Source: Treponema sp. (GTDB taxonomy: Bacteria; Spirochaetota; Spirochaetia; Treponematales; Breznakiellaceae). From it: 64,000 nt of DNA. Made by a program: the position numbers and the translations under genes. This document shows positions 1-64,000 of the stretch, piece after piece. Below the pieces are notes generated by a model. That model saw only the letters and a program-made list of their open reading frames with translations, was not told the DNA's origin and made no database searches. Each line of letters begins with the position of its first letter. Position 1 is the first letter of the stretch. The stretch is taken from contig WRLF01000003.1 in the NCBI GenBank assembly GCA_009777735.1, forward strand, positions 62,001 to 126,000, read 5' to 3'.

Positions 1-1
1 T

Positions 2-871
2 TCTTCGGATTCCCTTGAGCCTGTTCGCCAGGGTATTAAATCCGGATTTGTACCCAAAGACCCGCAAACCGATGAACTCACCCGCAGGCCTGCAGTTTCC
101 GGCCCCCGCCACCCTGAGGCGGCACGCTTTCAGCGCATCCCCCGTTCGCTGCGGGATCGATGGAAAAGCGGCGCGCCGGTTCGGGGCAGATGGTTTTCGC
201 TTTTGCCGGATGATGCACAAATCGCAAACAGCGGTGCACAAGATATTGTGCCCGACCCGCTGGACAGGGAAAGCAGAAACCGGGAGTGTGTCCGCCTGCT
301 TCTGGCGCGCTGGGGTATTCTCTGCCGTCCACTGCTGGAAAGGGTTTCCAGGGATGAGCCTTCGCCTTTTAGCTGGTCGGGCCTGTTACCAACCATGCGC
401 CGCATGGAACTGGCAGGTGAACTTGTTGCCGGCCGTTTCTTTGCGGGCATCAATTCCCTGCAATTTGCCTCACCGGTCATTGCCCGCGAACTTGCAAACG
501 CCGAATCATTTGACGGCATCTACTGGATGAATGCCGCCGACCCGGCAAGTCCCGCAGGGCTGGAAATTGAGGGCCTTGATCCCCGCCTCCCTGCCCGCCT
601 GCCGTCCAGCCGCGTCTATTTCCGGGGGGCGCAGCTAATCGCTGTGTCAAACCGCAACGGCAAGGAGCAGCAAATCTTCATAAGCCCTGAAGACTCTTCC
701 ATTGCCGCACTGATCGATTTCCTGAAAATACCCCGCAGCAGAAAAGTCCTTCCCGAGAAAAAAATTCTTGTTGAAACCATTAACAATTCAGAAGCGGCTC
801 GAAGTGACTATGCTCCGGCTTTTGTGGCTGCCGGTTTCGTGTCCGACCGGGGCAGGCTTTGTTTCTGGTAG
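2..871 (+). CDS. Lhr-family ATP-dependent helicase, C-terminal part
   Basis: The reading frame is open from the window edge, so only about the last 290 residues of a much larger protein are present. The fragment resembles the C-terminal region of Lhr-type superfamily 2 DNA helicases, downstream of the motor and winged-helix parts: a stretch around W-G-I-L...LLPTMRRME followed by a small-residue/GRF segment, then the A-D-P-A-S-P-A-G motif that matches the D-P-A-N-P-[YW]-G seen in this family. Lhr proteins unwind DNA or RNA-DNA hybrids and are linked to repair. The helicase motifs themselves lie outside the window, so the call rests on the C-terminal domain. A TTG at 203 is only an internal codon. 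The identification is fairly confident; the exact subclass is not. Confidence 0.7.
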   Translation, partial: SSDSLEPVRQGIKSGFVPKDPQTDELTRRPAVSGPRHPEAARFQRIPRSLRDRWKSGAPVRGRWFSLLPDDAQIANSGAQDIVPDPLDRESRNRECVRLLLARWGILCRPLLERVSRDEPSPFSWSGLLPTMRRMELAGELVAGRFFAGINSLQFASPVIARELANAESFDGIYWMNAADPASPAGLEIEGLDPRLPARLPSSRVYFRGAQLIAVSNRNGKEQQIFISPEDSSIAALIDFLKIPRSRKVLPEKKILVETINNSEAARSDYAPAFVAAGFVSDRGRLCFW

Positions 872-923
872 ATAACTAAATATTGAAAATATGATACTAT
901 ATATACATAAGAGGTTGTATACA

Positions 924-1403
924 ATGAAAAAAGATTGGTTATTTTCTGATGAACACAGTATTTGTAGTTACAGAACATCTGGAGTCCTGATAAGAAATAA
1001 TAAAATATTGGTACAAAGAGAAAAAGATGGCAGGGAATATGCTTTGCCTGGAGGTCATGTTATTATAGGTGAAACATCTGAACAATCACTCATCAGAGAA
1101 TATAAGGAAGAAACAGGAGCAGATATTATATGTACTCGAATGATATGGATTGAAGAAACATTTTGGAAATGGAAAGAAAAAAAAGCACATACAATTGCTT
1201 TTTATTACCTTATATCATTGATAAATGAATCAGATATTCCTGATAATTATTTTGAATCTCATAAAGATAATTGTAATGTAATGCTTGAATGGATGGAAAT
1301 TGATAAAATAAATGATTTAACAATTTATCCTCAATTTATAAAAGAGAAAATTAATAACATTTTTGATAATAATATAGAGCATTTTATTTGTTATGACTAT
1401 TAA
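924..1403 (+). CDS. Nudix hydrolase
   Basis: A 159-residue protein with a complete Nudix box: G44, E50, R58-E59, E62-E63 and G65 fit G-x5-E-x7-R-E-U-x-E-E-x-G-U exactly. Such enzymes cleave nucleoside diphosphates linked to another group, using Mg bound by the box glutamates; the substrate cannot be told from sequence. The start at 924 is preferred over an in-frame ATG at 891 because AAGAGG lies about 9 bases upstream and the family fold begins near there. The gene is strikingly AT-rich compared with both neighbours, with AAA, ATA and TTA codons dominating, which suggests recent acquisition. It converges on trpS with a 4-base overlap of stop codons. Confidence 0.88.
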   Translation: MKKDWLFSDEHSICSYRTSGVLIRNNKILVQREKDGREYALPGGHVIIGETSEQSLIREYKEETGADIICTRMIWIEETFWKWKEKKAHTIAFYYLISLINESDIPDNYFESHKDNCNVMLEWMEIDKINDLTIYPQFIKEKINNIFDNNIEHFICYDY

Positions 1404-2395
1404 TCAATCCCCGCTGCTTTTCGGAAACGCTTCACCGTAGCGGCTGCGATAGGCCGTGCTTTCTCGGCGCCCTGTTCAAGAATTTTGTCCAATGCGGGAA
1501 TGTCCGCCATTATCGCGTTATAGCGTTCGCGCATGGGAGCAAGCAGGCGGTTTGCCGCAAGGAACAGCTCTTCTTTGGCCATGCCCCATCCCATGCCTCC
1601 GGCACGGTAATGGGCGGCAAGAGCGGCCTGTTCTTCCTTGTTTGCAAAAAGCCTGTACAACTGGAAGATCTGGCAGGTATCCGGATCCTTGGGTTCCTCG
1701 ACTGTTTGGGAGTTTGTTAACATCCGCATGATGGTTTTTTTTAGGGTATTTTCCGGGGCAAACAGGGGGATGGTGTTGTTGTAGCTTTTACTCATTTTCC
1801 TGCCGTCCAGCCCCGGCACAACAGCGGAATCCGGCTGCACGCCGGCGCGGGGTATTTTCAGCACCGGTTTGCCGTAATTGGCATTTACCGATTGGACTAT
1901 GTCAGCGGCCATCTCGATATGCTGTACCTGGTCTTTGCCCACCGGCACCACATCTGAATCAAAAATAATAATGTCGGCAGCCATCAGTATGGGATAGGTA
2001 AACAGGCCCATGTTAACCCCTGCATCGGGATCATCGCCTTTATCGGTATTGTCCTGCACCGCCGCTTTGTATGCATGGGCGCGGTTCATCATGCCCTTGG
2101 AAGTAAATGCCGTCAGCATGACCGTCAGCTCAAAAACTTCAGGAATGGCGCTTTGTCGGTAAAACAGGACTTTTTCCGGATCAAGCCCCGCAGCGAGCCA
2201 GCCGGCAGCTACATGCCTGGCAGTTGAGCTCAGTTCCGCCGGGTCTTTCATGGTATTCAAACCGTGGTAGTCGGCAATGAAATAGCGGGCATCGTACGTT
2301 TTAGCAAGCTCCAGCGCAGGCTTAATTGCGCCAAAGTAGTTGCCGATGTGCAGATCACCCGTGGGTTTTATGCCGGTAAGGGAAATTTCTTTCAT
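1400..2395 (-). CDS. trpS: tryptophan--tRNA ligase
   Basis: Charges tRNA-Trp with tryptophan in the cytoplasm. The protein starting at 2395 has 331 residues, normal for bacterial TrpS. The class I signatures are present: HIGN at 16-19 and KMSKS at 200-204, plus the family's early TGIKPTGDLHIGNY-type opening. An upstream in-frame ATG at 2494 would add 33 residues unlike the family. A -35/-10 pair at 2403-2431 points to transcription starting essentially at the 2395 ATG, which supports the shorter form. There is no Shine-Dalgarno sequence before it. A minus-strand DUF1016 fragment lies upstream, separated by heptad repeats. Confidence 0.95.
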   Translation of the reverse strand: MKEISLTGIKPTGDLHIGNYFGAIKPALELAKTYDARYFIADYHGLNTMKDPAELSSTARHVAAGWLAAGLDPEKVLFYRQSAIPEVFELTVMLTAFTSKGMMNRAHAYKAAVQDNTDKGDDPDAGVNMGLFTYPILMAADIIIFDSDVVPVGKDQVQHIEMAADIVQSVNANYGKPVLKIPRAGVQPDSAVVPGLDGRKMSKSYNNTIPLFAPENTLKKTIMRMLTNSQTVEEPKDPDTCQIFQLYRLFANKEEQAALAAHYRAGGMGWGMAKEELFLAANRLLAPMRERYNAIMADIPALDKILEQGAEKARPIAAATVKRFRKAAGID

Positions 2396-2402
2396 TGTTG
2401 AT

Positions 2403-2431
2403 AATGTAGCGGTTTGGAAGCGGAGTGTAAA
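2403..2431 (-). promoter_or_regulatory. trpS promoter, probably leaderless
   Basis: On the minus strand TTTACA (2431-2426), a 17-base spacer and TACATT (2408-2403) lie 7 bases from the trpS ATG. A normal start point about 7 bases after the -10 would fall on the ATG. Inferred from pattern only. Confidence 0.55.
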
Positions 2432-2446
2432 GGGGACTGAAAAAGT

Positions 2447-2467
2447 GAATAGGGAATAGGGAATAGG
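2447..2467. repeat. heptanucleotide tandem repeat (GAATAGG x3)
   Basis: Three perfect copies of GAATAGG, with looser 7-base units on both sides (about 2426-2474). The array lies between trpS and the DUF1016 remnant, and the trpS -35 box falls in its degenerate edge. One of several heptad arrays in the window, each with a different unit. Confidence 0.85.
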
Positions 2468-2514
2468 GCAAGAAATAGTCTGGGTGTATAACATTGTTAA
2501 ACGGAAGAAATGTT

Positions 2515-3285
2515 TTAATTACCAGGGGGCAGGGATGTAATATTCGACAATTCTGTAAGTTCGCGAAGCTTGTTTTGAAGCAGTTTCTTGTCAGGTAACT
2601 TGGCAGTATATTCGGCAACAAGCACCGGCGAAAGATTGCGTTGTATGGCATACTCGACAACTTCATCATCCTTGTCTGCACATAGGATAATACCTACACT
2701 TGGATTTTCATTGTCCTTTTTATGATCTCTATCAAGGGCTTCAAGATAAAAATTCATTTTTCCTATGTATTCCGGCTTAAAAGAAGTCGTCTTTAACTCA
2801 AAGGCGACCATACATGATAAGCCCCTATGGTAAAAAAGTAAATCTATGAAGAAATCTGATTTGCCCACTTGAACCCGGAATTGTTCGCTGATAAAAGAAA
2901 AATCCTTCCCGATTTCCAGCAGGAAGTTTTTCATATTTGTAATAATTGCTTTTTGCAGTGTTGATTCATTATGAGATTCCGGCAGATTGAGAAAATCAAG
3001 GACATAACTGTCCAGGAACTGATTCTTTATCTCTTGTTTTACAGGTAGGTTTGTAGACTTTTTTTCCCTTATTGTTTTTCGTTCGAACCGCATCGCATCA
3101 AATTGCCGTTCCAGTTCCCGAAATGAGTGTTTTTCCTCGATGGCTAGTTTGATATAAAAAAGCCGTTCTTCGTCGTTTTTGGCACGGCTCATAACAAGGA
3201 GATTATTAGACCATGATATTTCTCTCAACAGTGTTGAGAGAAATTCGTTATCTTTATAGGTCTCATAAAATTGCACCCCTGGCAA
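2515..3285 (-). CDS. DUF1016/YhcG-type PDDEXK nuclease, N-terminally truncated
   Basis: The 256-residue product matches the second half of DUF1016 proteins: the Q-F-Y-E-x-Y-K-D-N-E segment, the E-[IL]-x-W-S-x-N-L-L region, the E-R-Q-F/I-D segment, and a C-terminal PDDEXK-like nuclease core with D (FFIDLLFYHR) and E-L-K (VAFELKTTSF). Full-length family members have roughly 100 more residues at the N-terminus, carrying a predicted DNA- or partner-binding domain. Here the similarity begins abruptly at the TTG start, and the frame upstream closes at a stop near 3325 inside a C-rich heptad array. The gene is therefore probably a 5'-deleted remnant rather than a functional nuclease. It could still be translated from the TTG, but no Shine-Dalgarno sequence is visible. 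Confidence 0.75.
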   Translation of the reverse strand: MPGVQFYETYKDNEFLSTLLREISWSNNLLVMSRAKNDEERLFYIKLAIEEKHSFRELERQFDAMRFERKTIREKKSTNLPVKQEIKNQFLDSYVLDFLNLPESHNESTLQKAIITNMKNFLLEIGKDFSFISEQFRVQVGKSDFFIDLLFYHRGLSCMVAFELKTTSFKPEYIGKMNFYLEALDRDHKKDNENPSVGIILCADKDDEVVEYAIQRNLSPVLVAEYTAKLPDKKLLQNKLRELTELSNITSLPPGN

Positions 3286-3319
3286 GAAGCAGATTTCAGC
3301 TGTCTTGTAAAGTTGCCCC

Positions 3320-3347
3320 AGCCCCTAGCCCCTCACCCCCCTCCCTT
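3320..3347. repeat. heptanucleotide tandem repeat (AGCCCCT type)
   Basis: Four consecutive 7-base units: AGCCCCT twice, then CACCCCC and CTCCCTT. The array sits exactly between the truncated end of the DUF1016 gene and the -10 box of the first phosphate transporter gene. Confidence 0.8.
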
Positions 3348-3349
3348 AG

Positions 3350-3355
3350 TACAAT
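3350..3355 (+). promoter_or_regulatory. -10 box of the first Na/Pi cotransporter gene
   Basis: TACAAT ends 6 bases before the ATG at 3362, as at other leaderless-looking starts here. No convincing -35 is seen; the position is occupied by the heptad array. Confidence 0.4.
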
Positions 3356-3361
3356 GACCCA

Positions 3362-5032
3362 ATGGCTATTGTGACTCTAATTCTCCACATGATCGGCGGC
3401 CTGTGCATGTTCCTCCTTGGTATGAAGATCATGAGCGAGGGGATACAGCAAAGCGCCGGTGATCGCATGAGAAAGACATTGAATTTCATGACGGGCAACC
3501 GTTTTGCCGGTGTGCTGACCGGTTTTACGCTGACGGCGGTTATTCAATCATCATCGGCGGCCACGGTTATGGTTGTTTCCTTTGTCAATGCCGGTCTGCT
3601 TACTCTAACCCAGTCAATCGGGGTGATTATGGGCGCCAATGTCGGCACGACCGTCACTGCCTGGATTGTGTCTCTCGTGGGGTTTTCTTTGCAAATTACC
3701 AGCCTGGCACTGCCTGCGGTGGGCATCGGCTTTATTCTCAAAGTAATGAAGTGGAAGCATAAAAGCATCGGCGAAATAGTCATGGGTTTTGGTCTTTTAT
3801 TTTTAGGACTGTATTTCCTTACCCGGGAAATGAACAGCTTGTACAACGAAGAAAGTTTTACCGCCATTGGCGCTTTCAGGGACATGGGGTTTCTGGCGGT
3901 GCTGACAGGAATTGGCGCCGGGTTTTTGATGACGATACTCATTCATTCATCGAGCGCGACATCGGCCATAGTCCTGACAATGGCGTTTAACGGTATTATT
4001 ACGTACGAGATGGGTGCCGGTATGATTTTAGGCGCAAGCATAGGTACCACCATTGATGCAGTGCTGTCTGCCATTGGCGCAAATACCGAAGCCAAACGCT
4101 CTGCCCTGGTACATGTGCTGTTTAATGCAATAGGCGTCTGCTGGGCGCTGATCTTTTTTAACCCGCTGCTGGCGCTCGTTAATGCGATAACACCGGGAAT
4201 CCCTGCCGGAATTGGCGTTACTACACACATTGCCATGTTTCAAACAGTATATAAAGTTGTCAATACCATTTTATTTTTCCCCTTTGTCAGCCATTATGCC
4301 CGTCTGATCTGTTTTATTATCCGTGAAAAGCCGGAAGAGATAAGCAAGCATTATAAGTTTGCCTATCTTTCTTCCGCTAAAACCAGTACGCCTGAGCTCA
4401 ATATATTACGCGCAGAAAAAGAAATCCGTGACATGGCAGGCATTGTTTCGTCAATGTATGCCAGCTTCAGCGAATTGCTGCGGAACTTGCGGGAAACAAA
4501 AGACAGAGAAGACGCTGTTGTAAAGTTCTGCGGAGAAATGAAACAAAAAGAAGAATACGTTGATCAAATGAGGGAAACTCTGACTGCCTTTTTAATTGAA
4601 TGTACCCATACCCGGCTTAACCCCCATTCCGAGCGCCGGGTATCGCGCCTGATGCGGGTTACCGGCGATATTGAGGAGATGAGCGATGAATGCTATGGCA
4701 TCAGCCGCCTGCTGGAAAAAAGTGTCAGGAAAAAACGTATTTTTAAAAAAGATGAAATGGACGAGCTTGTTCCATACGTTGGTCAGGTAGAGGAATTCCT
4801 TGGTCTCCTGCATGATAAACTGGGACAAAGCCTGACAGTGAAATCAACCATCCAAACGAAAAAACTGGAATCAGATATCGGCAAATCCCGCAAACAGCTT
4901 CAGAAGCTCAGCCGTAAGCGTATTGAAGCAGGCAAGGATGTGCAGACAGAGCTGCTTTTTATCGACTTGGTTCGCCGTATTGAAAAACTCGGAGACTATT
5001 GCATGAATATAACTGAAAAAATTTCCAGTTAG
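3362..5032 (+). CDS. Na/Pi cotransporter family protein with PhoU-like domain
   Basis: A 556-residue inner-membrane protein of the NptA/PNaS family, which couples sodium to phosphate movement. Two PF02690-type halves are visible, each with the hallmark glutamine/serine-rich re-entrant motif: IQSSSAATVMVVSFVNAG near residue 62 and IHSSSATSAIVLTMAFNG near 197. About ten hydrophobic segments fill residues 1-320. Residues about 350-556 form a charged helical domain like PhoU, usual in the bacterial long form. There is no Shine-Dalgarno sequence; a -10 box lies 6 bases upstream. It is followed after 12 bases by a close paralogue, so the two are almost certainly co-transcribed. Direction of transport and any regulatory role of the PhoU part cannot be read from sequence. 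Confidence 0.9.
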   Translation: MAIVTLILHMIGGLCMFLLGMKIMSEGIQQSAGDRMRKTLNFMTGNRFAGVLTGFTLTAVIQSSSAATVMVVSFVNAGLLTLTQSIGVIMGANVGTTVTAWIVSLVGFSLQITSLALPAVGIGFILKVMKWKHKSIGEIVMGFGLLFLGLYFLTREMNSLYNEESFTAIGAFRDMGFLAVLTGIGAGFLMTILIHSSSATSAIVLTMAFNGIITYEMGAGMILGASIGTTIDAVLSAIGANTEAKRSALVHVLFNAIGVCWALIFFNPLLALVNAITPGIPAGIGVTTHIAMFQTVYKVVNTILFFPFVSHYARLICFIIREKPEEISKHYKFAYLSSAKTSTPELNILRAEKEIRDMAGIVSSMYASFSELLRNLRETKDREDAVVKFCGEMKQKEEYVDQMRETLTAFLIECTHTRLNPHSERRVSRLMRVTGDIEEMSDECYGISRLLEKSVRKKRIFKKDEMDELVPYVGQVEEFLGLLHDKLGQSLTVKSTIQTKKLESDIGKSRKQLQKLSRKRIEAGKDVQTELLFIDLVRRIEKLGDYCMNITEKISS

Positions 5033-5044
5033 GCAGGGAGTATT

Positions 5045-6712
5045 ATGGATTTAATGGCATTGTTACGTATGGCTGGCGGCCTGTGCATGTTCCTCTTTGG
5101 TATGAAGATTATGAGCGAAGGGATACAGCGGAGCGCCGGCGACCGTCTCAGAAGAACATTGAATTTTATGACCGGTAACCGTTTTTCCGGAGTATTGACC
5201 GGTTTTGCGGTTACCGCTATTATTCAGTCTTCATCGGCAACTACTGTCATGGTGGTTTCCTTCGTGAATGCCGGGTTGTTAACCCTGGCTCAGTCAATCG
5301 GGGTTATAATGGGCGCCAATATCGGCACCACTGTTACTGCGTGGATTGTGTCGCTGCTGGGGTTTTCGCTAAATATTTCCGATTTAGCCCTGCCTGCTGT
5401 GGGAATCGGCTTTGTCATGAGCATTGCAAAGTGGAAACATAAAAGCATTGGTGAAGTTGTTCTGGGATTCGGTTTTTTATTTATGGGATTGTTTTATCTT
5501 ACCCAGGAAATGAGCTTAATCAATCATTTGATAGATTTTAATATTATTGGCACTTTTCGCGATATGGGTTTTGGGGCTGTATTGATTGGCGCAGGCGCCG
5601 GGCTGGTAATGACCATGCTGCTACATTCATCCAGCGCAACCACAGCAATAACGCTGACCATGGCATTTAACAATATCATTACTTTCGAGATGGCTGCCGG
5701 AATGGTGCTTGGTTCCAATGTCGGTACGACCGTTGACGCTGTGTTAGCTGCAATTGGATCAAAAACTGCGGCAAAACAGGCGGCGCTTGTCCATGTATTG
5801 CTTAATGTCATCGGTACGTGCTGGGCCTTGCCTCTCTTAAGGCCGCTGTTGGCGCTTGTTGCTGTTTTAACGCCGGCAGACCCTGTCGGTGCGGGGGCAA
5901 CCATGCATCTTGCCATGCTGCATACGGTGTTTAATTCAATAAATGTTATTTTATTTTTACCTTTTGTCGAACAATTCTCAAAACTGGTTTCTGTTATTAT
6001 TCGCGATGCGCCGGAAGGGGAAAACAGGCAATACAAGTTTGCTTACCTTGATTCCCCCAGAACCGGAACGCCTGAACTCAATATATTGCGTGCAGAAAAA
6101 GAAATTCGTGATATGGCGGGTATTGTATCGTCTATGTATGCCGGTTTTTGTACCTTTCTGCGGGACCTGCACGAAACAAGCGATAAGGAAAACGCCGTTG
6201 GTAAACTTTTGGAAGAGTTGAAACAACAGGAAAATTATGTTGATGAAATGAGGGAAACGCTTACCGCTTTTTTAATAGAATGTACCCGCAAACAGCTTAA
6301 TCCCCGTTCCGAGCGCCGGGTTTCGCGCCTCTTGCAGATTACCGGCGACATTGAAGAGATGAGCGATGAATGTTACGGTATAAGCCGTCTGCTGGAAAGA
6401 AGTGTGCGGAAAAACAGGATGTTCAAAAAAGAAGAAATTGACGATCTGGTTCCCTATGTAAATCAGGTGGAAGAATTCCTCTGCCTCCTGCATGAGAAAC
6501 TGGGGCAGGGCATGTCTGTCACTTCAACCATTCTGTCCAAAAAGGTGGAGACAAACATCACAAAATCGCGCAAGCAGCTCCAAAAACTCAGCCGTAAGCG
6601 CATTGAAGCAGGCAAAGATGTTCAGACAGAACTGCTCTTTATTGATCTTGTCCGTCGCATCGAAAAACTTGGAGATTATTGCGTTAATATTGCGGAAAAG
6701 TTGTCGGGGTAG
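5045..6712 (+). CDS. Na/Pi cotransporter family protein with PhoU-like domain (tandem paralogue)
   Basis: A 555-residue paralogue of the preceding gene, alike throughout: the same opening, the same IQSSSATTVMVVSFVNAG and LHSSSATTAITLTMAFNN motifs, and a C-terminal PhoU-like domain that is nearly identical in the last 60 residues. The two genes arose by tandem duplication. They differ most in the loops between membrane segments and in residues about 300-380. GGGAG lies a few bases before the ATG, unlike the first copy. Two copies could form a heteromer or have different affinities; nothing in the sequence decides this. Confidence 0.9.
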   Translation: MDLMALLRMAGGLCMFLFGMKIMSEGIQRSAGDRLRRTLNFMTGNRFSGVLTGFAVTAIIQSSSATTVMVVSFVNAGLLTLAQSIGVIMGANIGTTVTAWIVSLLGFSLNISDLALPAVGIGFVMSIAKWKHKSIGEVVLGFGFLFMGLFYLTQEMSLINHLIDFNIIGTFRDMGFGAVLIGAGAGLVMTMLLHSSSATTAITLTMAFNNIITFEMAAGMVLGSNVGTTVDAVLAAIGSKTAAKQAALVHVLLNVIGTCWALPLLRPLLALVAVLTPADPVGAGATMHLAMLHTVFNSINVILFLPFVEQFSKLVSVIIRDAPEGENRQYKFAYLDSPRTGTPELNILRAEKEIRDMAGIVSSMYAGFCTFLRDLHETSDKENAVGKLLEELKQQENYVDEMRETLTAFLIECTRKQLNPRSERRVSRLLQITGDIEEMSDECYGISRLLERSVRKNRMFKKEEIDDLVPYVNQVEEFLCLLHEKLGQGMSVTSTILSKKVETNITKSRKQLQKLSRKRIEAGKDVQTELLFIDLVRRIEKLGDYCVNIAEKLSG

Positions 6713-6758
6713 GGGTAAAATGCTTTACTCGCAGCTTCCCTGGACACATTGTTTGCAC

Positions 6759-6764
6759 TATAAT
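6759..6764 (+). promoter_or_regulatory. -10 box before the phosphoesterase-rubrerythrin gene
   Basis: A consensus TATAAT stands 7 bases before the ATG at 6772, with only a weak -35 candidate (TTCCCT) 17 bases further upstream. There is no Shine-Dalgarno sequence, so the transcript may start at or next to the ATG. Confidence 0.45.
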
Positions 6765-6771
6765 GTGATTC

Positions 6772-8013
6772 ATGGAAAAAGTTGTCAGGGAAAATATTGA
6801 AATAAATCCAATCAATGGTTTTACTTTTATCGGCGATCCCGGATGCGATGGTTTAGGTGTTGAAATCATGAGTATATTTAATGCTGCATGTCATGAAGCA
6901 TCCGGCGATTTTATGCTTATCGGCGGAGACATTGTACCCAACGGCACAACTCATTACTACAAAAACGTAATGGAAATGACAGATGCAGTAATTGATAAAC
7001 CTGTGTATGTTCTTCCCGGTAATCATGACACATTGGATTACGAATCCTTTTTCGGCCTGAAAAATTATTTTTTATACAATTCCAGGCTCTTAATTATTGT
7101 ACTGGACAATTCCAAACGGGTTTTTTCGCAGGAAACACTGGATTTACTGCAGCGCGCCCTGGCGTATGAGCGGGACAACATAGTACTGACCTTTCACATT
7201 CCGCCGCCGAATAAAATAACCAAAAATTCTGTTAGTACAGAAGAATGGGACAAAGTGCTTACTTTAATCTCGGCGCTTAAGGAAAAAGTTAAATTTATTC
7301 TGTGCGGGCATATACATTCTTATTTTGAAGATGATGTAAACGGGATAAAACTCATTGCCACAGGCGGCGGCGGCGCCCGCATAGAAGAAGTTGAAGGTAT
7401 TGAAGCGCCCTATTACCACTTCGTTGAATTTTCTTTTGATTCAAACGGCGTGCTGAATTACAGCCGCAAACCGGTATCATTCAGTAAAGCCCCCTCTGTC
7501 CCGCTTCCGGTACTCAAATCTTTGGAGAAAGCTTTTGCCGGGGAATGTCAGGCATATATGCGCTATCGTATATATGCGGAAGATGCGCTTAGGAATAACA
7601 AACCCGGACTTGCAAAACTTTTTTATGCAGCATCGGATTCGGAGTTGTATCATGCACGAAATTTCTTTTATTCGATGAACCATGTTAAATCATCATTGGA
7701 AGCTGTTAGCGAAAGTATTGCGAACGAAAGTGAGGAGATAAATGATATATATTTAAACGCTTTGCATTTAGCCCGTCAGCAAGGTGCCGGCCTGGCTGCG
7801 TATGCCTTCCAGGATGCAAGAAGCGCAGAAAGTGTGCATTTACGCTTGTTCAAAGAAGCCGAAAGTACACTTGCCGCATTACCCGATGTGCCGGAAAAAC
7901 AATACTCTACCTGTACCTCATGCGGCTACACGATTACTGATATTGATAGTATCAAATTTTGTCCGGTTTGCGGAGCGCCGGCTGATAAATTACTCGCAGT
8001 GGAGAAAATATGA
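6772..8013 (+). CDS. metallophosphoesterase-rubrerythrin-rubredoxin fusion
   Basis: A 413-residue protein with three modules. Residues about 15-215 are a calcineurin-like phosphoesterase: D22, GGD at 51-53, GNHD at 83-86, H142 and GHIH at 179-182; the usual first-motif D-x-H is D-P-G here. Residues about 245-365 are a rubrerythrin-type ferritin-like diiron bundle, with E258 (F-A-G-E-C-Q-A), E291-x2-H294, E321/E322 and E353-x2-H356 as candidate ligands. Residues 381-403 are a rubredoxin-like knuckle with C381, C384, C397 and C400. Rubrerythrins reduce peroxide in anaerobes; phosphoesterases of this type cut phosphomonoesters or diesters. No signal peptide is visible, so it should be cytoplasmic. 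The stop overlaps the ATG of the nucleoside-binding lipoprotein gene (ATGA). The substrate is unknown. Confidence 0.85.
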   Translation: MEKVVRENIEINPINGFTFIGDPGCDGLGVEIMSIFNAACHEASGDFMLIGGDIVPNGTTHYYKNVMEMTDAVIDKPVYVLPGNHDTLDYESFFGLKNYFLYNSRLLIIVLDNSKRVFSQETLDLLQRALAYERDNIVLTFHIPPPNKITKNSVSTEEWDKVLTLISALKEKVKFILCGHIHSYFEDDVNGIKLIATGGGGARIEEVEGIEAPYYHFVEFSFDSNGVLNYSRKPVSFSKAPSVPLPVLKSLEKAFAGECQAYMRYRIYAEDALRNNKPGLAKLFYAASDSELYHARNFFYSMNHVKSSLEAVSESIANESEEINDIYLNALHLARQQGAGLAAYAFQDARSAESVHLRLFKEAESTLAALPDVPEKQYSTCTSCGYTITDIDSIKFCPVCGAPADKLLAVEKI

Positions 8014-9038
8014 AAAAAAACATTGTAACATTACTTTTAATAATCATTATTCTTTTGTCTGCCTGTAGACCCAGAGATTCTGCAGGGACGGAAGGAACGG
8101 TTTCTGTGCTGGTGTATATCACCGGTGTGGTTGCCGGAAGCCCGTCCTACGAAATGTTGGCTGCGGGCGCTGAAGAATTTGCCGCTGAACACAGCAATGT
8201 GACTGTTAAAGTGTACGAAGCCGGCTATAACCAGGCTGAATGGGAAGAACAACTAATGTCCATGGTGGCAGGCGGTGAATATGACCTGGTGCTGGGTTCA
8301 AATCCGTCACTGCCGGAAATATGCGCAAGTGTGAGCAGGTCATTTCCCTCACAGCATTTTATTATCACCGATGCCCAGTATATCGGTAACCCCCGGATTA
8401 GTACTTACATGTTTAACCAATACGAGCAGGCCTTGTTTCTCGGTTACCTTGCCGGGCTGGTTACTACCGGTGATATGCCCCTCGCCAATGCATCAAAACG
8501 AATCGGTTTTATTGCTGCCCAGGAATACCCCCTTTTGACAGGGCATATCGTTCCCGGCTTTCTTGACGGGGCACGTCGTACAGACCCGGACATTGAGCTG
8601 GACTTCCGGGTTATCGGCAACTGGTCTGATGCAAGCAGGGCCGCTGATCTTGCATCCGGCATGATCAACGCCGGAGTTGATGTTTTTACCTCAATTGCCG
8701 GCAGCGCGGCACAGGGATTGGTACGCACTATTGCGCAGCGAGGGGCTTATGCGGTGTTTTTTAACAGTAATGAGTACAGCCGGGCTCCGGGTTTGATTAT
8801 TGGCTGCGGCAGTATGGAACAGAAAAAACTTACTAAAGAGATTATTGCGGATTTTCTTGCCGGAAACATACAGTTTGGAAGTTCCAGGACAATTGGTGTG
8901 CAGGACGGCTATCTTAATTTTATTTTTAATGATCCGGGATTCCGTGATTATGTTTCTGCGGATATACAGGAGCGGTTTACTGTCTTCATGGATGATTTAC
9001 ATGTGGGACGCATTGAGTATACCGTTCCGCCGCTGTAG
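8010..9038 (+). CDS. pnrA: BMP-family purine nucleoside-binding lipoprotein (PnrA/TmpC)
   Basis: The substrate-binding lipoprotein of an ABC importer. A signal peptide (residues 1-18) ends in the lipobox L-S-A-C with C19 as the lipidated residue. The mature part follows the BMP/Med fold: a glycine-rich opening (Y-I-T-G-V-V-A-G), D-L-V-L-G-S-N, H-F-I-I-T-D-A and the F-L-G-Y-L-A-G segment that is typical of this family. The T. pallidum orthologue PnrA (TP0319, formerly TmpC) binds purine nucleosides. The gene overlaps the upstream fusion gene by 4 bases, and GGAG lies a few bases before the ATG. Downstream genes supply the ATPase and two permeases. The ligand is inferred from family and order. 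Confidence 0.9.
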   Translation: MKKNIVTLLLIIIILLSACRPRDSAGTEGTVSVLVYITGVVAGSPSYEMLAAGAEEFAAEHSNVTVKVYEAGYNQAEWEEQLMSMVAGGEYDLVLGSNPSLPEICASVSRSFPSQHFIITDAQYIGNPRISTYMFNQYEQALFLGYLAGLVTTGDMPLANASKRIGFIAAQEYPLLTGHIVPGFLDGARRTDPDIELDFRVIGNWSDASRAADLASGMINAGVDVFTSIAGSAAQGLVRTIAQRGAYAVFFNSNEYSRAPGLIIGCGSMEQKKLTKEIIADFLAGNIQFGSSRTIGVQDGYLNFIFNDPGFRDYVSADIQERFTVFMDDLHVGRIEYTVPPL

Positions 9039-9050
9039 AATATTTAGTGC

Positions 9051-10610
9051 ATGAGCAGTAATTATACCGTTGAACTGCGCGGTATCGGTAAAACATATCC
9101 GGGCAGAACAGAAAAAGCAAACAGCAATATAAGCCTGGATCTCCGTGAAGGGGAGATACTGTGTATTGCCGGTGAAAACGGCGCGGGCAAAACAACCCTG
9201 ATGAAAATTTTAGGCGGTCTTGAAATGCCTGACAGCGGTGAAATCCGCGTTAATGGCAGCACTGTTTTCATTGATTCGCCGATTGCCGCCCGCAGGCTTG
9301 GGATAGGCATGGTCCACCAGCATTTTATGCTGTTTCCCGAATACACTGCCGCAGAAAATATTTTTTTGGGTACAGAACCCCGCAAATGGGGATTGTTTTT
9401 TGACGGAGAAAAAGCAAAAACCGAAGCGGCACGTGTAATTAAATCCCATGGTTTTTCTATTGCGCCTGACGGCCTTGTTAAATATCTCAGCATCGGAGAA
9501 ATGCAGCAGGTTGAGATTTGCCGTCTCCTCTGCCAAAATGCCGGCATTATTATTCTTGACGAACCGACTTCGGTACTTACCGATCATGAAACTACGGCGC
9601 TTTTTAATACACTCAGAACATTGGCGGCTGCAGGGAAGTCAATATTTCTCATAACACACAAATTACATGAAATTAAATCAATTTCTGACAGGGTTGCCGT
9701 GCTTCGTCATGGTGAACTTGCCGGTATTTTGATAACAAAAGAAGCCGATGAATTTGCAATTTCCAAACTGATGATAGGCAGTGATACTGACATCTTGCGT
9801 ACTGCAGTCATGCCGAAAAAACCGGAAAAGAAAAATACAAGCATTGTAAACAGCAAACAGGTTATTGTTTTTAATAATGTTACTGTGCTGAGGCGTGGGC
9901 AGCAGCGCCCCCTGCTGGACAATGTTTCTTTTTCGGTTCGCTCAGGCGAAATACTGGGGTTTGCCGGAGTTGGAGGCAATGGGCTGGGAGTACTGGAAGC
10001 GGTGCTCGGAGGGTTTCTCCATCCGGCAGCGGGAATAATTACCCATAACGGCAGGGATATTTCCCGCATGAATAACCGCCGCCTCCGTAACCGGGGGCTT
10101 GCATATGTGCCCGCTGACCGGCAGAAGGTAGGAATAGCTCTTACCGCCGAAGTTGATGAAAATATTATTATCAACCGCCGCAATGAATTTTCGCACAAGG
10201 GTTTTCTCGATAAAAAAGCGATAAGAAAATTTACTGACGGCCTTATCAGCCGTTACAATATTGCTGCAAACGGACAAAACCCGGCAGTAACGCTTTCCGG
10301 CGGCAATTTGCAAAAACTCATACTTGCACGCGAAATTGAACAATTCAGGGATTATTTTGTTTTTTCGGAACCGACATGGGGCCTGGACATTGCTGCCTGC
10401 AGTTTTGTCAGGGCAGAAATAGCCACCTTGCGTGAAAAGGGAGCGGCAATCATTCTTATTTCTACGAACCTTGATGAAATACTGAGCCTTGCCGACAAAA
10501 TTATCGTTATGTACCGCGGCAGAGCTGCGGCGGAATTTGTTAACGATATTGAAACAGAAACATTTTCATTACGTGAAAAAATCGGCAACTGTATGCAGGG
10601 ACTTTTTTAG
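9051..10610 (+). CDS. nucleoside ABC transporter ATP-binding protein (two ABC domains)
   Basis: A 519-residue double ATPase of the sugar/nucleoside class. The first domain has Walker A (GENGAGKTT, about 40-48), the signature L-S-I-G-E-M-Q-Q and Walker B (I-I-L-D-E-P-T-S). The second has a degenerate Walker A (GVGGNGLGV, with no lysine), the signature L-S-G-G-N-L-Q-K and Walker B ending S-E-P-T-W-G-L-D. Loss of the second P-loop lysine is common in this class and implies one active ATP site. It powers import of the ligand bound by the upstream lipoprotein. In T. pallidum the matching gene is TP0321. It begins 12 bases after the lipoprotein gene. Confidence 0.9.
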   Translation: MSSNYTVELRGIGKTYPGRTEKANSNISLDLREGEILCIAGENGAGKTTLMKILGGLEMPDSGEIRVNGSTVFIDSPIAARRLGIGMVHQHFMLFPEYTAAENIFLGTEPRKWGLFFDGEKAKTEAARVIKSHGFSIAPDGLVKYLSIGEMQQVEICRLLCQNAGIIILDEPTSVLTDHETTALFNTLRTLAAAGKSIFLITHKLHEIKSISDRVAVLRHGELAGILITKEADEFAISKLMIGSDTDILRTAVMPKKPEKKNTSIVNSKQVIVFNNVTVLRRGQQRPLLDNVSFSVRSGEILGFAGVGGNGLGVLEAVLGGFLHPAAGIITHNGRDISRMNNRRLRNRGLAYVPADRQKVGIALTAEVDENIIINRRNEFSHKGFLDKKAIRKFTDGLISRYNIAANGQNPAVTLSGGNLQKLILAREIEQFRDYFVFSEPTWGLDIAACSFVRAEIATLREKGAAIILISTNLDEILSLADKIIVMYRGRAAAEFVNDIETETFSLREKIGNCMQGLF

Positions 10611-10614
10611 CAGG

Positions 10615-10635
10615 GAAAAGTGAAAAGTGAAAAGT
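10615..10635. repeat. heptanucleotide tandem repeat (GAAAAGT x3)
   Basis: Three perfect GAAAAGT units between the ATPase and permease genes. The permease GTG start codon lies inside the array and the array fills the space between it and its GGG-containing Shine-Dalgarno candidate, so copy-number change would alter spacing or the start. Confidence 0.85.
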
Positions 10636-11700
10636 GTAAAAATTAGCATAAATTCTTTACTGCAGACAGGGGCTATAGCGATTTTTGCTCTTGCTGTTCT
10701 TGCCGTGTTTGTCTGCCTGATCAGCAAAACTCCGGGCAGAACGCTGTACTTTTTTTTCATCGGCCCTTTTCGCAATGTGTTTAGTTTTGGCAATACGCTG
10801 AACAGCGCCGTTCCCTTGATACTCGGCGCTTTGGGCATCAGCATTGCAATGAAAGCAGGCAGCCTGAACCTTGGAGGAGAAGGGCAAATTTACTCAGGTG
10901 CGTTTATCGCGACAATTACTGCCCTTCCGCTCGCAAGCATTGGTTTTTTTGGGGGAATTATTGCCATTCTTGCCGGTGTATTTTTTGCCGGGACTATGGC
11001 TGCATTGTCAGGTTTTTGCAAGGCACGGTGGAATACAAATGAACTTATTACATCTTTTCTGCTGTCAAACGCGATGATATTGATAGTCAATTATCTGGTT
11101 AACGGTCCTTTCCTCGATCCCGAAACAAATTTACAATCAACAAAAAAAATTGCGGAAAATCTCAGACTGCTGCGGATATTACCGCCGTCATATTTAAGCA
11201 CCGCTATAATAATCGCTTTTGCATTTGTCTTAATTGTGCATGTTTTTCTCAAGGATACAAAACTTGGTTATGAATACAGAATGACCGGAGCCAATGAAAT
11301 GTTTGCCCGGTACGGAGGAATTAACACCCGTTTGCATACTGTGATGGCAATGTTTTTAAGCGGAGCGTTGTACGGGCTTGCGGGTGGACTTGTTGTTTTT
11401 GGCACTCATTATGCGACATTAAAGGAATTTACTGCGGGGCTCGGCTGGAACGGCCTAGCTGCGGCGCTTGTAGCGGGATTTTACCCTCCGGCGGTTATAC
11501 CGGCAAGCTTTTTTTTCGCATGGATTTCTTCCGGGGCGAGAATTGCAATGCAGAATTCAGACATTACGTATGAGGTTGCCTCTGTCGTGCAGGCGGTGAT
11601 TTTCTTTCTTGCTACCAGCACAGTATTATCCGGCTTGCTTGCAAGACGAGGCTTGCTTGCAAGACGAGATGTCTTTGGCAAAAAAGGACGGAAGCAATGA
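10627..11700 (+). CDS. nucleoside ABC transporter permease (first)
   Basis: A 357-residue inner-membrane permease of the branched-chain amino acid/nucleoside class (BPD_transp_2). About nine hydrophobic segments are visible; G-A-L-G-I-S-I-A-M-K-A-G-S-L-N-L-G-G-E-G-Q near residues 60-80 is the family hallmark for BMP-linked permeases. The start is a GTG lying in a heptad repeat; a stop codon just upstream leaves no earlier option. The C-terminus carries a short duplication (G-L-L-A-R-R twice) encoded by a 14-base direct repeat. It overlaps the second permease gene by 4 bases (ATGA). It pairs with that protein to form the channel. Confidence 0.88.
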   Translation: MKSVKISINSLLQTGAIAIFALAVLAVFVCLISKTPGRTLYFFFIGPFRNVFSFGNTLNSAVPLILGALGISIAMKAGSLNLGGEGQIYSGAFIATITALPLASIGFFGGIIAILAGVFFAGTMAALSGFCKARWNTNELITSFLLSNAMILIVNYLVNGPFLDPETNLQSTKKIAENLRLLRILPPSYLSTAIIIAFAFVLIVHVFLKDTKLGYEYRMTGANEMFARYGGINTRLHTVMAMFLSGALYGLAGGLVVFGTHYATLKEFTAGLGWNGLAAALVAGFYPPAVIPASFFFAWISSGARIAMQNSDITYEVASVVQAVIFFLATSTVLSGLLARRGLLARRDVFGKKGRKQ

Positions 11701-12587
11701 TTCTGCATAGTGCGATTATCATTATGACTCCTCTTTTACTTGCCGCAACAGGCGGTTTATTTTCCGAGCTTTCGGGAAAACTTAATATCGCCCTGGAAGG
11801 ACTGCTCCTCATCGGAGCATTTTTCACCATTGTTGCTGTGCATTACACGGGAAACATTACCGCCGGAATTGCCTCGGCAGTGCTTGTTTCAATCGCATTG
11901 TCGGCAATCATCGCATACACAACACTGAACCTTCGTTCCAATGTGTTCATTACCGGGCTTGCCGCTAATCTTTTAGCCGCAGGTATGACCATTGTTCTTT
12001 CGCAGCGGTTTTTTAACACACGCGGGGTTTTTGCATTACGCGGCATTGATATTTTACCGGTTATTAATATTCCGTTTATTAACCGCATTCCCGTAATTGG
12101 GGAAGCGCTTTCAGGACATAGTTTATTTGTATATGCAAGCTGGCTGCTGGTGTTCATTGCCCGTATGGTAATTTATAAAACGCCGTTTGGTTATCGTTTG
12201 CGTGCCTGCGGTAAAAATCCGGCAGCCCTTGTTTCTTTTGGCATAAAGCCGGACACATACCGCTGGGCTGCTTTTCTCATTTCAGGTTTTTTTTGCGGGA
12301 TTGGCGGATCATTTCTTAGTCTAAACATTGGCGCTTTTGTTCCCAATATGACAGCAGGCAAAGGCTGGATTGCTCTTGTTATTATTTTCCTCGGCGGACG
12401 TAAACCTCTGGGTCTGCTGGCAGCTGCTTTTATCTTCGGCCTTGCCGATGCTTTTTCTAACTATGCCCAGGGTGCGCAATTCATGCGTTTCAATGTACCT
12501 GCCGATTTTATTCTTGCCATTCCGTACTTGCTGACATTTGCAGCCATTGTTTTTGTGTCGGTTTTGTCATTGAAGAAAAAAAGATAA
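11697..12587 (+). CDS. nucleoside ABC transporter permease (second)
   Basis: A 296-residue permease of the same class as the preceding one, with about eight hydrophobic segments. The conserved S-G-K-L-N-I-A-L-E-G-L-L-L-I-G-A-F segment near residues 25-42 matches the G-x-x-N-I-G-L-E-G signature of nucleoside-type permeases. The ATG overlaps the upstream stop. It completes a one-lipoprotein, one-ATPase, two-permease set. A 5'-nucleotidase lipoprotein follows after 30 bases with its own strong ribosome-binding site. Confidence 0.88.
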   Translation: MILHSAIIIMTPLLLAATGGLFSELSGKLNIALEGLLLIGAFFTIVAVHYTGNITAGIASAVLVSIALSAIIAYTTLNLRSNVFITGLAANLLAAGMTIVLSQRFFNTRGVFALRGIDILPVINIPFINRIPVIGEALSGHSLFVYASWLLVFIARMVIYKTPFGYRLRACGKNPAALVSFGIKPDTYRWAAFLISGFFCGIGGSFLSLNIGAFVPNMTAGKGWIALVIIFLGGRKPLGLLAAAFIFGLADAFSNYAQGAQFMRFNVPADFILAIPYLLTFAAIVFVSVLSLKKKR

Positions 12588-12617
12588 AAAAGCTGAATTG
12601 GAAGGAGTTATTAAATT

Positions 12618-14123
12618 ATGGAAAAAACAATAAAAATTACTGCCGTGTTCGTTATTATTTTTCTGCTGCCGGTAATATGTTCCTGTACCGCATCAGACGA
12701 TCCTGTCAAGCTGACAATCATACATATAAATGATACTCATGGCAGAACGCATGCAGAACCATATATATCGCAGATGACTAAAAATTTTAAGTTGAACGGT
12801 GAAAACGTATTGGTGTTAGATGCCGGAGATCGTATTCACGGGCAGATAGCGGCAAATTTGTCGCAAGGAGAATCAATTGCAGCGATAATGAATGCTGCCG
12901 GTTATGATGCCATGGTTACCGGCAACCATGAATTTAATTTTGGTGTGGATAGGCTCATTGAATTGTCCGGTATGATGAACTTTCCGATATTAGCGGCAAA
13001 TATCAGAAACTCAAACGGGGAGAGATTGTTCAAACCGTATGAAGTATTCAGGTTGAACGGCGTTACCGTTGGAGTGTTCGGCATTGCGACTCCCGAAACA
13101 ATAACCAAGTCTGATCCGCGTACAGTTGCCGGTCTGACATTTGACGACCCTGTGAGCAGTGCTGCCGAAATGGTCGAGGCGTTAAAAGCCGAAGGCTGCG
13201 GTATTATCATTGCGTTGGTACATTTGGGTGATGAAAATTCGACCGCTGACGGACACAGAAGTGATGCTTTGGCGGCAGTCCCCGGTATTGACATAATAAT
13301 TGACGGACACAGCCATACTTTTCATGAAAACGGCAGGGTTGTTGGCAATACGCTTATTGCGCAAACAGGTGATCATGGACGGTATATCGGAGTAATAGAA
13401 ATAACATATTTACGCAGGGTTCTTTCCAAAACAGCAGGAACGATAGCTGTAACAGAAGATGAAATTGAATCAGGCCTTATCTCCGACGAAACTGTTATCA
13501 AAATAATCACAGAGGAAGAATCTAAAATTGAATCTGTAACTTCTGCCATCATAGGTTATACCCCGTTTTTCCTGGAAGGGGAGCGGGAAGCTGTTCGTAC
13601 GAGAGATACCAATATGGCCAATATACTTACGGATTCCATGAAGCATGCCACCGGTGCGGATATTTCATTCATGACAGGCGGCAATATACGATCAAGCATA
13701 CCGGCGGGGAATATTACAATGGGTCATGTGCTGACCGTTCTGCCGTTTTCAAACCTTCTTGTAACAATTGAACTTGACGGTGCAGATATACTGGAAGTGC
13801 TGGAACATGGCGTAAGCCGGTATCCCGAAGCTGCCGGGCAGTATATACAGGTGTCAGGAATTAACGTAGAATTTGATCCGCATGCGCAGCCCATGAGCAG
13901 GGTTACATCGGTGATAATGGCAGACGGCAGTGCGTTAGACGAAACAAAAACATACAGTGCGGCAACCATTGAATTTATTGCGGCTGGAGGCGACGGTTAC
14001 ACCATGCTTAAAGGTAAATCGAATGTTGTTTACTACGGCGGCGATGCAGAAGCGTTTGCCGCTTATCTGGCCGCAAATCCTGTTATCGGTGCAGTTGCTG
14101 AAAACAGGGTGCTAACACGTTAA
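12618..14123 (+). CDS. 5'-nucleotidase/UshA-family lipoprotein
   Basis: A 501-residue exported enzyme expected to remove phosphate from nucleotides outside the inner membrane. A hydrophobic signal segment ends in I-C-S-C, with C23 as the probable lipid anchor. The N-terminal metallophosphatase domain has H-I-N-D-T-H-G-R, D-A-G-D, T-G-N-H-E-F, and H-L-G-D and D-G-H-S-H motifs. The C-terminal nucleotidase domain (about 310-500) contains the substrate region with G-G-N-I-R and the late G-G-D-G-Y motif. AAGGAG precedes the ATG. Placed right after the nucleoside importer, it would supply nucleosides to it and phosphate to the cotransporters upstream. Its last 41 bases overlap the convergent HD-domain gene. 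Confidence 0.9.
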   Translation: MEKTIKITAVFVIIFLLPVICSCTASDDPVKLTIIHINDTHGRTHAEPYISQMTKNFKLNGENVLVLDAGDRIHGQIAANLSQGESIAAIMNAAGYDAMVTGNHEFNFGVDRLIELSGMMNFPILAANIRNSNGERLFKPYEVFRLNGVTVGVFGIATPETITKSDPRTVAGLTFDDPVSSAAEMVEALKAEGCGIIIALVHLGDENSTADGHRSDALAAVPGIDIIIDGHSHTFHENGRVVGNTLIAQTGDHGRYIGVIEITYLRRVLSKTAGTIAVTEDEIESGLISDETVIKIITEEESKIESVTSAIIGYTPFFLEGEREAVRTRDTNMANILTDSMKHATGADISFMTGGNIRSSIPAGNITMGHVLTVLPFSNLLVTIELDGADILEVLEHGVSRYPEAAGQYIQVSGINVEFDPHAQPMSRVTSVIMADGSALDETKTYSAATIEFIAAGGDGYTMLKGKSNVVYYGGDAEAFAAYLAANPVIGAVAENRVLTR

Positions 14124-15360
14124 GTTTTTTCCCGTCCGCCGATCGGTACGGGTTGCGGCGGTTTTTCAGGTATGCCTGATACGCAGCGCTGCTCCGGTAA
14201 TAACCTTCAAGACCCTTAAATGACGAGGACTCATCGCAGCGATACAGTTCCATCAGCAAAGGGAACAGGGGGGAAGACATTATTTCACCTGTACGGGTAA
14301 GGGGCAGGCGGGGCAGGGCGGCAGGCAGCATGTGATTTCGTACCAGGTAGCAGATATCGTGTACCAGTACGGCGTTGAAGCCAAGACGTTCAAGAAAACG
14401 GCGTGTACGATGTTCGCCCAGTTCCGCATGGCCGTCAAAGCGGCGGCTGCCCGTTGAATTTGAAAGCGGTTTGCCTACATCATGCAGCAGCAGGCCCAGC
14501 GACAACCGGAGATCAAAGCCACCGTTACCGGATTTCCGGTAACGAAGTGCTTCCATGGTATGCTTCCAGACATTCCCTTCGGGATGATACTCCTTGGAGT
14601 GATCTACGTTATCCAATGCAGCCAGTTCCGGCCAGTACTCGGAAACGAAGTCGCAGTTTTTCAGCAGTTCAAAACCGGCTGCCGGATTAGCCGCCTGCAA
14701 TAACCCCAGCAGCGCCAGTCTCTGTTCTTCAATACTCACCGTTGATATTTGGCCGGGCTGAATAAAACCGGCGGCAAATGCGTTTATTTCCCCGATGCTG
14801 ATTCCCGGGAAATACCGGGAAAGGATCATCGCTCCATCCAAAAGGGCGCGTACGGGATCAGCACCGGCATGTGCAGTCTTGATATTTTGTTTGACGCAAC
14901 TATGTAAAAGAGCAGAATCGTTTTTTTTGCTTCTGCCGGCAGTGCCGGCTCCGCTTTTGAGATAACGTATGTAAGGATATATATCATGGGGATCATAAAA
15001 ACGGCGTGTTTTACAGTCCTGATAAAATTCAAGAAAAATGAAAGATGATCGATAGTCCCGTAGAGCAGAACCGGAGTCTGCGCACCGGAAATACCATGTT
15101 TTTTCACCGCAGTCCAGAGCGGCATCGGCGAAGGCGGCACCGGGATACCTTAGTTTGTCAAACAGGCGGGCAAGATCGGCGAGATCCGCCATACATAGAA
15201 CATAAAGTGCTCCCGACTGTTCATGGTTTCCTAATCCGCCATGAGTGGGCGTGCGACTCAGATATGAATCAATGGCGCTAAAACCGTGCAGGTAAACGGG
15301 AAAACCTGCATTGAGTAAAATATTTTCATTCCGGCCGTTCATGGATACATGAGCAGCCAT
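14083..15360 (-). CDS. HD-domain protein resembling CCA/poly(A) polymerase C-terminal region
   Basis: A 425-residue protein. Residues about 265-345 form an HD phosphohydrolase domain: E-Y-H-P-E-G-N-V-W-K-H-T, L-L-H-D-V-G-K-P and F-D-G-H-A-E-L-G. This order and spacing are like the HD part of tRNA nucleotidyltransferases. The N-terminal 120 residues have a faint echo of that family (A-G-F-P-V-Y-L-H-G-F-S-A-I-D), but the catalytic G-[GS]-x-x-R-D and D-x-D are missing, so nucleotidyl transfer is unlikely. The start is uncertain: ATG 15360 is the longest form, and ATG 15342 gives an ATGA overlap with the sppA stop. It is third in an operon with the GH13 and SppA genes. Function is unknown beyond probable metal-dependent phosphohydrolysis. 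Confidence 0.7.
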   Translation of the reverse strand: MAAHVSMNGRNENILLNAGFPVYLHGFSAIDSYLSRTPTHGGLGNHEQSGALYVLCMADLADLARLFDKLRYPGAAFADAALDCGEKTWYFRCADSGSALRDYRSSFIFLEFYQDCKTRRFYDPHDIYPYIRYLKSGAGTAGRSKKNDSALLHSCVKQNIKTAHAGADPVRALLDGAMILSRYFPGISIGEINAFAAGFIQPGQISTVSIEEQRLALLGLLQAANPAAGFELLKNCDFVSEYWPELAALDNVDHSKEYHPEGNVWKHTMEALRYRKSGNGGFDLRLSLGLLLHDVGKPLSNSTGSRRFDGHAELGEHRTRRFLERLGFNAVLVHDICYLVRNHMLPAALPRLPLTRTGEIMSSPLFPLLMELYRCDESSSFKGLEGYYRSSAAYQAYLKNRRNPYRSADGKKLNVLAPCFQQLHR

Positions 15361-17087
15361 GATTGATCGAACGGAAGCAACGGCATAACATGACCGTTAT
15401 GCGCTATCCGGTAATGAAGGTCATCCAGTATCTGAACGGGAAAAATCCAATTTGCTGCAAAGAGTACGCTGTTTCTGCCGACAGCAGAATTCATGGCAAC
15501 AGCCTTTGTTGCTGCCATTCGTTCAAACATTTTGTCGAAAAACTTTGGTTTTGGATATTCACTGTATGCAACACGTTGATTATCCGGTATTCCGGCAAGG
15601 TTACGCGCAATGCGGATTGCGTCATCAAGTCCGCCATTGCTGTCGATAAGGCCGGCATTAAGCGCTCCGAGACCTGAATAAATCCGTCCTCCGGCAATGG
15701 ATTCTGCACGTTCACGATCCATGCTGCGGCTTACGGCGACTCTGGAAGTAAAATCCGCATACATAGCCAGAATATATTCCCGGTAACGGGCCTCTTCTTC
15801 CGGTCTGAGATCCCGCCGGGGCAGGATCATCCCTGTCATCATATCAGCATGATTACCCCGCTGCATGGTATCGACAGTCAAACCCAGCTTGTCGTTCAAG
15901 CCATTGTCGTAAAACCAGCTGCCAATGACTCCGATTGATCCGGTAATGGTTACCGGAGATGCGACAATATGGCTGGCGTTCATGCTTGCCCAATAGCCGC
16001 CGGATGCAGCGACTTCGCCCATTGACACCACTACCGGAACCTGCTGACGTGCGGCTTTAATCGCTTCTGCAACATAATCGGCAGCTTCGGCGCTGCCGCC
16101 GGATGAGCTAATCCGCAGAACGATGGCTTTTACCCGCCTTCTCTCCGATACTTCCCTGATTGTACTTGCCAATGTCCAGGCCGCTATTCCCTGTTCCATA
16201 TCGGTTACTCCGGATGCATAAATAACGGCAATTTCCGGCGGCCGGTAGAAAAAATTTCCTGCACGCAGCGGTCTGTACATATATTTGCTTCCGGTAATAC
16301 TGGATTTTTGATCACCGAAGACGGCAAAATTTGCGGCGTTACCGCTGCCGGAAATTTCCTTAATTGCTTCTATTACCGCATCTTTTCTGCCGGTACGATC
16401 AACCAAACCGCGCGCAAGGGCGCTTCCGGCGGAAAACATAAATTCGTTATTGATTATCGAGTCTAATTCTTCCGCAGTCATCTGCCGCGCTTTTATTATT
16501 GTTTCACGGGTAATACCCATGATGTCATCTAACAGCTCGCCGTATTGTATACGATCTGCATCGGAAAGTGAATCGCGGGTAAATGTCTCGGCTGATGTTT
16601 TAAATTCAAAATACCTTAGTTCACGGACTCCTATCCCCAGTTTTTCCAGGCTGTGCTGTACATAACCGCGGCCAATTGCATAACCCAGCATGGTCAGAAT
16701 GCCGAGTTCGTCCATTATGATTTTATCGGCCACTGTAGCAAGGCTGTACATGTCCAGGTCAGCGTTACCGATAAACGCACATATAGTTTTTCCTTTGGAT
16801 TTAAATTTTTCAAGGGCATTGCGTAATTCCCAAATGGCTTCTCTTCCCGCATGATATGATGAAATGTTAAGTATTATCCCGTCAATCCGGTTATCACTTC
16901 CTGCGCGTTCTATTACCCTTAACAATTCCAGTGATGACCTATGCCGGATTGAACGCACCATGCTTCGCACAGCCTGATTGTTCAGATTCAATTCCAGATA
17001 CATATGCTGTGAGAACAACGGTATTGCTTTAGGAGATGCCATTAGTAAACAAGCTCCGATAATCCATGTTTTTCCATTCAGTTTCAT
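15339..17087 (-). CDS. sppA: signal peptide peptidase SppA (protease IV)
   Basis: A 582-residue long-form SppA, which degrades cleaved signal peptides at the inner membrane. One N-terminal hydrophobic segment is present. The tandem S49 domains supply the dyad in the usual way: K163 in F-E-F-K-T-S-A-E-T-F (first domain) and S362 in M-G-E-V-A-A-S-G-G-Y-W (second domain). Length matches the E. coli type (about 600). Both ends overlap neighbours by ATGA: the start overlaps the stop of the GH13 gene, and the stop overlaps the possible internal start of the HD gene. Translation is therefore probably coupled across all three. Confidence 0.93.
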   Translation of the reverse strand: MKLNGKTWIIGACLLMASPKAIPLFSQHMYLELNLNNQAVRSMVRSIRHRSSLELLRVIERAGSDNRIDGIILNISSYHAGREAIWELRNALEKFKSKGKTICAFIGNADLDMYSLATVADKIIMDELGILTMLGYAIGRGYVQHSLEKLGIGVRELRYFEFKTSAETFTRDSLSDADRIQYGELLDDIMGITRETIIKARQMTAEELDSIINNEFMFSAGSALARGLVDRTGRKDAVIEAIKEISGSGNAANFAVFGDQKSSITGSKYMYRPLRAGNFFYRPPEIAVIYASGVTDMEQGIAAWTLASTIREVSERRRVKAIVLRISSSGGSAEAADYVAEAIKAARQQVPVVVSMGEVAASGGYWASMNASHIVASPVTITGSIGVIGSWFYDNGLNDKLGLTVDTMQRGNHADMMTGMILPRRDLRPEEEARYREYILAMYADFTSRVAVSRSMDRERAESIAGGRIYSGLGALNAGLIDSNGGLDDAIRIARNLAGIPDNQRVAYSEYPKPKFFDKMFERMAATKAVAMNSAVGRNSVLFAANWIFPVQILDDLHYRIAHNGHVMPLLPFDQSWLLMYP

Positions 17088-20000
17088 TCCTTTTTTCCTT
17101 TTTTCCTTTGTTTCGCGGCGGTTTTTGCTGCTGTGGGCTTCGTTTTTGCCTTTGCCGGTTTTGCTTTTGCCGCTGCAGGTTTCGCTTTAGCTGCCGCAGA
17201 TTTTGTTTTTGCTGTTGTAGGTTTCGCTTTTGCTGCTGCAGGTTTTGCTTTTGCAGTTGTGGGCTTCACTTTTGCTGCTGTAGGTTTCGCTTTAGCAGTT
17301 GTGGGCTTCACTTTTGCTGCTGAAGATTTCGCTTTTGCTGTTGTAGGTTTCGCTTTTGCTGCCGCAGGTTTTGTTTTTGCCGCTGCAGGTTTCGCTTTAG
17401 CTGCCGCAGGTTTTGTTTTTGCTGTTGTAGGTTTCGCTTTTGCTGCTGTTGGCTTCGCTTTTGCCGCTGCCGGCTTCGTTTTTACTGCCGCAGTTTTTGC
17501 TTTAGCCGCTGTGGGCTTCGTTTTTGCTGCCGCAGGTTTTGCTTTTGCTTTGCTGGATTTTGCAGAAGACACTTTTTCCGCAAGAGGAGATTCGCCTGCC
17601 AGCAGGTGAATAAGTCTGTCAATCCGGTAACCGGATGCTGCCTGCGCTTTTTTCATAGCATCGGAAATTCCGGCAATGTGCGCTGCCCGTTCAAGCCATG
17701 GCGCCGAAGTGCCTAAGGCAGAATCATCTTCCAAAACACAGAACAATGTTCCGTAGAACAGGGCGTTTTCAAATGCTTCTTTGTTGAACCAGGTAATATC
17801 ATTGAAAATATTTATCCCGACGATCCGGCGGAAATCGTCAAGCAAATAATTATTTTCAATAATTAAAGCAGCAAAAACCTCTGGATTAAACGGACATTTC
17901 GTCACGTAAGCGCTTGTGTCAACGGCAGCCGTCCGGCTCAACACCATCCGGCTGATTTCCCCAAACCACCAGGCTTCGTCGCCGGAAGCGCCGAAATTCA
18001 TATATTGTTCCCTAAGTTTGCGATCCAGGTTCCAATGCACAAAAGCAAGATTTTCTGCATGCGCACCACTGGTGTTTTCACCGATGCTCGATCTCAAAAT
18101 CTTCAAAAGCCCATACCCCATCGCCGCAGCGCACACCGCCTGACTCTCTTTTATCTTCCCTGCAAGTTCCTTCAGCATCAACTCTGCCGGAGTCTTTGCG
18201 GTAATTTTCACATAACTCGCCAGTCCAATAACTCGCTCAAGATACGCTCTGAACTCATCCCACAATTCCTCTTTACTCTTTTCTTTTTTACCTTTTACCT
18301 TTTCACTTTTCCCTTCCCACGGTTCATACTTCCCGTCAGCTCCCGTAATAAAATGTTTTACCGTTGAGAAATATTTTTCGGCCTGTTCTTTGAGTGAATC
18401 AACAAAAGATCGTACCTGTTGTTTTTGTGCAATGCTCGATTCGGTACGTGTAACAAAAAAGCCATGAAGTTTATTGATGATTTCCGGCTTGAAGAATTTA
18501 ATTAAACGGTAGTACAGGTCCCCAAGATAAATATCCATGATAGCCGAATGGGGATCATCTACTCCCCGGCCCTGCAAGTCGTGGTTCAGCCGGGCCCAGC
18601 GGCCTTTTTCATCATCCTGAACTTCGTAAATATCGATGAAAACCTGCGCTTCGTATCCGTTAAGAGCAACAAAAAAGCCGTTTTCGTTTATCCCCTTTGA
18701 AGAACGAATGAACCACTGGCCGGAACGCTGGTCTTTGAACAGGGTGAACCAGTTGTCATCCGTATGCAGGGCAAGCGCTGTATGCAGACTGTCACGCCGT
18801 TTCCTGCCATTTTCCGGTATTGCCGGATCACTTGTTTTAATCCATCCGGCCGTTTCGTAATATGAGTTGTTGTAAAAAACCAGAGCCCGTTCTTCGCAGC
18901 CGTTGATCCACGCACGGTTTGAATAGGCAAAAACATTTTCGTTGACCGATCCGCCTTCAGTAAATAAATCGTAGAGTCTGAAATCGCCGCTGCCGGAAAA
19001 CAATGCCCGCCGTTTCATCAGCGGGAAAATTTCCCGTTCATGGCGGTCAACAAGGTATCCGTCGGGCTGTTCATCTCTGTAAGCACGGCGGTATTCCATG
19101 CCGTATTTTTCTTCAAAGCCTTCCACCTGGCCATGCCCGAACATGGGCAGCCCGGGCATGGTGACCATCAGGGTGCAGATGCCAAAGTATTTATCTCCTT
19201 TGCCGAACTGGGCCACCGCAGTATCTTCATCGGGATTGTTCATAAAGTTGACAAATCGTTTGAGGATTTCATGATCAAATTCCAGGGTGTTTTTTATAGT
19301 GATTCTGTATTTTGCATTATCTTCATTTTTCAGCATGTTCATAAATGCCGAATTGTAAACACGGTGCATGCCGAGGGTTCGAACAAAGTATCCTTCCATC
19401 ATCCAGAATGCTTCTGCAAGGAGCAGGGTGTGTGGAGCATCGGCAGCGCATCGATCCACCACTTCACGCCAAAACTCATCAGGGATGCGGCGGTTAAATT
19501 CTTCATTGGTAATGCTGTGCTCTGCGCGGCTGGCAATGTCTCCGCCCTGTCCCGGTGCAGGATACCACAGCCGCTGAATGTGCCGTTTTGCAAGGGTCAT
19601 CGCGGCATCGAAACGTACGATTGAAAACTGCTGACACACTCCGATGATCGTGCGTATCACCGCCTCGCGGGCTTCGGGGTTGAGAAAATCAATTTGGGCA
19701 GTATCGTTCCACGGCATGGATGTGCCGTCGTTGCCGTGGTATATGTAACGGGTTTCGCCGGTATGGTTGTCGATTCTTCTGAAGACCACTGCCGCATCGC
19801 TGCGGGAAAAATATTTATCTTCGATTTGTACGGTGACATCGCCCCTGCCCGATAAATTCTCGCAATTAAATGTATAACCGGGAAATGGCGAGTAAGGAAG
19901 CTGGAGAAAACGGTCGGGATTCTCTATCATCCAACGGCTGTCCAGGCCGGTGTGGTTCGGTACCATGTCGGAACCAAGCCGTATACCCCGTCTCATGCAG

Positions 20001-21199
20001 CGGTCACGCAGGCTGCTTAATGCGCCCCAGCCTCCCAGTTCATTGGCAATATCGTAATCGTAGAGGCTGTATGCGGAAGCAGCCGCTTCTGGGTTGCCGG
20101 TCCACTGTTTGATGGTTTTTGAGGCGTTACTCCGTTCCCACAGCCCGATTAGCCATAACCCGGTAAAGCCCCGGCGGGAAAGCTCGTCCAACTCCTCATC
20201 GGGGATTTGGTCAAGGCGGGTAATGTCTCTACCGTATTTTTGTGAAAGCTGGAATAGCCAGACGAGCGTGCTTTTTGCCATCAGTACGGTTTTGGGCATC
20301 CAGTTTTGGTCGGGGCTGAAACGCTCATATTCATCCAGTCCGGCAAAGCTCATTACCTCGCTGGGGCCGGGGCCGAGAAAACCGGGCTTTTCTTCTTCTT
20401 TCATCACATCCAGCCCAATAAGCATCCGCGACATGAACCCCTTCATGATAAGGCCCCAGTGCTTTCGCATAAATTCCAACTGACCGCTGAGGGTGTCTGA
20501 GGCAAGCGCCGGGGCTCGTAACATGTCCCAGAGGCTTTGCCCATCGGGACCAAATGGGGGCAGATCCTTGAAATGGGCCTTGAGCTCTTCAATAGCCGCC
20601 GGATACACCGTGTGCTTTGCAAGGTTTTTATCATCGAACAGAAATTGAAAGGGCTTGAAAGCGGGGTTGAGGTTGGCAAGGGAAAGCATCATGGTTTCTT
20701 CGAGGGATAGGGCACGGCAGCTTTCTCCGCTTTCTGTGCCTTCAAGGTACTGCGGTATTACTTTTTCACCTGAATATACCGGCAGGGGAGGAAACTGCTC
20801 GGAAAAACCGGTTAACAGCCCGTTCGTCCTGCTTTCACCCAGTTTGGTTTCCAGTCTTTGCAGGCACTGCTGGAAGGCATCTGGCTGCACCTGCCGCCGG
20901 TAGAGCGCCACCACATAGTGCAGGATTTCGTCTATCAATCCCATTATATAGAGCTGCCCTGCGCGGATAAATTTCCCGCTTTTTGGGTCTTGTTTTGCAT
21001 TGAATTTTGCCGTTAATTCCCGTGCTTGCCGCATATCAGCCAGGACCACATTACCGGTCAGAGAAAAAAGGCTTTTATCCAGCCCGTAATCACGGCGAAC
21101 CTCACGGTCAATGTGGAATTCCATTGTGGGGCCCGGCGGTACCATCCATGATGGTGTTTTCTTTTCCAGAAAAGTCAGATGTATGTGAATTTGCTTCAT
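17084..21199 (-). CDS. GH13 alpha-amylase-family protein with lysine-rich repeat tail
   Basis: A 1371-residue protein without a signal peptide, so probably cytoplasmic. Residues about 300-800 hold a GH13 barrel: region I D-M-V-P-N-H (411-416), region II R529 and nucleophile D531, region III acid E596, and region IV N654-N-P-D657, where the usual N-H-D histidine is absent. Residues 1-300 and 800-1190 are not recognised. Residues about 1219-1358 are 20 heptapeptides of the form K-P-[AT]-[AT]-A-K-x, then a basic end, as in histone H1-like or AlgP-like proteins. A short lysine-rich stretch near residue 965 is coded by heptad DNA repeats. AGAGG precedes the ATG. It leads an operon with sppA and the HD gene. 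It likely acts on an alpha-glucan; the tail suggests binding to a polyanion. Confidence 0.82.
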   Translation of the reverse strand: MKQIHIHLTFLEKKTPSWMVPPGPTMEFHIDREVRRDYGLDKSLFSLTGNVVLADMRQARELTAKFNAKQDPKSGKFIRAGQLYIMGLIDEILHYVVALYRRQVQPDAFQQCLQRLETKLGESRTNGLLTGFSEQFPPLPVYSGEKVIPQYLEGTESGESCRALSLEETMMLSLANLNPAFKPFQFLFDDKNLAKHTVYPAAIEELKAHFKDLPPFGPDGQSLWDMLRAPALASDTLSGQLEFMRKHWGLIMKGFMSRMLIGLDVMKEEEKPGFLGPGPSEVMSFAGLDEYERFSPDQNWMPKTVLMAKSTLVWLFQLSQKYGRDITRLDQIPDEELDELSRRGFTGLWLIGLWERSNASKTIKQWTGNPEAAASAYSLYDYDIANELGGWGALSSLRDRCMRRGIRLGSDMVPNHTGLDSRWMIENPDRFLQLPYSPFPGYTFNCENLSGRGDVTVQIEDKYFSRSDAAVVFRRIDNHTGETRYIYHGNDGTSMPWNDTAQIDFLNPEAREAVIRTIIGVCQQFSIVRFDAAMTLAKRHIQRLWYPAPGQGGDIASRAEHSITNEEFNRRIPDEFWREVVDRCAADAPHTLLLAEAFWMMEGYFVRTLGMHRVYNSAFMNMLKNEDNAKYRITIKNTLEFDHEILKRFVNFMNNPDEDTAVAQFGKGDKYFGICTLMVTMPGLPMFGHGQVEGFEEKYGMEYRRAYRDEQPDGYLVDRHEREIFPLMKRRALFSGSGDFRLYDLFTEGGSVNENVFAYSNRAWINGCEERALVFYNNSYYETAGWIKTSDPAIPENGRKRRDSLHTALALHTDDNWFTLFKDQRSGQWFIRSSKGINENGFFVALNGYEAQVFIDIYEVQDDEKGRWARLNHDLQGRGVDDPHSAIMDIYLGDLYYRLIKFFKPEIINKLHGFFVTRTESSIAQKQQVRSFVDSLKEQAEKYFSTVKHFITGADGKYEPWEGKSEKVKGKKEKSKEELWDEFRAYLERVIGLASYVKITAKTPAELMLKELAGKIKESQAVCAAAMGYGLLKILRSSIGENTSGAHAENLAFVHWNLDRKLREQYMNFGASGDEAWWFGEISRMVLSRTAAVDTSAYVTKCPFNPEVFAALIIENNYLLDDFRRIVGINIFNDITWFNKEAFENALFYGTLFCVLEDDSALGTSAPWLERAAHIAGISDAMKKAQAASGYRIDRLIHLLAGESPLAEKVSSAKSSKAKAKPAAAKTKPTAAKAKTAAVKTKPAAAKAKPTAAKAKPTTAKTKPAAAKAKPAAAKTKPAAAKAKPTTAKAKSSAAKVKPTTAKAKPTAAKVKPTTAKAKPAAAKAKPTTAKTKSAAAKAKPAAAKAKPAKAKTKPTAAKTAAKQRKKGKKE
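17120..17539. repeat. 21-bp coding tandem repeat (20 heptapeptide units)
   Basis: Twenty degenerate 21-base units encode the K-P-x-x-A-K-x tail of the GH13 protein on the minus strand. The plus strand carries an open but meaningless hydrophobic reading frame across the same bases. Such arrays readily change copy number. Confidence 0.9.
18269..18317. repeat. heptanucleotide repeat inside the GH13 gene
   Basis: Seven consecutive 7-base units on the plus strand: CTCTTTA, CTCTTTT, CTTTTTT, ACCTTTT twice, CACTTTT, CCCTTCC. On the coding strand they give a lysine/glutamate/serine-rich segment. The array is 49 bases long and the gene stays in frame. Confidence 0.8.
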
Positions 21200-21232
21200 T
21201 TTGCGCCTCTTTTTTCGGATTTTTATCGGTTA

Positions 21233-21241
21233 ATTATATCA
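21233..21241 (-). promoter_or_regulatory. extended -10 promoter of the GH13-sppA operon
   Basis: TGATATAAT on the minus strand (TATAAT at 21238-21233) lies about 34 bases before the ATG. The TG dinucleotide makes it an extended -10; the -35 is weak. Confidence 0.45.
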
Positions 21242-21269
21242 CATCATGGGGATTTACACTACTCTGTAT

Positions 21270-21298
21270 TTGCATGTAAAAAAGAAATGGTGTACAAT
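21270..21298 (+). promoter_or_regulatory. promoter of the chemoreceptor gene
   Basis: TTGCAT (21270-21275), 17 bases, then TACAAT (21293-21298) preceded by TG. Followed after about 20 bases by AAGGAGG and the ATG at 21333. Confidence 0.6.
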
Positions 21299-21332
21299 AA
21301 ATATTATAGACAAATATTTAAGGAGGAAACAG

Positions 21333-23540
21333 ATGAAAATCAAAATAAAACTGACACTAATGGGGATCGCCATGATTTCGGTCATAGCGGTTATTCTGAC
21401 TATCCTACTTGTGCATCAGGCATCCGGTATCAGCATGGATTTAAGTATAGATTCTATGTCTAATCTTGCTGATGTGCAATCAGAGTATTGGAACGGCAGA
21501 ATAAACAGTCATCTCCGGGTATTACGCACTTTAGCAGATGTTATAGCAGATTATACAAATTTTGACCCCCAAACAAGGCGGGATATTTTTGATGAAATGA
21601 TCCGGGGTGTAATGAATAGTGAAAACGGACAGGTTTTTTTCGAAATCGGTGTGGTTATGCGGCCTAATGTCATAGATTCTGATGCACAAAATATAGGCAG
21701 GGAAGGCTCAACACCTACCGGGCTGTATGCTGCAGTTGTTACGAGGGATGAGTTTACCGGTGAGTTATACATTAGGACATCCGGCATAGTAGATACGATT
21801 ATGGACTATATAAACGGACCAAATGCACGGCGAGACAGGATAGAAACTCCGGAAATTGTCCAAATAAGGGGTAATGATAATTCCATTATGAGAATGTCAA
21901 TCCCTATCATCAGTAAAACTACCAATCAGGTCATAGGTACATTAAATGGCAGGTTGGATCTTGTTGCGGTCCAGCCCTCGATAATGCAGGCGATGGAAGA
22001 TAACCCGGAAGTTGCTGCTATGTCAATTTATGCCAATGACGGGTATATCATAGCAAGTTATATCCCTGATAATGTTGGTCAATATTTACATGAAGTAAAT
22101 ACCATGTTCGGCGACCGGCTTAATGAAGTGCAGCGGGCAGTGGAAAACGGAGACCCAATGTTGCTTCAGGGGTATTCGGCTGTCCTTAATTCCAACACGG
22201 AAATTGACCTGAGCCCCTTTACCATTGGAGATTCGAGCACCACCTGGACAATAATGCTTGCTGTTGCAGAGTCAACAATCATGGCTCCCATACGGAATAT
22301 GCAAAGGTTTGCGATTATTGTTGCTGCCATTTTTCTTGTTATTGGGGCGGTAATCAGTTACTTTGTTTACAGTTTTACAACGAAGCCTATTGTAAATGTT
22401 ACGAACACTCTTAAGGATATTTCCGAAGGCGAAGGGGACCTTACCGTCAGTATAAATATAAATTCCAAAGACGAAATCGGCGACCTTGCCCATTATTTTA
22501 ACCAGACACTTGAAAAAATTAAAAACCTGATCATTGATATCAAAAAAGAGTCGGGGAATTTGTCCGAAATCGGCAATGACCTTGCCGCCAATATGAGTGA
22601 GACAGCAGCCGCAGTTAATGAAATCAACGCCAATATTCAAAGTATAAAGGGGCGTGTCATTAACCAAAGCGCCAGCGTCAGCGAAACCCATGCGACAATG
22701 GGGCAGTTGGAAGTAAATTTAAACAAACTCAATGGGCATGTAGAAAACCAGACCAGCAATGTTTCCCAGGCTTCCTCGGCAATTGAACAAATGGTAGCCA
22801 ATACCCGGTCCGTTACCGAGACGCTGGTGAAAAATATGAAAAATGTAAACACATTAATGGAATCATCAGAAGTTGGCCGTGTCGGTCTCTCTGATGTGGC
22901 TGCGGACATTCAGGAAATTGCCCGTGAGTCTGAAGGGCTGATGGAAATAAATGCCGTCATGGAAAATATAGCCAGTCAAACGAACCTGCTTTCGATGAAT
23001 GCCGCGATTGAGGCAGCCCATGCGGGCGATGCCGGCAAAGGCTTTGCCGTTGTTGCCGATGAAATACGAAAACTTGCAGAAAGTTCCAGTGAACAGTCAA
23101 AGACTATCGGTAATGTGCTCAAGAAAATAAAAGGATCAATCGATAAAATTACCACTTCAACAGAAAACGTGCTGAACAAATTTGAAGACATAGACGCAAG
23201 CATTAAGACAGTCGCTCAGCAGGAAGAGCTTATCAGGAATGCAATGGAAGAACAGGATACCGGGAGCAGGCAGGTTCTTGAAGGAATTGGCAATGTAAAC
23301 GAGATAACCGGAAAAGTAGACCGTGCCGCCGATGAAATGCTTCAGGGAGCAAAAGAAGTTATCAGTGAAAGTGCCAACCTTGAAAAAACTACACAGGAAA
23401 TAACTTCGGGCATGAACGAAATGGCCAGCGGCGCCGAACAGATAAATGTAGCGGTTAATGCTGTTAATGATTTAAGCAGTCAAAATCGCAGCGGCATTCA
23501 GTCACTGATGAATAATGTTTCCCGGTTTAAGGTGGAATGA
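21333..23540 (+). CDS. methyl-accepting chemotaxis protein
   Basis: A 735-residue membrane chemoreceptor. A transmembrane segment near residues 7-30 is followed by a periplasmic sensor of about 260 residues that looks like a double-Cache domain, a second membrane segment near 320-345, a HAMP region, and a cytoplasmic signalling domain. The signalling hairpin tip is recognisable as [18 protein letters not shown], the CheA/CheW contact. There is no C-terminal pentapeptide for CheR tethering. The start at 21333 is chosen because AAGGAGG lies 8 bases upstream; an earlier in-frame ATG at 21246 lies in the promoter. The ligand is unknown; Cache sensors often bind small acids or amino acids. Confidence 0.93.
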
Positions 23541-23555
23541 TGGTTTTGCCCGGCA

Positions 23556-24977
23556 TTAATTCCCCATCAATAACCGGATCAGATGTGATTCATCGTTAAT
23601 TGCTCCAAGGGAACGAATCCTTGAAAGGCCCTGCAGAAACCCGTAACGCGATCTGATGTAGCTGTTGCGGCTGTTGATAAGCAGAGTGGCAGCTTCATTG
23701 AAATCCGTGATGGAACTCTGTAAAAGCCGGTAGCGTTCACTGACATACTCAAAGTGTCTTTCGGTATATTCCAGGGATAGTCGCGAATGAAGAACCGATC
23801 CTGCCGAGGAAAGGACATTCAAAAAAGCGCTTTGCAGTTCTGTTTCCAGGTTTATTTCAGCGCTTATGTAATCCAGCATTGTTGAATCGCGGGAGATTAT
23901 ATTCCTTTCAATCCTGTTATTCATTACCCAATAATCCATGGGAATGCTCCCCCTGACGGAGACTCCCCCTCCGGCAGTAGTACCAAATCCGGCAGCGGTT
24001 GAATAATTAACTGTTGTTCCGAAAATGGTTGCGCTTACCACAGGTGCATAATCTCTTCTTGCAAGAGAAAGATTTCTTTCAGCCCTTTGATTGTTAAGCG
24101 CCGCCCTTGCCAGCGAAGGATTCCCCGCTGTAACAACATTCCATAATCTGTTATACAACATGATGGCATCATCATCGGGAATTCTTGCAATGAATTGCAG
24201 CATTTCCTCATAGGCATCAAAGTTTATCTGCTCCAGCTCAACATCAAGGCTCAGGCCGGTAAGTGCCCGTAGCCTTGTCTTGTTCAGGGAAAGATTTCGC
24301 TGCGCCTGATTGCGGGAATTTTCCCGTTCTTCCCTGTCTGCCATTGCTCTGAGCATTTCGCCTGTGCTTATCATCCCGCTTGTATGCCGGATCTCTGCAA
24401 TTGCAAAGCTTGCAAGAGCCGATTGAAAAGAAGATTCGGCGGCTTCAAGCGTTGCAGCCGCTTCAAGTACGGCATAGTAGGCATTGTCCGTTGCGTCAAG
24501 TACGCTGAAGTATTCGGCCAATGCTTCATTCCTGACACTTTCCGTTGCGATTGCACTGATGGCTTTTTGAATTAGACCTTTTCCTCCCTGAAATAATATT
24601 TGGGTTATGGAGAAGTCAAGCCCCGCGGTAAAAGTGTCAACAGGATTAACAAATTCCCAGTTTCTGCTCATGTAGTTTATTGAAGCGCTGTAACCGGCTG
24701 AAACCGAAGGCAGCATTGAGTATAATTGGCTTTTTTCATCAAGCAAACTGTTTTGTATTTGCATATTATATTTCGCCAGGCTTCGTGAATTTGCCAATGA
24801 CAAAACTCGTACCTCTTCAAGACTGATGGTCTGCGAAAACAAATGAAAAGTGAAAAGTGAGAAATGAGAAGTAAATAAAATGAGAAAAAACATTACCCTC
24901 AGTCTGCTACCCGGCAACCAGCAGCGCTTTCGAACAACAACTCTGTTCTCTGTTCTCTGTTCTCTATCGCCTGTCAT
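23556..24977 (-). CDS. TolC-family outer membrane efflux protein
   Basis: Outer-membrane channel partner of the MacA/MacB-like pump encoded upstream. The body shows two OEP-type halves of long helices separated by strands, with typical phrases such as S-L-E-E-V near the mature N-terminus and repeated A-x-x-x-L-x-x-A-x-x-x-Y patterns. The N-terminus is coded within heptad repeats: with the ATG at 24977 the n-region is long and arginine-rich, while the ATG at 24893 gives a short signal peptide, cleaved near F-S-Q. AGAGG lies before 24977, but it too belongs to the repeat. The start is therefore uncertain. It is last in the five-gene efflux operon. Confidence 0.85.
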   Translation of the reverse strand: MTGDREQRTENRVVVRKRCWLPGSRLRVMFFLILFTSHFSLFTFHLFSQTISLEEVRVLSLANSRSLAKYNMQIQNSLLDEKSQLYSMLPSVSAGYSASINYMSRNWEFVNPVDTFTAGLDFSITQILFQGGKGLIQKAISAIATESVRNEALAEYFSVLDATDNAYYAVLEAAATLEAAESSFQSALASFAIAEIRHTSGMISTGEMLRAMADREERENSRNQAQRNLSLNKTRLRALTGLSLDVELEQINFDAYEEMLQFIARIPDDDAIMLYNRLWNVVTAGNPSLARAALNNQRAERNLSLARRDYAPVVSATIFGTTVNYSTAAGFGTTAGGGVSVRGSIPMDYWVMNNRIERNIISRDSTMLDYISAEINLETELQSAFLNVLSSAGSVLHSRLSLEYTERHFEYVSERYRLLQSSITDFNEAATLLINSRNSYIRSRYGFLQGLSRIRSLGAINDESHLIRLLMGN

Positions 24978-25017
24978 CCCTTACCTCTTACCTCTTAATT
25001 TAAACCTTTTACCTTAC
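24844..25017. repeat. composite heptad element at the tolC start
   Basis: Plus strand: TGAAAAG twice, TGAGAAA and TGAGAAG (24844-24871), about 70 bases of non-repeat core, then eleven consecutive 7-base units (24941-25017) beginning CTCTGTT three times and including ACCTCTT twice. The purine-rich and pyrimidine-rich arrays face each other around the core. The element covers the tolC signal-peptide region and the last codons of the permease gene. The core resembles that of the element at 46441. Confidence 0.85.
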
Positions 25018-26231
25018 TCATACCTCAATGCATCAATCGGATACAGGCGTGCCGCTTTTAATGCGGGATAGTATCCAAAAACAATACCCACCATCGCTGC
25101 AAATAATGCCGAAATAATCACGATCATGGGATTGATTGCAGTGGGCATTCCCATTGTTGCCAGCAAATGACAGGCAAGAAAAGCGAGGCCAATTCCAAGC
25201 AAGCCGCCCATTAAACTGAGGATAACCGATTCGGTAAGAAACTGAAACAGTATGTCCCGTTTACGGCCGCCAACCGCCATCCTGATGCCTATTTCGCGGG
25301 TACGCTCCGTAACGGAAACGAGCATAATGTTCATGATTCCTATTCCGCCGACCAGCAGCGAAACTCCTGCAATCGCGGCAAGCAATGTTGTCAGTGTTCG
25401 TGATGTTGCCGATGCCATATCTATCATATCAGCCTGATTCATTACTTCAAAATCCGCATTGGCAACATCGCTGATACCACGTGATTCACACAGTATTAAC
25501 CGTGCTTCATTTGATGCGGCATCCATATATTCTTTACTGAAAACACTCATGACAATATTATTGATGTTCCGGGAATTGTTCAGCCTCGTCATGGCTGTAT
25601 CCAGAGGGACAATGACAACATCATCCTGATCGTTACCGCCTAAACCTGCGCCTTTTGTTTGCAGGAGGCCGATAACGGTAAAATAATTTATTCCAATTCG
25701 TATTCTTTGTGACAAAGCGCTTTCGGCATTACCAAACAGATTTTTTGCTGTCGTTCGGCCCAAAACCGCAACCATACTGCGTGCTATTAAATCTTCTTCG
25801 TCAAAAAATATACCGGCATCAACAAAATAATTCCGGGCAATGCTGAAATCCGGTTCAACACCCATAATGGAAACCTGGGCGTTTCCCTCGCTGCCGGTAA
25901 CAGTTGCACTGGTGTTGACAACGCCGGAAACCGCAACAGCAAAACTCGATTCATCCCTGAGTTTATCAACATCACGTTTCGTAAAGGCGCTCTGCCGCAT
26001 CATCATCTGCTGACCGCTGCGGGTTGCCCGCCGCATGGGAATTATCTGCAGTAAATTGGTTCCCATTGAGGTTATCCTTGATTCAATTTCCCTCTGGGAA
26101 CCCTCACCCAATGCGACCATTATTATCACGGAGCCAACGCCGATTATAACGCCTAACGATGTCAGCAGACTCCTCATCCGGTTACGGAGGATCGATCGAA
26201 AGCATGTTTGTAATAATTGGATGATATTCAT
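25014..26231 (-). CDS. MacB-type ABC transporter permease
   Basis: A 405-residue permease of the MacB/FtsX class: one membrane helix at about 20-45 (S-L-G-V-I-I-G-V-G-S-V-I), a periplasmic MacB_PCD domain (about 45-260), and three helices in the FtsX domain (about 280-395). The segment T-E-R-T-R-E-I-G-I-R-M-A-V-G just after the second helix is the family coupling motif. It lacks a fused ATPase, which is supplied by a separate gene further upstream. The last codons lie inside a heptad repeat array. With MacA and TolC it forms a tripartite exporter for drugs, peptides or lipoprotein-like cargo; the cargo is unknown. Confidence 0.9.
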   Translation of the reverse strand: MNIIQLLQTCFRSILRNRMRSLLTSLGVIIGVGSVIIMVALGEGSQREIESRITSMGTNLLQIIPMRRATRSGQQMMMRQSAFTKRDVDKLRDESSFAVAVSGVVNTSATVTGSEGNAQVSIMGVEPDFSIARNYFVDAGIFFDEEDLIARSMVAVLGRTTAKNLFGNAESALSQRIRIGINYFTVIGLLQTKGAGLGGNDQDDVVIVPLDTAMTRLNNSRNINNIVMSVFSKEYMDAASNEARLILCESRGISDVANADFEVMNQADMIDMASATSRTLTTLLAAIAGVSLLVGGIGIMNIMLVSVTERTREIGIRMAVGGRKRDILFQFLTESVILSLMGGLLGIGLAFLACHLLATMGMPTAINPMIVIISALFAAMVGIVFGYYPALKAARLYPIDALRYE

Positions 26232-26374
26232 GGAGCCTCTCTCATGCCGAAGACTCCCCCTGCATTATATATTTCCTCACTTTTTACCCGAAACCCTTTC
26301 CTGTTATATTAACAAATTTAATCAGGAAAAGGTAACGGAGAAAATGCATTCACGGTTAACTGTTACCCTCTGTT

Positions 26375-27124
26375 TTAATACACATATATTCTGAAATTAC
26401 CGGGAGAAATTGCATCAACTTCGATAATGTACCAGGTATTTTCATCATATTTGGGAGAACTGTTGCTATAAACACGGTGTTCGTTAGAGTAACTGGAATA
26501 ATTTTCGGTATAATTACCGCTGTCACTTATAGGGATAAGATAATTTGAAGAACCTTCTCTTCTGATGCCTACCCTGATATCACCGAGATTTGAGGCAGAT
26601 TCCCCTGAATGCGTACGATCATAATCATCCCATTGTATGGCATAATAACTATCAGTATCCAATCGCACTCTAAATTGCCGTGTTTCACCGGATCCTATGC
26701 TTGATGTAACCCATGTTCCCAATTGCAGTTCGGTAATGCCGCTGCCGCCGCCGCTCAAAACCGCGGTTATATTGAATGAACCCGATGTACTGGTGCTATA
26801 GCCGGTTACATTAAAGTAATACGTTTCGTTTGCCCTTACATTGATGGAAATTCTTGCATTGTTTCCCGATCCCCCGTCATCGTCACTGGCTACTTGATTA
26901 TATGAGGAATTATAAGCAATTAAATAGGTATCCGTGTTTCCTGTTGTTTCTACAACAAGAGTGCCGGCGCTTGATGTTCTGACTTCATAATTCAGTCCGG
27001 ATCCGTTGGAAACATTCCCCGACAAGGCAGACCCGTTAACAGTCAATGTATGCGTGTTTCTTGGCTGCGCATAAGCTGTCATTGCCAAACCTGCAATTAA
27101 CAATAAAACCACCATCTTTTTCAT
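26375..27124 (-). CDS. secreted PPC-domain protein
   Basis: A 249-residue exported protein. The start at 27124 follows a clear GAGGAG and gives a textbook signal peptide (MKKMVVLLL... to A-Y-A-Q, cleavage after about residue 20). Residues about 20-130 resemble a bacterial pre-peptidase C-terminal (PPC) domain: T-D-T-Y-L-I-A-Y, D-D-D-G-G-S-G-N-N-A-R and Y-Y-F-N-V-T-G-Y. The second half is a further beta-rich region rich in serine, tyrosine and asparagine, ending in aromatic/valine residues. No protease domain is present. It sits between the ATPase and permease genes of an efflux operon, so it may be exported by, or help, that pump; this is inference. Confidence 0.75.
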   Translation of the reverse strand: MKKMVVLLLIAGLAMTAYAQPRNTHTLTVNGSALSGNVSNGSGLNYEVRTSSAGTLVVETTGNTDTYLIAYNSSYNQVASDDDGGSGNNARISINVRANETYYFNVTGYSTSTSGSFNITAVLSGGGSGITELQLGTWVTSSIGSGETRQFRVRLDTDSYYAIQWDDYDRTHSGESASNLGDIRVGIRREGSSNYLIPISDSGNYTENYSSYSNEHRVYSNSSPKYDENTWYIIEVDAISPGNFRIYVY

Positions 27125-27230
27125 TTTTTTCTCCTCACAATTTATTGAGAATTTCCATGAATTCTCTTTATATGAAAGATTATCATCTTCATATACATTT
27201 TGTATAGTACGGCTGGATCTTCTATGTTTT

Positions 27231-28049
27231 TCATGATGCCGTTTTATCCGCCAGTAAAGCATGGTCCCTGTTCCATTGAGCCAGGTCTTCCTGCGCGTTG
27301 CGTCTTTCGGCTACCTGTACATCAGATACAAGCTGACCGTCCCGCAGGGTGATAATTCGCCGGGTGTAGGCGGCAAGCTCTGGTTCGTGCGTTACCATGA
27401 TGATTGTTTTTCCCTGCCGGTTGAGTTCCTGGAAAAGTCCCATGATTTCAAGTGTCATTCCCGAATCAAGGTTGCCTGTCGGCTCATCGGCAAGAATAAA
27501 CGCGGGATCGTTTACCATTGCACGGGCTATGGCGACACGCTGCTGCTGTCCGCCGGAAAGCTGGGAAGGAAAATGATCCATACGGGTATCAAGCCCGACT
27601 TCTTTCAATGCCCTTATCGCCCGTTCCCTGCGTGCATGTGCGCTTTGACGTTTTTCGTTATTTTCACGGCGCCGGTAAAACAGGGGAAGCTCTACATTTT
27701 CCAGTGCGGTCGTCCGGGCCAGTAAATTAAATGATTGAAAAACAAAACCAATTTTACGGTTTCTGATATAGGCAAATGTGTCAGAATTTGATTTGGATGT
27801 TTCTATGCTGTCCAGTGAATATGTTCCGGCGGTTGGCTTGTCAAGGCATCCGAGAATATTCATAAGGGTTGACTTGCCCGAACCGGACGGCCCCATAACA
27901 GATATAAACTCGCCTGCCTCGGCGCAAAAATCAACCCCGCGCAGGGCGCGTACTACCACAACATCATCGCTGCCATTATTCTCCGTTGATTTTTTCCTGC
28001 TTTCCATCCGGTATTCCCGCTTGATTCCCCGCAGTTCAATTACCGGCAT
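27231..28049 (-). CDS. MacB/LolD-type ABC transporter ATP-binding protein
   Basis: A 272-residue ATPase. Walker A is GPSGSGKST (about 53-61), the Q-loop reads F-V-F-Q-S-F-N-L-L, the signature is L-S-G-G-Q-Q-Q-R and Walker B is [12 protein letters not shown]. The long form of the A-loop region (about residues 15-35, charged) is unusual but tolerated. The start codon overlaps the macA stop by one base (TAATG). The last 40 residues extend beyond the usual domain. It energises the permease two genes downstream. Confidence 0.92.
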
Positions 28050-29389
28050 TATATCCTCTCCCTCAGAATTACCTGCTGCCCTTCAAGATCATCAACGCCG
28101 ATTACTTCTGTCAGTGATCCGGATGATATTCCGATACGAACCTGAACTACCTCAAGCCTGCCGTCGCCGTTGATGTACCATAAGTTACGCATAACGACTG
28201 CCGGAGACTCTCTGCCGTTCTGACCTGAACCCTGCCTTCCTGCCTGTCCCTGCCTGCCGCCGCCCTGACCCGGTATACGGAAGGTTTGTGCGCCGCCCAT
28301 CATCAAATTTTGTAACCCCGTGTTGGAATTTTGTCCCTGACTCTGGGCCTGTTCTGCCCTGGTTCGCTCACGTGCCTCTATTGCAGCCTGCTGCCGTTCT
28401 TCGCTCATATTTTGAAGGCTTGCAGTAAAAATCATGTCGTCAATCCTTTCTTCAGCGAGGCTTGTAGGCCGGTAGCGGAGGGCGGCATTGGATACCATCA
28501 ATACATTTTCGCTGCGTTCAATGATAAAATCCACCGCACAGGTCATTCCCGGAAGCAGGGAGCCGTCCAGGTTTTCTACTTTGACGATCACCGTATATGA
28601 AACAACATTATTAGATACAACAGGAATCAGGCGTTTGGATTCGACTTCACCGGTAAAAGTCCGTCCCGGCAGGCTTTCCAGGGTAAAACGTACTGCCTGG
28701 CCCTCTTGTATGGAAGCAATGTCTAGTTCGCCCACAGTCGCTTCTATCTGCATTTCTCTGAGATTCTCCGCAAGGGTAAAAATATTTGATGAATTGTTGC
28801 TGGAACTGTCCACTACGGTATCTCCGACATTGATCCTCCGGTCAAGCACTATGCCGTCGATGGGAGACCTGATATAGGCGTATTCGTTTATTTCCGTTTC
28901 GATTACCCTGAGATTTGACTCGGCAACAGATAGATCCGCCCGCAGATTATCCAGCGTTGTCCTGCTGGACCGCAGTTCATTTTCTGTGGTAAAGTATGGA
29001 TTGCTCTCCGCAAGGGTACGGAGGTTTTGGTAATTGAACTCATGCAGTGTGTAAGAGGAACGGGCTTTTTGCACCGTAGCCCGCTGCTGCTCCCGCCGTA
29101 ACCTGAGCACTTCGGTATTCAGTTCTGCAAGGATATCTCCCCTGCTGACCTGATCATTAAAATCAACGAAAACCCGTTCAACTTTGCCGCTCATCTGGGG
29201 CAGTACCCTGATTGTTGAAATCGGGTTGATTGTACCTGAAGCTGAGACAGTGCGTTCCAGTGTACCGCGGCGGACATCGGTAAATTCATAGGAAGTACCC
29301 CCCGGTTTATTACCCGAACATGCGGGCATGGAAAGTGCAATAACCATGCAGGCAATCACTGTTTTTAACCAAATTGGCGGTCTTTTCAT
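28049..29389 (-). CDS. MacA-like periplasmic adaptor (HlyD/RND family), lipoprotein
   Basis: A 446-residue membrane-fusion protein. The signal peptide ends in M-P-A-C, a probable lipobox with the cysteine near residue 24. The beta-barrel/lipoyl half-motifs are seen as V-S-A-S-G-T-I-N-P near 50 and A-Y-I-R-S-P-I-D-G-I-V near 175, flanking a helical hairpin (about 95-160). A glutamine/glycine-rich insertion (about 335-390) interrupts the C-terminal part and is probably disordered. It is first in the operon, with a good promoter. A Shine-Dalgarno-like AAGGAGA lies rather far (14 bases) from the ATG. It links the inner-membrane permease to TolC. Confidence 0.9.
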   Translation of the reverse strand: MKRPPIWLKTVIACMVIALSMPACSGNKPGGTSYEFTDVRRGTLERTVSASGTINPISTIRVLPQMSGKVERVFVDFNDQVSRGDILAELNTEVLRLRREQQRATVQKARSSYTLHEFNYQNLRTLAESNPYFTTENELRSSRTTLDNLRADLSVAESNLRVIETEINEYAYIRSPIDGIVLDRRINVGDTVVDSSSNNSSNIFTLAENLREMQIEATVGELDIASIQEGQAVRFTLESLPGRTFTGEVESKRLIPVVSNNVVSYTVIVKVENLDGSLLPGMTCAVDFIIERSENVLMVSNAALRYRPTSLAEERIDDMIFTASLQNMSEERQQAAIEARERTRAEQAQSQGQNSNTGLQNLMMGGAQTFRIPGQGGGRQGQAGRQGSGQNGRESPAVVMRNLWYINGDGRLEVVQVRIGISSGSLTEVIGVDDLEGQQVILRERI

Positions 29390-29415
29390 CGTTTTTGAAG
29401 GATTCTCCTTTTATA

Positions 29416-29445
29416 ATTATAACATATTTGCAATTGGTTTGGTAA
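29416..29445 (-). promoter_or_regulatory. promoter of the efflux operon
   Basis: Minus strand TTACCA (29445-29440), 18-base spacer, TATAAT (29421-29416), about 26 bases before the macA ATG. The rest of the interval to mutS (29446-29593) is AT-rich with no other feature recognised. Confidence 0.6.
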
Positions 29446-29593
29446 CACCTTGTTTTCCGAGGTTTTACTGAGAAAATGATATTATCTTTTTTATTTAATG
29501 ATCAATGTCCAACAATATTATTACTTTCAATAGCCATAAATATTATTTGCTTTTCTTTTTCTCTCATTCATCAACCTCTGGTATCATATAATT

Positions 29594-32302
29594 TCAGTCA
29601 AACAATGACGGGGTTGGATCCTGCATTCCGCTGCTGCGCGGCCTGGAAACCGGTTTTGCAGGCAATTCAGGAACAGCATTATCTCGAAGTTGACGCTTCC
29701 ATTTACTGAGCAAGCTGAGCGCTTCCAGTGGTGTTAACTGGTCAGTATTGATATGAAACAGTTCTCTGCAAATAGACGCGGATCCTTCCGGGAGAATGGC
29801 CTGACCACTAAAATCTTTACTTGGTATTTTAGTTGTCAGGCCCCGATCCCGCAACTTCTCCATGATTTGCTCCGCCCGTTCAATTACCGAAAGCGAAAGC
29901 CCGGCAAGACGGGCGACATGGATACCATAGGATTCTGCTGTTGGGCCTTCTTTGAGCTTGCGCAGGAAAATTATCCTGCCGTCTTTTTCCAGTACCTCCA
30001 TTGAACGGTTGACAATACGCGGATGCGGCAAATGGGAAAGTTCATGAAAATGGGTGGCAAAAAATGTCCGGCATTGTACCTGTCCAAGGAGTTCTTCACA
30101 GACAGCCCATGCGATGGAAAGCCCGTCATTCGTGCCTGTCCCCCTGCCGACCTCGTCCATGATTACAAGGCTTTTGTCGGTAGCGGTATTGAGGATGTAG
30201 GCTGTTTCGTTCATTTCGACAAGGAACGTCGATTCCCCGCGTGCAAGGTTATCCGATGCTCCTACCCGGCAGTAAATTTTGTCACACAGACCGATGCGCC
30301 CCTCCCGTGCCGGAATAAAGCTACCCATCTGTGCCATAAGGGTAATGAGCGCGGCGGATCTAAGGTACGTTGATTTGCCTGCCATGTTGGGCCCGGTAAT
30401 CATTGCAAAAAAATGTGCGTTGCTGCCGGTACTGCCAAGGATTATATCATTTGGAATAAATTCTCCCCTGCCCAGATGCGCTTCCACCACAGGGTGGCGT
30501 GCTTCGTAAATTTCCAGTGAATTTGATGTATCTACAACGGGCCGTACCCATGCCCGGATTGTCGCTGCCCGTGCAAGCGACTGTGCAACATCCATTTCGG
30601 CAATGCGGCGCGCCTGCGCGGCAAGCGCCTCTAGATGTTCTTTTGCCTGTTCTCTTATTTCGATGAACAGTTTTCGTTCAAGTTCTACAATTTTATCTGA
30701 AGCACCGTTTATGTCTGATTCAAGAGCTGCAAGGCGCTCCGTAGAAAAACGTTCACCGCCAACAACACCCTGACGCCGGATAAAATGCGCCGGAACCTTG
30801 CCCGCATGCACATTGGTGACTTCAAAATAATAACCGATAAGCCGGTTGTACCGTATTTTCAGGCTGGGGATTCCGGTCGCAAGTTTTTCTTCTTCAAGGT
30901 ATGCTTCCAGCAGTTGTCTGCCTGAATCTTGCAGCCGGCGCAATCCGTCAAGTTCGGCGCTGTATCCGTCCCGAATCAGGTTCCCCTCAGTAAGCAGGAT
31001 TGACGGCTCATCGCAAATGCTTTGTTCCAGCAGATCTTTTAATGCTATCAGATTGGTACAATGTTCAGTGTCGTCCGCTGTGTCTGTTTCGCAGCGGATG
31101 CTCAACATATCCCGTAAATTCCTGAGAGCAATACAGGAAACCAGAGCGTTTTTTACGTTTAACATATCCTTGCCGTGGGCTTTATCCATTGCCAGCCGCG
31201 ACAACAAGCGCTCAAGGTCGGGAGTTTTCCCCAGCAATTCGCGGATAACGCTGAGGTTTTCCTGATCGCGGTACATGGTTTCCACCATGTCAAGCCGCGC
31301 CCGTATTTTATCAATGTCGCGTAACGGATGCAAAAGCCTCCGCCGAAGCAAGCGTTTTCCCATTGAACATCGCGTTTCATCCATTACTTCCAGCAGGGAA
31401 AAATGGACATCGCCGTCACGAAGGTTGCGTACCAGTTCCAGGTTCCGCTGGCTCGATTCATCTATCCCGACAAATTCGCTGTCGTGATACAGGTTTATGG
31501 AACGGATATGCGGCAAAAGGCTCTTTGCTGTATCATCCAGGTAATCAAGCAGCGCCCCTGCGGACAACTGCTGGGGGCTGTCGTCCTCAAGCCCGAAGCC
31601 CCGGAGGCTGGGAACACCGAACTGCCGCCGGAGCCTTTTTCCGGCTCTGTCAAGATCAAACAGCCAGTCGGGCCACCGATTAAGCACCAGAGCGGGACGA
31701 TCAGCAATGGCACGAGCAATGCTCGCGTTGCCTGCAACACGCGTATCGCCCTCCAAAAGAGACTCCTGTATGAGCATTTCCCGCACCTGCAGGCGCTCAA
31801 GCTCCTGGCGCAATCGTTCGGTTGATTCACTTGTATGAAAAGATGTCGCGTAAAAACCGCCGGTTGAAAGGTCAACGTAGGCAAAGGAATAAAAATCGCC
31901 TAATGCAGACAGGCCGGCCAGGTAATTAGAGCTTCCCCGGTCAAGGTAATCTTCGTCTACGGTGGTTCCCGGAGTGATGACCTCCACCACCTGCCGGTCC
32001 ATAACTTGCGAACCTTTCCGGCTGCCTTTGCCGCTTTGAGGGATTTGTTCGCAAATGGCGATTTTTTTACCGTGCTTTAGCAGCCGCCCGATGTAGGTAC
32101 GCGCCGCATGGTAAGGAACGCCGCACATGGGAAGCCCGTTACGGCTGGTAAGGGTGAGATTTAGCAGAGCGGAAACTTCAACCGCATCCTCGGCAAACAT
32201 TTCGTAAAAGTCGCCCAAGCGAAAAAACAAAACATCTTTCTGATGATCCCGCTTTATTCTCCGGTATTGTTCCAGCATGGGGCTGGCACCGCTGGTGTTC
32301 AT
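29594..32302 (-). CDS. mutS: DNA mismatch repair protein MutS
   Basis: A 902-residue mismatch-recognition ATPase of normal length. The mismatch-wedging F-x-E is F32-Y-E34. The ATPase domain shows Walker A G-P-N-M-A-G-K-S-T, then D-N-L-A-R-G-E-S-T-F, Walker B L-V-I-M-D-E-V-G-R-G-T and F-A-T-H-F-H-E-L. It is last in the tamB-bamA-ompH-mutS block, as in T. pallidum (TP0328). GGAG lies about 13 bases before the ATG, further than usual. A short gap of 43 bases separates it from ompH. Confidence 0.97.
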   Translation of the reverse strand: MNTSGASPMLEQYRRIKRDHQKDVLFFRLGDFYEMFAEDAVEVSALLNLTLTSRNGLPMCGVPYHAARTYIGRLLKHGKKIAICEQIPQSGKGSRKGSQVMDRQVVEVITPGTTVDEDYLDRGSSNYLAGLSALGDFYSFAYVDLSTGGFYATSFHTSESTERLRQELERLQVREMLIQESLLEGDTRVAGNASIARAIADRPALVLNRWPDWLFDLDRAGKRLRRQFGVPSLRGFGLEDDSPQQLSAGALLDYLDDTAKSLLPHIRSINLYHDSEFVGIDESSQRNLELVRNLRDGDVHFSLLEVMDETRCSMGKRLLRRRLLHPLRDIDKIRARLDMVETMYRDQENLSVIRELLGKTPDLERLLSRLAMDKAHGKDMLNVKNALVSCIALRNLRDMLSIRCETDTADDTEHCTNLIALKDLLEQSICDEPSILLTEGNLIRDGYSAELDGLRRLQDSGRQLLEAYLEEEKLATGIPSLKIRYNRLIGYYFEVTNVHAGKVPAHFIRRQGVVGGERFSTERLAALESDINGASDKIVELERKLFIEIREQAKEHLEALAAQARRIAEMDVAQSLARAATIRAWVRPVVDTSNSLEIYEARHPVVEAHLGRGEFIPNDIILGSTGSNAHFFAMITGPNMAGKSTYLRSAALITLMAQMGSFIPAREGRIGLCDKIYCRVGASDNLARGESTFLVEMNETAYILNTATDKSLVIMDEVGRGTGTNDGLSIAWAVCEELLGQVQCRTFFATHFHELSHLPHPRIVNRSMEVLEKDGRIIFLRKLKEGPTAESYGIHVARLAGLSLSVIERAEQIMEKLRDRGLTTKIPSKDFSGQAILPEGSASICRELFHINTDQLTPLEALSLLSKWKRQLRDNAVPELPAKPVSRPRSSGMQDPTPSLFD

Positions 32303-32345
32303 GGTGATGCAACGGCTCCTTTAGAAAATGGCAGCCTGAAGAGGG

Positions 32346-32885
32346 TTACCGGGGCGACTGTACAATTCTGTCGATAACTCTGCCAGTGAAATCAACAGCG
32401 GGGTTTTCAATGTGATAAAAAAGTACGTTCGTAGCTCCAAATACTATTGAGATTCCCTCGTTTTCTGCAATGCTTTTAATAATATTATTCACGAGTCTCG
32501 TAAAAGGTTCAAAAAGTGCGTTATATTGGGCTTCAAGCTCAGCATCTTTTTGAGCACGAAAACTCCTGAGGTTTTCTGTCAAATTGGCGATTTCAAAATC
32601 AAGCTGCCAGACTTCATCAAAATCTTCCTGTGCGGCCGCTTCCGCCCTGGTTTCACGCAACTCCCGAATTTTAACGGCAAGCTCGTTAATTTCTTCCTGA
32701 ACTGCAGTTCTGTTGGCTTCAAACTGCCGCATAGGCGCTGAATTGCGGAAGTATGCTTCATGGACTTTTTGAACATCAACCACAGCAAACTTGGGTATTT
32801 GGCTATAATCTTGCTGCCGCGTCTGCGCCGAAAGAAAACCGGTAAAAAAACCCAAAAAAACTACAAACAAAGCAATTTTTTTCAT
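32346..32885 (-). CDS. OmpH/Skp-family periplasmic chaperone
   Basis: A 179-residue exported protein that should hold outer-membrane proteins unfolded in the periplasm. A signal peptide (about 1-20, cleaved near L-S-A-Q) is followed by a short strand F-A-V-V-D-V-Q-K-V, a long charged coiled coil (about 55-125) and the closing I-S-I-V-F-G strand, the Skp fold order. AAGGAG precedes the ATG. It directly follows bamA, the usual bacterial arrangement and that of TP0327. Confidence 0.9.
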   Translation of the reverse strand: MKKIALFVVFLGFFTGFLSAQTRQQDYSQIPKFAVVDVQKVHEAYFRNSAPMRQFEANRTAVQEEINELAVKIRELRETRAEAAAQEDFDEVWQLDFEIANLTENLRSFRAQKDAELEAQYNALFEPFTRLVNNIIKSIAENEGISIVFGATNVLFYHIENPAVDFTGRVIDRIVQSPR

Positions 32886-32913
32886 GTTAACTCCTTACTT
32901 CCTCTGCTCTAAA

Positions 32914-35427
32914 TTAATATGCTATCGCAAATGAAATCACCGGATCTATACCGGAACCCGGTTTGTTCGGGTCTCCAAAAAGGGAGCCTGTCTGCCATTC
33001 AAATGCTCCGTCTCTGACCCTGAACCGTTTTGCCAGACTGAAGCGGAGCGGGAATTGAGGAATAGTAAAACGAAGCCCCCCTCCAAAACTAAACCGCATT
33101 CTTTCTATGGTAAAATTGCCTTTTCTAAAATAGAACCCCTGGGTTTCCTCAACTCCGGCAGCGTCAAAGAAAAAGTCCCATGCTAAAATGCCCGGAACAA
33201 GCGGGAACCTCAGTTCTGCCCAGTTTTCCCACAGGAGAAGCCCTTTTATATGAAACTCCGAATTCCACCCTCTGCCTACAAACATCCCGTCCACAGATAG
33301 CTGATTTGCTTCTTCCACCGACAAATCCCTGCCGGGCTGCCTGAAAATAAAGGATAGCCCCGTATGCAGAGCCAATACTGATTTAAAGTTCCAATTATCA
33401 GTAACCGGAACATCAAACAAGGTAAGATAGTATTGCGCCTTGGTATCGCTGCGCATGTAATGTTCCCGTTCCCGTTTTAAAATGCCGTTAATGCCAAAAC
33501 GTTCCTGAATGAGGTACCCTCTTGACGGATCATAGAATATGTCCCGCCTGTCAAGAGACAGGGATGTCCAGAAAGAATTTCTGGGCAGCCAGTTATTGTT
33601 TGCGTCCCTAAGCGTCGGGTCGAAGGGGCGGTAAATAGTATCGTCGTAAACATTTCGCATCCAACCGGCTCTGACACCGCCGCTCAGAGACAGCCCTCCA
33701 AACGGGGTAAACCACCGGTAACCTGTTGAAAACCCAACAGAAAGATACCATTGCCTGTAGTCCATAAGATATTCGTTCGGAGGCCGCTTGCCGGCCGAGA
33801 GATACTCTTGATAAGAAGCAAAGCCATCGGGGAAGGCCTGATCTTCGGTCCCATTAAAAAACGGAGCGGTGTTGTTTGTAGCCGCCAGCCGTCTTGCCCA
33901 CTGGACGGTAAAGTCAAAACCGCCGGAAAAAGGCAAGCCCAATATCCATCGGTGGTTATAATTCAGAGCAATGTTAAAATTATCGGGTGAAACATTTAAA
34001 TCCGCTCCAAGCTGATTGCCTGAACCGCGGAAGTTACGGTCATTCCATTTGATGAGGCCGGAAAGGGGAAAAGAATCCGGATCGGCGCTGCCCGAAAATG
34101 TAATCCCAAATTGCAGATCGATAGTAGGCTGCTCCTCTACAACAAACACCAGTTCCATAAGGCTCTCTGCGCTGCCCGGCGGGGTTTCCGGCATTACCAT
34201 GGAAAAATACTGGAGGTTCATGAGGTTGCTCCATGCTTCCATGACTTTTGTTTTTGAAAAAACATCCCCGGGTTCCAGAGGAATTTCTCTCAGTATTACC
34301 TCGTCTTTCGTCTTATGATTCCCCTTAACAACAATATTTTCTATGTGCGCTCTGCCCCGTTCAACAATTAAAATATGGTAAGAAACAATTCCGGTTTCCG
34401 GATCTTTGTTTTCAGAGCGGCTAATGGTGTTAAAAATGTATCCGTTTTCAAAATAAAGATCGGCGACACGCTGGAGATCGGCTTCTACCCTGCGGGCATT
34501 AATCACTTCTCCTGTCCTGGATCGTACCAGGGCGGACAACTGCTCTGTTGAAAAAATCACGTTATTCTCGAATGTAACGCCGCCAAAAGTGTATTGGCGC
34601 CCTTCTTCAACCCTGAATGTAAGGATGAGGTTGTTGTTTCCCTTTGTGTCTGTGCTTAATTCTCTCGTTACGTCAACGACTACGGCATCAATGTATCCCC
34701 GGTCATGGTAATATTGGGTTATTGCAGCGCGGTCGGCAATAAGTTTTGCTTCCTGAAAAGCGCCGTCATTTATAAGGTTCCTTGCCCTTAGCGAAAGCTG
34801 CCCCCTGAGAGTCCTGTCTGAAAAAACCGTATTTCCGTCAAAGCGAAATTCAGAGATGGAAATCATATCGCCTTCGGTAATGAAAAATATTAATTGAATG
34901 GTGGAATCACCCGAAGGCTGGGTTTCTGATCTAACCTGGATATCCGGATATCCCTTTTCCCGGTATCTGGTAATAATGGCCTGTTCGTCGACGCGGATTT
35001 TTGCCTGGTTAATAACATCATTGATTTTTATCGAAATCGTTTCCAAAAGGTCGTTTCTGCGCACACCGGAATTACCGACAAAAGTGATTCTGTTTACAAT
35101 GGAACGCTCTACAACGGTAAAACGAAGGATAACTGCGCTACGGGAACTATCCGCAGGCATTGTGCTGGGTGTTATTTCGTCAAAGTACTCAAGAGAAAAG
35201 AGTTTACTGAAAATTTCCCAGTATAAAGCATCGTTAAAAAGGCTGCCTATGTAAGGTTCCATTAAACCTTCCAGTTCTGAAGCTCGAACATTGCGTAACC
35301 CTGCAAAAACAATATCATTAATGGGTTTTTCCTGGTACCATTCTTCCTGTTGCTGGGAAAAAACCGTTTCACCCAGGAAAAACAGCATACATACCATGAC
35401 AAGCGCTGTTGTGATTCTCTTTTGCAT
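32914..35427 (-). CDS. bamA: outer membrane protein assembly factor BamA
   Basis: An 837-residue Omp85 protein that inserts beta-barrels in the outer membrane. After a signal peptide (to about V-F-S-Q) there are five POTRA domains (about 30-420) and a 16-strand barrel domain to the end. The late barrel motif V-R-A-G and the G-G-x-R-F-x-I-P segment are recognisable. The start at 35427 is preferred because AGGAG lies 6 bases upstream; the in-frame codon at 35448 lies inside tamB. Corresponds to TP0326 by order. The tamB stop lies 8 bases upstream, so the genes are co-transcribed. Confidence 0.95.
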   Translation of the reverse strand: MQKRITTALVMVCMLFFLGETVFSQQQEEWYQEKPINDIVFAGLRNVRASELEGLMEPYIGSLFNDALYWEIFSKLFSLEYFDEITPSTMPADSSRSAVILRFTVVERSIVNRITFVGNSGVRRNDLLETISIKINDVINQAKIRVDEQAIITRYREKGYPDIQVRSETQPSGDSTIQLIFFITEGDMISISEFRFDGNTVFSDRTLRGQLSLRARNLINDGAFQEAKLIADRAAITQYYHDRGYIDAVVVDVTRELSTDTKGNNNLILTFRVEEGRQYTFGGVTFENNVIFSTEQLSALVRSRTGEVINARRVEADLQRVADLYFENGYIFNTISRSENKDPETGIVSYHILIVERGRAHIENIVVKGNHKTKDEVILREIPLEPGDVFSKTKVMEAWSNLMNLQYFSMVMPETPPGSAESLMELVFVVEEQPTIDLQFGITFSGSADPDSFPLSGLIKWNDRNFRGSGNQLGADLNVSPDNFNIALNYNHRWILGLPFSGGFDFTVQWARRLAATNNTAPFFNGTEDQAFPDGFASYQEYLSAGKRPPNEYLMDYRQWYLSVGFSTGYRWFTPFGGLSLSGGVRAGWMRNVYDDTIYRPFDPTLRDANNNWLPRNSFWTSLSLDRRDIFYDPSRGYLIQERFGINGILKREREHYMRSDTKAQYYLTLFDVPVTDNWNFKSVLALHTGLSFIFRQPGRDLSVEEANQLSVDGMFVGRGWNSEFHIKGLLLWENWAELRFPLVPGILAWDFFFDAAGVEETQGFYFRKGNFTIERMRFSFGGGLRFTIPQFPLRFSLAKRFRVRDGAFEWQTGSLFGDPNKPGSGIDPVISFAIAY

Positions 35428-35435
35428 CAAAACTC

Positions 35436-38400
35436 CTAAAATGACCAACTCTTGGTAAGTGTAATGGAATTATCGTTAATAAACCAGTTTTCGGGATGCA
35501 TAGGGGTAAAATCCCAACGGATACTAAACCATGGGTTTTGCAATTCCAGCCCGATATCCGGCCTGAATACCATCCCCCCCCAGGTTGTCCTGTTCTCATC
35601 ATAACTCATTGATAGCATCCCCTGAATAAACATGTCCTGTCCAATGTACTTCCCGCCAAATATAGTTGTATTGTCAAAATAGTTACCTACCTCGCCGGTT
35701 CTGTCAACAGGTGACTGTATATTCCCTGTTTGGGGTAACAATAAATTCTGAAAAAACTGTGTTCTGAAACTAAACAAATCAAGCTGCAAAAAATTACGAA
35801 TTTGGCTTTCAAACCGGCGTACCAGAAAAACTTGGGCTACATCCATCGCAGAACCGAGGAAAGCTCTCTGCCCGTCCCCGTCAGCAACCTGGGTTCCGGT
35901 AATGCTTTGTCCCATGAGTGCCAGAATTTCCACCTGTGATAGGGTTGGTGACGATTCAAATCGGGCGGTAAAGGAGAGCAGGGGAGCATTATCAACAATC
36001 ATGGAAATGGTTACCGGTCCATCCTCCGTACGGTCGCGTACTTCGGCACGCGCTGTCAGGCGGGGGTCAAAACGCATTTCATTCTCCCGAAATATGAGTG
36101 TACCCGAACGAATGAAAAAACTACGTTCAAAGTAGAATATTTCACCGCTGCGAATCCTTACATCGCTTGTCAGAGAAAACTGCTGTGTCAGAGAATCGGC
36201 TGTAACAAGAATTTTTGTTCCCATGTCCGGAGTTGCCCTGAGAAGGGGGAACCTTGAGTTGGGGTAGAAAAATTCCACAACCGGGCCGGTAGTTATTGCC
36301 AGGTTTACGACATTGGGAATTCGCGCTCTTGAATAAATATCCTGCCCCTGAGCTCTTGTGATTTCTTCGGAATTTATACCAAGTTCCGAGTTGTTGACCA
36401 GCAATTCGCCGGTTATTTCCATGCGCATACTTTCCCTGAAAAGAGCAAGATTTCCCGATGCGTTACCATGTGCGGTAAAACCGGCAAAATCATACCCATA
36501 AGGAATTGGGGTATCCTGCGGAACAGTAATATCAATAAAAAAAGTATTCGGTATCCAACGATCTATGCGGAACCAGCCGCTTGCTGTTCCCGCGCCGTTT
36601 CCTACGGCAGTAGGCACCGGGCCAAAATGCATCTCATTCCCTTCGATTGCTACATTAAACGGAATGGGACGCAGATCCTGTGTTATATAGTCGGGTATCC
36701 TTAACCGCAGACTGGTTCCTCTTGCAGTCCCAAAAAATTCGGGGTCAGTAATCAACCCCCGTATATCAAATGAGGCAGTAACAAAACCTCCTGCAAACTG
36801 GACATCTGAGTTAATCGGAAGCATGTCAAACAGAGCGGCTGCATCGACATACAAATCACTGCAGCGGGCATTAATGGTATTGTGCTTAATATTTCCCGCA
36901 ATTGTCCCGCGTACAGGAGATGGGCTTGCAAGGCCCGCAAAAAAGTTACCGTCTTCGTCCGCCTGCAGACGGAACATACCCCGCTCACCGCCTGATACGG
37001 TAATGTTACCATTCATATGTGAAAAGGCAATGGAAGATGAAGCCGGTTCACCCTGGCTGTTGTTCCAGAAATCAGAAATAGTTATATTGCCGGAAAATGA
37101 CTGTAAAGTGTCACCAATATGCAGCAGTGACAGGACAGGCTGGAAATTCACTCCAATCTCAAAGTTGCCGTTTACCGGGTTGTTACCGACAGCGCCATTC
37201 AACGCAATCCCTGTGCTGCCAATCCCGTTGGCGCTGTCAATTGATAATTGAGACACTACCGCTTCATATCCGGCGTAGTACAATTGCATATTGCCGATTG
37301 ATAGTTTTTCGTTATCCAGCGCCGCTCTGCCGTTTGCCCTGAATTCCCTGCCCTGGATATTTCCGCTTACCGACACAAAGTTACACTCCGCATGGAATGA
37401 ATCAGCCGAATCCCAGGACAGATTGGCGTTTCCGTCAACCAGTATACTGCCGAGTTTATCGAATACACGTTCAAGCCGCATAGATGATCCGGAAAGGGAA
37501 ATTTCCAGACGCTGGTTTGCAATTGCTGCCTGAACATGATAATTTTCCCTGCCCTGCCCGGCGGTAACGGTCATGGAATAACCGGTATGACCTGTGGGCC
37601 ACAAGATATCCGCTGTGCCGCCAAGCGTACCAAATCGGTCATTGTAATTTAACGACGGAAAACGAATGCCGCTTTGGTCCACTCTGCCGGTACCGGCTAA
37701 CCGTATCGGTCCCAAAGGGCTTCCCAAAGGAGGGGCAAGATTCTGTAATTCAAACTGTTCCAGATCTATGGACCACGAGTCCGCTGAATTAACATTAAAT
37801 TGTGTAGAAAGTGATAAAAATGCGGGGGTTCCGATAAAAGGCACCGGAAATCCGTCGGCCTGCATTGAGCCTGTATATCCGTCGATCATACCCAGATTCA
37901 GGTTAAAACCATAAGACCCCTGGACATTTACCGAACTGCCATCGTTGAATGATCCTTGAATAAGATAGGCAAGGTCCCGGTAATTGGCATTTACCGAAAA
38001 ATTCAGGGCATTTCCCGATGTAATCCCGGCATAACCGGATATCAGCATTACTTCATTACCTATGGCCAGACTGCCGCCGTTCACATTAAATTGGCGGTTA
38101 GTGCCTGACAATGCGATAGATCCCATTAAATTCTCCCTGCCTGAACCGACTGTGAAATTAATGCGGGGAGCGTTATATTGTATGGCGGTAAAATCCGTTG
38201 AAAAGGAAACCTCTGTAGTGATTGCGGTATTCCGGAGTAATCCGTCCAGAGGAGCCGGCAGTTTGAAATCGTTGATGAACGGCAGAGCCATGTAGATTAA
38301 ATCACTTGCGGTAAATGAGTTTAGATTAAGGTTTGCGGAAATGTTATGTAACCTGTTATCAACAGATCCGTCAAGTGAAAAACTACCATGCCTCACCGCG

Positions 38401-39854
38401 CCGCGGCCCCCTGTGTGGCCGGGCCTGTTGGCTGAAACAGCTATATCAAAGTTTTGCCCGCCGGGCTGCAGCAGCGCATTGAATGATGTAAGCTCCACAG
38501 CATGGCTGCCTTGACCTATTTTTACGGCAGGACTAAAAAAAAGAATATCCCCGTCACGATGAGTTACCGCAAAATCAGCATTTATGCTTTCAGATCCGGA
38601 AAGGCTGAAGTTACCCAGAGACAGAGTGCCTGACGGAGCAATTGGATTCAAATCGACAGTCCCGTTAAAACTCATATCGCCGTAAAATAACGCTGCGGCA
38701 CTGCCGCGGGTATCGTTCCATGTTCCGGGCATGGCAAAACGAACATTGTTAACAATCATACCCTGTTCATCACCGGCTGTATCAATTACGAATAACGGCT
38801 GGGCGCTCTGGGAAGCGGAGAATCTTCCGGGAGGAATCGCGCCGGCAAGATTTACGGAATAATCCATGGTGCCGTCATTGTTCTTTTCAAAAGAAGCCAG
38901 ACCGGAAGTGGTAACATCCAGCATTTGGCTGAAGTTTTCAAGAGCTCCGGAAAAAGACAGGAACTCACCCAGTCTGAAATCTCTGCACTCTAATCTTGCG
39001 GAAAAACGACCGTCATCAAAAACGTATCCCAGAGAAAATGCTATTTGATCCACACCGTAAATATTCCGGATATTAATTGAACCGTTATTAATATTGACGG
39101 CGAAATGTGCTTCGTTTGCACTGCGTACATCACCGTAAATTGATTCTACAATTATGGCACCTTCCCCGTTGTCCAGGTTTGTTTCGAATGTACTATACAT
39201 TTCTAAAGGGAACTGTATACTCACCGGTTCCCCCGTCGGCATATTTGCCGTAACATTTATCATCCACCCGCCATTAATAATAAACTTTTCCTCAATGATT
39301 TCCATGCTTAGATTCAATGAGTCAAAATCGATTGTTTCATTACCTGAAGTTATTTGGCACTTACCATTGCGTATACGCACAACGAGTTGTTCCGGAATCA
39401 TGCCTGTTAAGTTATGCGATAGGTTTTCCCGTCCTTTGCCAATGTTTTCAAACAGATTCAGGAGGTCGTTATCCCGGACGGTATTAAAATCTATGTAAGG
39501 CGTGTCGATCTGGATAGATCGTATTAACTGGGTCCGCCCCCGGAAAAAATCAAGTAATGAGTAGGTAATTCGGAAACGGGATATGGAAAGTACCGGATGA
39601 TTGTCTTCACCTGATATGCTGATATTTCTCACATCAAAAGAACCGAAAAAGGACGGGCTAATCGAAGAGTATCGGATTTTTCTGTCTATTTCCTCTTCCA
39701 GCATGGTAATCATTTCATCACGAATGCCGGTCATTGCGTCATGAATTGCCTGTTGCATCGGTAAAAGGATCAAGGCTCCCAGAGCAATAAGTCCGGAAAA
39801 GATGAGTATTTGCGCATATAGCCGAAATGGAAGCGTTTTCCTCTTCACCTGCAT
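35436..39854 (-). CDS. tamB: TamB-like AsmA-family translocation/lipid-transport protein
   Basis: A 1472-residue inner-membrane-anchored periplasmic protein. One N-terminal hydrophobic helix (about 10-32) is followed by a very long beta-rich region and a C-terminal TamB/DUF490 domain, in which F-Y-F-E-R-S-F-F-I-R-S-G and S-I-T-G-T-Q are visible. Family members form a hydrophobic groove that bridges the two membranes for phospholipid or protein transfer. Position before bamA matches TP0325. The start is either ATG 39854 or the GTG two codons later, which has AAAGGA at ideal spacing. Confidence 0.9.
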   Translation of the reverse strand: MQVKRKTLPFRLYAQILIFSGLIALGALILLPMQQAIHDAMTGIRDEMITMLEEEIDRKIRYSSISPSFFGSFDVRNISISGEDNHPVLSISRFRITYSLLDFFRGRTQLIRSIQIDTPYIDFNTVRDNDLLNLFENIGKGRENLSHNLTGMIPEQLVVRIRNGKCQITSGNETIDFDSLNLSMEIIEEKFIINGGWMINVTANMPTGEPVSIQFPLEMYSTFETNLDNGEGAIIVESIYGDVRSANEAHFAVNINNGSINIRNIYGVDQIAFSLGYVFDDGRFSARLECRDFRLGEFLSFSGALENFSQMLDVTTSGLASFEKNNDGTMDYSVNLAGAIPPGRFSASQSAQPLFVIDTAGDEQGMIVNNVRFAMPGTWNDTRGSAAALFYGDMSFNGTVDLNPIAPSGTLSLGNFSLSGSESINADFAVTHRDGDILFFSPAVKIGQGSHAVELTSFNALLQPGGQNFDIAVSANRPGHTGGRGAVRHGSFSLDGSVDNRLHNISANLNLNSFTASDLIYMALPFINDFKLPAPLDGLLRNTAITTEVSFSTDFTAIQYNAPRINFTVGSGRENLMGSIALSGTNRQFNVNGGSLAIGNEVMLISGYAGITSGNALNFSVNANYRDLAYLIQGSFNDGSSVNVQGSYGFNLNLGMIDGYTGSMQADGFPVPFIGTPAFLSLSTQFNVNSADSWSIDLEQFELQNLAPPLGSPLGPIRLAGTGRVDQSGIRFPSLNYNDRFGTLGGTADILWPTGHTGYSMTVTAGQGRENYHVQAAIANQRLEISLSGSSMRLERVFDKLGSILVDGNANLSWDSADSFHAECNFVSVSGNIQGREFRANGRAALDNEKLSIGNMQLYYAGYEAVVSQLSIDSANGIGSTGIALNGAVGNNPVNGNFEIGVNFQPVLSLLHIGDTLQSFSGNITISDFWNNSQGEPASSSIAFSHMNGNITVSGGERGMFRLQADEDGNFFAGLASPSPVRGTIAGNIKHNTINARCSDLYVDAAALFDMLPINSDVQFAGGFVTASFDIRGLITDPEFFGTARGTSLRLRIPDYITQDLRPIPFNVAIEGNEMHFGPVPTAVGNGAGTASGWFRIDRWIPNTFFIDITVPQDTPIPYGYDFAGFTAHGNASGNLALFRESMRMEITGELLVNNSELGINSEEITRAQGQDIYSRARIPNVVNLAITTGPVVEFFYPNSRFPLLRATPDMGTKILVTADSLTQQFSLTSDVRIRSGEIFYFERSFFIRSGTLIFRENEMRFDPRLTARAEVRDRTEDGPVTISMIVDNAPLLSFTARFESSPTLSQVEILALMGQSITGTQVADGDGQRAFLGSAMDVAQVFLVRRFESQIRNFLQLDLFSFRTQFFQNLLLPQTGNIQSPVDRTGEVGNYFDNTTIFGGKYIGQDMFIQGMLSMSYDENRTTWGGMVFRPDIGLELQNPWFSIRWDFTPMHPENWFINDNSITLTKSWSF

Positions 39855-39998
39855 TCCTTTAGTGTTTTTAGGTATTCATGTATATTGTATACATACACAA
39901 TACTGGTGCATAGCCGCTTATCTTAATAAGAATTAACAAAGCTTCTATATTATTATAACAAATATATCGCGATTTTGTATCGAAAACTAAGTAATTAT

Positions 39999-40027
39999 TT
40001 GTCAATTACATTTTTCATTGCATAAAT
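39999..40027 (+). promoter_or_regulatory. possible tmk promoter
   Basis: TTGTCA, 17 bases and a weak ATAAAT upstream of tmk. The 198-base interval between the divergent tamB and tmk genes is AT-rich and also holds the near-palindrome around TTGTATACATACA (39885-39898), which could be an operator; no regulator is implied by the sequence. Confidence 0.35.
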
Positions 40028-40052
40028 AAAGAATTTACGATAGGTTTGAATT

Positions 40053-40682
40053 ATGAACGGGATACTGAGGAACTTTGCTGTGTTTGAAGGCTGCGATGGC
40101 AGCGGAACAAGCACCCAACTGTCTTTGCTGGGGCAAAAATACGCCTCAAGCGGACGCAAGCCCGTTTTTTACCCGACATTTGAGCCAACCGACGGGGCAA
40201 TTGGGGGATTAATCCGATCAGCTTTGAAAAATGACACGTTTTTCAAGGCGGAAACGCTGGCAAGGCTCTTCGCAGCAGACAGAAATGAGCATCTGTACGC
40301 TGCTGGCGGCGTAATTGAACGCTGCCGGCGAGGAGAATTGGTTGTTTGTGACCGGTATGTCCCTTCTTCCCTGGTATACCAGGGCATTGAATGCGGCGAT
40401 GAACTGCCCCGGAGCCTGAATTCGGCATTTCCTGCTCCGGAATTACTGCTTTTTTTTGATATTGACCCTAAAACAGCACTGGAGCGCCTGCAAAACCGTT
40501 CTTCTCTTGAAATTTATGAATACCTCGAATTTCAAAAAAAAGTCAGAGAGCGCTATCATTCATTGCTTGGCAGGTACAAAGATGCCGGATTTGGGGTGGA
40601 AATAATCGATGCATCTCAAAACAGGGAAAAAGTTGCCGAAGATGTATGGGCGGCAGTGTCAAAAATGCCGATATTTGAATGA
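40053..40682 (+). CDS. tmk: thymidylate kinase (dTMP kinase)
   Basis: A 209-residue kinase converting dTMP to dTDP. The family features are F-E-G-x-D-G-S-G at 11-18, P-T-x-E-P-T-D-G-A-I-G after the loop, a D-R-Y motif (V-V-C-D-R-Y-V-P-S-S-L-V-Y-Q) and the L-F-F-D-I-D-P-x-x-A-L-E-R strand. The P-loop reads G-C-D-G-S-G-T-S-T, so the usual lysine is T19; this is the main oddity. No Shine-Dalgarno sequence is obvious. A small exported protein follows after 13 bases. Confidence 0.9.
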   Translation: MNGILRNFAVFEGCDGSGTSTQLSLLGQKYASSGRKPVFYPTFEPTDGAIGGLIRSALKNDTFFKAETLARLFAADRNEHLYAAGGVIERCRRGELVVCDRYVPSSLVYQGIECGDELPRSLNSAFPAPELLLFFDIDPKTALERLQNRSSLEIYEYLEFQKKVRERYHSLLGRYKDAGFGVEIIDASQNREKVAEDVWAAVSKMPIFE

Positions 40683-40695
40683 AGGGCTTTTTTGG

Positions 40696-41310
40696 ATGAA
40701 AAAAAATATAGCTGCAGTGTTTTTATGCCTCTTTTTTTCTGCTGCGGTTATGCCGCTTAATTCGTATTATGTAACCTTTAAAGAACAGTATTATCGTTTA
40801 TTCCATATCCACCTTATCCAACACCCCGACGACACTATCGAAAATATTTACTGGCTGGAAAAAGCCATGGCGGCTGATTTTGCCAACCCTCTTTTTGCCC
40901 TTGCCTTGATTGAAAATGAAATCCAGTGGGAAAAATACCGTTACCTGTTCCATATGCACCTCAATATTAAAATGATCGAGCAATACCTTTTTTTGGGGAA
41001 CAAATGGAACAAACGGAATGCCTTTTTTTACAACGCCCCCTGGAGGGATCAAAACCTTGAAAGCCTTGAAATTGCCGAAACCTGCTACCGCTCTGCACTG
41101 TATTATTGGGATGCAGCCGTTGAATGGGCCGAAAAAGCCCGTGAACGGCGTTTTTACTTTATCAACCTGCCGCGAGTCCAATTCTGGGAAGACGAGGCCC
41201 TGCGTATAGAAACAGGCGACCTCAACTACGGAAGAACTATTCAACGTGAACTTGCCCTCCTGCAAAGAGTACGCGAACAGTTTGAAGCCATGGATGAGAA
41301 TACTTATTGA
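40696..41310 (+). CDS. exported hypothetical protein
   Basis: A 204-residue protein starting at ATG 40696 with a signal peptide (M-K-K-N-I-A-A-V-F-L-C-L-F-F-S-A-A, cleavage near residue 20). The mature part is rich in tyrosine, tryptophan and arginine and predicted mostly helical, with repeats of the type A-x-x-x-A-x-x-x-[YF] that suggest a TPR-like or helical-bundle fold. I do not recognise the family; I recall a Treponema-conserved protein beside tmk but cannot verify it. It lies 13 bases after tmk on the same strand and probably shares its transcript. Confidence 0.65.
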   Translation: MKKNIAAVFLCLFFSAAVMPLNSYYVTFKEQYYRLFHIHLIQHPDDTIENIYWLEKAMAADFANPLFALALIENEIQWEKYRYLFHMHLNIKMIEQYLFLGNKWNKRNAFFYNAPWRDQNLESLEIAETCYRSALYYWDAAVEWAEKARERRFYFINLPRVQFWEDEALRIETGDLNYGRTIQRELALLQRVREQFEAMDENTY

Positions 41311-41346
41311 TGCCAGCGGTAGCGGCAGCGGAACCGGCGCGCGATC

Positions 41347-41409
41347 GCAGGCCGGAGCCTGCCTAGCACCTAATCTCAGCGTCATATTGATGAGCCAGGA
41401 TTAGGTGCT
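41347..41409. other. two inverted repeats in an intergenic gap
   Basis: GCAGGC/GCCTGC (41347-41362) forms a short hairpin, followed by an exact 11-base inverted repeat AGCACCTAATC (41365-41375) and GATTAGGTGCT (41399-41409) around a 23-base loop. The right arm runs into 7-base-spaced units (GTGCTGG, GTGCAGG). There is no T-run, so a simple terminator is unlikely. Confidence 0.65.
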
Positions 41410-41436
41410 GGGTGCAGGGATTGCCGGGTTATTACC

Positions 41437-41465
41437 TTGCCTCATGTTCCCTGACATGCTAAAAT
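41437..41465 (+). promoter_or_regulatory. promoter of the MNT/HEPN pair, probably leaderless
   Basis: TTGCCT, 17 bases, TAAAAT, then 6 bases to the ATG at 41472. No Shine-Dalgarno sequence is present. Confidence 0.55.
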
Positions 41466-41471
41466 CACAAA

Positions 41472-41792
41472 ATGAACGATATAAGGCAAAATTTAGATGA
41501 AATCTCCCGGATAATTGCTGAAACCGTGCCGGTGGAGTCAATATATCTATTTGGCTCTCATGCTTATGGAACAGCGGGAAAAGATTCCGATATTGATTTG
41601 TATGTTGTTTTCAAGGATGAAATGCCAATGCGGGAATTGGATGCAATTACAGCTATTAGCATGGCAATTAGCCCTGTAAAAAAAATGCCTATGGATATAT
41701 TAGGACTCAAGCAGAACCGATTTAATGACATGAAATTATATGCAACACTGGAGCGGAAAATAGCAAGAGAGGGTATTAAGCTGTATGGGTAA
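41472..41792 (+). CDS. MNT-type minimal nucleotidyltransferase
   Basis: A 106-residue protein of the DNA polymerase-beta-like minimal nucleotidyltransferase family. The G28-S-H-A-Y-G...D-S-D-I-D-L motif (about 28-42) supplies the metal-binding aspartates. It is followed, with an 8-base overlap, by a HEPN-domain gene; such MNT-HEPN pairs act as toxin-antitoxin modules in which the transferase adds AMP to the HEPN partner (MntA-HepT type). The pair is bounded by inverted repeats upstream and a 15-base tandem duplication downstream, and its base composition is more AT-rich than its neighbours, which fits mobility. Confidence 0.88.
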   Translation: MNDIRQNLDEISRIIAETVPVESIYLFGSHAYGTAGKDSDIDLYVVFKDEMPMRELDAITAISMAISPVKKMPMDILGLKQNRFNDMKLYATLERKIAREGIKLYG

Positions 41793-42186
41793 AGTGGAAA
41801 TTTTACAGAAATGGCTTGCCAGAGGTGACGAAGAATTAAGATCGGCAGTATATCTTTCTACCATGCACTATCCTACGCCTGATGAAACAATCTGCTATCT
41901 TTGCCAGCAATCAGCAGAAAAATACTTTAAAGCCTTTATATTTCTGCATGACATTGAACCTGACAAAACTCATGATCTTGAATATCTTTTAGAAATGTGT
42001 CAAAAATACAATGCAAATTTTTCTACATTGTTTTCAAAAGCCATATTATTAAACAGATATGCTGTATTACCCCGTTACCCAAATCAACTTGAAATTTCAG
42101 ATAATGATATGAAAACAGCCATTCAATATGCAAAAGATGTTCAGGGTTTTGTTTTAAAGGCTATTGAGAGAGAAAGGGAAAAATGA
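41785..42186 (+). CDS. HEPN-domain protein
   Basis: A 133-residue all-helical protein. C-Q-Q-S-A-E-K-Y-F-K-A-F-I-F and P-D-K-T-H-D-L-E-Y-L-L are the conserved HEPN helices. The RNase motif R-x4-6-H of toxic HEPN proteins is not clear: the histidine is present but the matching arginine is not where expected (L-H-D-I-E-P-D-K-T-H). It may thus be the non-catalytic kind. Co-translated with the upstream nucleotidyltransferase. Confidence 0.85.
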   Translation: MGKVEILQKWLARGDEELRSAVYLSTMHYPTPDETICYLCQQSAEKYFKAFIFLHDIEPDKTHDLEYLLEMCQKYNANFSTLFSKAILLNRYAVLPRYPNQLEISDNDMKTAIQYAKDVQGFVLKAIEREREK

Positions 42187-42265
42187 AGAAATATTCGCCA
42201 ATTTGCACTACCCCACATATGGTGTACCCTCGCACCGAGCGACACCATGGAAATTTGGTGACTGA

Positions 42266-42295
42266 CACCGAGGCGTTACCCACCGAGGCGTTACC
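42266..42295. repeat. 15-bp tandem duplication
   Basis: CACCGAGGCGTTACC occurs twice in immediate succession. It lies between the HEPN gene and the tRNA terminator, in a short region that also has G-G-T-G-T/A-C-A-C-C-type inverted matches. Confidence 0.85.
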
Positions 42296-42304
42296 TTATT
42301 AAAA

Positions 42305-42333
42305 GCAAAAAAACCTGCGTTATGCAGGTTTTT
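42305..42333 (-). terminator. terminator of tRNA-Lys
   Basis: A 10-base stem (42309-42318 with 42324-42333) with loop GTTAT. Both strands end in a T-run, so it can act for the minus-strand tRNA and for the plus-strand MNT/HEPN genes. Confidence 0.85.
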
Positions 42334-42340
42334 CTTATTT

Positions 42341-42413
42341 TGAGCCGCGCTGGATTCGAACCACCGACCACCGCCTTAAAAGGGCGATGCTCTACCAACT
42401 GAGCTAGCGGCCC
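42341..42413 (-). tRNA. tRNA-Lys (anticodon TTT)
   Basis: A 73-base tRNA. The acceptor stem G-G-G-C-C-G-C pairs with G-C-G-G-C-T-C (one G-T wobble), the D arm is GCTC-AGTTGGTA-GAGC, the anticodon loop C-T-T-T-T-A-A gives TTT, and the T loop is TTCGAAT. One pair in the T stem is a mismatch (G-G). The CCA end is not encoded. A promoter and a terminator bracket it. Confidence 0.95.
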
Positions 42414-42424
42414 ATGTTGATATG

Positions 42425-42453
42425 AATATGCCAAAAATGGGGAAAAGTGTCAA
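42425..42453 (-). promoter_or_regulatory. promoter of tRNA-Lys
   Basis: Minus strand TTGACA (consensus), 17 bases, CATATT, then 11 bases to the mature 5' end. Confidence 0.65.
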
Positions 42454-42466
42454 TATGACAGAATAA

Positions 42467-42496
42467 TTGACCTTACAGGTAAAATGCCGTTACAAT
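42467..42496 (+). promoter_or_regulatory. promoter of the oligopeptide transporter operon, probably leaderless
   Basis: TTGACC, 18 bases, TACAAT, then 6 bases to the ATG at 42503; no Shine-Dalgarno sequence. Confidence 0.6.
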
Positions 42497-42502
42497 ACTA
42501 CC

Positions 42503-44323
42503 ATGAAATGGTTGTCTTTTGTGTTTCTTTTGTGTTTGGTTTTTGTGTACTGCACAAGCACCGAAGAACTGACTCCGGAAGAGCATGAGGCGGCAAGCGC
42601 CGAGCAGGGTTTGCAGGAGCTGCTTGCCATGACACTGAGCAAGCCCTGGCGGGGTGAAGAATTTGCACCTGGCAGGCTTGGTGGGACATGGCAGGGGAGT
42701 ATGATACGGGACCCAAAAAGTTTCAACCATCTCATTGCCGAGCGGGATGAGGAAACAAATGCCATTATCCGCATGATAACTGATTATCTGCTGGAGTATG
42801 ATGTTGTGCGCCGTGAATGGAAGGCGAAAGCTGCCTCTCCGGAAATTATCGTTAACGAAGAAAACCAGACTCTTGATGTTATCTATACACTCAGAGATGA
42901 CCTGTACTGGTCATATTATTACTCAGATGTAAAGATTCCCGTTACCAGCAATGATGTGATATTCTGGTACGATGAGATCGTAGGTGACCCGGAATTTCAA
43001 AGTTCTGGATACAGCGGCCAGTTTCTGACCATGCAGGACGGCAGCCGGGCGCACATCTCCATCGAAAAAATCGATAATAAGCGTTTTAAATTTCACTTTC
43101 CCCGCATTGTTGCCGACCCCCTCTTAAGCACCAATATGGACTTTGGTCCCAGTCATATTTACCAGGCGGCAAAAGAGGAAGGAGGCATTCACGGCGTTTT
43201 GGATTTGTTCAATGTGGCATCAGACCCCACGCTGATCCCATCAATGAGTGAATGGTTTTTGGTTGAATACTCCCCAGCCCGCCGTCTCGTGTTCAAACGC
43301 AACCCCGATTACTGGCGAAAAGACAGCGCAGGCCTTTCTATCCCTTTTGTTGAAGAAAGAATCGTGCAAATTCTGCCTGACCAAAATACCCAGTACCTGG
43401 TTTTCATGCAGGGCGGCCTGGAAAGTTTTAGGGCGCGGCCGGAAGATTTGTACTCATTGATAAACAGAAAAGATCCTTTTTACACGGTGTTTAATGCCGA
43501 AGGGAGTATTGGCGCCAGTTTGTGGAGTTTTAACCAAAACCCCATACACAGCGATTCGCCTTTCTATGACTGGTTTACCCAAAAAGAGTTCCGCCAGGCG
43601 ATGAGCTGTCTGCTGCACCGTGACCGGATCAATGCACAGGTGTATCGTGGTCTTGCCGAACCCAAGCTTGATTTTTTTCCGCGGCCCAATCCCTTTTTTA
43701 ATCCAGATATCGTTCTTCAATACCAGTACGACCCCCAGCGGGCGCTGGAACTGCTGGCATCCATCGGGATGAGGCAGGACAGCCGGGGCATTATGCATGA
43801 TGAACAGGGGCGCAGGGTTGAATTCGATTTGTCCGTTATAGCTGATAGTTCTATTTCCTCCGATATTGCCTCGATAATCGTTGACGAAATTGGAAAAATT
43901 GGGATACGGGTTACTATCCGCGCCGTCGATTTTCAAAGGCTGGTCGAACAGCTTACTTTCAGCTACGACTGGCAGTCCCTCATGATTGGCCTGGGGAGCA
44001 ATTTTTTTCCTACACAAGGCTCCAATGTATGGCCCTCTGACGGCAACCTCCATTTATGGCATCCCCGCCAGGAATCGCCGCATACCGAATGGGAAGCGCG
44101 CATTGACTATCTGTACAATGAAGGCAGCTTTACCATTGACAGGGATAAAGCGTGGGAAATCTGGGACGAATACCAGCGCATCCTTCTGGAGCAGTTGCCG
44201 GTAATTTACCTGATGAGGCCCCGCAGTTTTTGGGCTTTACAGAATCGCTGGGATTTTACCAACGCCTATTTCGACAACCTCCTTCTTGATGAAGTTACGC
44301 ATGTTTTTTTAAGGGAGTACTAA
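42503..44323 (+). CDS. oligopeptide ABC transporter substrate-binding lipoprotein
   Basis: A 606-residue SBP_bac_5 protein that captures peptides or related solutes in the periplasm. A short signal peptide ends in F-V-Y-C, a non-classic lipobox with C17 as the likely anchor. Typical family parts are the R-D-D-L-Y-W-S region, V-T-S-N-D-V-I-F-W-Y-D, F-K-R-N-P-D-Y-W-R and Q-E-F-R-Q-A-M-S-C-L-L-H-R-D. It is longer than E. coli OppA (about 540). The start at 42503 is preferred over 42467 because the promoter -10 lies just before it. The stop overlaps the permease start (TAATG). Confidence 0.9.
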   Translation: MKWLSFVFLLCLVFVYCTSTEELTPEEHEAASAEQGLQELLAMTLSKPWRGEEFAPGRLGGTWQGSMIRDPKSFNHLIAERDEETNAIIRMITDYLLEYDVVRREWKAKAASPEIIVNEENQTLDVIYTLRDDLYWSYYYSDVKIPVTSNDVIFWYDEIVGDPEFQSSGYSGQFLTMQDGSRAHISIEKIDNKRFKFHFPRIVADPLLSTNMDFGPSHIYQAAKEEGGIHGVLDLFNVASDPTLIPSMSEWFLVEYSPARRLVFKRNPDYWRKDSAGLSIPFVEERIVQILPDQNTQYLVFMQGGLESFRARPEDLYSLINRKDPFYTVFNAEGSIGASLWSFNQNPIHSDSPFYDWFTQKEFRQAMSCLLHRDRINAQVYRGLAEPKLDFFPRPNPFFNPDIVLQYQYDPQRALELLASIGMRQDSRGIMHDEQGRRVEFDLSVIADSSISSDIASIIVDEIGKIGIRVTIRAVDFQRLVEQLTFSYDWQSLMIGLGSNFFPTQGSNVWPSDGNLHLWHPRQESPHTEWEARIDYLYNEGSFTIDRDKAWEIWDEYQRILLEQLPVIYLMRPRSFWALQNRWDFTNAYFDNLLLDEVTHVFLREY

Positions 44324-45384
44324 TGCAATTCCTGCTAAAGCCGTTTTATTTATTCAAACGACGTTTTCCGCTGCTCTCTTACATTGTGAACCGGCTGTTC
44401 GTGATGATTGTCATGTTGTTTTTGCTGGGGTTTGCGGTTTTTGGGCTGATGGCTTTGGCGCCGGGCGACATTTTTGACCAGATAATGATGCAGCAATTAC
44501 TGAACAGTGAAGCGCGAACCACCATGGACAACCGGGATTTTACCGATGAGCAAATGGCCGCTTTCCGCACCGAACACGGTCTTGACCAGCCTTTTTACAT
44601 ACAGTACTTCCGCTGGCTGCATCGTGTTGTTGTCCGCGGCGATCTGGGGGTCAGCCTTATCTCCCGTGCGCCGGTGCCGTTCCTTATCACATCGCTGTTG
44701 TTTAATTCGCTGCTGTTAAACCTCATTTCGCTGTTCATGATCACGGTGTTTTCATTTATTCTGGGGGTCTACTTTTCCAGCAAGGCCGGCACGAAAACCG
44801 ATCTTGCGGTAACTTTTATCGCACTGACTTTGCATGCCTTTCCCGGGCTGCTGCTGCTGATTTTGCTGCAATTGTTCGCCTCGGCAACAGGGTTGTTTCC
44901 GGTGACCGGCTACCCGCTTGCTTTAAGTTTTTCCGACGCGCCCGCACAGTTTGTTTTTTCCTACGCCCATCATATCTTCCTGCCGCTATTGGCGGCATTT
45001 CTCGGCGGCATAGGCGGCACCTTGCGCATGGTGCGCGCTACCATGCTTGACCAGCTTGGCCAGCCGTACATTACGAACCTGCGCTCGCGGGGCATTGCCG
45101 AGTGGCGAATCTATTTTCACCATGCCTTCCGCAATACGCTGAACCCCTACATCACCGGCAGCGCCAATATGCTTGCCGGGTTATTTTCCGGCTCGCTCAT
45201 TCTGGAAATTATTTTTGCCTATCCCGGCATAGGCAGACTCATGTACGATGCGGTCTTGCAGCAGGATGTCAACCTGGTGCTTGCCAATATCATGTTTATT
45301 TCGTTTTTAGTATTGGCAGGCATGGCCATAGCCGACATTCTCCTTGCCCTGGTTGACCCCAGGATCCGCTACGGGAAGGAGTGA
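44323..45384 (+). CDS. oligopeptide ABC transporter permease (OppB/DppB type)
   Basis: A 353-residue permease with six hydrophobic segments. The binding-protein-dependent transport signature is seen as R-S-R-G-I-A-E-W-R-I-Y-F-H-H-A-F-R-N-T-L near residues 248-267. The segment D-Q-P-F-Y-I-Q-Y-F-R-W near 90 is typical of OppB. It pairs with the permease half of the next gene, which starts 3 bases after this stop. Confidence 0.93.
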   Translation: MQFLLKPFYLFKRRFPLLSYIVNRLFVMIVMLFLLGFAVFGLMALAPGDIFDQIMMQQLLNSEARTTMDNRDFTDEQMAAFRTEHGLDQPFYIQYFRWLHRVVVRGDLGVSLISRAPVPFLITSLLFNSLLLNLISLFMITVFSFILGVYFSSKAGTKTDLAVTFIALTLHAFPGLLLLILLQLFASATGLFPVTGYPLALSFSDAPAQFVFSYAHHIFLPLLAAFLGGIGGTLRMVRATMLDQLGQPYITNLRSRGIAEWRIYFHHAFRNTLNPYITGSANMLAGLFSGSLILEIIFAYPGIGRLMYDAVLQQDVNLVLANIMFISFLVLAGMAIADILLALVDPRIRYGKE

Positions 45385-45387
45385 GGC

Positions 45388-47565
45388 ATGAAGCGTTTTT
45401 TTGCTTACCTTAAAACACGGCCCATCGCCGCTGTCTCACTCATTGCATTGTGCGTTATTTACCTTATGATGATCTTTGCCGAATTTTTTGCGCCCTACTC
45501 GCCTAACACGTCATTCCACGATAATAGTTATCACCCGCCCAATGTGCGCATCCATCAAGGAAAATTACAGGCGCAGGAACACCGGCTTACCAATGTCGTG
45601 CGGGGCAGATATGTCCGAATAGCAGATCATTACACGCCCATTCAATTTTTCGGCAAAGGCGAACCATACCGCTTATGGGGAATCATCCCCGCCCAGCGCC
45701 ATTTCCTGACCACCGCGCCCGATTCCTATCCGGCATTTCTCATGGGTACCGACAATCTGGGCCGCTGCATGTTTTCCCGGATCATCTACGGCGCCCGCAT
45801 CTCGCTGACCATTGGGTTTGTCGCTACATTCATGTCTCTGGCGTTAGCCGTTCTTTTCGGCGGGCTTGCCGGTTATTACGGCGGCGCGGTTGATTGGTCG
45901 ATCATGCGTTTTGCCGAATTCCTCATGCTGATCCCCGGTTTGTATTTAATTCTTTTTTTACGATCCCTCATGGCAACTACAATGGACACCGGCCAGTCGT
46001 ACATGATGATAACATTGATCCTCTCCCTCATTGGCTGGCCCGGTTCGGCGCGCACCATACGCGGCATGACCCATGCGATCAAGCGCGAGGAATTTGTCCT
46101 CAATGCCCAGCTTGAGATGATCCCTTCTCCGCTTATCATCCTCAAGTTTATCATCCCCCATATCGCCAGTCTGTTAATCGTCAGCATCGCCCTGAGTATC
46201 CCCGGTTTTATCATGACCGAAACCGTCCTCTCCTACCTCGGGCTGGGCATTACCGACCCGGCCGTCAGCTGGGGTTCTCTCATCCGCCGTGACATTCAAA
46301 ACCCCTCGAACCTGCTGGCGTTTCCCTGGTTGCTCAACCCCGTGTGGTTTTTGTTAGGCGTCACATTAGCGTTTAATTTCATCGGCGATGCTCTAAGGGA
46401 TTATTTTGATCCATACCATACTGTTTTTTCTAAGAAAAAAGGGATCAGGGGAAAAAGGGGGATCGGGGATCAGGGATCGGGGATCAGGGATTGTTGTTCG
46501 GAAAACAATGCTGCTTCCGGGTTATCCCCCGGTAGTCCGAATACTGAACCCTGTTCCCCTTCCTCACCCTGGTCCCCGGTCCCTGGTCCCCGGTCCCTGC
46601 TCAATATTACCAACCTGCAAATACACTTCACCGTTCGGCGTGGGAATTCATTTGCACAGGTTCATGCGGTGCGGGGGCTCTCGTTTACGTTGAACAGGGG
46701 CGAGTGCCTGGGTATTGTGGGAGAAAGCGGGTCAGGAAAAAGCGTCAGCACATTGGCGATCCCCGGATTATTGCCTAAAAATGCCGGTGTTTCCGGATCA
46801 ATTCTTTTCGACGGAAAAGAACTGCAGGGGCTGGATCCAAAAGCGCTGCGGGAATACCGGGGGAAAAAGATTGGCATGATCTTTCAGGAGCCGGGACGTT
46901 CTTATGACCCGTTACAACGCATGGACAGTGTATTTTTGGAAACATTCAGGAACAGCGAACCGGACATTACGAAAGAAGAATCGTTAGACAGGGCTGCAGC
47001 ATTGCTGGCTGAAACCGGGCTGGAGCAGGGCAGGGAACGGCTGGGTAATTATCCCCATCAGTTTTCCGGCGGTCAATTACAGCGCATCGGCATTGCACTG
47101 GCATTGGCACAGGGCTGCGAATTGCTGATTGCCGATGAGCCTACCACGGCGTTAGATGTAACGATTCAAAAACAGATTATCGACCTGTTAAAAACCCTGC
47201 GCCGGACGCGGGGCATAACGATCATTTTTATCAGCCATGACATTGAACTGGTAGCGGAAATATCAGACCGTATTATGGTCATGTACGGCGGCATGGAAAT
47301 GGAACTGAACAGCTCGCAGGAAATTCTCAACAATCCGGGGCATCCGTACACGAAAGCACTGCTTGCCTCTTCGCCGCGCTTTGGCAGCCACTACTCGCAG
47401 GAACGGCTCTCCGCCATCCCCGGCAAGATCGGCGACGGCACAGAAGCAGGCTGCCCCTTTGCCCCCCGCTGCGTACAGGCTAAAGATCAATGTTTTAATG
47501 AATTGCCGCCGCTTGCGGTATCCGGCAGCCTGGAAATTAGGTGCAACTTGCCCGGCAAATCCTGA
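45388..47565 (+). CDS. OppC permease fused to OppD ATPase
   Basis: A single 725-residue ORF. Residues 1-about 348 are an OppC/DppC permease (M-G-T-D-N-L-G-R-C-M-F-S-R, then G-S-A-R-T-I-R-G-M and the final G-D-A-L-R-D-Y-F-D-P that normally ends OppC). Residues about 405-725 are an OppD ATPase: Walker A G-E-S-G-S-G-K-S near 445, signature F-S-G-G-Q-L-Q-R, Walker B L-I-A-D-E-P-T-T-A-L-D and the C-terminal zinc-like C-P-F-A-P-R-C...C motif. The 56-residue glycine/proline/serine linker is coded by heptad repeats and contains no ATG or GTG in frame. No OppF-type second ATPase follows, so either the OppD half dimerises or OppF is elsewhere. Confidence 0.85.
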   Translation: MKRFFAYLKTRPIAAVSLIALCVIYLMMIFAEFFAPYSPNTSFHDNSYHPPNVRIHQGKLQAQEHRLTNVVRGRYVRIADHYTPIQFFGKGEPYRLWGIIPAQRHFLTTAPDSYPAFLMGTDNLGRCMFSRIIYGARISLTIGFVATFMSLALAVLFGGLAGYYGGAVDWSIMRFAEFLMLIPGLYLILFLRSLMATTMDTGQSYMMITLILSLIGWPGSARTIRGMTHAIKREEFVLNAQLEMIPSPLIILKFIIPHIASLLIVSIALSIPGFIMTETVLSYLGLGITDPAVSWGSLIRRDIQNPSNLLAFPWLLNPVWFLLGVTLAFNFIGDALRDYFDPYHTVFSKKKGIRGKRGIGDQGSGIRDCCSENNAASGLSPGSPNTEPCSPSSPWSPVPGPRSLLNITNLQIHFTVRRGNSFAQVHAVRGLSFTLNRGECLGIVGESGSGKSVSTLAIPGLLPKNAGVSGSILFDGKELQGLDPKALREYRGKKIGMIFQEPGRSYDPLQRMDSVFLETFRNSEPDITKEESLDRAAALLAETGLEQGRERLGNYPHQFSGGQLQRIGIALALAQGCELLIADEPTTALDVTIQKQIIDLLKTLRRTRGITIIFISHDIELVAEISDRIMVMYGGMEMELNSSQEILNNPGHPYTKALLASSPRFGSHYSQERLSAIPGKIGDGTEAGCPFAPRCVQAKDQCFNELPPLAVSGSLEIRCNLPGKS
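46441..46599. repeat. composite heptad element bridging oppC and oppD
   Basis: Left array of 7-base units (46441-46489, ATCGGGG and ATCAGGG alternating at its end), about 75 bases of core and transition, then a right array (46565-46599) of CACCCTG and GTCCCCG/GTCCCTG alternating. Left and reverse-complemented right units match except T/C at one position, so the arrays could pair. The core starts TTGTTGTTCGGAA, like the core at 24940 on the minus strand. Confidence 0.88.
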
Positions 47566-47617
47566 TTTGTTGTTCTGCCTGGTAACAAACCGTTTGCCTG
47601 CCTTAAGCAAGCAAAAT

Positions 47618-47828
47618 GGGGTTGGCACAGAGGGGTACTCATTCCTGCTGCTCCAGGCCTCGGATACACGCCATTGTGGCGTTTGCCCAACTTTAATGTA
47701 AGCCTTTTAGCTCGTTAAACTTTTACTTGTTGCATTTATTTTCAGGGCAAGCCGACACAATGGTCGGGGTCGGTTACCCCTTTTTCTCGGTGTCGCAGAA
47801 GTCATTCGCACCCCTCTGCGCCAACCCC
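47618..47828. mobile_element. MITE-like element A
   Basis: A 211-base unit with 18-base terminal inverted repeats differing at one base (GGGGTTGGCRCAGAGGGG) and a nested inverted repeat (47671-47688 with 47745-47763). No ORF is present. Its inner sequence matches the element at 49681 in opposite orientation. It fills most of the 328-base gap after the oppC-oppD gene; no clear target-site duplication is seen. Confidence 0.75.
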
Positions 47829-47893
47829 TTTATACCTACTACAAACAGACAAATGGTTTGGGATCAGACCGACAGGAACAAGGTTTACAGAAC

Positions 47894-49282
47894 CTAATGG
47901 CTGCTTCTAAATCTTCCCATCAACAAAGGCATACGCAGGGAGTTTCCAGCTTGCGGCGGCATGTTCATGCCGTACGAAGGAGAAGGACCGCCCATATCCT
48001 CATGTAATACCCACATGAGGTGGCCGGGATTTGCGGCAGATAAAGTATAGGTAATTGCAGAAGGGCTTGTTAGAACACCACTTTCATTTATGGCGTTCCA
48101 GCCTGTCTTCAGATAGATAGTGAAGGCATTAATTGTCTCTAACATACCTTCATTGAAAAAAACCGAATGACCTGCGCTTATGGTTACATCGCTGGCAACG
48201 TAGATATACCTCACAGCTTCATAGAATGTAGCGGTGAGGTTTGATCTTGCAAGAAAACCGGAAGGTGCTTCCAGGCTTAGTCCGGCAGCCTTTGTTGTTG
48301 GAGCGCTAATAGTGATGTTTGTGTTTATATCAGGAAAAAAGAACTCACTTATATCTACCAGAAATGTTGGCGTGCCAATGTTGAAACTCAACTGCCCAGT
48401 GGTTATTGCCCCATTCCCGCCAAGGGAAAAGCTGTTATTGTTCTCATCATAATAAACAGCAGTAACAGCCTCATTGCCAGAGAATGGCAAGAATGTAGGA
48501 ACTCCGGTATAATAATCTACTGTGTGAACTTGCCCACTCAAGTTCAGGGTTGGGCCTAACGGGGCACTGGTATGACTATTACCGTTGTCGTCAGCGTCAT
48601 GTAATACCCACATGAGGTGGCCGGGATTTGCGGCGGATAAAGTTATGGTAACAGCAGAAGGGCTTGACTGCACAGTTTGACTATACAATGCGTTCCAGCC
48701 TTCCTTCAGATGGATAGTGAAGGCATTAACCGTTAATTGAAGACCTTGGTCGAAAAACCTCGAATGGCCTGCACTAATGGTTACATCACTATCAACATAG
48801 AAATACTGCACACCTTCAAAGTTTGTTTCATTGACTCTCATTAGAATATCTGATGATGTTTCCAGACTTAGCACAGCAGCTTTCGCTGCTGGAGAGCTAA
48901 TAGTGAAGTTGTTAAAAATAATAAATTCCGAAACCTCAAATCCCTCGCTTATATCTACCAGGTATGCTGGTGTGCCAATGCTAAAACTCAACTGCCCATT
49001 GGTTATTGCCCCATTCCCGCCAAGGGGAAAACTGTTATCGTTCTCATCATAGTAAACAGCAGTAACAGTTTCATTGTCGGAGAATGGCGTGAATATAAAT
49101 GCTTCGGTATTATAATCAAAATAATCCCATGTGTAAACCTGCCCGCTTAAGTTCAGGGTTGGACCCAACGGAAAACTGGTAACAGGAGTTTTATCGCCAT
49201 TACCATCTGGGCAGGCTGTCATTGTTAACACGATTACCGTAGCAAATGCGATTATCCCAAATAATTTTTTAATGTTCTTCAT
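47894..49282 (-). CDS. lipoprotein with two tandem copies of an unrecognised domain
   Basis: A 462-residue surface or periplasmic lipoprotein. GGAG precedes the ATG at 49282; the signal peptide ends in L-T-M-T-A-C (C24). The mature part is a duplication of about 195 residues: both copies begin P-L-G-P-T-L-N-L-S-G-Q-V and contain A-V-Y-Y-D-E-N, L-G-G-N-G-A-I-T and S-A-A-N-P-G-H-L-M-W-V-L-H. The duplication is also evident in the DNA. The domain is beta-rich and I do not recognise it. A 20-residue tail follows the second copy. The gene is flanked by two inverted MITE-like elements. Confidence 0.75.
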   Translation of the reverse strand: MKNIKKLFGIIAFATVIVLTMTACPDGNGDKTPVTSFPLGPTLNLSGQVYTWDYFDYNTEAFIFTPFSDNETVTAVYYDENDNSFPLGGNGAITNGQLSFSIGTPAYLVDISEGFEVSEFIIFNNFTISSPAAKAAVLSLETSSDILMRVNETNFEGVQYFYVDSDVTISAGHSRFFDQGLQLTVNAFTIHLKEGWNALYSQTVQSSPSAVTITLSAANPGHLMWVLHDADDNGNSHTSAPLGPTLNLSGQVHTVDYYTGVPTFLPFSGNEAVTAVYYDENNNSFSLGGNGAITTGQLSFNIGTPTFLVDISEFFFPDINTNITISAPTTKAAGLSLEAPSGFLARSNLTATFYEAVRYIYVASDVTISAGHSVFFNEGMLETINAFTIYLKTGWNAINESGVLTSPSAITYTLSAANPGHLMWVLHEDMGGPSPSYGMNMPPQAGNSLRMPLLMGRFRSSH

Positions 49283-49336
49283 ATTAAAGAACTCCTTTTG
49301 TATGTTTCCCAGCTTCTGCGTCAACAAAGTTTGCAT

Positions 49337-49680
49337 GAGCGGGAAATCATGGTTGATTAACCCGCCCTCAAGGGCAGGGATATAGCAAGGCCGTATGCCT
49401 TATATCAAATATATTTTGGAAGAAACAGCGGATATATTGTATTATTTTTGATAAATCGTGCTTGTTAAGTAGTTTGTATAGTTGACATAAATCTAAGTGG
49501 TAGTTTTCATATAATTGGGAGCTTGCGACAAGGATAAAGGATAAAGGGAAACTCTGCCTTGCAGGTGTAAATAATAACCATTGAGAAAATACTACCAAAA
49601 ACCAAAAAAATTGTCCATCTGTACAAACAACCTACTATCATTTTTTGTAACCCCTGATATGATGCCCTGGAAACCAGGCC
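49337..49680. other. gene-free AT-rich interval
   Basis: No convincing gene. It contains CCCGCCCTCAAGGGCAGGG (a small hairpin) and an imperfect palindrome GATATAGCAAGGC/GCCTTATATC at 49379-49406. The rest (to 49680) is AT-rich; short ORFs here lack ribosome-binding sites and family features. A promoter for the minus-strand lipoprotein is expected but not clear. Confidence 0.5.
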
Positions 49681-49873
49681 GGCGGCGGCGGGGCGGCGGG
49701 GTGTGAATGACTTCTGCGACACCGGGAAAAATGGGTAACCGACCCCGACCTTCGTATCGGCTTGCCTGACCATTAAAATACTAATTTAGAGTTAGTGGTC
49801 AGGCAAACGTACGAAGGTGTTTATCCAAGGCTTGGAGCAGTAGGAATGAACACTCCGCTGTCCCGCTGCCGCC
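49681..49873. mobile_element. MITE-like element B
   Basis: A 193-base unit with GC-rich imperfect terminal inverted repeats of about 24 bases starting GGCGGC, and a strong internal hairpin (49748-49818). Reverse-complemented, 49698-49761 matches element A 47751-47814 at about 58 of 64 positions by eye, and its other arm matches A 47637-47688 at roughly three quarters. Confidence 0.75.
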
Positions 49874-49902
49874 GGTATGTTACCAGACCGGTAAATAAGG
49901 GT

Positions 49903-50274
49903 TTACGAGAGCCCCCTGTCCGGCCGTAACACCTCCGCTCCGTTGCAGTACACATGGCAGGGGTGTGATCCTTCGGGCAGGTAGCAGTGGACAAGGGCGC
50001 GGATGATTTGGGGAAGCGAGTCTACGGTTTCGGCTTCCTGTACGGCAAAGAGGGCAAGGTTCCCTGCCTTGCCGGATTGGCGCAAGGCGGCAGCGGGGTT
50101 CAGAGCGTCTAAATCTTTAGTCTGCGAAAAGGTTATGGAAACAATGTCCGATTCTTCCAGGTGATTTTTTTCCAGGAGGAAGTTATAAAGGCCGGAAACC
50201 TGTTTACGGATGTCATCAGCGGAATTCTCGCACCGGACGGCACCGCGCAAAGCAAATAAATGTTTCCCGCTCAC
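49903..50274 (-). CDS. aroH: chorismate mutase (AroH type)
   Basis: A 123-residue enzyme converting chorismate to prephenate. It has the AroH-fold hallmarks: A-L-R-G-A near the start, the S-I-T-F-S-Q-T-K-D-L-D-A-L-N-P-A-A-A-L-R block, R-A-L-V-H and the C-terminal H-V-Y-C-N-G-A-E-V-L-R-P-D. Length is normal (127 in Bacillus). The start is GTG and overlaps the stop of the upstream membrane-protein gene (GTGA), so translation is coupled. Confidence 0.9.
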   Translation of the reverse strand: MSGKHLFALRGAVRCENSADDIRKQVSGLYNFLLEKNHLEESDIVSITFSQTKDLDALNPAAALRQSGKAGNLALFAVQEAETVDSLPQIIRALVHCYLPEGSHPCHVYCNGAEVLRPDRGLS

Positions 50275-50651
50275 AGGTTACCCTCGGTGGCGACAATGAT
50301 AAACGAATCGAGCATGGCAAGCACAGCGCTGAGTATTCCGGTAAAAAAATAAATAAATATTCTGAAAAAATTACTGAGGCTGGGATTATTTACCAGGTGT
50401 TGTACGCTGAAACCAAGGGCAAACAGGGAAAATGCGCAGCTTGTCAGCGATGAATATCGCAATATCCTTAACAGGATGAATAATAACCGATCAGAAAAAC
50501 CGGGATCAGGCATGCTGCCTGCTGTGTACACGGTAAAAATAATTATCGAAAAAATAAGGACGTAACGAACGCCCACCCTGGCAATATCAGAAAATATCCA
50601 GCGGCGGACTTTTTCATTTTTTTGGGGTATGTTCTGTATTTCTTTTTCCAT
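50271..50651 (-). CDS. small integral membrane protein
   Basis: A 126-residue protein with a charged N-terminus and three or four hydrophobic segments (about 28-47, 55-80, 95-118). I do not recognise it. It is co-translated with aroH, but nothing links it to aromatic amino-acid synthesis; a conserved Treponema hypothetical is likely. Confidence 0.6.
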   Translation of the reverse strand: MEKEIQNIPQKNEKVRRWIFSDIARVGVRYVLIFSIIIFTVYTAGSMPDPGFSDRLLFILLRILRYSSLTSCAFSLFALGFSVQHLVNNPSLSNFFRIFIYFFTGILSAVLAMLDSFIIVATEGNL

Positions 50652-50664
50652 ATCATATTACCGT

Positions 50665-50715
50665 GGAGTTTTATCCATGGCAAAACTCCTAAGCTCTCCG
50701 GCGCAGCCGGAGAGC
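50665..50715. other. paired hairpins between divergent genes
   Basis: GGAGTTTT/AAAACTCC (50665-50672, 50682-50689) is followed by a perfect 10-base stem GCTCTCCGGC/GCCGGAGAGC (50693-50702, 50706-50715) with a 3-base loop. They lie in the 106-base gap between two divergent genes, in the 5' region of the minus-strand pair. No T-run follows. Confidence 0.7.
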
Positions 50716-50722
50716 AGTTGCT

Positions 50723-50751
50723 TTAACATCAATCTTAGGGTATCATAATAT
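50723..50751 (+). promoter_or_regulatory. promoter of the 50758 gene, probably leaderless
   Basis: TTAACA, 17 bases, TAATAT, then 6 bases to the ATG. Confidence 0.5.
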
Positions 50752-50757
50752 ACAGGT

Positions 50758-51558
50758 ATGAGAAAGTTCTTTACTTGGTTTTTTATATTGGTAATCCTCT
50801 GCGGTGCCGGTTTCTTTTTTGGATGGGCGCAGATGGGGGTACCCCCGGATTCTTACGGGGTTATCCGCTCAAAAACCCACGGGATTGACCAAAACCTGGT
50901 CCGGCCCGGAGAATTCATGTGGGTGTGGTATAAACTTATCCCTACAAACGCTAAAACGATTATATTCCGCCTTGATACTGTCACCAAATCAATTTCTGCG
51001 AAAGAAACCCTTCCTTCCGGCAGGACATATTCCATTTTTACCGGTATGGCAGAAGACTTTTCATGGGAAATTAATGCGGTATTTTCTTTTTCTTTGAACC
51101 CTGAAAGCCTTATTGAACTGGTTTCTGTTAATAATTTTGGTACACAAGAAGAATTGGACCACTATGCCGGTACCATTGCCGGCCAGATTGAACATTATTT
51201 ACTTCGCCGGATAAATTCAAGTGAAGAATTTGTATCGAACATCGAAAATTTACTTAATAACGGTGAGGATAGGGGAATTGAAAGGGAAGTTTTGGAGCAA
51301 TTTCCCCAAATTTCCCATTTTTCCTTAATTGTTCAATCAGCCAAGATGCCTGATTTCGAGGTATACACTTATGCAAAGGAGCTCTATACAGAATATATCG
51401 CCATGCAGAAAGATTTTCTTACCGGAGATGTGGCGGAAAGAGCAAGAGCCCGGGCTGATTTTTTCGGTCGTTTTGGTGAATTGGAATTGTACGGTGAATT
51501 GATTACCAGATTTCCGCTTTTGATTGATTACCTGAACCTGGAAAACAGCAGACAGTAA
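50758..51558 (+). CDS. membrane-anchored protein with SPFH/band-7-like N-terminus
   Basis: A 266-residue protein with one N-terminal hydrophobic helix (about 3-24) and a soluble remainder outside the cytoplasm or facing it. The opening P-P-D-S-Y-G-V-I-R-S-K-T-H-G and L-V-R-P-G-E-F resemble the first strands of band-7/SPFH proteins (stomatin, HflK), but the later part does not give clear motifs. The second half is helical and acidic. Followed by two envelope genes on the same strand; the next has its own promoter. Function unknown. Confidence 0.6.
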   Translation: MRKFFTWFFILVILCGAGFFFGWAQMGVPPDSYGVIRSKTHGIDQNLVRPGEFMWVWYKLIPTNAKTIIFRLDTVTKSISAKETLPSGRTYSIFTGMAEDFSWEINAVFSFSLNPESLIELVSVNNFGTQEELDHYAGTIAGQIEHYLLRRINSSEEFVSNIENLLNNGEDRGIEREVLEQFPQISHFSLIVQSAKMPDFEVYTYAKELYTEYIAMQKDFLTGDVAERARARADFFGRFGELELYGELITRFPLLIDYLNLENSRQ

Positions 51559-51577
51559 CCATTTCGATAGCCTGTTG

Positions 51578-51606
51578 TTGATGTTATAACAATAGTACCA
51601 TATAAT
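51578..51606 (+). promoter_or_regulatory. promoter of the outer-membrane protein gene
   Basis: TTGATG, 17 bases, TATAAT (51601-51606), then AGAGGAG and the ATG at 51626. Confidence 0.65.
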
Positions 51607-51625
51607 TGAGAGAGGAGTTTTTTTG

Positions 51626-52294
51626 ATGCAGAGGGGATTTGTTTTACTGCTGTTGTTATGCTGGTTTTCCGGCCTGAATACCTTTTTATTTGCTTCTGAA
51701 GAGGAAGATGATGATTATGAAGAGGAGCCAGGCTACATCGAAAGCATCCCTATGGAAGACTGGGAAGGATTCGTTCCCGAAATGTATTCCCAGGGAGATC
51801 AAATCTTTACCATAACAGCGGGGACTGTATTTCCCCTGTTTTTTGTTTTTAAAGATGGGGAAAAAAGAGATCACAATTTTAAGCCTCCGGTTGGCGGCAC
51901 CGGATCGCTTTCCTATAACTTTTTTATAAATGCAAATCTTTTCTTTGGTGCTGAAATTGGTTTTACATTCAACTCTACCCTGAGAAACCACATGGTATAT
52001 TTTATACCTATCGGGATGCGGGCCGGCTGGCAGTTTGTGGTTGGCCGTTTGGAATTCCCTTTATATGCCGTGCTTGGATTCGCTCCCATTCGTTATAATA
52101 CCCTCAGTTATACAGGTTTTTTTCTTAGAGGCGGCGGCGGAGCATATTACCGCTTTAGCCCGGATTGGTCATTTGGCATTAATACGGATTGGAACTGGTA
52201 TCCCCAGCGGCCAAAAGATGATGGTTCACAATTAAATAAAAATGTAGATGCGAACATTCTTGGCCTTACTTTATCGGCCCGATACCATTTTTAG
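51626..52294 (+). CDS. small outer-membrane beta-barrel protein
   Basis: A 222-residue exported protein. The signal peptide (to about F-A-S) is followed by an acidic run (E-E-E-D-D-D-Y-E-E-E) and then alternating hydrophobic/polar strands rich in glycine and aromatic residues, ending in a terminal phenylalanine (S-A-R-Y-H-F), the usual signal for BamA recognition. About eight strands are suggested, as in OmpW-like or other small barrels. AGAGGAG precedes the ATG. A lipoprotein gene follows after 8 bases and is likely co-transcribed. Confidence 0.75.
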   Translation: MQRGFVLLLLLCWFSGLNTFLFASEEEDDDYEEEPGYIESIPMEDWEGFVPEMYSQGDQIFTITAGTVFPLFFVFKDGEKRDHNFKPPVGGTGSLSYNFFINANLFFGAEIGFTFNSTLRNHMVYFIPIGMRAGWQFVVGRLEFPLYAVLGFAPIRYNTLSYTGFFLRGGGGAYYRFSPDWSFGINTDWNWYPQRPKDDGSQLNKNVDANILGLTLSARYHF

Positions 52295-52302
52295 GATATA
52301 TT

Positions 52303-53643
52303 ATGAAAACTAAATCATTATTTTTATGTATCGTCGTACTCTTTGTTACCGCTTCTTGCAACCAGGATCCCATTTTTTACACTATTTCCACCGAACCAGC
52401 CCTAAAAGAAGCCTATATAAAAGGTACTCCCTCCAATATGGTGGTATTTGAACGTGAATATCATCTGGACGAGCCGCCCCAAATTATTAAAGTTCCTATT
52501 CTTTACGTTGGATCAGAGAGACTCAACTGGTATGCAAAAAGAAATTATGGCCGGAACACTCCTCAAGGTCAGGACCCAGGTTCAAGCTGGAATAATGCAG
52601 ATTACCGGATTCCGCAGCCGGGAGAAAGGATCATTCAACTTGCCGCTACAGAAAACTACTTATACGCTCTGTGGTCTACCAGAACCGGTTCGAACAGAAC
52701 AATTTCCCGTATTGGCAGCGATGATGATGAGTGGACACGCATTGATCCTTCCGGTTATCCTCTTCAAACCATATATTCAGACCCTGTCAGCGGGAGGTTA
52801 TTTGCCGGTGCCGGTGTGGGCAGCAGTAATAATTCTGTCATTCTGTATCTATATGAAGATGATTCCGATTCCGATCCCGATAACCATGTATTGGAATTCC
52901 GGCTTTTAAAAAGCGCAACAGCGGTGCTCTCAGGAACTGCTTTCGTGGGAGGCAGCCATTATTTAAGCACCAGAGGGAGCGGTATATTCCGGGTTGAAGA
53001 ATCTGTTTTAGACAGCGGCGTAACGATAAACGAATCACATGTACACCATTTGGATTTTTGGCTTGAACCCGGTTCCTCGAAAAAAGACCATTTATTCATG
53101 GGCATGATACGGTTGGAAGATAGCAATAACACAATAATTGCCATTGAAAGAAACGGCGGGACTCTCTACAAAGTGGACACTCTAAACGATTTATATGAAC
53201 AGATAGAGTACACCGACCATGAATCAAATAAAACAACAGTAGCTACCGGCAGATTTGCTACCGGAGCGCTTGCCTTGTGGGAAAATCCCGGTGACTCTAG
53301 TAAAAAACTACTTGTTGCCGGAAGGCAGGGGAGCCTTGTACATTCCACAGCATCATCCATTCCCAACGGCTATGTGGAATTTGATCTGGACGATAATGAT
53401 TCATTAAAAATAGTCGGAATAACGGAAACCGATTTGGCTCGTTACGAATACCCCCGTCTAAAGAGTGTTGATCATAACGATCGATATATAGCAACAATAG
53501 GCCCTGTCCCCATCAACCATTTGCTCCAGGCACCGGAAGAAGTTAGTGTAAAGCGAACCTTTTTCGCTTCTACCCAGAACGAAGGCTTATGGTCTTACCG
53601 GGATGTTTCAGGAGTGCCGCAATGGAACGCAGAAACAAACTAG
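52303..53643 (+). CDS. beta-propeller-like lipoprotein
   Basis: A 446-residue lipoprotein. The signal peptide ends V-T-A-S-C with C19 as the anchor. The mature protein has repeated blocks of the kind L-Y-A-L-W-S, L-F-A-G-A-G and L-L-V-A-G-R-Q-G-S-L, followed by S-T-Q-N-E-G-L-W-S-Y, a pattern typical of beta-propeller blades. No catalytic motif is seen. It lies 8 bases after an outer-membrane barrel gene and 9 bases before rarA, so it is probably transcribed with both. I do not recognise a named family. Confidence 0.65.
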   Translation: MKTKSLFLCIVVLFVTASCNQDPIFYTISTEPALKEAYIKGTPSNMVVFEREYHLDEPPQIIKVPILYVGSERLNWYAKRNYGRNTPQGQDPGSSWNNADYRIPQPGERIIQLAATENYLYALWSTRTGSNRTISRIGSDDDEWTRIDPSGYPLQTIYSDPVSGRLFAGAGVGSSNNSVILYLYEDDSDSDPDNHVLEFRLLKSATAVLSGTAFVGGSHYLSTRGSGIFRVEESVLDSGVTINESHVHHLDFWLEPGSSKKDHLFMGMIRLEDSNNTIIAIERNGGTLYKVDTLNDLYEQIEYTDHESNKTTVATGRFATGALALWENPGDSSKKLLVAGRQGSLVHSTASSIPNGYVEFDLDDNDSLKIVGITETDLARYEYPRLKSVDHNDRYIATIGPVPINHLLQAPEEVSVKRTFFASTQNEGLWSYRDVSGVPQWNAETN

Positions 53644-53652
53644 CCGCTTCTC

Positions 53653-55923
53653 ATGGATGAACTTTTTTCTGCAAGACACACTGAAAATACCGGGAGTAAC
53701 AACATCCATACAGAAACACGCCCTCTTGCCGACCGGATGCGTCCGCGCTTTCTTGAGGACATAATAGGCCAGGACCATATTGTTGGACCGGGCCGGCTGT
53801 TACGGCGTGCCATTCAGGCTGACCGCCTCTCTTCTGTCATTTTTTACGGGCCTCCCGGTACCGGTAAAACCAGCCTTGCGCGGGTTATTGCCAATACCAC
53901 CCGTGCTGCGTTTGAAAGCCTTAACGCCGTACTTTCCGGGGTAAAAGACATACGTGCCGCCATTGACCGCTCTGATGAACGTTTCCGGCTGTACAGCAAG
54001 CGCACGATTTTATTTGTTGACGAGGTGCACCGATGGAACAAAGCGCAGCAGGACGCCCTTCTGCCCTGGGTAGAAAACGGTACGGTAATCCTGGTAGGGG
54101 CAACCACGGAAAACCCTTTCTTTGAAGTGAACCGCGCCCTGGTTAGCCGCAGCCGAATTTTCCAGCTTAAATCGCTTACACCGGATGACCTGCTGGAAAC
54201 TGCCCGTAAAACCATTGCCGACACAGAACGCGGCTACGGCAACTGGATGGTGAGTTTCGAAGAGGGAGCACTTGAGCATCTTGTCGCAGTTGCCGGTGGT
54301 GATGCCCGCAGCCTGCTGAACGCACTGGAACTTGCCATAGAGACAAGCCCCTCACACTGGCCCCCGCCCCCCGGCACAGAAATTTACATCTCCATGGAAG
54401 CCGCTGAAGAAAGCATTCAGCGCCGGGCTGTACTGTACGATAAAGACGGCGATTTCCACTTTGACACGATCAGCGCGTTCATCAAAAGCGTCCGGGGCAG
54501 CGACCCTGATGCAGCCCTGTACTGGCTGGCAAAAATGGTTCGGGCCGGAGAGGATCCCAGCTTTATCTTCCGGCGTATGATCATCCTTGCCAGTGAAGAT
54601 GTGGGCCTTGCTGATCCTCACGCCCTGTCTGTCGTCATTTCCTGTGCTGAGGCGTTTGACCGCATCGGCTTTCCTGAAGGCAATTTTCCCCTTGCCCATG
54701 CCTGCCTGTACCTTGCTACCGCGCCCAAGTCCAATACCACCCTTGCCTTTTTTGACGCGCGGAAAGAAGTTGACCGCGAAGATGCCGAAGTCCCCAACCA
54801 CCTGCGCGATGCAAGCCGTGATGCGGAAGGGTTTGGCCACGGGGAAGGGTACATGTACCCCCATGCGTACCGTAACCATTGGGCTGCCCAGCAATACCTC
54901 CCTACTGCTTTGAGGGGCAGGACTTTTTATATTCCCTCTATTGTGGGTTACGAAGGAAAAATCCGCGAAGAAGTACTGCAAAAACGGGAATTACAGGCTG
55001 CTGTTGTATTAGGAGACGAGAACAACAACGCCGGTGGGGAATTGTTAAGCTGGTCAGCAGCAGCAAAAGGGAGAGAAGGATGGTTTAGGCGTCTGGAATC
55101 AAGCAGAAGTGCATTGTTATTATCTGACCGGAACGCTCTGTTTAACGCAGCATCTCCGGCACGGCATGACCGGGTGCTTATTCCCCTTGCAGAAGACGGG
55201 CTTTTGCTGTGGGAAAGCCTGCGCCGCTGTCCCGAAGGCTTAAGTGCGGCATTGGTTGGCAGTGAAACAGCCCGTGAAACCCTGCTCCGTTATTCGGCAG
55301 CGCTGGATAAAATCGAACAACCGGAAATTGCCGTTCTGGATGCCGCCTTGCTGCTCTCCCCAGCCCAGGCAGCAGAATGGTTTTCCTCTCCTGTGTTTGA
55401 CCGAATACTGATTCGGGAACCACGAAAATATCTTCAAAAAGATACAGCTTTTTTTGATATTGCATCTTCCGCGCACCCCCTGCTTGCCACCGGCGGTGTG
55501 TTGGTTATGCTGCTTTCGCCGCCCAGTTTCGGCGAACGCATTTCTCGCATCCTCATGGAAGCAAGTGGCAATGAAGAATTATCAGTTAAACTTAGTGAAG
55601 CGGAAACCGCTTTTTTCTCACAAAACGCAGATTCACAGCCAGACGGCTGGAATTGGAATCTTAAAAATCTGCAAAAAGCCTTTGATTCGAAGGGTTTCAA
55701 GGTAAAAACCGAAACAATAGAGCAGCAGGAAGAACGGCTTATCGGCTCAGGGGACATAGACGCCTGGTTTGACCGGGAAAACTCCCGTTGGGGCAAATTT
55801 ATGGGGAAAACACTCGATTCCGGCGATTTTTCGCAAGTAGAACACTGTTTACGACAGCGGATTCAGGCTGGCCCCCTGAAATGGAAGTGGAAAAGCGTGT
55901 TATTTCATGCAAAAAAATTGTAG
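53653..55923 (+). CDS. rarA: RarA/MgsA recombination ATPase with C-terminal extension
   Basis: A 756-residue protein. Residues about 25-440 are RarA: R-P-x-x-L-x-D-I-I-G-Q, Walker A G-P-P-G-T-G-K-T near 65-72, Walker B I-L-F-V-D-E-V-H-R-W, sensor 1 G-A-T-T-E-N-P-F-F-E and the tetramerisation region ending G-R-T-F-Y-I-P. RarA acts at stalled forks. Residues about 450-756 are extra; they have the alternating strand/helix look of a class I methyltransferase (R-V-L-I-P-L-A-E-D-G-L-L-L-W, F-D-R-I-L-I-R-E, G-G-V-L-V-M-L-L-S-P). A similar 'RarA/unknown domain fusion' is annotated in other bacteria. The start has no Shine-Dalgarno sequence. Confidence 0.88.
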   Translation: MDELFSARHTENTGSNNIHTETRPLADRMRPRFLEDIIGQDHIVGPGRLLRRAIQADRLSSVIFYGPPGTGKTSLARVIANTTRAAFESLNAVLSGVKDIRAAIDRSDERFRLYSKRTILFVDEVHRWNKAQQDALLPWVENGTVILVGATTENPFFEVNRALVSRSRIFQLKSLTPDDLLETARKTIADTERGYGNWMVSFEEGALEHLVAVAGGDARSLLNALELAIETSPSHWPPPPGTEIYISMEAAEESIQRRAVLYDKDGDFHFDTISAFIKSVRGSDPDAALYWLAKMVRAGEDPSFIFRRMIILASEDVGLADPHALSVVISCAEAFDRIGFPEGNFPLAHACLYLATAPKSNTTLAFFDARKEVDREDAEVPNHLRDASRDAEGFGHGEGYMYPHAYRNHWAAQQYLPTALRGRTFYIPSIVGYEGKIREEVLQKRELQAAVVLGDENNNAGGELLSWSAAAKGREGWFRRLESSRSALLLSDRNALFNAASPARHDRVLIPLAEDGLLLWESLRRCPEGLSAALVGSETARETLLRYSAALDKIEQPEIAVLDAALLLSPAQAAEWFSSPVFDRILIREPRKYLQKDTAFFDIASSAHPLLATGGVLVMLLSPPSFGERISRILMEASGNEELSVKLSEAETAFFSQNADSQPDGWNWNLKNLQKAFDSKGFKVKTETIEQQEERLIGSGDIDAWFDRENSRWGKFMGKTLDSGDFSQVEHCLRQRIQAGPLKWKWKSVLFHAKKL

Positions 55924-55980
55924 CCATTTATAATATTATGTGTTATAATACATAACAACACTTTTACATTAGGGGGAAAT

Positions 55981-56394
55981 ATGCGGAAAGCTACCGCTAA
56001 ACCAGCACAACAGAAAACACAAAAAAATATAAAAAAAGCTTCCGAGACCGCAAAAAAAACTGCCGCTCCAAAAACAGCGGTAAAAAAGACTGCTGCACCA
56101 AAAAAAACTACACCAAAAACAGCAAAAAAACCGGCTGCAACTAAAAAAGCCACTCCAAAGGCAGCAAAGAAACCGGCAACACCCAAGAAATCAACTGCAA
56201 AGACAGCAAAGAAGCCGGCAGCTTCCCCAAAAACCGGTACAAAAACAGTTAAGAAACCGGTTACTACAAAAAAAACCGCACTTAAACCAGAAAAAACAGA
56301 AAAACCGCCCTCAGTGCCATTAGTCCCGCCGTCCATGCCGGTTCAGGATCAGAACACACAGCACAGGCGGCCTTTGATAAACTTTCCCAAGTAG
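55981..56394 (+). CDS. lysine/alanine/proline-rich histone H1-like protein
   Basis: A 137-residue highly basic protein made of K-K-x-A-x-[PK] units over residues 1-105, ending in a proline-rich, uncharged tail. It resembles histone H1-like and AlgP-type proteins that bind DNA through disordered basic repeats. AGGGGG lies before the ATG and a TATAAT is found at 55944-55949. The repeat composition is the same as in the GH13 tail but the period is irregular. Low complexity makes any functional call provisional. Confidence 0.7.
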   Translation: MRKATAKPAQQKTQKNIKKASETAKKTAAPKTAVKKTAAPKKTTPKTAKKPAATKKATPKAAKKPATPKKSTAKTAKKPAASPKTGTKTVKKPVTTKKTALKPEKTEKPPSVPLVPPSMPVQDQNTQHRRPLINFPK

Positions 56395-56402
56395 GAGATT
56401 GC

Positions 56403-56702
56403 TCAGACAATTACTGCATGAGAAGCAGTAATATTCGTTTTAAAATTATCCGGTAAGCTGTCCCATTCAAGGAGTTCTACCCGGAAAGATAAGTTTGATT
56501 CCTCAAGGGCTTCTTTTAATAATGACAGTTGGTATGTATCTTGCGTTCCGGTAAAAACTACTAAATCCAGATCAGACCAGGGTTTGGCTTCTCCCGTTAC
56601 CCTTGAGCCATGGGCCCAGACAGAAGTATGAGGCAGATACTTCGTCAGATTGAAAAAAAGAATTTCTTTATCGCGAGGATTCATGTCAACTTCTGTTTTC
56701 AT
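56403..56702 (-). CDS. nucleotidyltransferase-domain protein (HI0073 type)
   Basis: A 99-residue minimal nucleotidyltransferase: G-S-R-V-T-G near 32-37 and S-D-L-D-L-V-V near 43-49 give the glycine-serine and the paired aspartates. It overlaps the upstream partner gene by 17 bases. Pairs of this kind (HI0073/HI0074) resemble MNT-HEPN modules. Confidence 0.88.
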   Translation of the reverse strand: MKTEVDMNPRDKEILFFNLTKYLPHTSVWAHGSRVTGEAKPWSDLDLVVFTGTQDTYQLSLLKEALEESNLSFRVELLEWDSLPDNFKTNITASHAVIV

Positions 56703-57117
56703 TCCATAATTTCCCTGTTATTTTTTGGTAAAGCGCTGCAGCATCACGGGCAAATACTATGACATTATCAATAGTTGCTTGTGCTTTTTCTCCGGAATAA
56801 TCATGAGACGTATCTACACGCGCATCGGCATACACTAACCACTGCTCAATTGCCGAAAAAAGCTGATTTTCAAAAGCAATACGGAATAACGGTTTTGGGC
56901 TGTTGGGCAGTTCGGGAATGCCCATGGTCTCATGTAAATAGCGTTTTAAGACTTTCCAGAGACAATCATAACAAACCTCAAATCGTTGAATCACAGACTC
57001 AGAAATAGCTTCCCGGTCAATCTCTTTTAACTCCGGTCTATTCACCGCATTCCGGTAATTCCGAATCTGTGATTCCAAGTTTTTGAGTGATTTTTCAAAT
57101 TTGTCATAATCTATCAT
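56686..57117 (-). CDS. nucleotidyltransferase substrate-binding protein (HI0074 type)
   Basis: A 143-residue all-helical protein. The signature Q-R-F-E-V-C-Y-D-C-L-W-K-V-L-K near 45-59 and S-H-D-Y-S near 104 identify the HI0074 family, distant HEPN relatives that bind the nucleotidyltransferase and probably its substrate. A leaderless-type promoter precedes the ATG. This is the second MNT/HEPN-like module in the window, of a different subtype. Confidence 0.88.
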   Translation of the reverse strand: MIDYDKFEKSLKNLESQIRNYRNAVNRPELKEIDREAISESVIQRFEVCYDCLWKVLKRYLHETMGIPELPNSPKPLFRIAFENQLFSAIEQWLVYADARVDTSHDYSGEKAQATIDNVIVFARDAAALYQKITGKLWNENRS

Positions 57118-57124
57118 CGTTTAT

Positions 57125-57153
57125 AGTATAAATCATGAAGGTTGAGAATACAA
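57125..57153 (-). promoter_or_regulatory. promoter of the HI0074-HI0073 pair, probably leaderless
   Basis: Minus strand TTGTAT (57153-57148), 17 bases, TATACT (57130-57125), then 7 bases to the ATG at 57117. Confidence 0.55.
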
Positions 57154-57170
57154 CTTTACATATTGACACA

Positions 57171-58403
57171 TTAACGCCCTGCCAACTCAAAAACATTTCT
57201 GGTAATCAGGGCGGGGCCGAACATTTCCCGCGATAAATTCATAAAAAAATTCACGTTCATTTCATTGTCGCCCTGTGCCCGCCGCCAGTGCTGCGCTGCC
57301 AGTGCATCGGTGTAAACATGCAGCGGGTAAATGCCAAAATTGGTACGCCCCACCTCCGGGTGGCGAGCCGCTTCAAAGTGGGTGATTATGGGAATGAGAC
57401 CTGTTTCTTCAAGGATGATTTCACCGCCGGAAGGGGTTCCGGTTTTGGCAATCTTCACATACATTATTCCGCCCAAAAGCGCTTCTTTGGTAGAGCGGGC
57501 ATGGGAGGACAGAAAATTGCCCAGGGAATAAAACACCGGCATGGGGTTGCCATCGGGCCGGGTAATGATTCTCATGGGCTGCAGCACATGGGGATGATGG
57601 CCAATGACCAGATCAACCCGGTGTTCGGCAAGGAAAGCGGCAAGCCGTTCCTGTTCCCTGTTGAAGTTCAGATTGTATTCCTCACCCCAGTGCATGGATA
57701 CGACAAGGTAATCGCAATGGGGGCGCAGCGCGTTTATTTCCGCCGCCATTGTTGTCTGGTCTATCATGGATACGAGGTAGGATCTGCCTGCAGGAAAAGG
57801 AATGCCGTTCGTGCTGAATGTGTAGCCAAGAAAACCAACGGTGATATTGCTTATATCCAGAACAACCCGGCGGTTGGCACGCTCATGCGCACTGCGGTGT
57901 ATGCCCAGGTGATACACGTGGTCATAGTTGTCAAGATATTCAATGCTGGACATGACACCCGCCGCCCCTCTGTCCAATGCGTGATTGTTGGCAAAGTTGA
58001 TCACATTAAAACCTGCCGCTACCACTGCAGTACCCACTTCAGGCGGCGAAGAAAAGCGCGGATAGCCGGAGAATCCCAATGCTTCATTTCCCAGGATAGT
58101 TTCCTGGTTGATAAACGCAATATCCGCAGGCAGTATGTAGTCCCTGATATGGTCAAAGATATAATGAAAGTTGTACGCACCGTCTGTAAAACTGGCAAGA
58201 AAAATGGGATGATGGATGAGGTTATCTCCAACAGCTACTATGGTTAGATAGTCTTTCTGAGGCGCAGAGGCAATTGCAATTTCCGGCGTTGCCCGTTCTG
58301 TAATTTTCGCAGCCGGAGGGAGATACCCGGTACAGATAAACAATACCAGTAACGTGCCAAGAAGAGTTACCGGCATGGTTCTTTTTATCCGTAAGAGTAA
58401 CAT
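57171..58403 (-). CDS. CapA-family metallophosphatase-like protein
   Basis: A 410-residue membrane-anchored or exported protein of the PGA_cap family, named after the poly-gamma-glutamate synthesis protein CapA. An N-terminal hydrophobic helix lies at about 10-30. The metallophosphatase motifs are V-G-D-N-L-I-H-H, I-N-Q-E-T, F-A-N-N-H-A-L-D-R-G, S-M-H-W-G-E-E-Y and G-H-H-P-H-V-L-Q. In most bacteria the role of this family is not known; no capsule genes are nearby. The start at 58403 has a -10-like TACATT 5 bases upstream; an ATG at 58376 is a possible alternative. Confidence 0.88.
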   Translation of the reverse strand: MLLLRIKRTMPVTLLGTLLVLFICTGYLPPAAKITERATPEIAIASAPQKDYLTIVAVGDNLIHHPIFLASFTDGAYNFHYIFDHIRDYILPADIAFINQETILGNEALGFSGYPRFSSPPEVGTAVVAAGFNVINFANNHALDRGAAGVMSSIEYLDNYDHVYHLGIHRSAHERANRRVVLDISNITVGFLGYTFSTNGIPFPAGRSYLVSMIDQTTMAAEINALRPHCDYLVVSMHWGEEYNLNFNREQERLAAFLAEHRVDLVIGHHPHVLQPMRIITRPDGNPMPVFYSLGNFLSSHARSTKEALLGGIMYVKIAKTGTPSGGEIILEETGLIPIITHFEAARHPEVGRTNFGIYPLHVYTDALAAQHWRRAQGDNEMNVNFFMNLSREMFGPALITRNVFELAGR

Positions 58404-58408
58404 ACTTT

Positions 58409-58438
58409 AATGTACTGTGAATTATATGGAGTAAACAA
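58409..58438 (-). promoter_or_regulatory. possible capA-like gene promoter
   Basis: Minus strand TTGTTT, 18 bases, TACATT, then 5 bases to the ATG at 58403. Confidence 0.35.
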
Positions 58439-58451
58439 GGGGTGAATTTCC

Positions 58452-58480
58452 TTGCCGAATCTGGTGTTTTTTCGTATATT
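58452..58480 (+). promoter_or_regulatory. promoter of the aspartic-protease-like gene
   Basis: TTGCCG, 17 bases, TATATT; followed by AGGAG (58490) and the ATG at 58503. Confidence 0.55.
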
Positions 58481-58502
58481 GTTACAGACAGGAGAATATA
58501 TA

Positions 58503-58916
58503 ATGGGATTAGTGTATGAAAACATCACCTTAAAAAATGCTACGGATGTCGGGAATAGTGTTCGTGGTATCATCCAGGAGGGAGAAGTCCGCCAGATAAA
58601 GGTGTTGGCTATGGTCGACACCGGAGCAGAAACGCTCGTAATTAACGAAGCCATGCGGCAGGAGTTGGGGCTAACAGTGATTGGAGAACGTCGTGTTGGC
58701 CTGGCCAATAATTATGGCGAAATGTGTCAATTCACCGAACCGGTAATGATTTACTGGAAAGATCGTCCTGCCGTTACCCATGCAATTGTTCTACCGGGGG
58801 CAACCGAAGTTCTTCTGGGAGCTATTCCCCTTGAGGAAATGAACGTAATGATAGACCCGCGAAGCCAGCAGTTGGTTGGCATTCACGGCGATGAAATAAT
58901 TTATAAAGTTAAATGA
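58503..58916 (+). CDS. clan AA retropepsin-like aspartic protease
   Basis: A 137-residue protein with the D-T-G-A motif of aspartic proteases (A-M-V-D-T-G-A-E-T-L-V-I near 39-50) and the later V-L-L-G-A-I-P-L-E flap/core strand with M-I-D-P, as in bacterial clan AA proteins that act as dimers. No signal peptide, so cytoplasmic. AGGAG lies 8 bases before the ATG at 58503; the upstream in-frame codon at 58452 lies in the promoter. The substrate is unknown. Confidence 0.82.
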   Translation: MGLVYENITLKNATDVGNSVRGIIQEGEVRQIKVLAMVDTGAETLVINEAMRQELGLTVIGERRVGLANNYGEMCQFTEPVMIYWKDRPAVTHAIVLPGATEVLLGAIPLEEMNVMIDPRSQQLVGIHGDEIIYKVK

Positions 58917-58990
58917 ATCCGGTAACAAATTAAAAAGTTAAGAAACACCGCCTTGAAAGAAATCACGTAAAGCCCTCAAACAACAGCACT

Positions 58991-59004
58991 CTCAATTCTC
59001 AATT
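58991..59004. repeat. heptanucleotide repeat (CTCAATT x2) at the murJ stop
   Basis: Two perfect units; the murJ stop codon lies inside the second. On the minus strand the array leads to GTGCTGTTGTTTG, recalling the core of the composite heptad elements. Confidence 0.6.
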
Positions 59005-60642
59005 CCTGACTTTCCTATCTCCCCGCATCGCTCTCAGCAGCGCTGTAAGCTGCCGGTCTTTGGTCAGCACGAGCAGGATAATTCCCAGTGCGGCAAAAAC
59101 AAAAGCGTTAATTGCCAGAGGGATGCCGTATGCAATGACACGTCCCCTGCCGGCAAACAGTTCCAGCAGACAGGGGGTGAGAAAATACACCGGCACTGCG
59201 GCAATGCCGGATAATACCAGCAGTTTCAGCATGTATAATAAAACGGATCGCAGGGCGGGGCCGATGTTGATGTCGGGATTCCGTCTGAGGAATATAAATA
59301 GTATGACGGTGTTTCCCGCACTGGCGATGCTGAGTGCGGCCGCTATGCCCGCGCCCCGGAAATGGCGGACGAGAACGGCTGCGAGAATTATGTTTATTGT
59401 GAATGTTATCACACCTGCAAGAGTCGGTGATTTTGTGTCGCTTTGCGCATAAAATGCCGGGGCTAAAATGCGGTTGAGTGCAATGAAGAAAAGGCCGGGC
59501 ATATGAAAAGTAAATGCAGACAATGTAAGTGTTACCGATGTTTCATCAAAACTGCGGTTCTGAAACAGCAGGCGAATCAACACTTCACCTTGAGTCATCG
59601 AAAAAAAAGTAACGGGAATGGTAATAAGGGTAATAATGTATATTCCCGAAAGTAACCGTTCATTGAACATTTCCCATTGCGATGATTTTGCATATTCGGC
59701 AAGATTGGGAAGCAGCACCGTCCCGATGGATACGGCAAACACACCGAGCATCAATTCCTGCAGCCGCAGTGAGTATTGCATGCTTGATACCACGCCTTCT
59801 CCGGCATTACCGGCAAGCGCGGCTGAAACAAGGTCATTGAGCTGATAAGCCGCCATCCCGATAATTGTCGGTCCGATAAGCCGGATTACTTTGCGGGTAC
59901 CGGGATTGGTAAAAGCCCGTTTCAGAGGGGCGAAAAAAAAGCGCTGCCCGTTTTTCAGCACAAAGGGAAGCTGTATTGCCGCCCCCAGAAAGCCGCCGGC
60001 AAGAACGCCGTACGCCATTGCACGTGCGGGGTTTGCAGTAAAGGGACTGAGGAAATAGGCACAGAGTATTATTGCAATGTTTAATAAAATCGGCGCAAGG
60101 CCTGACGGGGTAAAAATGTGCAGGCTGTTGAGTATTCCCTGAAACAGGGCGGCGATGGAAATAAAAGCCAAAAACGGAAACATTATTCTTGTTAACAGTA
60201 CTGCTTCGTCAAATTCTTCCATGCCAAAAAGCCGGACAAGCAGCGGCGCCGCCAGTATTCCCGCCATGACCACAAGGGTCACAATAAATGTCAGGAATGT
60301 AAAAATACAAGAAAGAAATTCACGGTTTTTTTGTTTATCATTTTCCAATAAATATTCTTTTAACGTAGGAATGAAGGCAACGGCCATAGATCCTTCTGCA
60401 AATAACCGGCGGAACAGGTTTGGCAGCAGGAAAGCAACGGAAAAAGCATCAGACAGGGCAGTGGTACCCAGAAATCCAGCCTTGGCCATTTCACGCATCA
60501 GACCCAAAACACGCGAAACAAGGGTCAGCAGTGACAGAGTTGATCCGTGGCGGAGAAGGGAAGATGTTGACGAGCGGGTCTGGTATTTCCCGTTGTGATT
60601 TTCTTCGGTTTCCATTGTTTTTACATTACGGCATTGAATCAT
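58999..60642 (-). CDS. murJ: lipid II flippase MurJ (MviN)
   Basis: A 547-residue polytopic membrane protein of the MOP superfamily that flips lipid II for cell-wall synthesis. About 13-14 hydrophobic segments are seen. Typical motifs are T-L-V-S-R-V-L-G-L-M-R-E near residue 40, A-F-S-V-A-F-L-L-P-N-L-F-R-R-L-F-A-E-G near 67 and A-F-I-P. The start is uncertain: ATG 60642 overlaps rlmE by 17 bases, while ATG 60615 starts 10 bases after it; neither has a Shine-Dalgarno sequence. The C-terminus ends in a heptad repeat. Confidence 0.93.
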   Translation of the reverse strand: MIQCRNVKTMETEENHNGKYQTRSSTSSLLRHGSTLSLLTLVSRVLGLMREMAKAGFLGTTALSDAFSVAFLLPNLFRRLFAEGSMAVAFIPTLKEYLLENDKQKNREFLSCIFTFLTFIVTLVVMAGILAAPLLVRLFGMEEFDEAVLLTRIMFPFLAFISIAALFQGILNSLHIFTPSGLAPILLNIAIILCAYFLSPFTANPARAMAYGVLAGGFLGAAIQLPFVLKNGQRFFFAPLKRAFTNPGTRKVIRLIGPTIIGMAAYQLNDLVSAALAGNAGEGVVSSMQYSLRLQELMLGVFAVSIGTVLLPNLAEYAKSSQWEMFNERLLSGIYIITLITIPVTFFSMTQGEVLIRLLFQNRSFDETSVTLTLSAFTFHMPGLFFIALNRILAPAFYAQSDTKSPTLAGVITFTINIILAAVLVRHFRGAGIAAALSIASAGNTVILFIFLRRNPDINIGPALRSVLLYMLKLLVLSGIAAVPVYFLTPCLLELFAGRGRVIAYGIPLAINAFVFAALGIILLVLTKDRQLTALLRAMRGDRKVRN

Positions 60643-61276
60643 GTGTGTCTACAGGAGCAAAAGATTGTCTGTTATCGTTGCGTGCCAGCCCCAGATAATA
60701 CATCTCAAAGGAATCGCTGCGGCAGGCTGTGGGTTTGTAACTTTTTGCCGATTTAAACAAAGTCTGCATGTGTTTGAGCAGTTCTGATGTATCACCGCCC
60801 TGGAACAGTTTAATTGCAAGATTGCCGTTGGCTGTCAGGGCGTGTTCGGCGTAGGCCGTAACCGCTTCGGCAAGGTACAGCGAGCGGCTGGTATCCACGA
60901 ACCGGTTACCCGTCGTTGCCGGCGCAGCATCGCTGAGAATTACATTGTAGGGACCATGAGCAAAAATAGAATCACGGACAGCAGGGGCGGTAATGTCGCC
61001 CTGAATGAAATGGAAATTACCGCCGTCAAACAAACCTCCGTCATACTGTCGCGAAAGGGGGGAAATGTCCGCCGAAACCAACCGTATGCCGTTTTTTTTT
61101 CGCAGGACATACAGGCTCCAGCTTCCCGGCGCCGCTCCCAGATCCAGGACGCGGTGTCCGGATTTAATGAGGCCGAATTTATCATCCATCTCTTTAAGCT
61201 TGTACACCGAGCGGGCAGGGTATCCTTCCTGCCGTGCTTTAAGCTGCCAATGGTCTGGTTTCTTGTAATCTGCCAT
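60626..61276 (-). CDS. rlmE: 23S rRNA 2'-O-methyltransferase RlmE (FtsJ/RrmJ)
   Basis: A 216-residue methyltransferase that modifies the ribosomal A loop. The motif A-R-S-V-Y-K-L-K-E carries the first catalytic lysine, D-L-G-A-A-P-G-S-W-S is the SAM-binding loop, S-D-A-A-P supplies the aspartate, A-I-K-L-F-Q-G-G the second lysine and S-F-E-M-Y-Y-L-G the glutamate, completing the K-D-K-E tetrad. Length is normal. The ATG has TATATT 6 bases upstream, sharing a 22-base gap with the divergent prenyl synthase gene. Confidence 0.95.
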   Translation of the reverse strand: MADYKKPDHWQLKARQEGYPARSVYKLKEMDDKFGLIKSGHRVLDLGAAPGSWSLYVLRKKNGIRLVSADISPLSRQYDGGLFDGGNFHFIQGDITAPAVRDSIFAHGPYNVILSDAAPATTGNRFVDTSRSLYLAEAVTAYAEHALTANGNLAIKLFQGGDTSELLKHMQTLFKSAKSYKPTACRSDSFEMYYLGLARNDNRQSFAPVDTHDSMP

Positions 61277-61292
61277 TACTTGAATATATACT
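61263..61292 (+). promoter_or_regulatory. promoter of the prenyl synthase gene, probably leaderless
   Basis: TTGTAA, 18 bases, TATACT (61287-61292), then 6 bases to the ATG at 61299. The -35 lies inside rlmE. The rlmE -10 (TATATT on the minus strand, 61288-61283) overlaps it. Confidence 0.55.
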
Positions 61293-61298
61293 GAAACT

Positions 61299-62330
61299 AT
61301 GGATCAACAGTATACCCGCAGGCTGGAAAAAATAGAAACAGTACTTAATCGCTGGCTGCCGGAAAATCCGGCTTCCTCAAATAATAACGGGATCCCCTGG
61401 GTATCGGAAGTGTTTCCCGGTCTTACAGGCAGTTTGCAGCCGCAGTTGATGAAAGAGCTAACTGCGCCTTGCCGGGATTTGCTTGCACGCGGAGGCAAAC
61501 GCTGGCGGCCCCTGTTGATGACCCTGGTGTGCGAAGCGCTTGGCGGCGGAGATGCATCTCTGCCGCTTGCCCCGCTTGTTGAGTTGTGTCATACAGCCAG
61601 CCTTATCCACGATGACATTGAAGACAATGCCGATGAACGCCGGGGAAAACCGGCAGTACATTGCATGTACGGTGTTGATACGGCAATTAATTCAGGGAGT
61701 TTCCTGTACTTTCTGCCCCTTGCCTGCATTGATGTCTGGGCAGAAAGCGATTATAAGCTTAGAGCACAAGCATATTCGTTGTGGGCAGCATATATACGCA
61801 AACTGCATTTAGGACAGGCAATCGATATTTTTTGGCACAGAAATTTTGACATCATCCCTTCTGTTGAGGAATACCACATCATGTGTGCATTAAAAACCGG
61901 CTGCCTTGCCCGTTTTGCTGCAGAGTTGGGAGCGCTTGCTGCCGGAGCAGATCAAATGCAGGGGCTTGCTGAGGCAGCGGAAAAACTCGGTGTAGGGTTT
62001 CAGATTTTGGATGATGTGAAGAATTTGACTACGGGTTTGCCCGGGAAAAAACGGGGCGACGATGTGGCGGAGGGGAAAAAGAGTCTGCCGGTGCTGCTGT
62101 TTCTGCACCGCTGGCCGGAGAAGCAGAAAATGATCAGCCGTTGTTTTACCGCAGCACGCAGCGGCGGTGCCGGCGTGCCGGAAGCGGAAGAACTGATGCA
62201 GGCGCTTCTTGCTGCCGGAGTTCTCGGCGAAGCCGAAGAGCGGGGCAGGGCGCTGATTGCCGAAGCCCGCACATTATTTTCCGCTGCCGGTTTTACACTG
62301 CTTTCCGGTCTGGCCGATCACATTAGCTGA
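61299..62330 (+). CDS. polyprenyl (farnesyl/geranylgeranyl-type) diphosphate synthase
   Basis: A 343-residue isoprenoid chain-elongating enzyme. The first aspartate-rich motif is I-H-D-D-I-E-D-N-A-D-E-R-R-G near residues 104-116. The second is Q-I-L-D-D-V-K-N-L, with the third aspartate replaced by asparagine (D-D-x-x-N). G-G-K-R-W-R-P is present near 65-71. The lengths and motif fit the short-to-medium chain class; the product length cannot be set from sequence. Eight bases separate it from the next gene. Confidence 0.88.
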   Translation: MDQQYTRRLEKIETVLNRWLPENPASSNNNGIPWVSEVFPGLTGSLQPQLMKELTAPCRDLLARGGKRWRPLLMTLVCEALGGGDASLPLAPLVELCHTASLIHDDIEDNADERRGKPAVHCMYGVDTAINSGSFLYFLPLACIDVWAESDYKLRAQAYSLWAAYIRKLHLGQAIDIFWHRNFDIIPSVEEYHIMCALKTGCLARFAAELGALAAGADQMQGLAEAAEKLGVGFQILDDVKNLTTGLPGKKRGDDVAEGKKSLPVLLFLHRWPEKQKMISRCFTAARSGGAGVPEAEELMQALLAAGVLGEAEERGRALIAEARTLFSAAGFTLLSGLADHIS

Positions 62331-62338
62331 GGTAATCA

Positions 62339-62926
62339 ATGAAAAAAATTCTGCCTGCCGAAATATGGACTATTGTTCAGACGAAAGAAGGATATGCGGT
62401 TCTGCTGCGTCCCCTGAATAAAAATGTTGCAGTGCCGATTTTTGTCGGCCAGCTCGAAGTTCAGTCAGTTCTTATCGGCAAGGAAGGCATTAGCCTTCCC
62501 CGCCCGCTGACCCACGACCTGCTTCTCACACTGCTTGACAGCCAGGGCCTTACATTAAATCGCGTTGAAATCCATGATCTGAAAGACAACATTTTTCACG
62601 CACAGCTTGTCATTACCGGCGGCACATATACCGCCGGTAAACCTCTCGTACTGGACAGCCGTCCGTCTGACGCATTTGGCCTTGTAACACGCTGCAAGTG
62701 TCCCATTTTTATCTCATCGGAAATTGTAAAATCAACCGGCATTCCTCTGGATTTTTTTCTTGATGCATTGGAAAACAATGACGAAATAACAAGCGATATT
62801 TCTCCTCATGACGATGAACGCAGCAGGCTTTTTACACAGCTTAACGATGCCGTGGAAAAAGAAGAATACGAACGTGCCGCCGAAATCCGGGATCTGCTGA
62901 AAATGATGGATGAGGAAAACGGGTAA
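62339..62926 (+). CDS. bifunctional nuclease-domain (DUF151) protein with UVR motif
   Basis: A 195-residue cytoplasmic protein. Residues about 5-140 are the DUF151/bifunctional nuclease domain (V-P-I-F-V-G-Q-L-E, R-P-L-T-H-D-L-L, S-R-P-S-D-A-F-G-L). Residues about 160-192 form a UvrB/UvrC (UVR) motif: L-N-D-A-V-E-K-E-E-Y-E-R-A-A-E-I-R-D-L. This pairing is common in bacteria, and the UVR helix suggests contact with repair or Clp-type partners. GAGG lies before the ATG. Confidence 0.9.
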   Translation: MKKILPAEIWTIVQTKEGYAVLLRPLNKNVAVPIFVGQLEVQSVLIGKEGISLPRPLTHDLLLTLLDSQGLTLNRVEIHDLKDNIFHAQLVITGGTYTAGKPLVLDSRPSDAFGLVTRCKCPIFISSEIVKSTGIPLDFFLDALENNDEITSDISPHDDERSRLFTQLNDAVEKEEYERAAEIRDLLKMMDEENG

Positions 62927-62994
62927 GGGGCAAGCAGGAATCACGTCAGGCTGGAAGCCATTCCGGTACATTGAACTGCCTGATTCCGTTATGC

Positions 62995-63023
62995 TTGACA
63001 AAAGAAACATTCAAGTAAAAAAT
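62995..63023 (+). promoter_or_regulatory. possible promoter of the BspA-like gene
   Basis: A consensus TTGACA followed after 17 bases by A-rich AAAAAT; the -10 is weak. Confidence 0.4.
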
Positions 63024-63042
63024 AAGTATTGAGGAGGAATGA

Positions 63043-64000
63043 ATGAAGAGAATATCCATTTTTACCATGTGTATAATAGCAGCTTTATGTACTCCGATTT
63101 TGGCGCAGGCGGCAGAGGACTTAATCTACACGCTTAACAGTACCAATGATGGTGTGGTTATAACCGGCTACAGAGGGACGGGAACAAGGGTTATCATTCC
63201 CGCTGTAATCGAAGACTTTCCGGTAAAAGAAATAGCCCCCTATGCTTTTAGCGCCGGAAACCTGGAATTAAGCAGAATACCTATACAACAGGTTCAGGCG
63301 GAAAATAATCAAGCTGTTCCTATCAACAGAAGAGGAATACTGGATACAGCCGTGTATACGGTGAACATGGCCCTGTCCGGAAACCGCCTGGTGGAAGTAA
63401 ACGTAGAATATAAAATTACCAGCGTGGTTATACCCGAAGGTATTACCAAAATTGGCGACTATGCCTTTGCTCAAACCTCTTTCCGGTGGGATATATGGGA
63501 TCACCCCTTCTCTAACCGGTGGGATGAGAGGGATGGAGAATGGAATCCGCCAATCCCATTTAATATTACATCTTCCCTGACTTCAATATCTATTCCATCC
63601 ACTGTTACTGAAATAGGAGAGCATGCATTTTCAGGCTGCGGGATTGAATCTGTTATAATTCCCGAAGGGATTACGGCGCTTCCTGCAGGACTGTTTAGCG
63701 ATTGTACAGCCTTAACAACGGTAACGCTTCCCCAAAGCCTGACAAGTGTTGAAGAATGGGTGTTCTCTGGATGCGCATCTCTTAACTCAATCACCATTCC
63801 CGACAATGTTACTTCAATTGGCTTTGGCGTATTTTCCGGAAGCGGCCTTGTTTCATTTAACTGGCCGGCACATATCCCGGTAATACCCAGCGGTTCATTC
63901 AGCGGATCAAATCTAAGAACTATCGTCATTCCCGAAGGTGTTTCGGAAATTGGGTGGGGAGCCTTTCAGGATTGCGCAGAATTAACCAGCGTTACCCTTC
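63043..64000 (+). CDS. BspA-type leucine-rich-repeat surface protein, N-terminal part
   Basis: The frame is open from the ATG at 63043 to the window edge, giving 319 residues. GAGGAGG lies 5 bases before the start. A signal peptide (M-K-R-I-S-I-F-T-M... to L-A-Q-A) is followed by LRR_5-type repeats of about 23 residues: I-x-x-I-x-I-P-x-x-V-T-x-I-G-x-x-A-F-x-x-C, seen at least five times. BspA-like proteins of oral and gut treponemes mediate adhesion to host or other bacteria. The C-terminal end, which decides anchoring, is outside the window. Confidence 0.9.
   Translation, partial: MKRISIFTMCIIAALCTPILAQAAEDLIYTLNSTNDGVVITGYRGTGTRVIIPAVIEDFPVKEIAPYAFSAGNLELSRIPIQQVQAENNQAVPINRRGILDTAVYTVNMALSGNRLVEVNVEYKITSVVIPEGITKIGDYAFAQTSFRWDIWDHPFSNRWDERDGEWNPPIPFNITSSLTSISIPSTVTEIGEHAFSGCGIESVIIPEGITALPAGLFSDCTALTTVTLPQSLTSVEEWVFSGCASLNSITIPDNVTSIGFGVFSGSGLVSFNWPAHIPVIPSGSFSGSNLRTIVIPEGVSEIGWGAFQDCAELTSVTL

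Follow-up and report, generated by a model that had tools for sequence, protein, structure and literature searches.

Heptanucleotide arrays in a Treponema genome as probable arms of small mobile hairpin elements

Heptanucleotide tandem repeats are scattered along a stretch of 64,000 nucleotides of a Treponema genome (contig WRLF01000003.1), which is referred to here as the window. The features of the window are:

46441..46612, plus strand: short hairpin element, complete, inserted in frame where the OppC half of its host joins the OppD half; arms 46458-46491 (purine) and 46567-46599 (pyrimidine), core 46487-46551
45388..47565, plus strand: host ORF of 725 aa, OppC and OppD in one frame, element in the linker
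24841..24997, no strand: diverged element (judged by eye) at the start of an outer membrane efflux gene (OEP Pfam); a spacer separates the purine array (24841-24870) from pyrimidine arrays at 24941-24965 (CTCTGTT) and 24980-24997 (CTTACCT)
2441..2468, plus strand: single array GAATAGG, upstream of trpS (itself on the minus strand)
10612..10640, plus strand: solitary array of GAAAAGT spanning the GTG start (10627) of a permease ORF
18286..18315, minus strand: single array TTTTACC, in frame inside a 1371-aa ORF, 17084-21199 (KSEKVKGKKEKSKEE)
3316..3345, no strand: imperfect array between a YhcG-like gene and a Na/Pi transporter gene
49530..49547, plus strand: single array AAGGATA, outside long ORFs
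58990..59005, no strand: TCTCAAT, 2.3 units, where murJ ends; no more than chance would give, and below the 17-bp cut

In the host ORF, Pfam places OppC_N/BPD_transp_1 before the element at 46441..46612 and ABC_tran/oligo_HPY after it. The RNA of this element is predicted to fold at -96.9 kcal/mol (z -6.0), with the arms pairing with each other. The core model gave no match in the spacer of 24841..24997. The array at 2441..2468 adjoins a promoter-like sequence, TTTACA...TACATT, recognized by eye.

An array in the window was counted if it was an exact run with at least ten matched bases past the first unit, i.e., 17 bp. The window contains seven such arrays of period 7, about 0.1 being expected from an order-3 Markov simulation, and the other periods (4-6 and 8-13) gave zero to two. 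Thus, the 7-bp period reported in a preliminary description of this DNA is real, and the positions given there stand for 2447, 10615, 24844 and 24941; those at 18269, 46441 and 46565 move to 18286, 46458 and 46567, the array at 58991 is not counted, and that at 3320 is imperfect. Two arrays were missing from that list (24980, CTTACCT; 49530, AAGGATA). The unit was said to differ each time, but GAAAAGT is shared by the arrays at 10615 and 24844. The purines were said to lie on one strand, which is correct within each array, but from one member of a pair to the other the strand switches. In 864 kb of the same genome there were 45 period-7 arrays vs 0, 1, 9, 5, 5, 1, 3, 10 and 0 at periods 4, 5, 6, 8, 9, 10, 11, 12 and 13, with periods 3 (17), 14 (13) and 21 (25) likewise elevated. 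This sample, the window plus 40 stretches, was partly selected by matches (seven of the 20 stretches of the first set were picked for earlier matches, and three of the 20 of the second contain previously found core copies) and is not fully unbiased. The earlier claim, which had been staked on enrichment of period 7 over periods 5, 6, 8 and 9, survives, the enrichment being clear. Among 55 arrays of this genome, AGAGAAC, AAAAGGT and GGGGATC occur five times each. A scan of 300 kb from four congeners, two of which have a G+C content the same or nearly the same as this genome, or within 5 points of it, found one array; thus, the style is not common to the whole genus.

Where arrays are paired in this genome and in a close relative (G041), their order is fixed: there are seven purine-then-pyrimidine pairs in the 864 kb and 30 in G041, and none in the reverse order. 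In a complete element, a heptamer array rich in purines is followed by a core and then by an array rich in pyrimidines. In the Treponema genome, pairs frame a core of about 65 bp, which has 12 full copies; the model that detected the 12 was made from ten of them, ten were already known from BLAST, and the count leaves out L130, a partial copy (E 5e-4), and weaker matches. All 12 full cores, taken with 25 bp on each side, lie inside an open frame of at least 284 aa: seven with more than 100 aa on both sides, three at the N-terminal end, and two near the downstream end. The core model (R1), under stricter filters, had no match at E <= 0.001 in the 295 other genomes of a 296-genome sample of the phylum. 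A pairing drawn inside the 65-bp core was discarded, as covariation gave no support, shuffles often match the observed values, and the predicted consensus differs. Pairing of the arms is the only RNA structure claimed for the element, and the RNA of the two elements that were folded is predicted to form a long hairpin. Most arrays of the genome, 55 of 69, have no opposite neighbor within 150 bp (in G041, 53 of 113, half of the stretches having been selected by matches). Because most are single, that they are remains of arms is something we infer, and their number has reduced our confidence in the hairpin-element explanation. Arrays are rarer in gene interiors than random positions are (26 of 69 vs 1268 of 2000), and 19 of 69 in this genome and 47 of 113 in G041 lie outside ORFs of at least 250 aa.

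The core copies sit in, e.g., lon, ileS and oppC-oppD (hosts named by Pfam). Compared with solved homologues, the insert in Lon (residues 367-402) faces a 2-residue gap in the chain, that in IleRS (residues 222-261) faces 5 residues, that in an ABC exporter (residues 370-408) faces 2, and that in LeuRS of G041 (residues 393-529) faces 4. The insertions are found in linkers, conserved-domain gaps and N-terminal leaders, and they extend the host proteins by about 35-140 residues, the frame remaining open. G041 has insertions with its own heptamer at the same sites: in lon, in oppCD, in two loops of ileS, in lnt and in leuS. Its oppCD element, with GGGGACT arms, is at the same place as the element of the window. 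At one site (judged to be the same by eye) in a BcrAD/DUF2229 gene, genome G047 has a short form and genome G009 a form containing an IVP gene. The first 20 stretches of G041, which were not picked by matches (the second 20 mostly were), contain 28 period-7 arrays, at most ten of any other period from 3 to 15, and seven purine-pyrimidine pairs with none reversed. The unit of the window array at 24941, written as GAACAGR, recurs in at least 115 stretches; the 80 loci listed among them include cyanobacteria and seven other phyla, as judged from record titles. Heptamer units in other phyla are broader than GANNRGG, which had been an idea for one consensus unit.

The second kind of core is a gene for IVP (S23, PF05635), a four-helix protein familiar from the intervening sequences of 23S rRNA. 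Such genes are present in some congeners and many phyla. Above the cut-off, PF05635 was found in 23 of the 27 genomes reached by GAACAGR (selected for holding heptamer arrays), in 44 of 296 genomes of the phylum and in none of 14 control genomes, the genomes compared being mostly drafts. It was not found in the Treponema genome itself, which is 83% complete; it is absent from the short forms, and no IVP relative was seen in 12 stretches of viral contigs with the pattern. Around 69 IVP genes from several phyla, the density of period-7 arrays within 250 bp was about 16 times that beyond 500 bp; 42 of the genes had arrays within 250 bp on both sides and 27 had none on one or both sides. In the phylum of Treponema (30 loci less L350, already in the genus set, leaving 29 not picked for repeats), there were 53 arrays in 14.2 kb within 250 bp vs 8 in 54.8 kb beyond 500 bp. 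For 30 loci from several phyla, the values were 55 in 14.7 kb vs 15 in 54.5 kb, and for 10 plasmid loci (chosen for variety from 40 records) 19 in 5.0 kb vs 7 in 19.6 kb. The control gene trpS had 3 arrays in 14.6 kb near it vs 4 in 55.1 kb far from it, and never on both sides. Period 8 was also elevated near IVP genes in two sets (7 vs 1 and 5 vs 0), which means that a period of seven is not universal. Next to IVP genes, the second array repeats the first in inverted orientation, and in 40 of 45 loci both arms are built in this way from a single unit, with an inverted similarity of 0.82 in the same locus vs 0.07 between loci. Among 12 loci examined within the genus (L347 and L352 left out), L351, L353 and L356 have no paired arms, and L354, L355 and L357 appear Avd-like by eye. 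One locus, L424, is a 23S rRNA intervening sequence with inverted heptamer arms, the only LSU rRNA case in six IVP loci (Rfam).

In nine loci the host ORF is open through an IVP gene that is read in a second frame; these are all four KDL-type loci of the genus and five of the 69 other loci. (L349 stops at a contig end and contains undetermined bases.) The alternate frame is open over the body of the IVP gene in seven of the 69, and in five it is open for at least 90 aa on both sides: L388 (500/93 aa), L390 (172/152), L400 (496/499), L359 (500/499) and L372 (500/498). The other two are L375 (32/33 aa) and L423 (25/489 aa). There is one stop inside the IVP gene at L400 and a Pfam domain on one side only at L390; open frames are less surprising at L372, L375 and L423, where G+C is 69%, 65% and 75%. 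Of the nine loci, L390, L400 and L372 show no arms, and L350 shows one.

Several known systems resemble these elements in part. The 23S rRNA intervening sequences described from Leptospira and Coxiella are alike in having a hairpin, terminal inverted repeats forming it (a long hairpin here also), a sporadic distribution and, for a part of the elements here, an IVP gene; for Coxiella S23p, heptamer repeats are described as preceding the ORF, with a copy number that varies by strain (PMC4990558). Unlike them, the present elements lie in protein genes and intergenic regions in several phyla (the window element is in an ORF, not in 23S or 16S rRNA), often have two heptamer arms, have host frames running through them and include short forms without an IVP gene. 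Rickettsia palindromic elements are described as small palindromes, in frame, inside unrelated genes (PMC10969869), as is the case here; the likeness is one of description, and the words “heptamer” and “intervening sequence” are absent from that review. The genome-wide style was earlier said to resemble the tandem heptamers (STRR) of cyanobacteria, and rightly so, since tandem heptamers are present here and the units described for cyanobacterial STRR, Xanthomonas (GGGAATC) and Nostoc are of the same types; GGGGACT of G041 is of the type of Nostoc GGGGA(C/T)T (PMC4692102). STRR are mainly intergenic, and the arrays outside long ORFs number, as given above, 19 of 69 here and 47 of 113 in G041. 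The same paper reports 70 and 75 convergent inverted pairs in two Xanthomonas, but treats heptamers as simple repeats with G4 potential, and “four-helix”, “intervening” and “Xcc0516” are absent from its main text. The accessory protein Avd of diversity-generating retroelements (DGR) has a weak family relation to IVP (PMC10053308); unlike a DGR, the G041 insert of about 450 bp is taken up by the IVP ORF and arms, leaving no room for a reverse transcriptase. The REP/RAYT system was considered and set aside: PF01797 matches do not track the element, and no such element adjoins the Y1_Tnp gene of this genome. Y1_Tnp is found in 17 of 39 genomes of the genus, including four of the six with the strongest core matches.

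The arrays may be viewed in other ways. In plain replication slippage, seven nucleotides would be the polymerase footprint and arrays would grow from chance doublets anywhere. Heptanucleotides are reported to be the commonest long simple repeats in most repeat-rich genomes, for which a footprint explanation has been proposed (Mrazek 2007, cited in PMC4692102 and PMC4679880), unit sequence varies inside individual arrays, and the majority of the genome's arrays are single, all of which suit slippage. The strict purine-pyrimidine order, the common cores, the single common unit at each IVP locus, the clustering at IVP genes and the recurrence, in each species, of a small number of dominant units at sites that are not linked do not, and slippage is unlikely as the origin of the arrays, although after insertion it may alter the number of units. 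The polymerase stepping seven bases at a time that was proposed earlier likewise fails: units recur within a species, a given site has different units in different species (alleles here being compared between species), pairs run purine-then-pyrimidine 37 times and never the reverse in two species, and what lies between paired arrays is a common core or an IVP gene, both arms sharing one unit at IVP genes. That order, with the purine strand inward on both sides in all 37 opposite pairs, is what is expected if both 3′ ends gain the same unit, i.e., if a telomerase-like or DGR-like reverse transcriptase, partnered by IVP in the manner of Avd, extends both ends of a break with a G-rich heptamer and a core is captured between them. 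Species-specific units and the weak match of IVP to the bAvd and DivGenRetAVD models agree with such templated end addition, whereas arms that run pyrimidine-first at some IVP loci in other phyla speak against it, and we consider it a shade less probable still than slippage.

Retention of the arrays for a function, as regulatory or phase-variation sites (G-quadruplex formation, control of translation start), is improbable. It would fit the excess of arrays in N-terminal parts of long ORFs (23 of 69 vs 181 of 2000 random positions) and the G4 formation reported in vitro for GGGAATC-type units (PMC4692102). Against it, the N-terminal share in G041 is 16 of 113, many arrays lie within housekeeping proteins, and the array at trpS is absent from the congeners compared: an exact period-7 run of 16 bp was absent from the available trpS flanks in 20 of 21 loci, and the remaining locus (L050) has two period-7 runs at a different place. 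Least probable of all, and very much so, is that IVP belongs to the host or acts as a CRISPR accessory protein, with its regulatory sequence in the adjacent arrays. Eighteen IVP genes are reported in cas loci (PMC3936711), and of the plasmid loci here two are flanked by cas6 and cas4 and one by cmr2 and cmr3; but IVP genes with arms are also found inside leuS, a BcrAD gene, genes for MmeI-type and type ISP enzymes and 23S rRNA, another IVP gene lies between nrdB and nrdA, and others, with no arms detected, inside dnaE, a methylase gene and a kinase gene.

The explanation that we regard as probable is that each array is an arm of a small mobile hairpin element, or the solitary remnant of such an arm. 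The forms with an IVP gene would be the parent elements and the short forms MITE-like dependants, each element spreading as a unit. Recombination or re-insertion might keep the arms alike within a species, and selection would retain those insertions that allow read-through or removal at the RNA level. Given the kinship of IVP with Avd of the DGRs, one may reasonably guess at an RNA step involving a reverse transcriptase. We conclude that many heptamer arrays, the rRNA intervening sequences and the present insertions belong to one class of hairpin elements. On balance, we also lean towards a wider view, with less assurance: that this is one unrecognized class of mobile element in at least seven phyla, an IVP/S23 gene between inverted heptamer arrays, which inserts into rRNA, operons and protein genes; that its DNA, when inside a protein gene, has two coding roles, one frame giving IVP and another a tolerated insert of the host protein; and that most of the heptamers known from cyanobacteria, Xanthomonas and other bacteria derive from it as arms or remains, so that the S23 protein and the repeats would share one explanation.

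If this is true, two old puzzles, the heptanucleotide repeats of cyanobacteria and other bacteria and what the S23/IVP protein does in rRNA intervening sequences, would become one testable question, and one insertion would code for two proteins in overlapping frames within genes such as leuS. It would also serve as a warning that long inserts of Lon, IleRS and LeuRS in such genomes may be element sequence.

The heptamer arrays of the window are real, as the preliminary description had proposed. When an exact run was counted if at least 10 bases matched past one unit (a TRF list was also made), there were 7 runs at period 7, against 0.1 expected, and 0–2 at periods 4–6 and 8–13. Across 864 kb of this genome, a sample of stretches selected in part by matches, 45 runs were found at period 7, 10 at period 12 and at most 9 at periods 4–6, 8–11 and 13; periods 3, 14, 15, 18, 21 and 30 were likewise raised, some as multiples of 7 and some probably as coding repeats. 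Among 55 arrays of this genome, the units AAAAGGT, AGAGAAC and GGGGATC each occurred five times. Two sets of 21/42-bp coding repeats lie in the window:
17123–17549, at the end of ORF 17084–21199 (minus strand)
56066–56220, within ORF 55981–56394

Some of these arrays are parts of a larger element, in which a purine-rich heptamer arm is followed by a core and then by a pyrimidine-rich arm. Comparison of the surrounding sequence revealed one core (about 65 bp) common to several arrays. With window positions 46485–46570 as query, ten dispersed copies were found in the own genome at E < 1e-6, and a model built from these gave 12 full core copies at E < 1e-8. By eye, all 12 have purine-rich heptamers 5′ of the core and pyrimidine-rich heptamers 3′, the downstream arm being weak in some (e.g., lon, ileS and locus L129). 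Opposite neighbours no more than 150 bp apart were in purine–pyrimidine order 7 times and in reverse order never in the own genome (69 arrays), and 30 times and never in the close relative G041 (113 arrays); 55 of the 69 and 53 of the 113 arrays had no opposite partner within that distance. The arms are predicted to pair in RNA, both in the window copy (−96.9 kcal/mol, z −6.0) and in the leuS insertion of G041 (z −4.8); pairing within the core had no covariation support.

The elements lie in frame within host genes. Each of the 12 cores, taken with 25 bp of flank on either side, falls within an open frame of at least 284 amino acids: seven have more than 100 amino acids of frame on each side, three are at the N-terminal end, and two, one of them at a contig end, lie close to the downstream end. 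ORFs of at least 250 amino acids hold 26 of the 69 own-genome arrays in their interior, 23 in the N-terminal part and 1 in the C-terminal part, and 19 lie outside such ORFs, compared with 1268, 181, 194 and 357 of 2000 random positions; the 113 arrays of G041 gave 49, 16, 1 and 47. Several pyrimidine-sense arrays encode stretches resembling signal peptides (by eye). Hosts of cores or single arrays, by Pfam, include isoleucyl-, leucyl- and glutaminyl-tRNA synthetases, Lon, MutL, a helicase, transcription-repair coupling factor, a queuosine synthesis enzyme, apolipoprotein N-acyltransferase, carbamoyl-phosphate synthase, leucyl/phenylalanyl transferase, hybrid kinases, ABC transporters and a PRA-CH/PRA-PH histidine-biosynthesis fusion; a UPF0004/radical SAM protein close to RimO is a further host. 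When host proteins are aligned with homologues of known structure, the insert shows up as a gap, of 36 residues just upstream of the Walker A motif in Lon, 40 in IleRS and 39 in an ABC exporter.

A single ORF at window 45388–47565 encodes OppC and OppD, with the element as linker, and one at 6772–8013 joins a metallophosphatase domain, rubrerythrin and a rubredoxin-like domain; a RarA/MgsA-type ATPase (53653–55923) has about 315 extra C-terminal residues without a Pfam match. In the congener G009 (contig C83, 4405–5793), Lon matches in two pieces inside an 873-aa frame, which suggests another in-frame insert elsewhere in this Lon. At the IleRS loci of G009, G049, G041 and G020 (L179, L173, L183 and L181), the same IleRS loop holds in-frame inserts of a second family (PLPPSAG..PPATPP). 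A single-domain Y1_Tnp (RAYT-like) gene lies away from the element in the own genome (L010, about 5502–6002).

Ten of the 39 genus genomes, the own counted, have core-model matches (E ≤ 0.1); the richest are the own genome, G040 (19) and G041 (17), then G009, G047 and G049 (3 each). The own genome and G041 both carry insertions at lon, oppCD, two ileS loops, lnt and leuS, each species with its own unit and the core not always alike; the main exact units of G041 (716 kb), GGGGACT (45) and AGGGACT (18), are absent from the own-genome unit list. At queA the array is present in the own genome and not in G041, and the trpS array is absent from the congeners compared.

In the leuS insertion of G041, a full ORF between the arms encodes an IVP, the S23 protein known from 23S rRNA intervening sequences (PF05635, E 5.7e-42; also TIGR02436; nearest solved chain 2gsc, XCC0516), and G041 LeuRS aligns with the solved enzyme to residue 392, resuming at 530. 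The leuS genes of G047 and G020 also carry this type of IVP, as does a BcrAD/DUF2229 gene of G009; at apparently the same site of that gene, G047 has a short-core element. In all four loci the host frame is open across the IVP gene, in the same alternate frame; three have both arms and G020 the downstream arm only. Matches to PF05635 above the cut-off were present in 7 of 39 genus genomes; none was found in the own genome.

The association extends to other phyla. Three copies of GAACAGR, the unit at window 24941, occur in at least 115 stretches; among 80 loci listed, record titles name cyanobacteria, Acidobacteria, Bacteroidetes, Verrucomicrobia, Clostridia, Gemmatimonas, Phycisphaerae and Halieaceae, and the other arrays there number 138 at period 7, 47 at period 14 and 2–26 at periods 4–6 and 8–13. 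Of 27 genomes reached through these arrays, 23 had PF05635 above its cut-off, as did 44 of 296 own-phylum genomes and 0 of 14 controls. Arrays flank IVP genes on both sides (or at least one) in 13 (23) of 29 own-phylum, 21 (23) of 30 several-phyla and 8 (8) of 10 plasmid cases, and on both sides of the control gene trpS in 0 of 30 loci.

Period-7 arrays within 250 bp of the gene/beyond 500 bp (kb covered)
Own-phylum IVP: 53/8 (14.2/54.8)
Several-phyla IVP: 55/15 (14.7/54.5)
Plasmid IVP: 19/7 (5.0/19.6)
Control trpS: 3/4 (14.6/55.1)

Near IVP genes, periods 5, 6, 9, 10 and 11 gave 0–2 arrays, and period 8 gave 1 (own phylum), 7 (several phyla) and 5 (plasmids). In 45 both-armed loci (42 of 69 flank-scanned IVP genes and 3 genus loci), the downstream arm resembled the inverted upstream unit in 40 and the direct unit in 9, with mean similarities of 0.82 inverted, 0.20 direct and 0.07 against other loci. 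On the bolder reading of a single class, the element would span at least seven phyla: the own and those in the record titles of both-armed loci L358–L386 and L424 (cyanobacteria, Bacteroidetes, Acidobacteria, Clostridia, Gemmatimonas and Azospirillum). One plasmid locus has an IVP element within a 23S rRNA gene. Five more IVP genes are enclosed by long ORFs of the following hosts, again in that alternate frame; arms were detected for the MmeI and type ISP enzymes only:
MmeI-type enzyme
N6/N4 methylase (domain on one side only)
hybrid kinase
type ISP restriction enzyme
DNA polymerase III alpha

On plasmids of Nostoc, Anabaena, Pseudanabaena and Picosynechococcus (L418, L421, L422 and L426), IVP genes lie between nrdB and nrdA, cas6 and cas4 (two) and cmr2 and cmr3, the repeats flanking the last resembling period 8 by eye. 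Cas loci containing IVP genes are reported in PMC3936711, and a likeness of PF05635 to Avd in PMC10053308; Avd-like genes at L354, L355 and L357 adjoin repeats that by eye resemble DGR variable regions.

Earlier papers describe heptamers GGGAATC and GGGGA(C/T)T, which in two Xanthomonas form 70 and 75 convergent pairs (PMC4692102), TAACTGA repeats in Beggiatoaceae, Cyanobacteria and Bacteroidetes (PMC4679880), Rickettsia palindromic elements (PMC10969869) and a Coxiella intervening sequence with inverted repeats and RNase III, where heptamer number upstream of S23p varies and the function of S23p is given as unknown (PMC4990558). Among the matches listed, which lie mostly outside subscription journals, only this Coxiella paper connects IVP to heptanucleotide repeats or to insertion into ORFs; the novelty of the link is not thereby proven.

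The preliminary description attributed the arrays to a process that copies in 7-base steps, such as slippage by a specialised polymerase, and PMC4692102 credits a polymerase-footprint idea to Mrazek 2007. Slippage probably edits arm length; it does not explain the array pairs. The results show heptamer arms paired in a fixed order, hairpin folds, shared cores, arms that enclose IVP genes, hosts read in frame and units specific to each species. Because the site differs, the case for the element acting in the manner of an rRNA intervening sequence is stronger than the case for each copy being such a sequence. The element may be mobile, with short forms that would depend on IVP, single arrays that would be its remains, and read-through of the host frame perhaps kept under selection.
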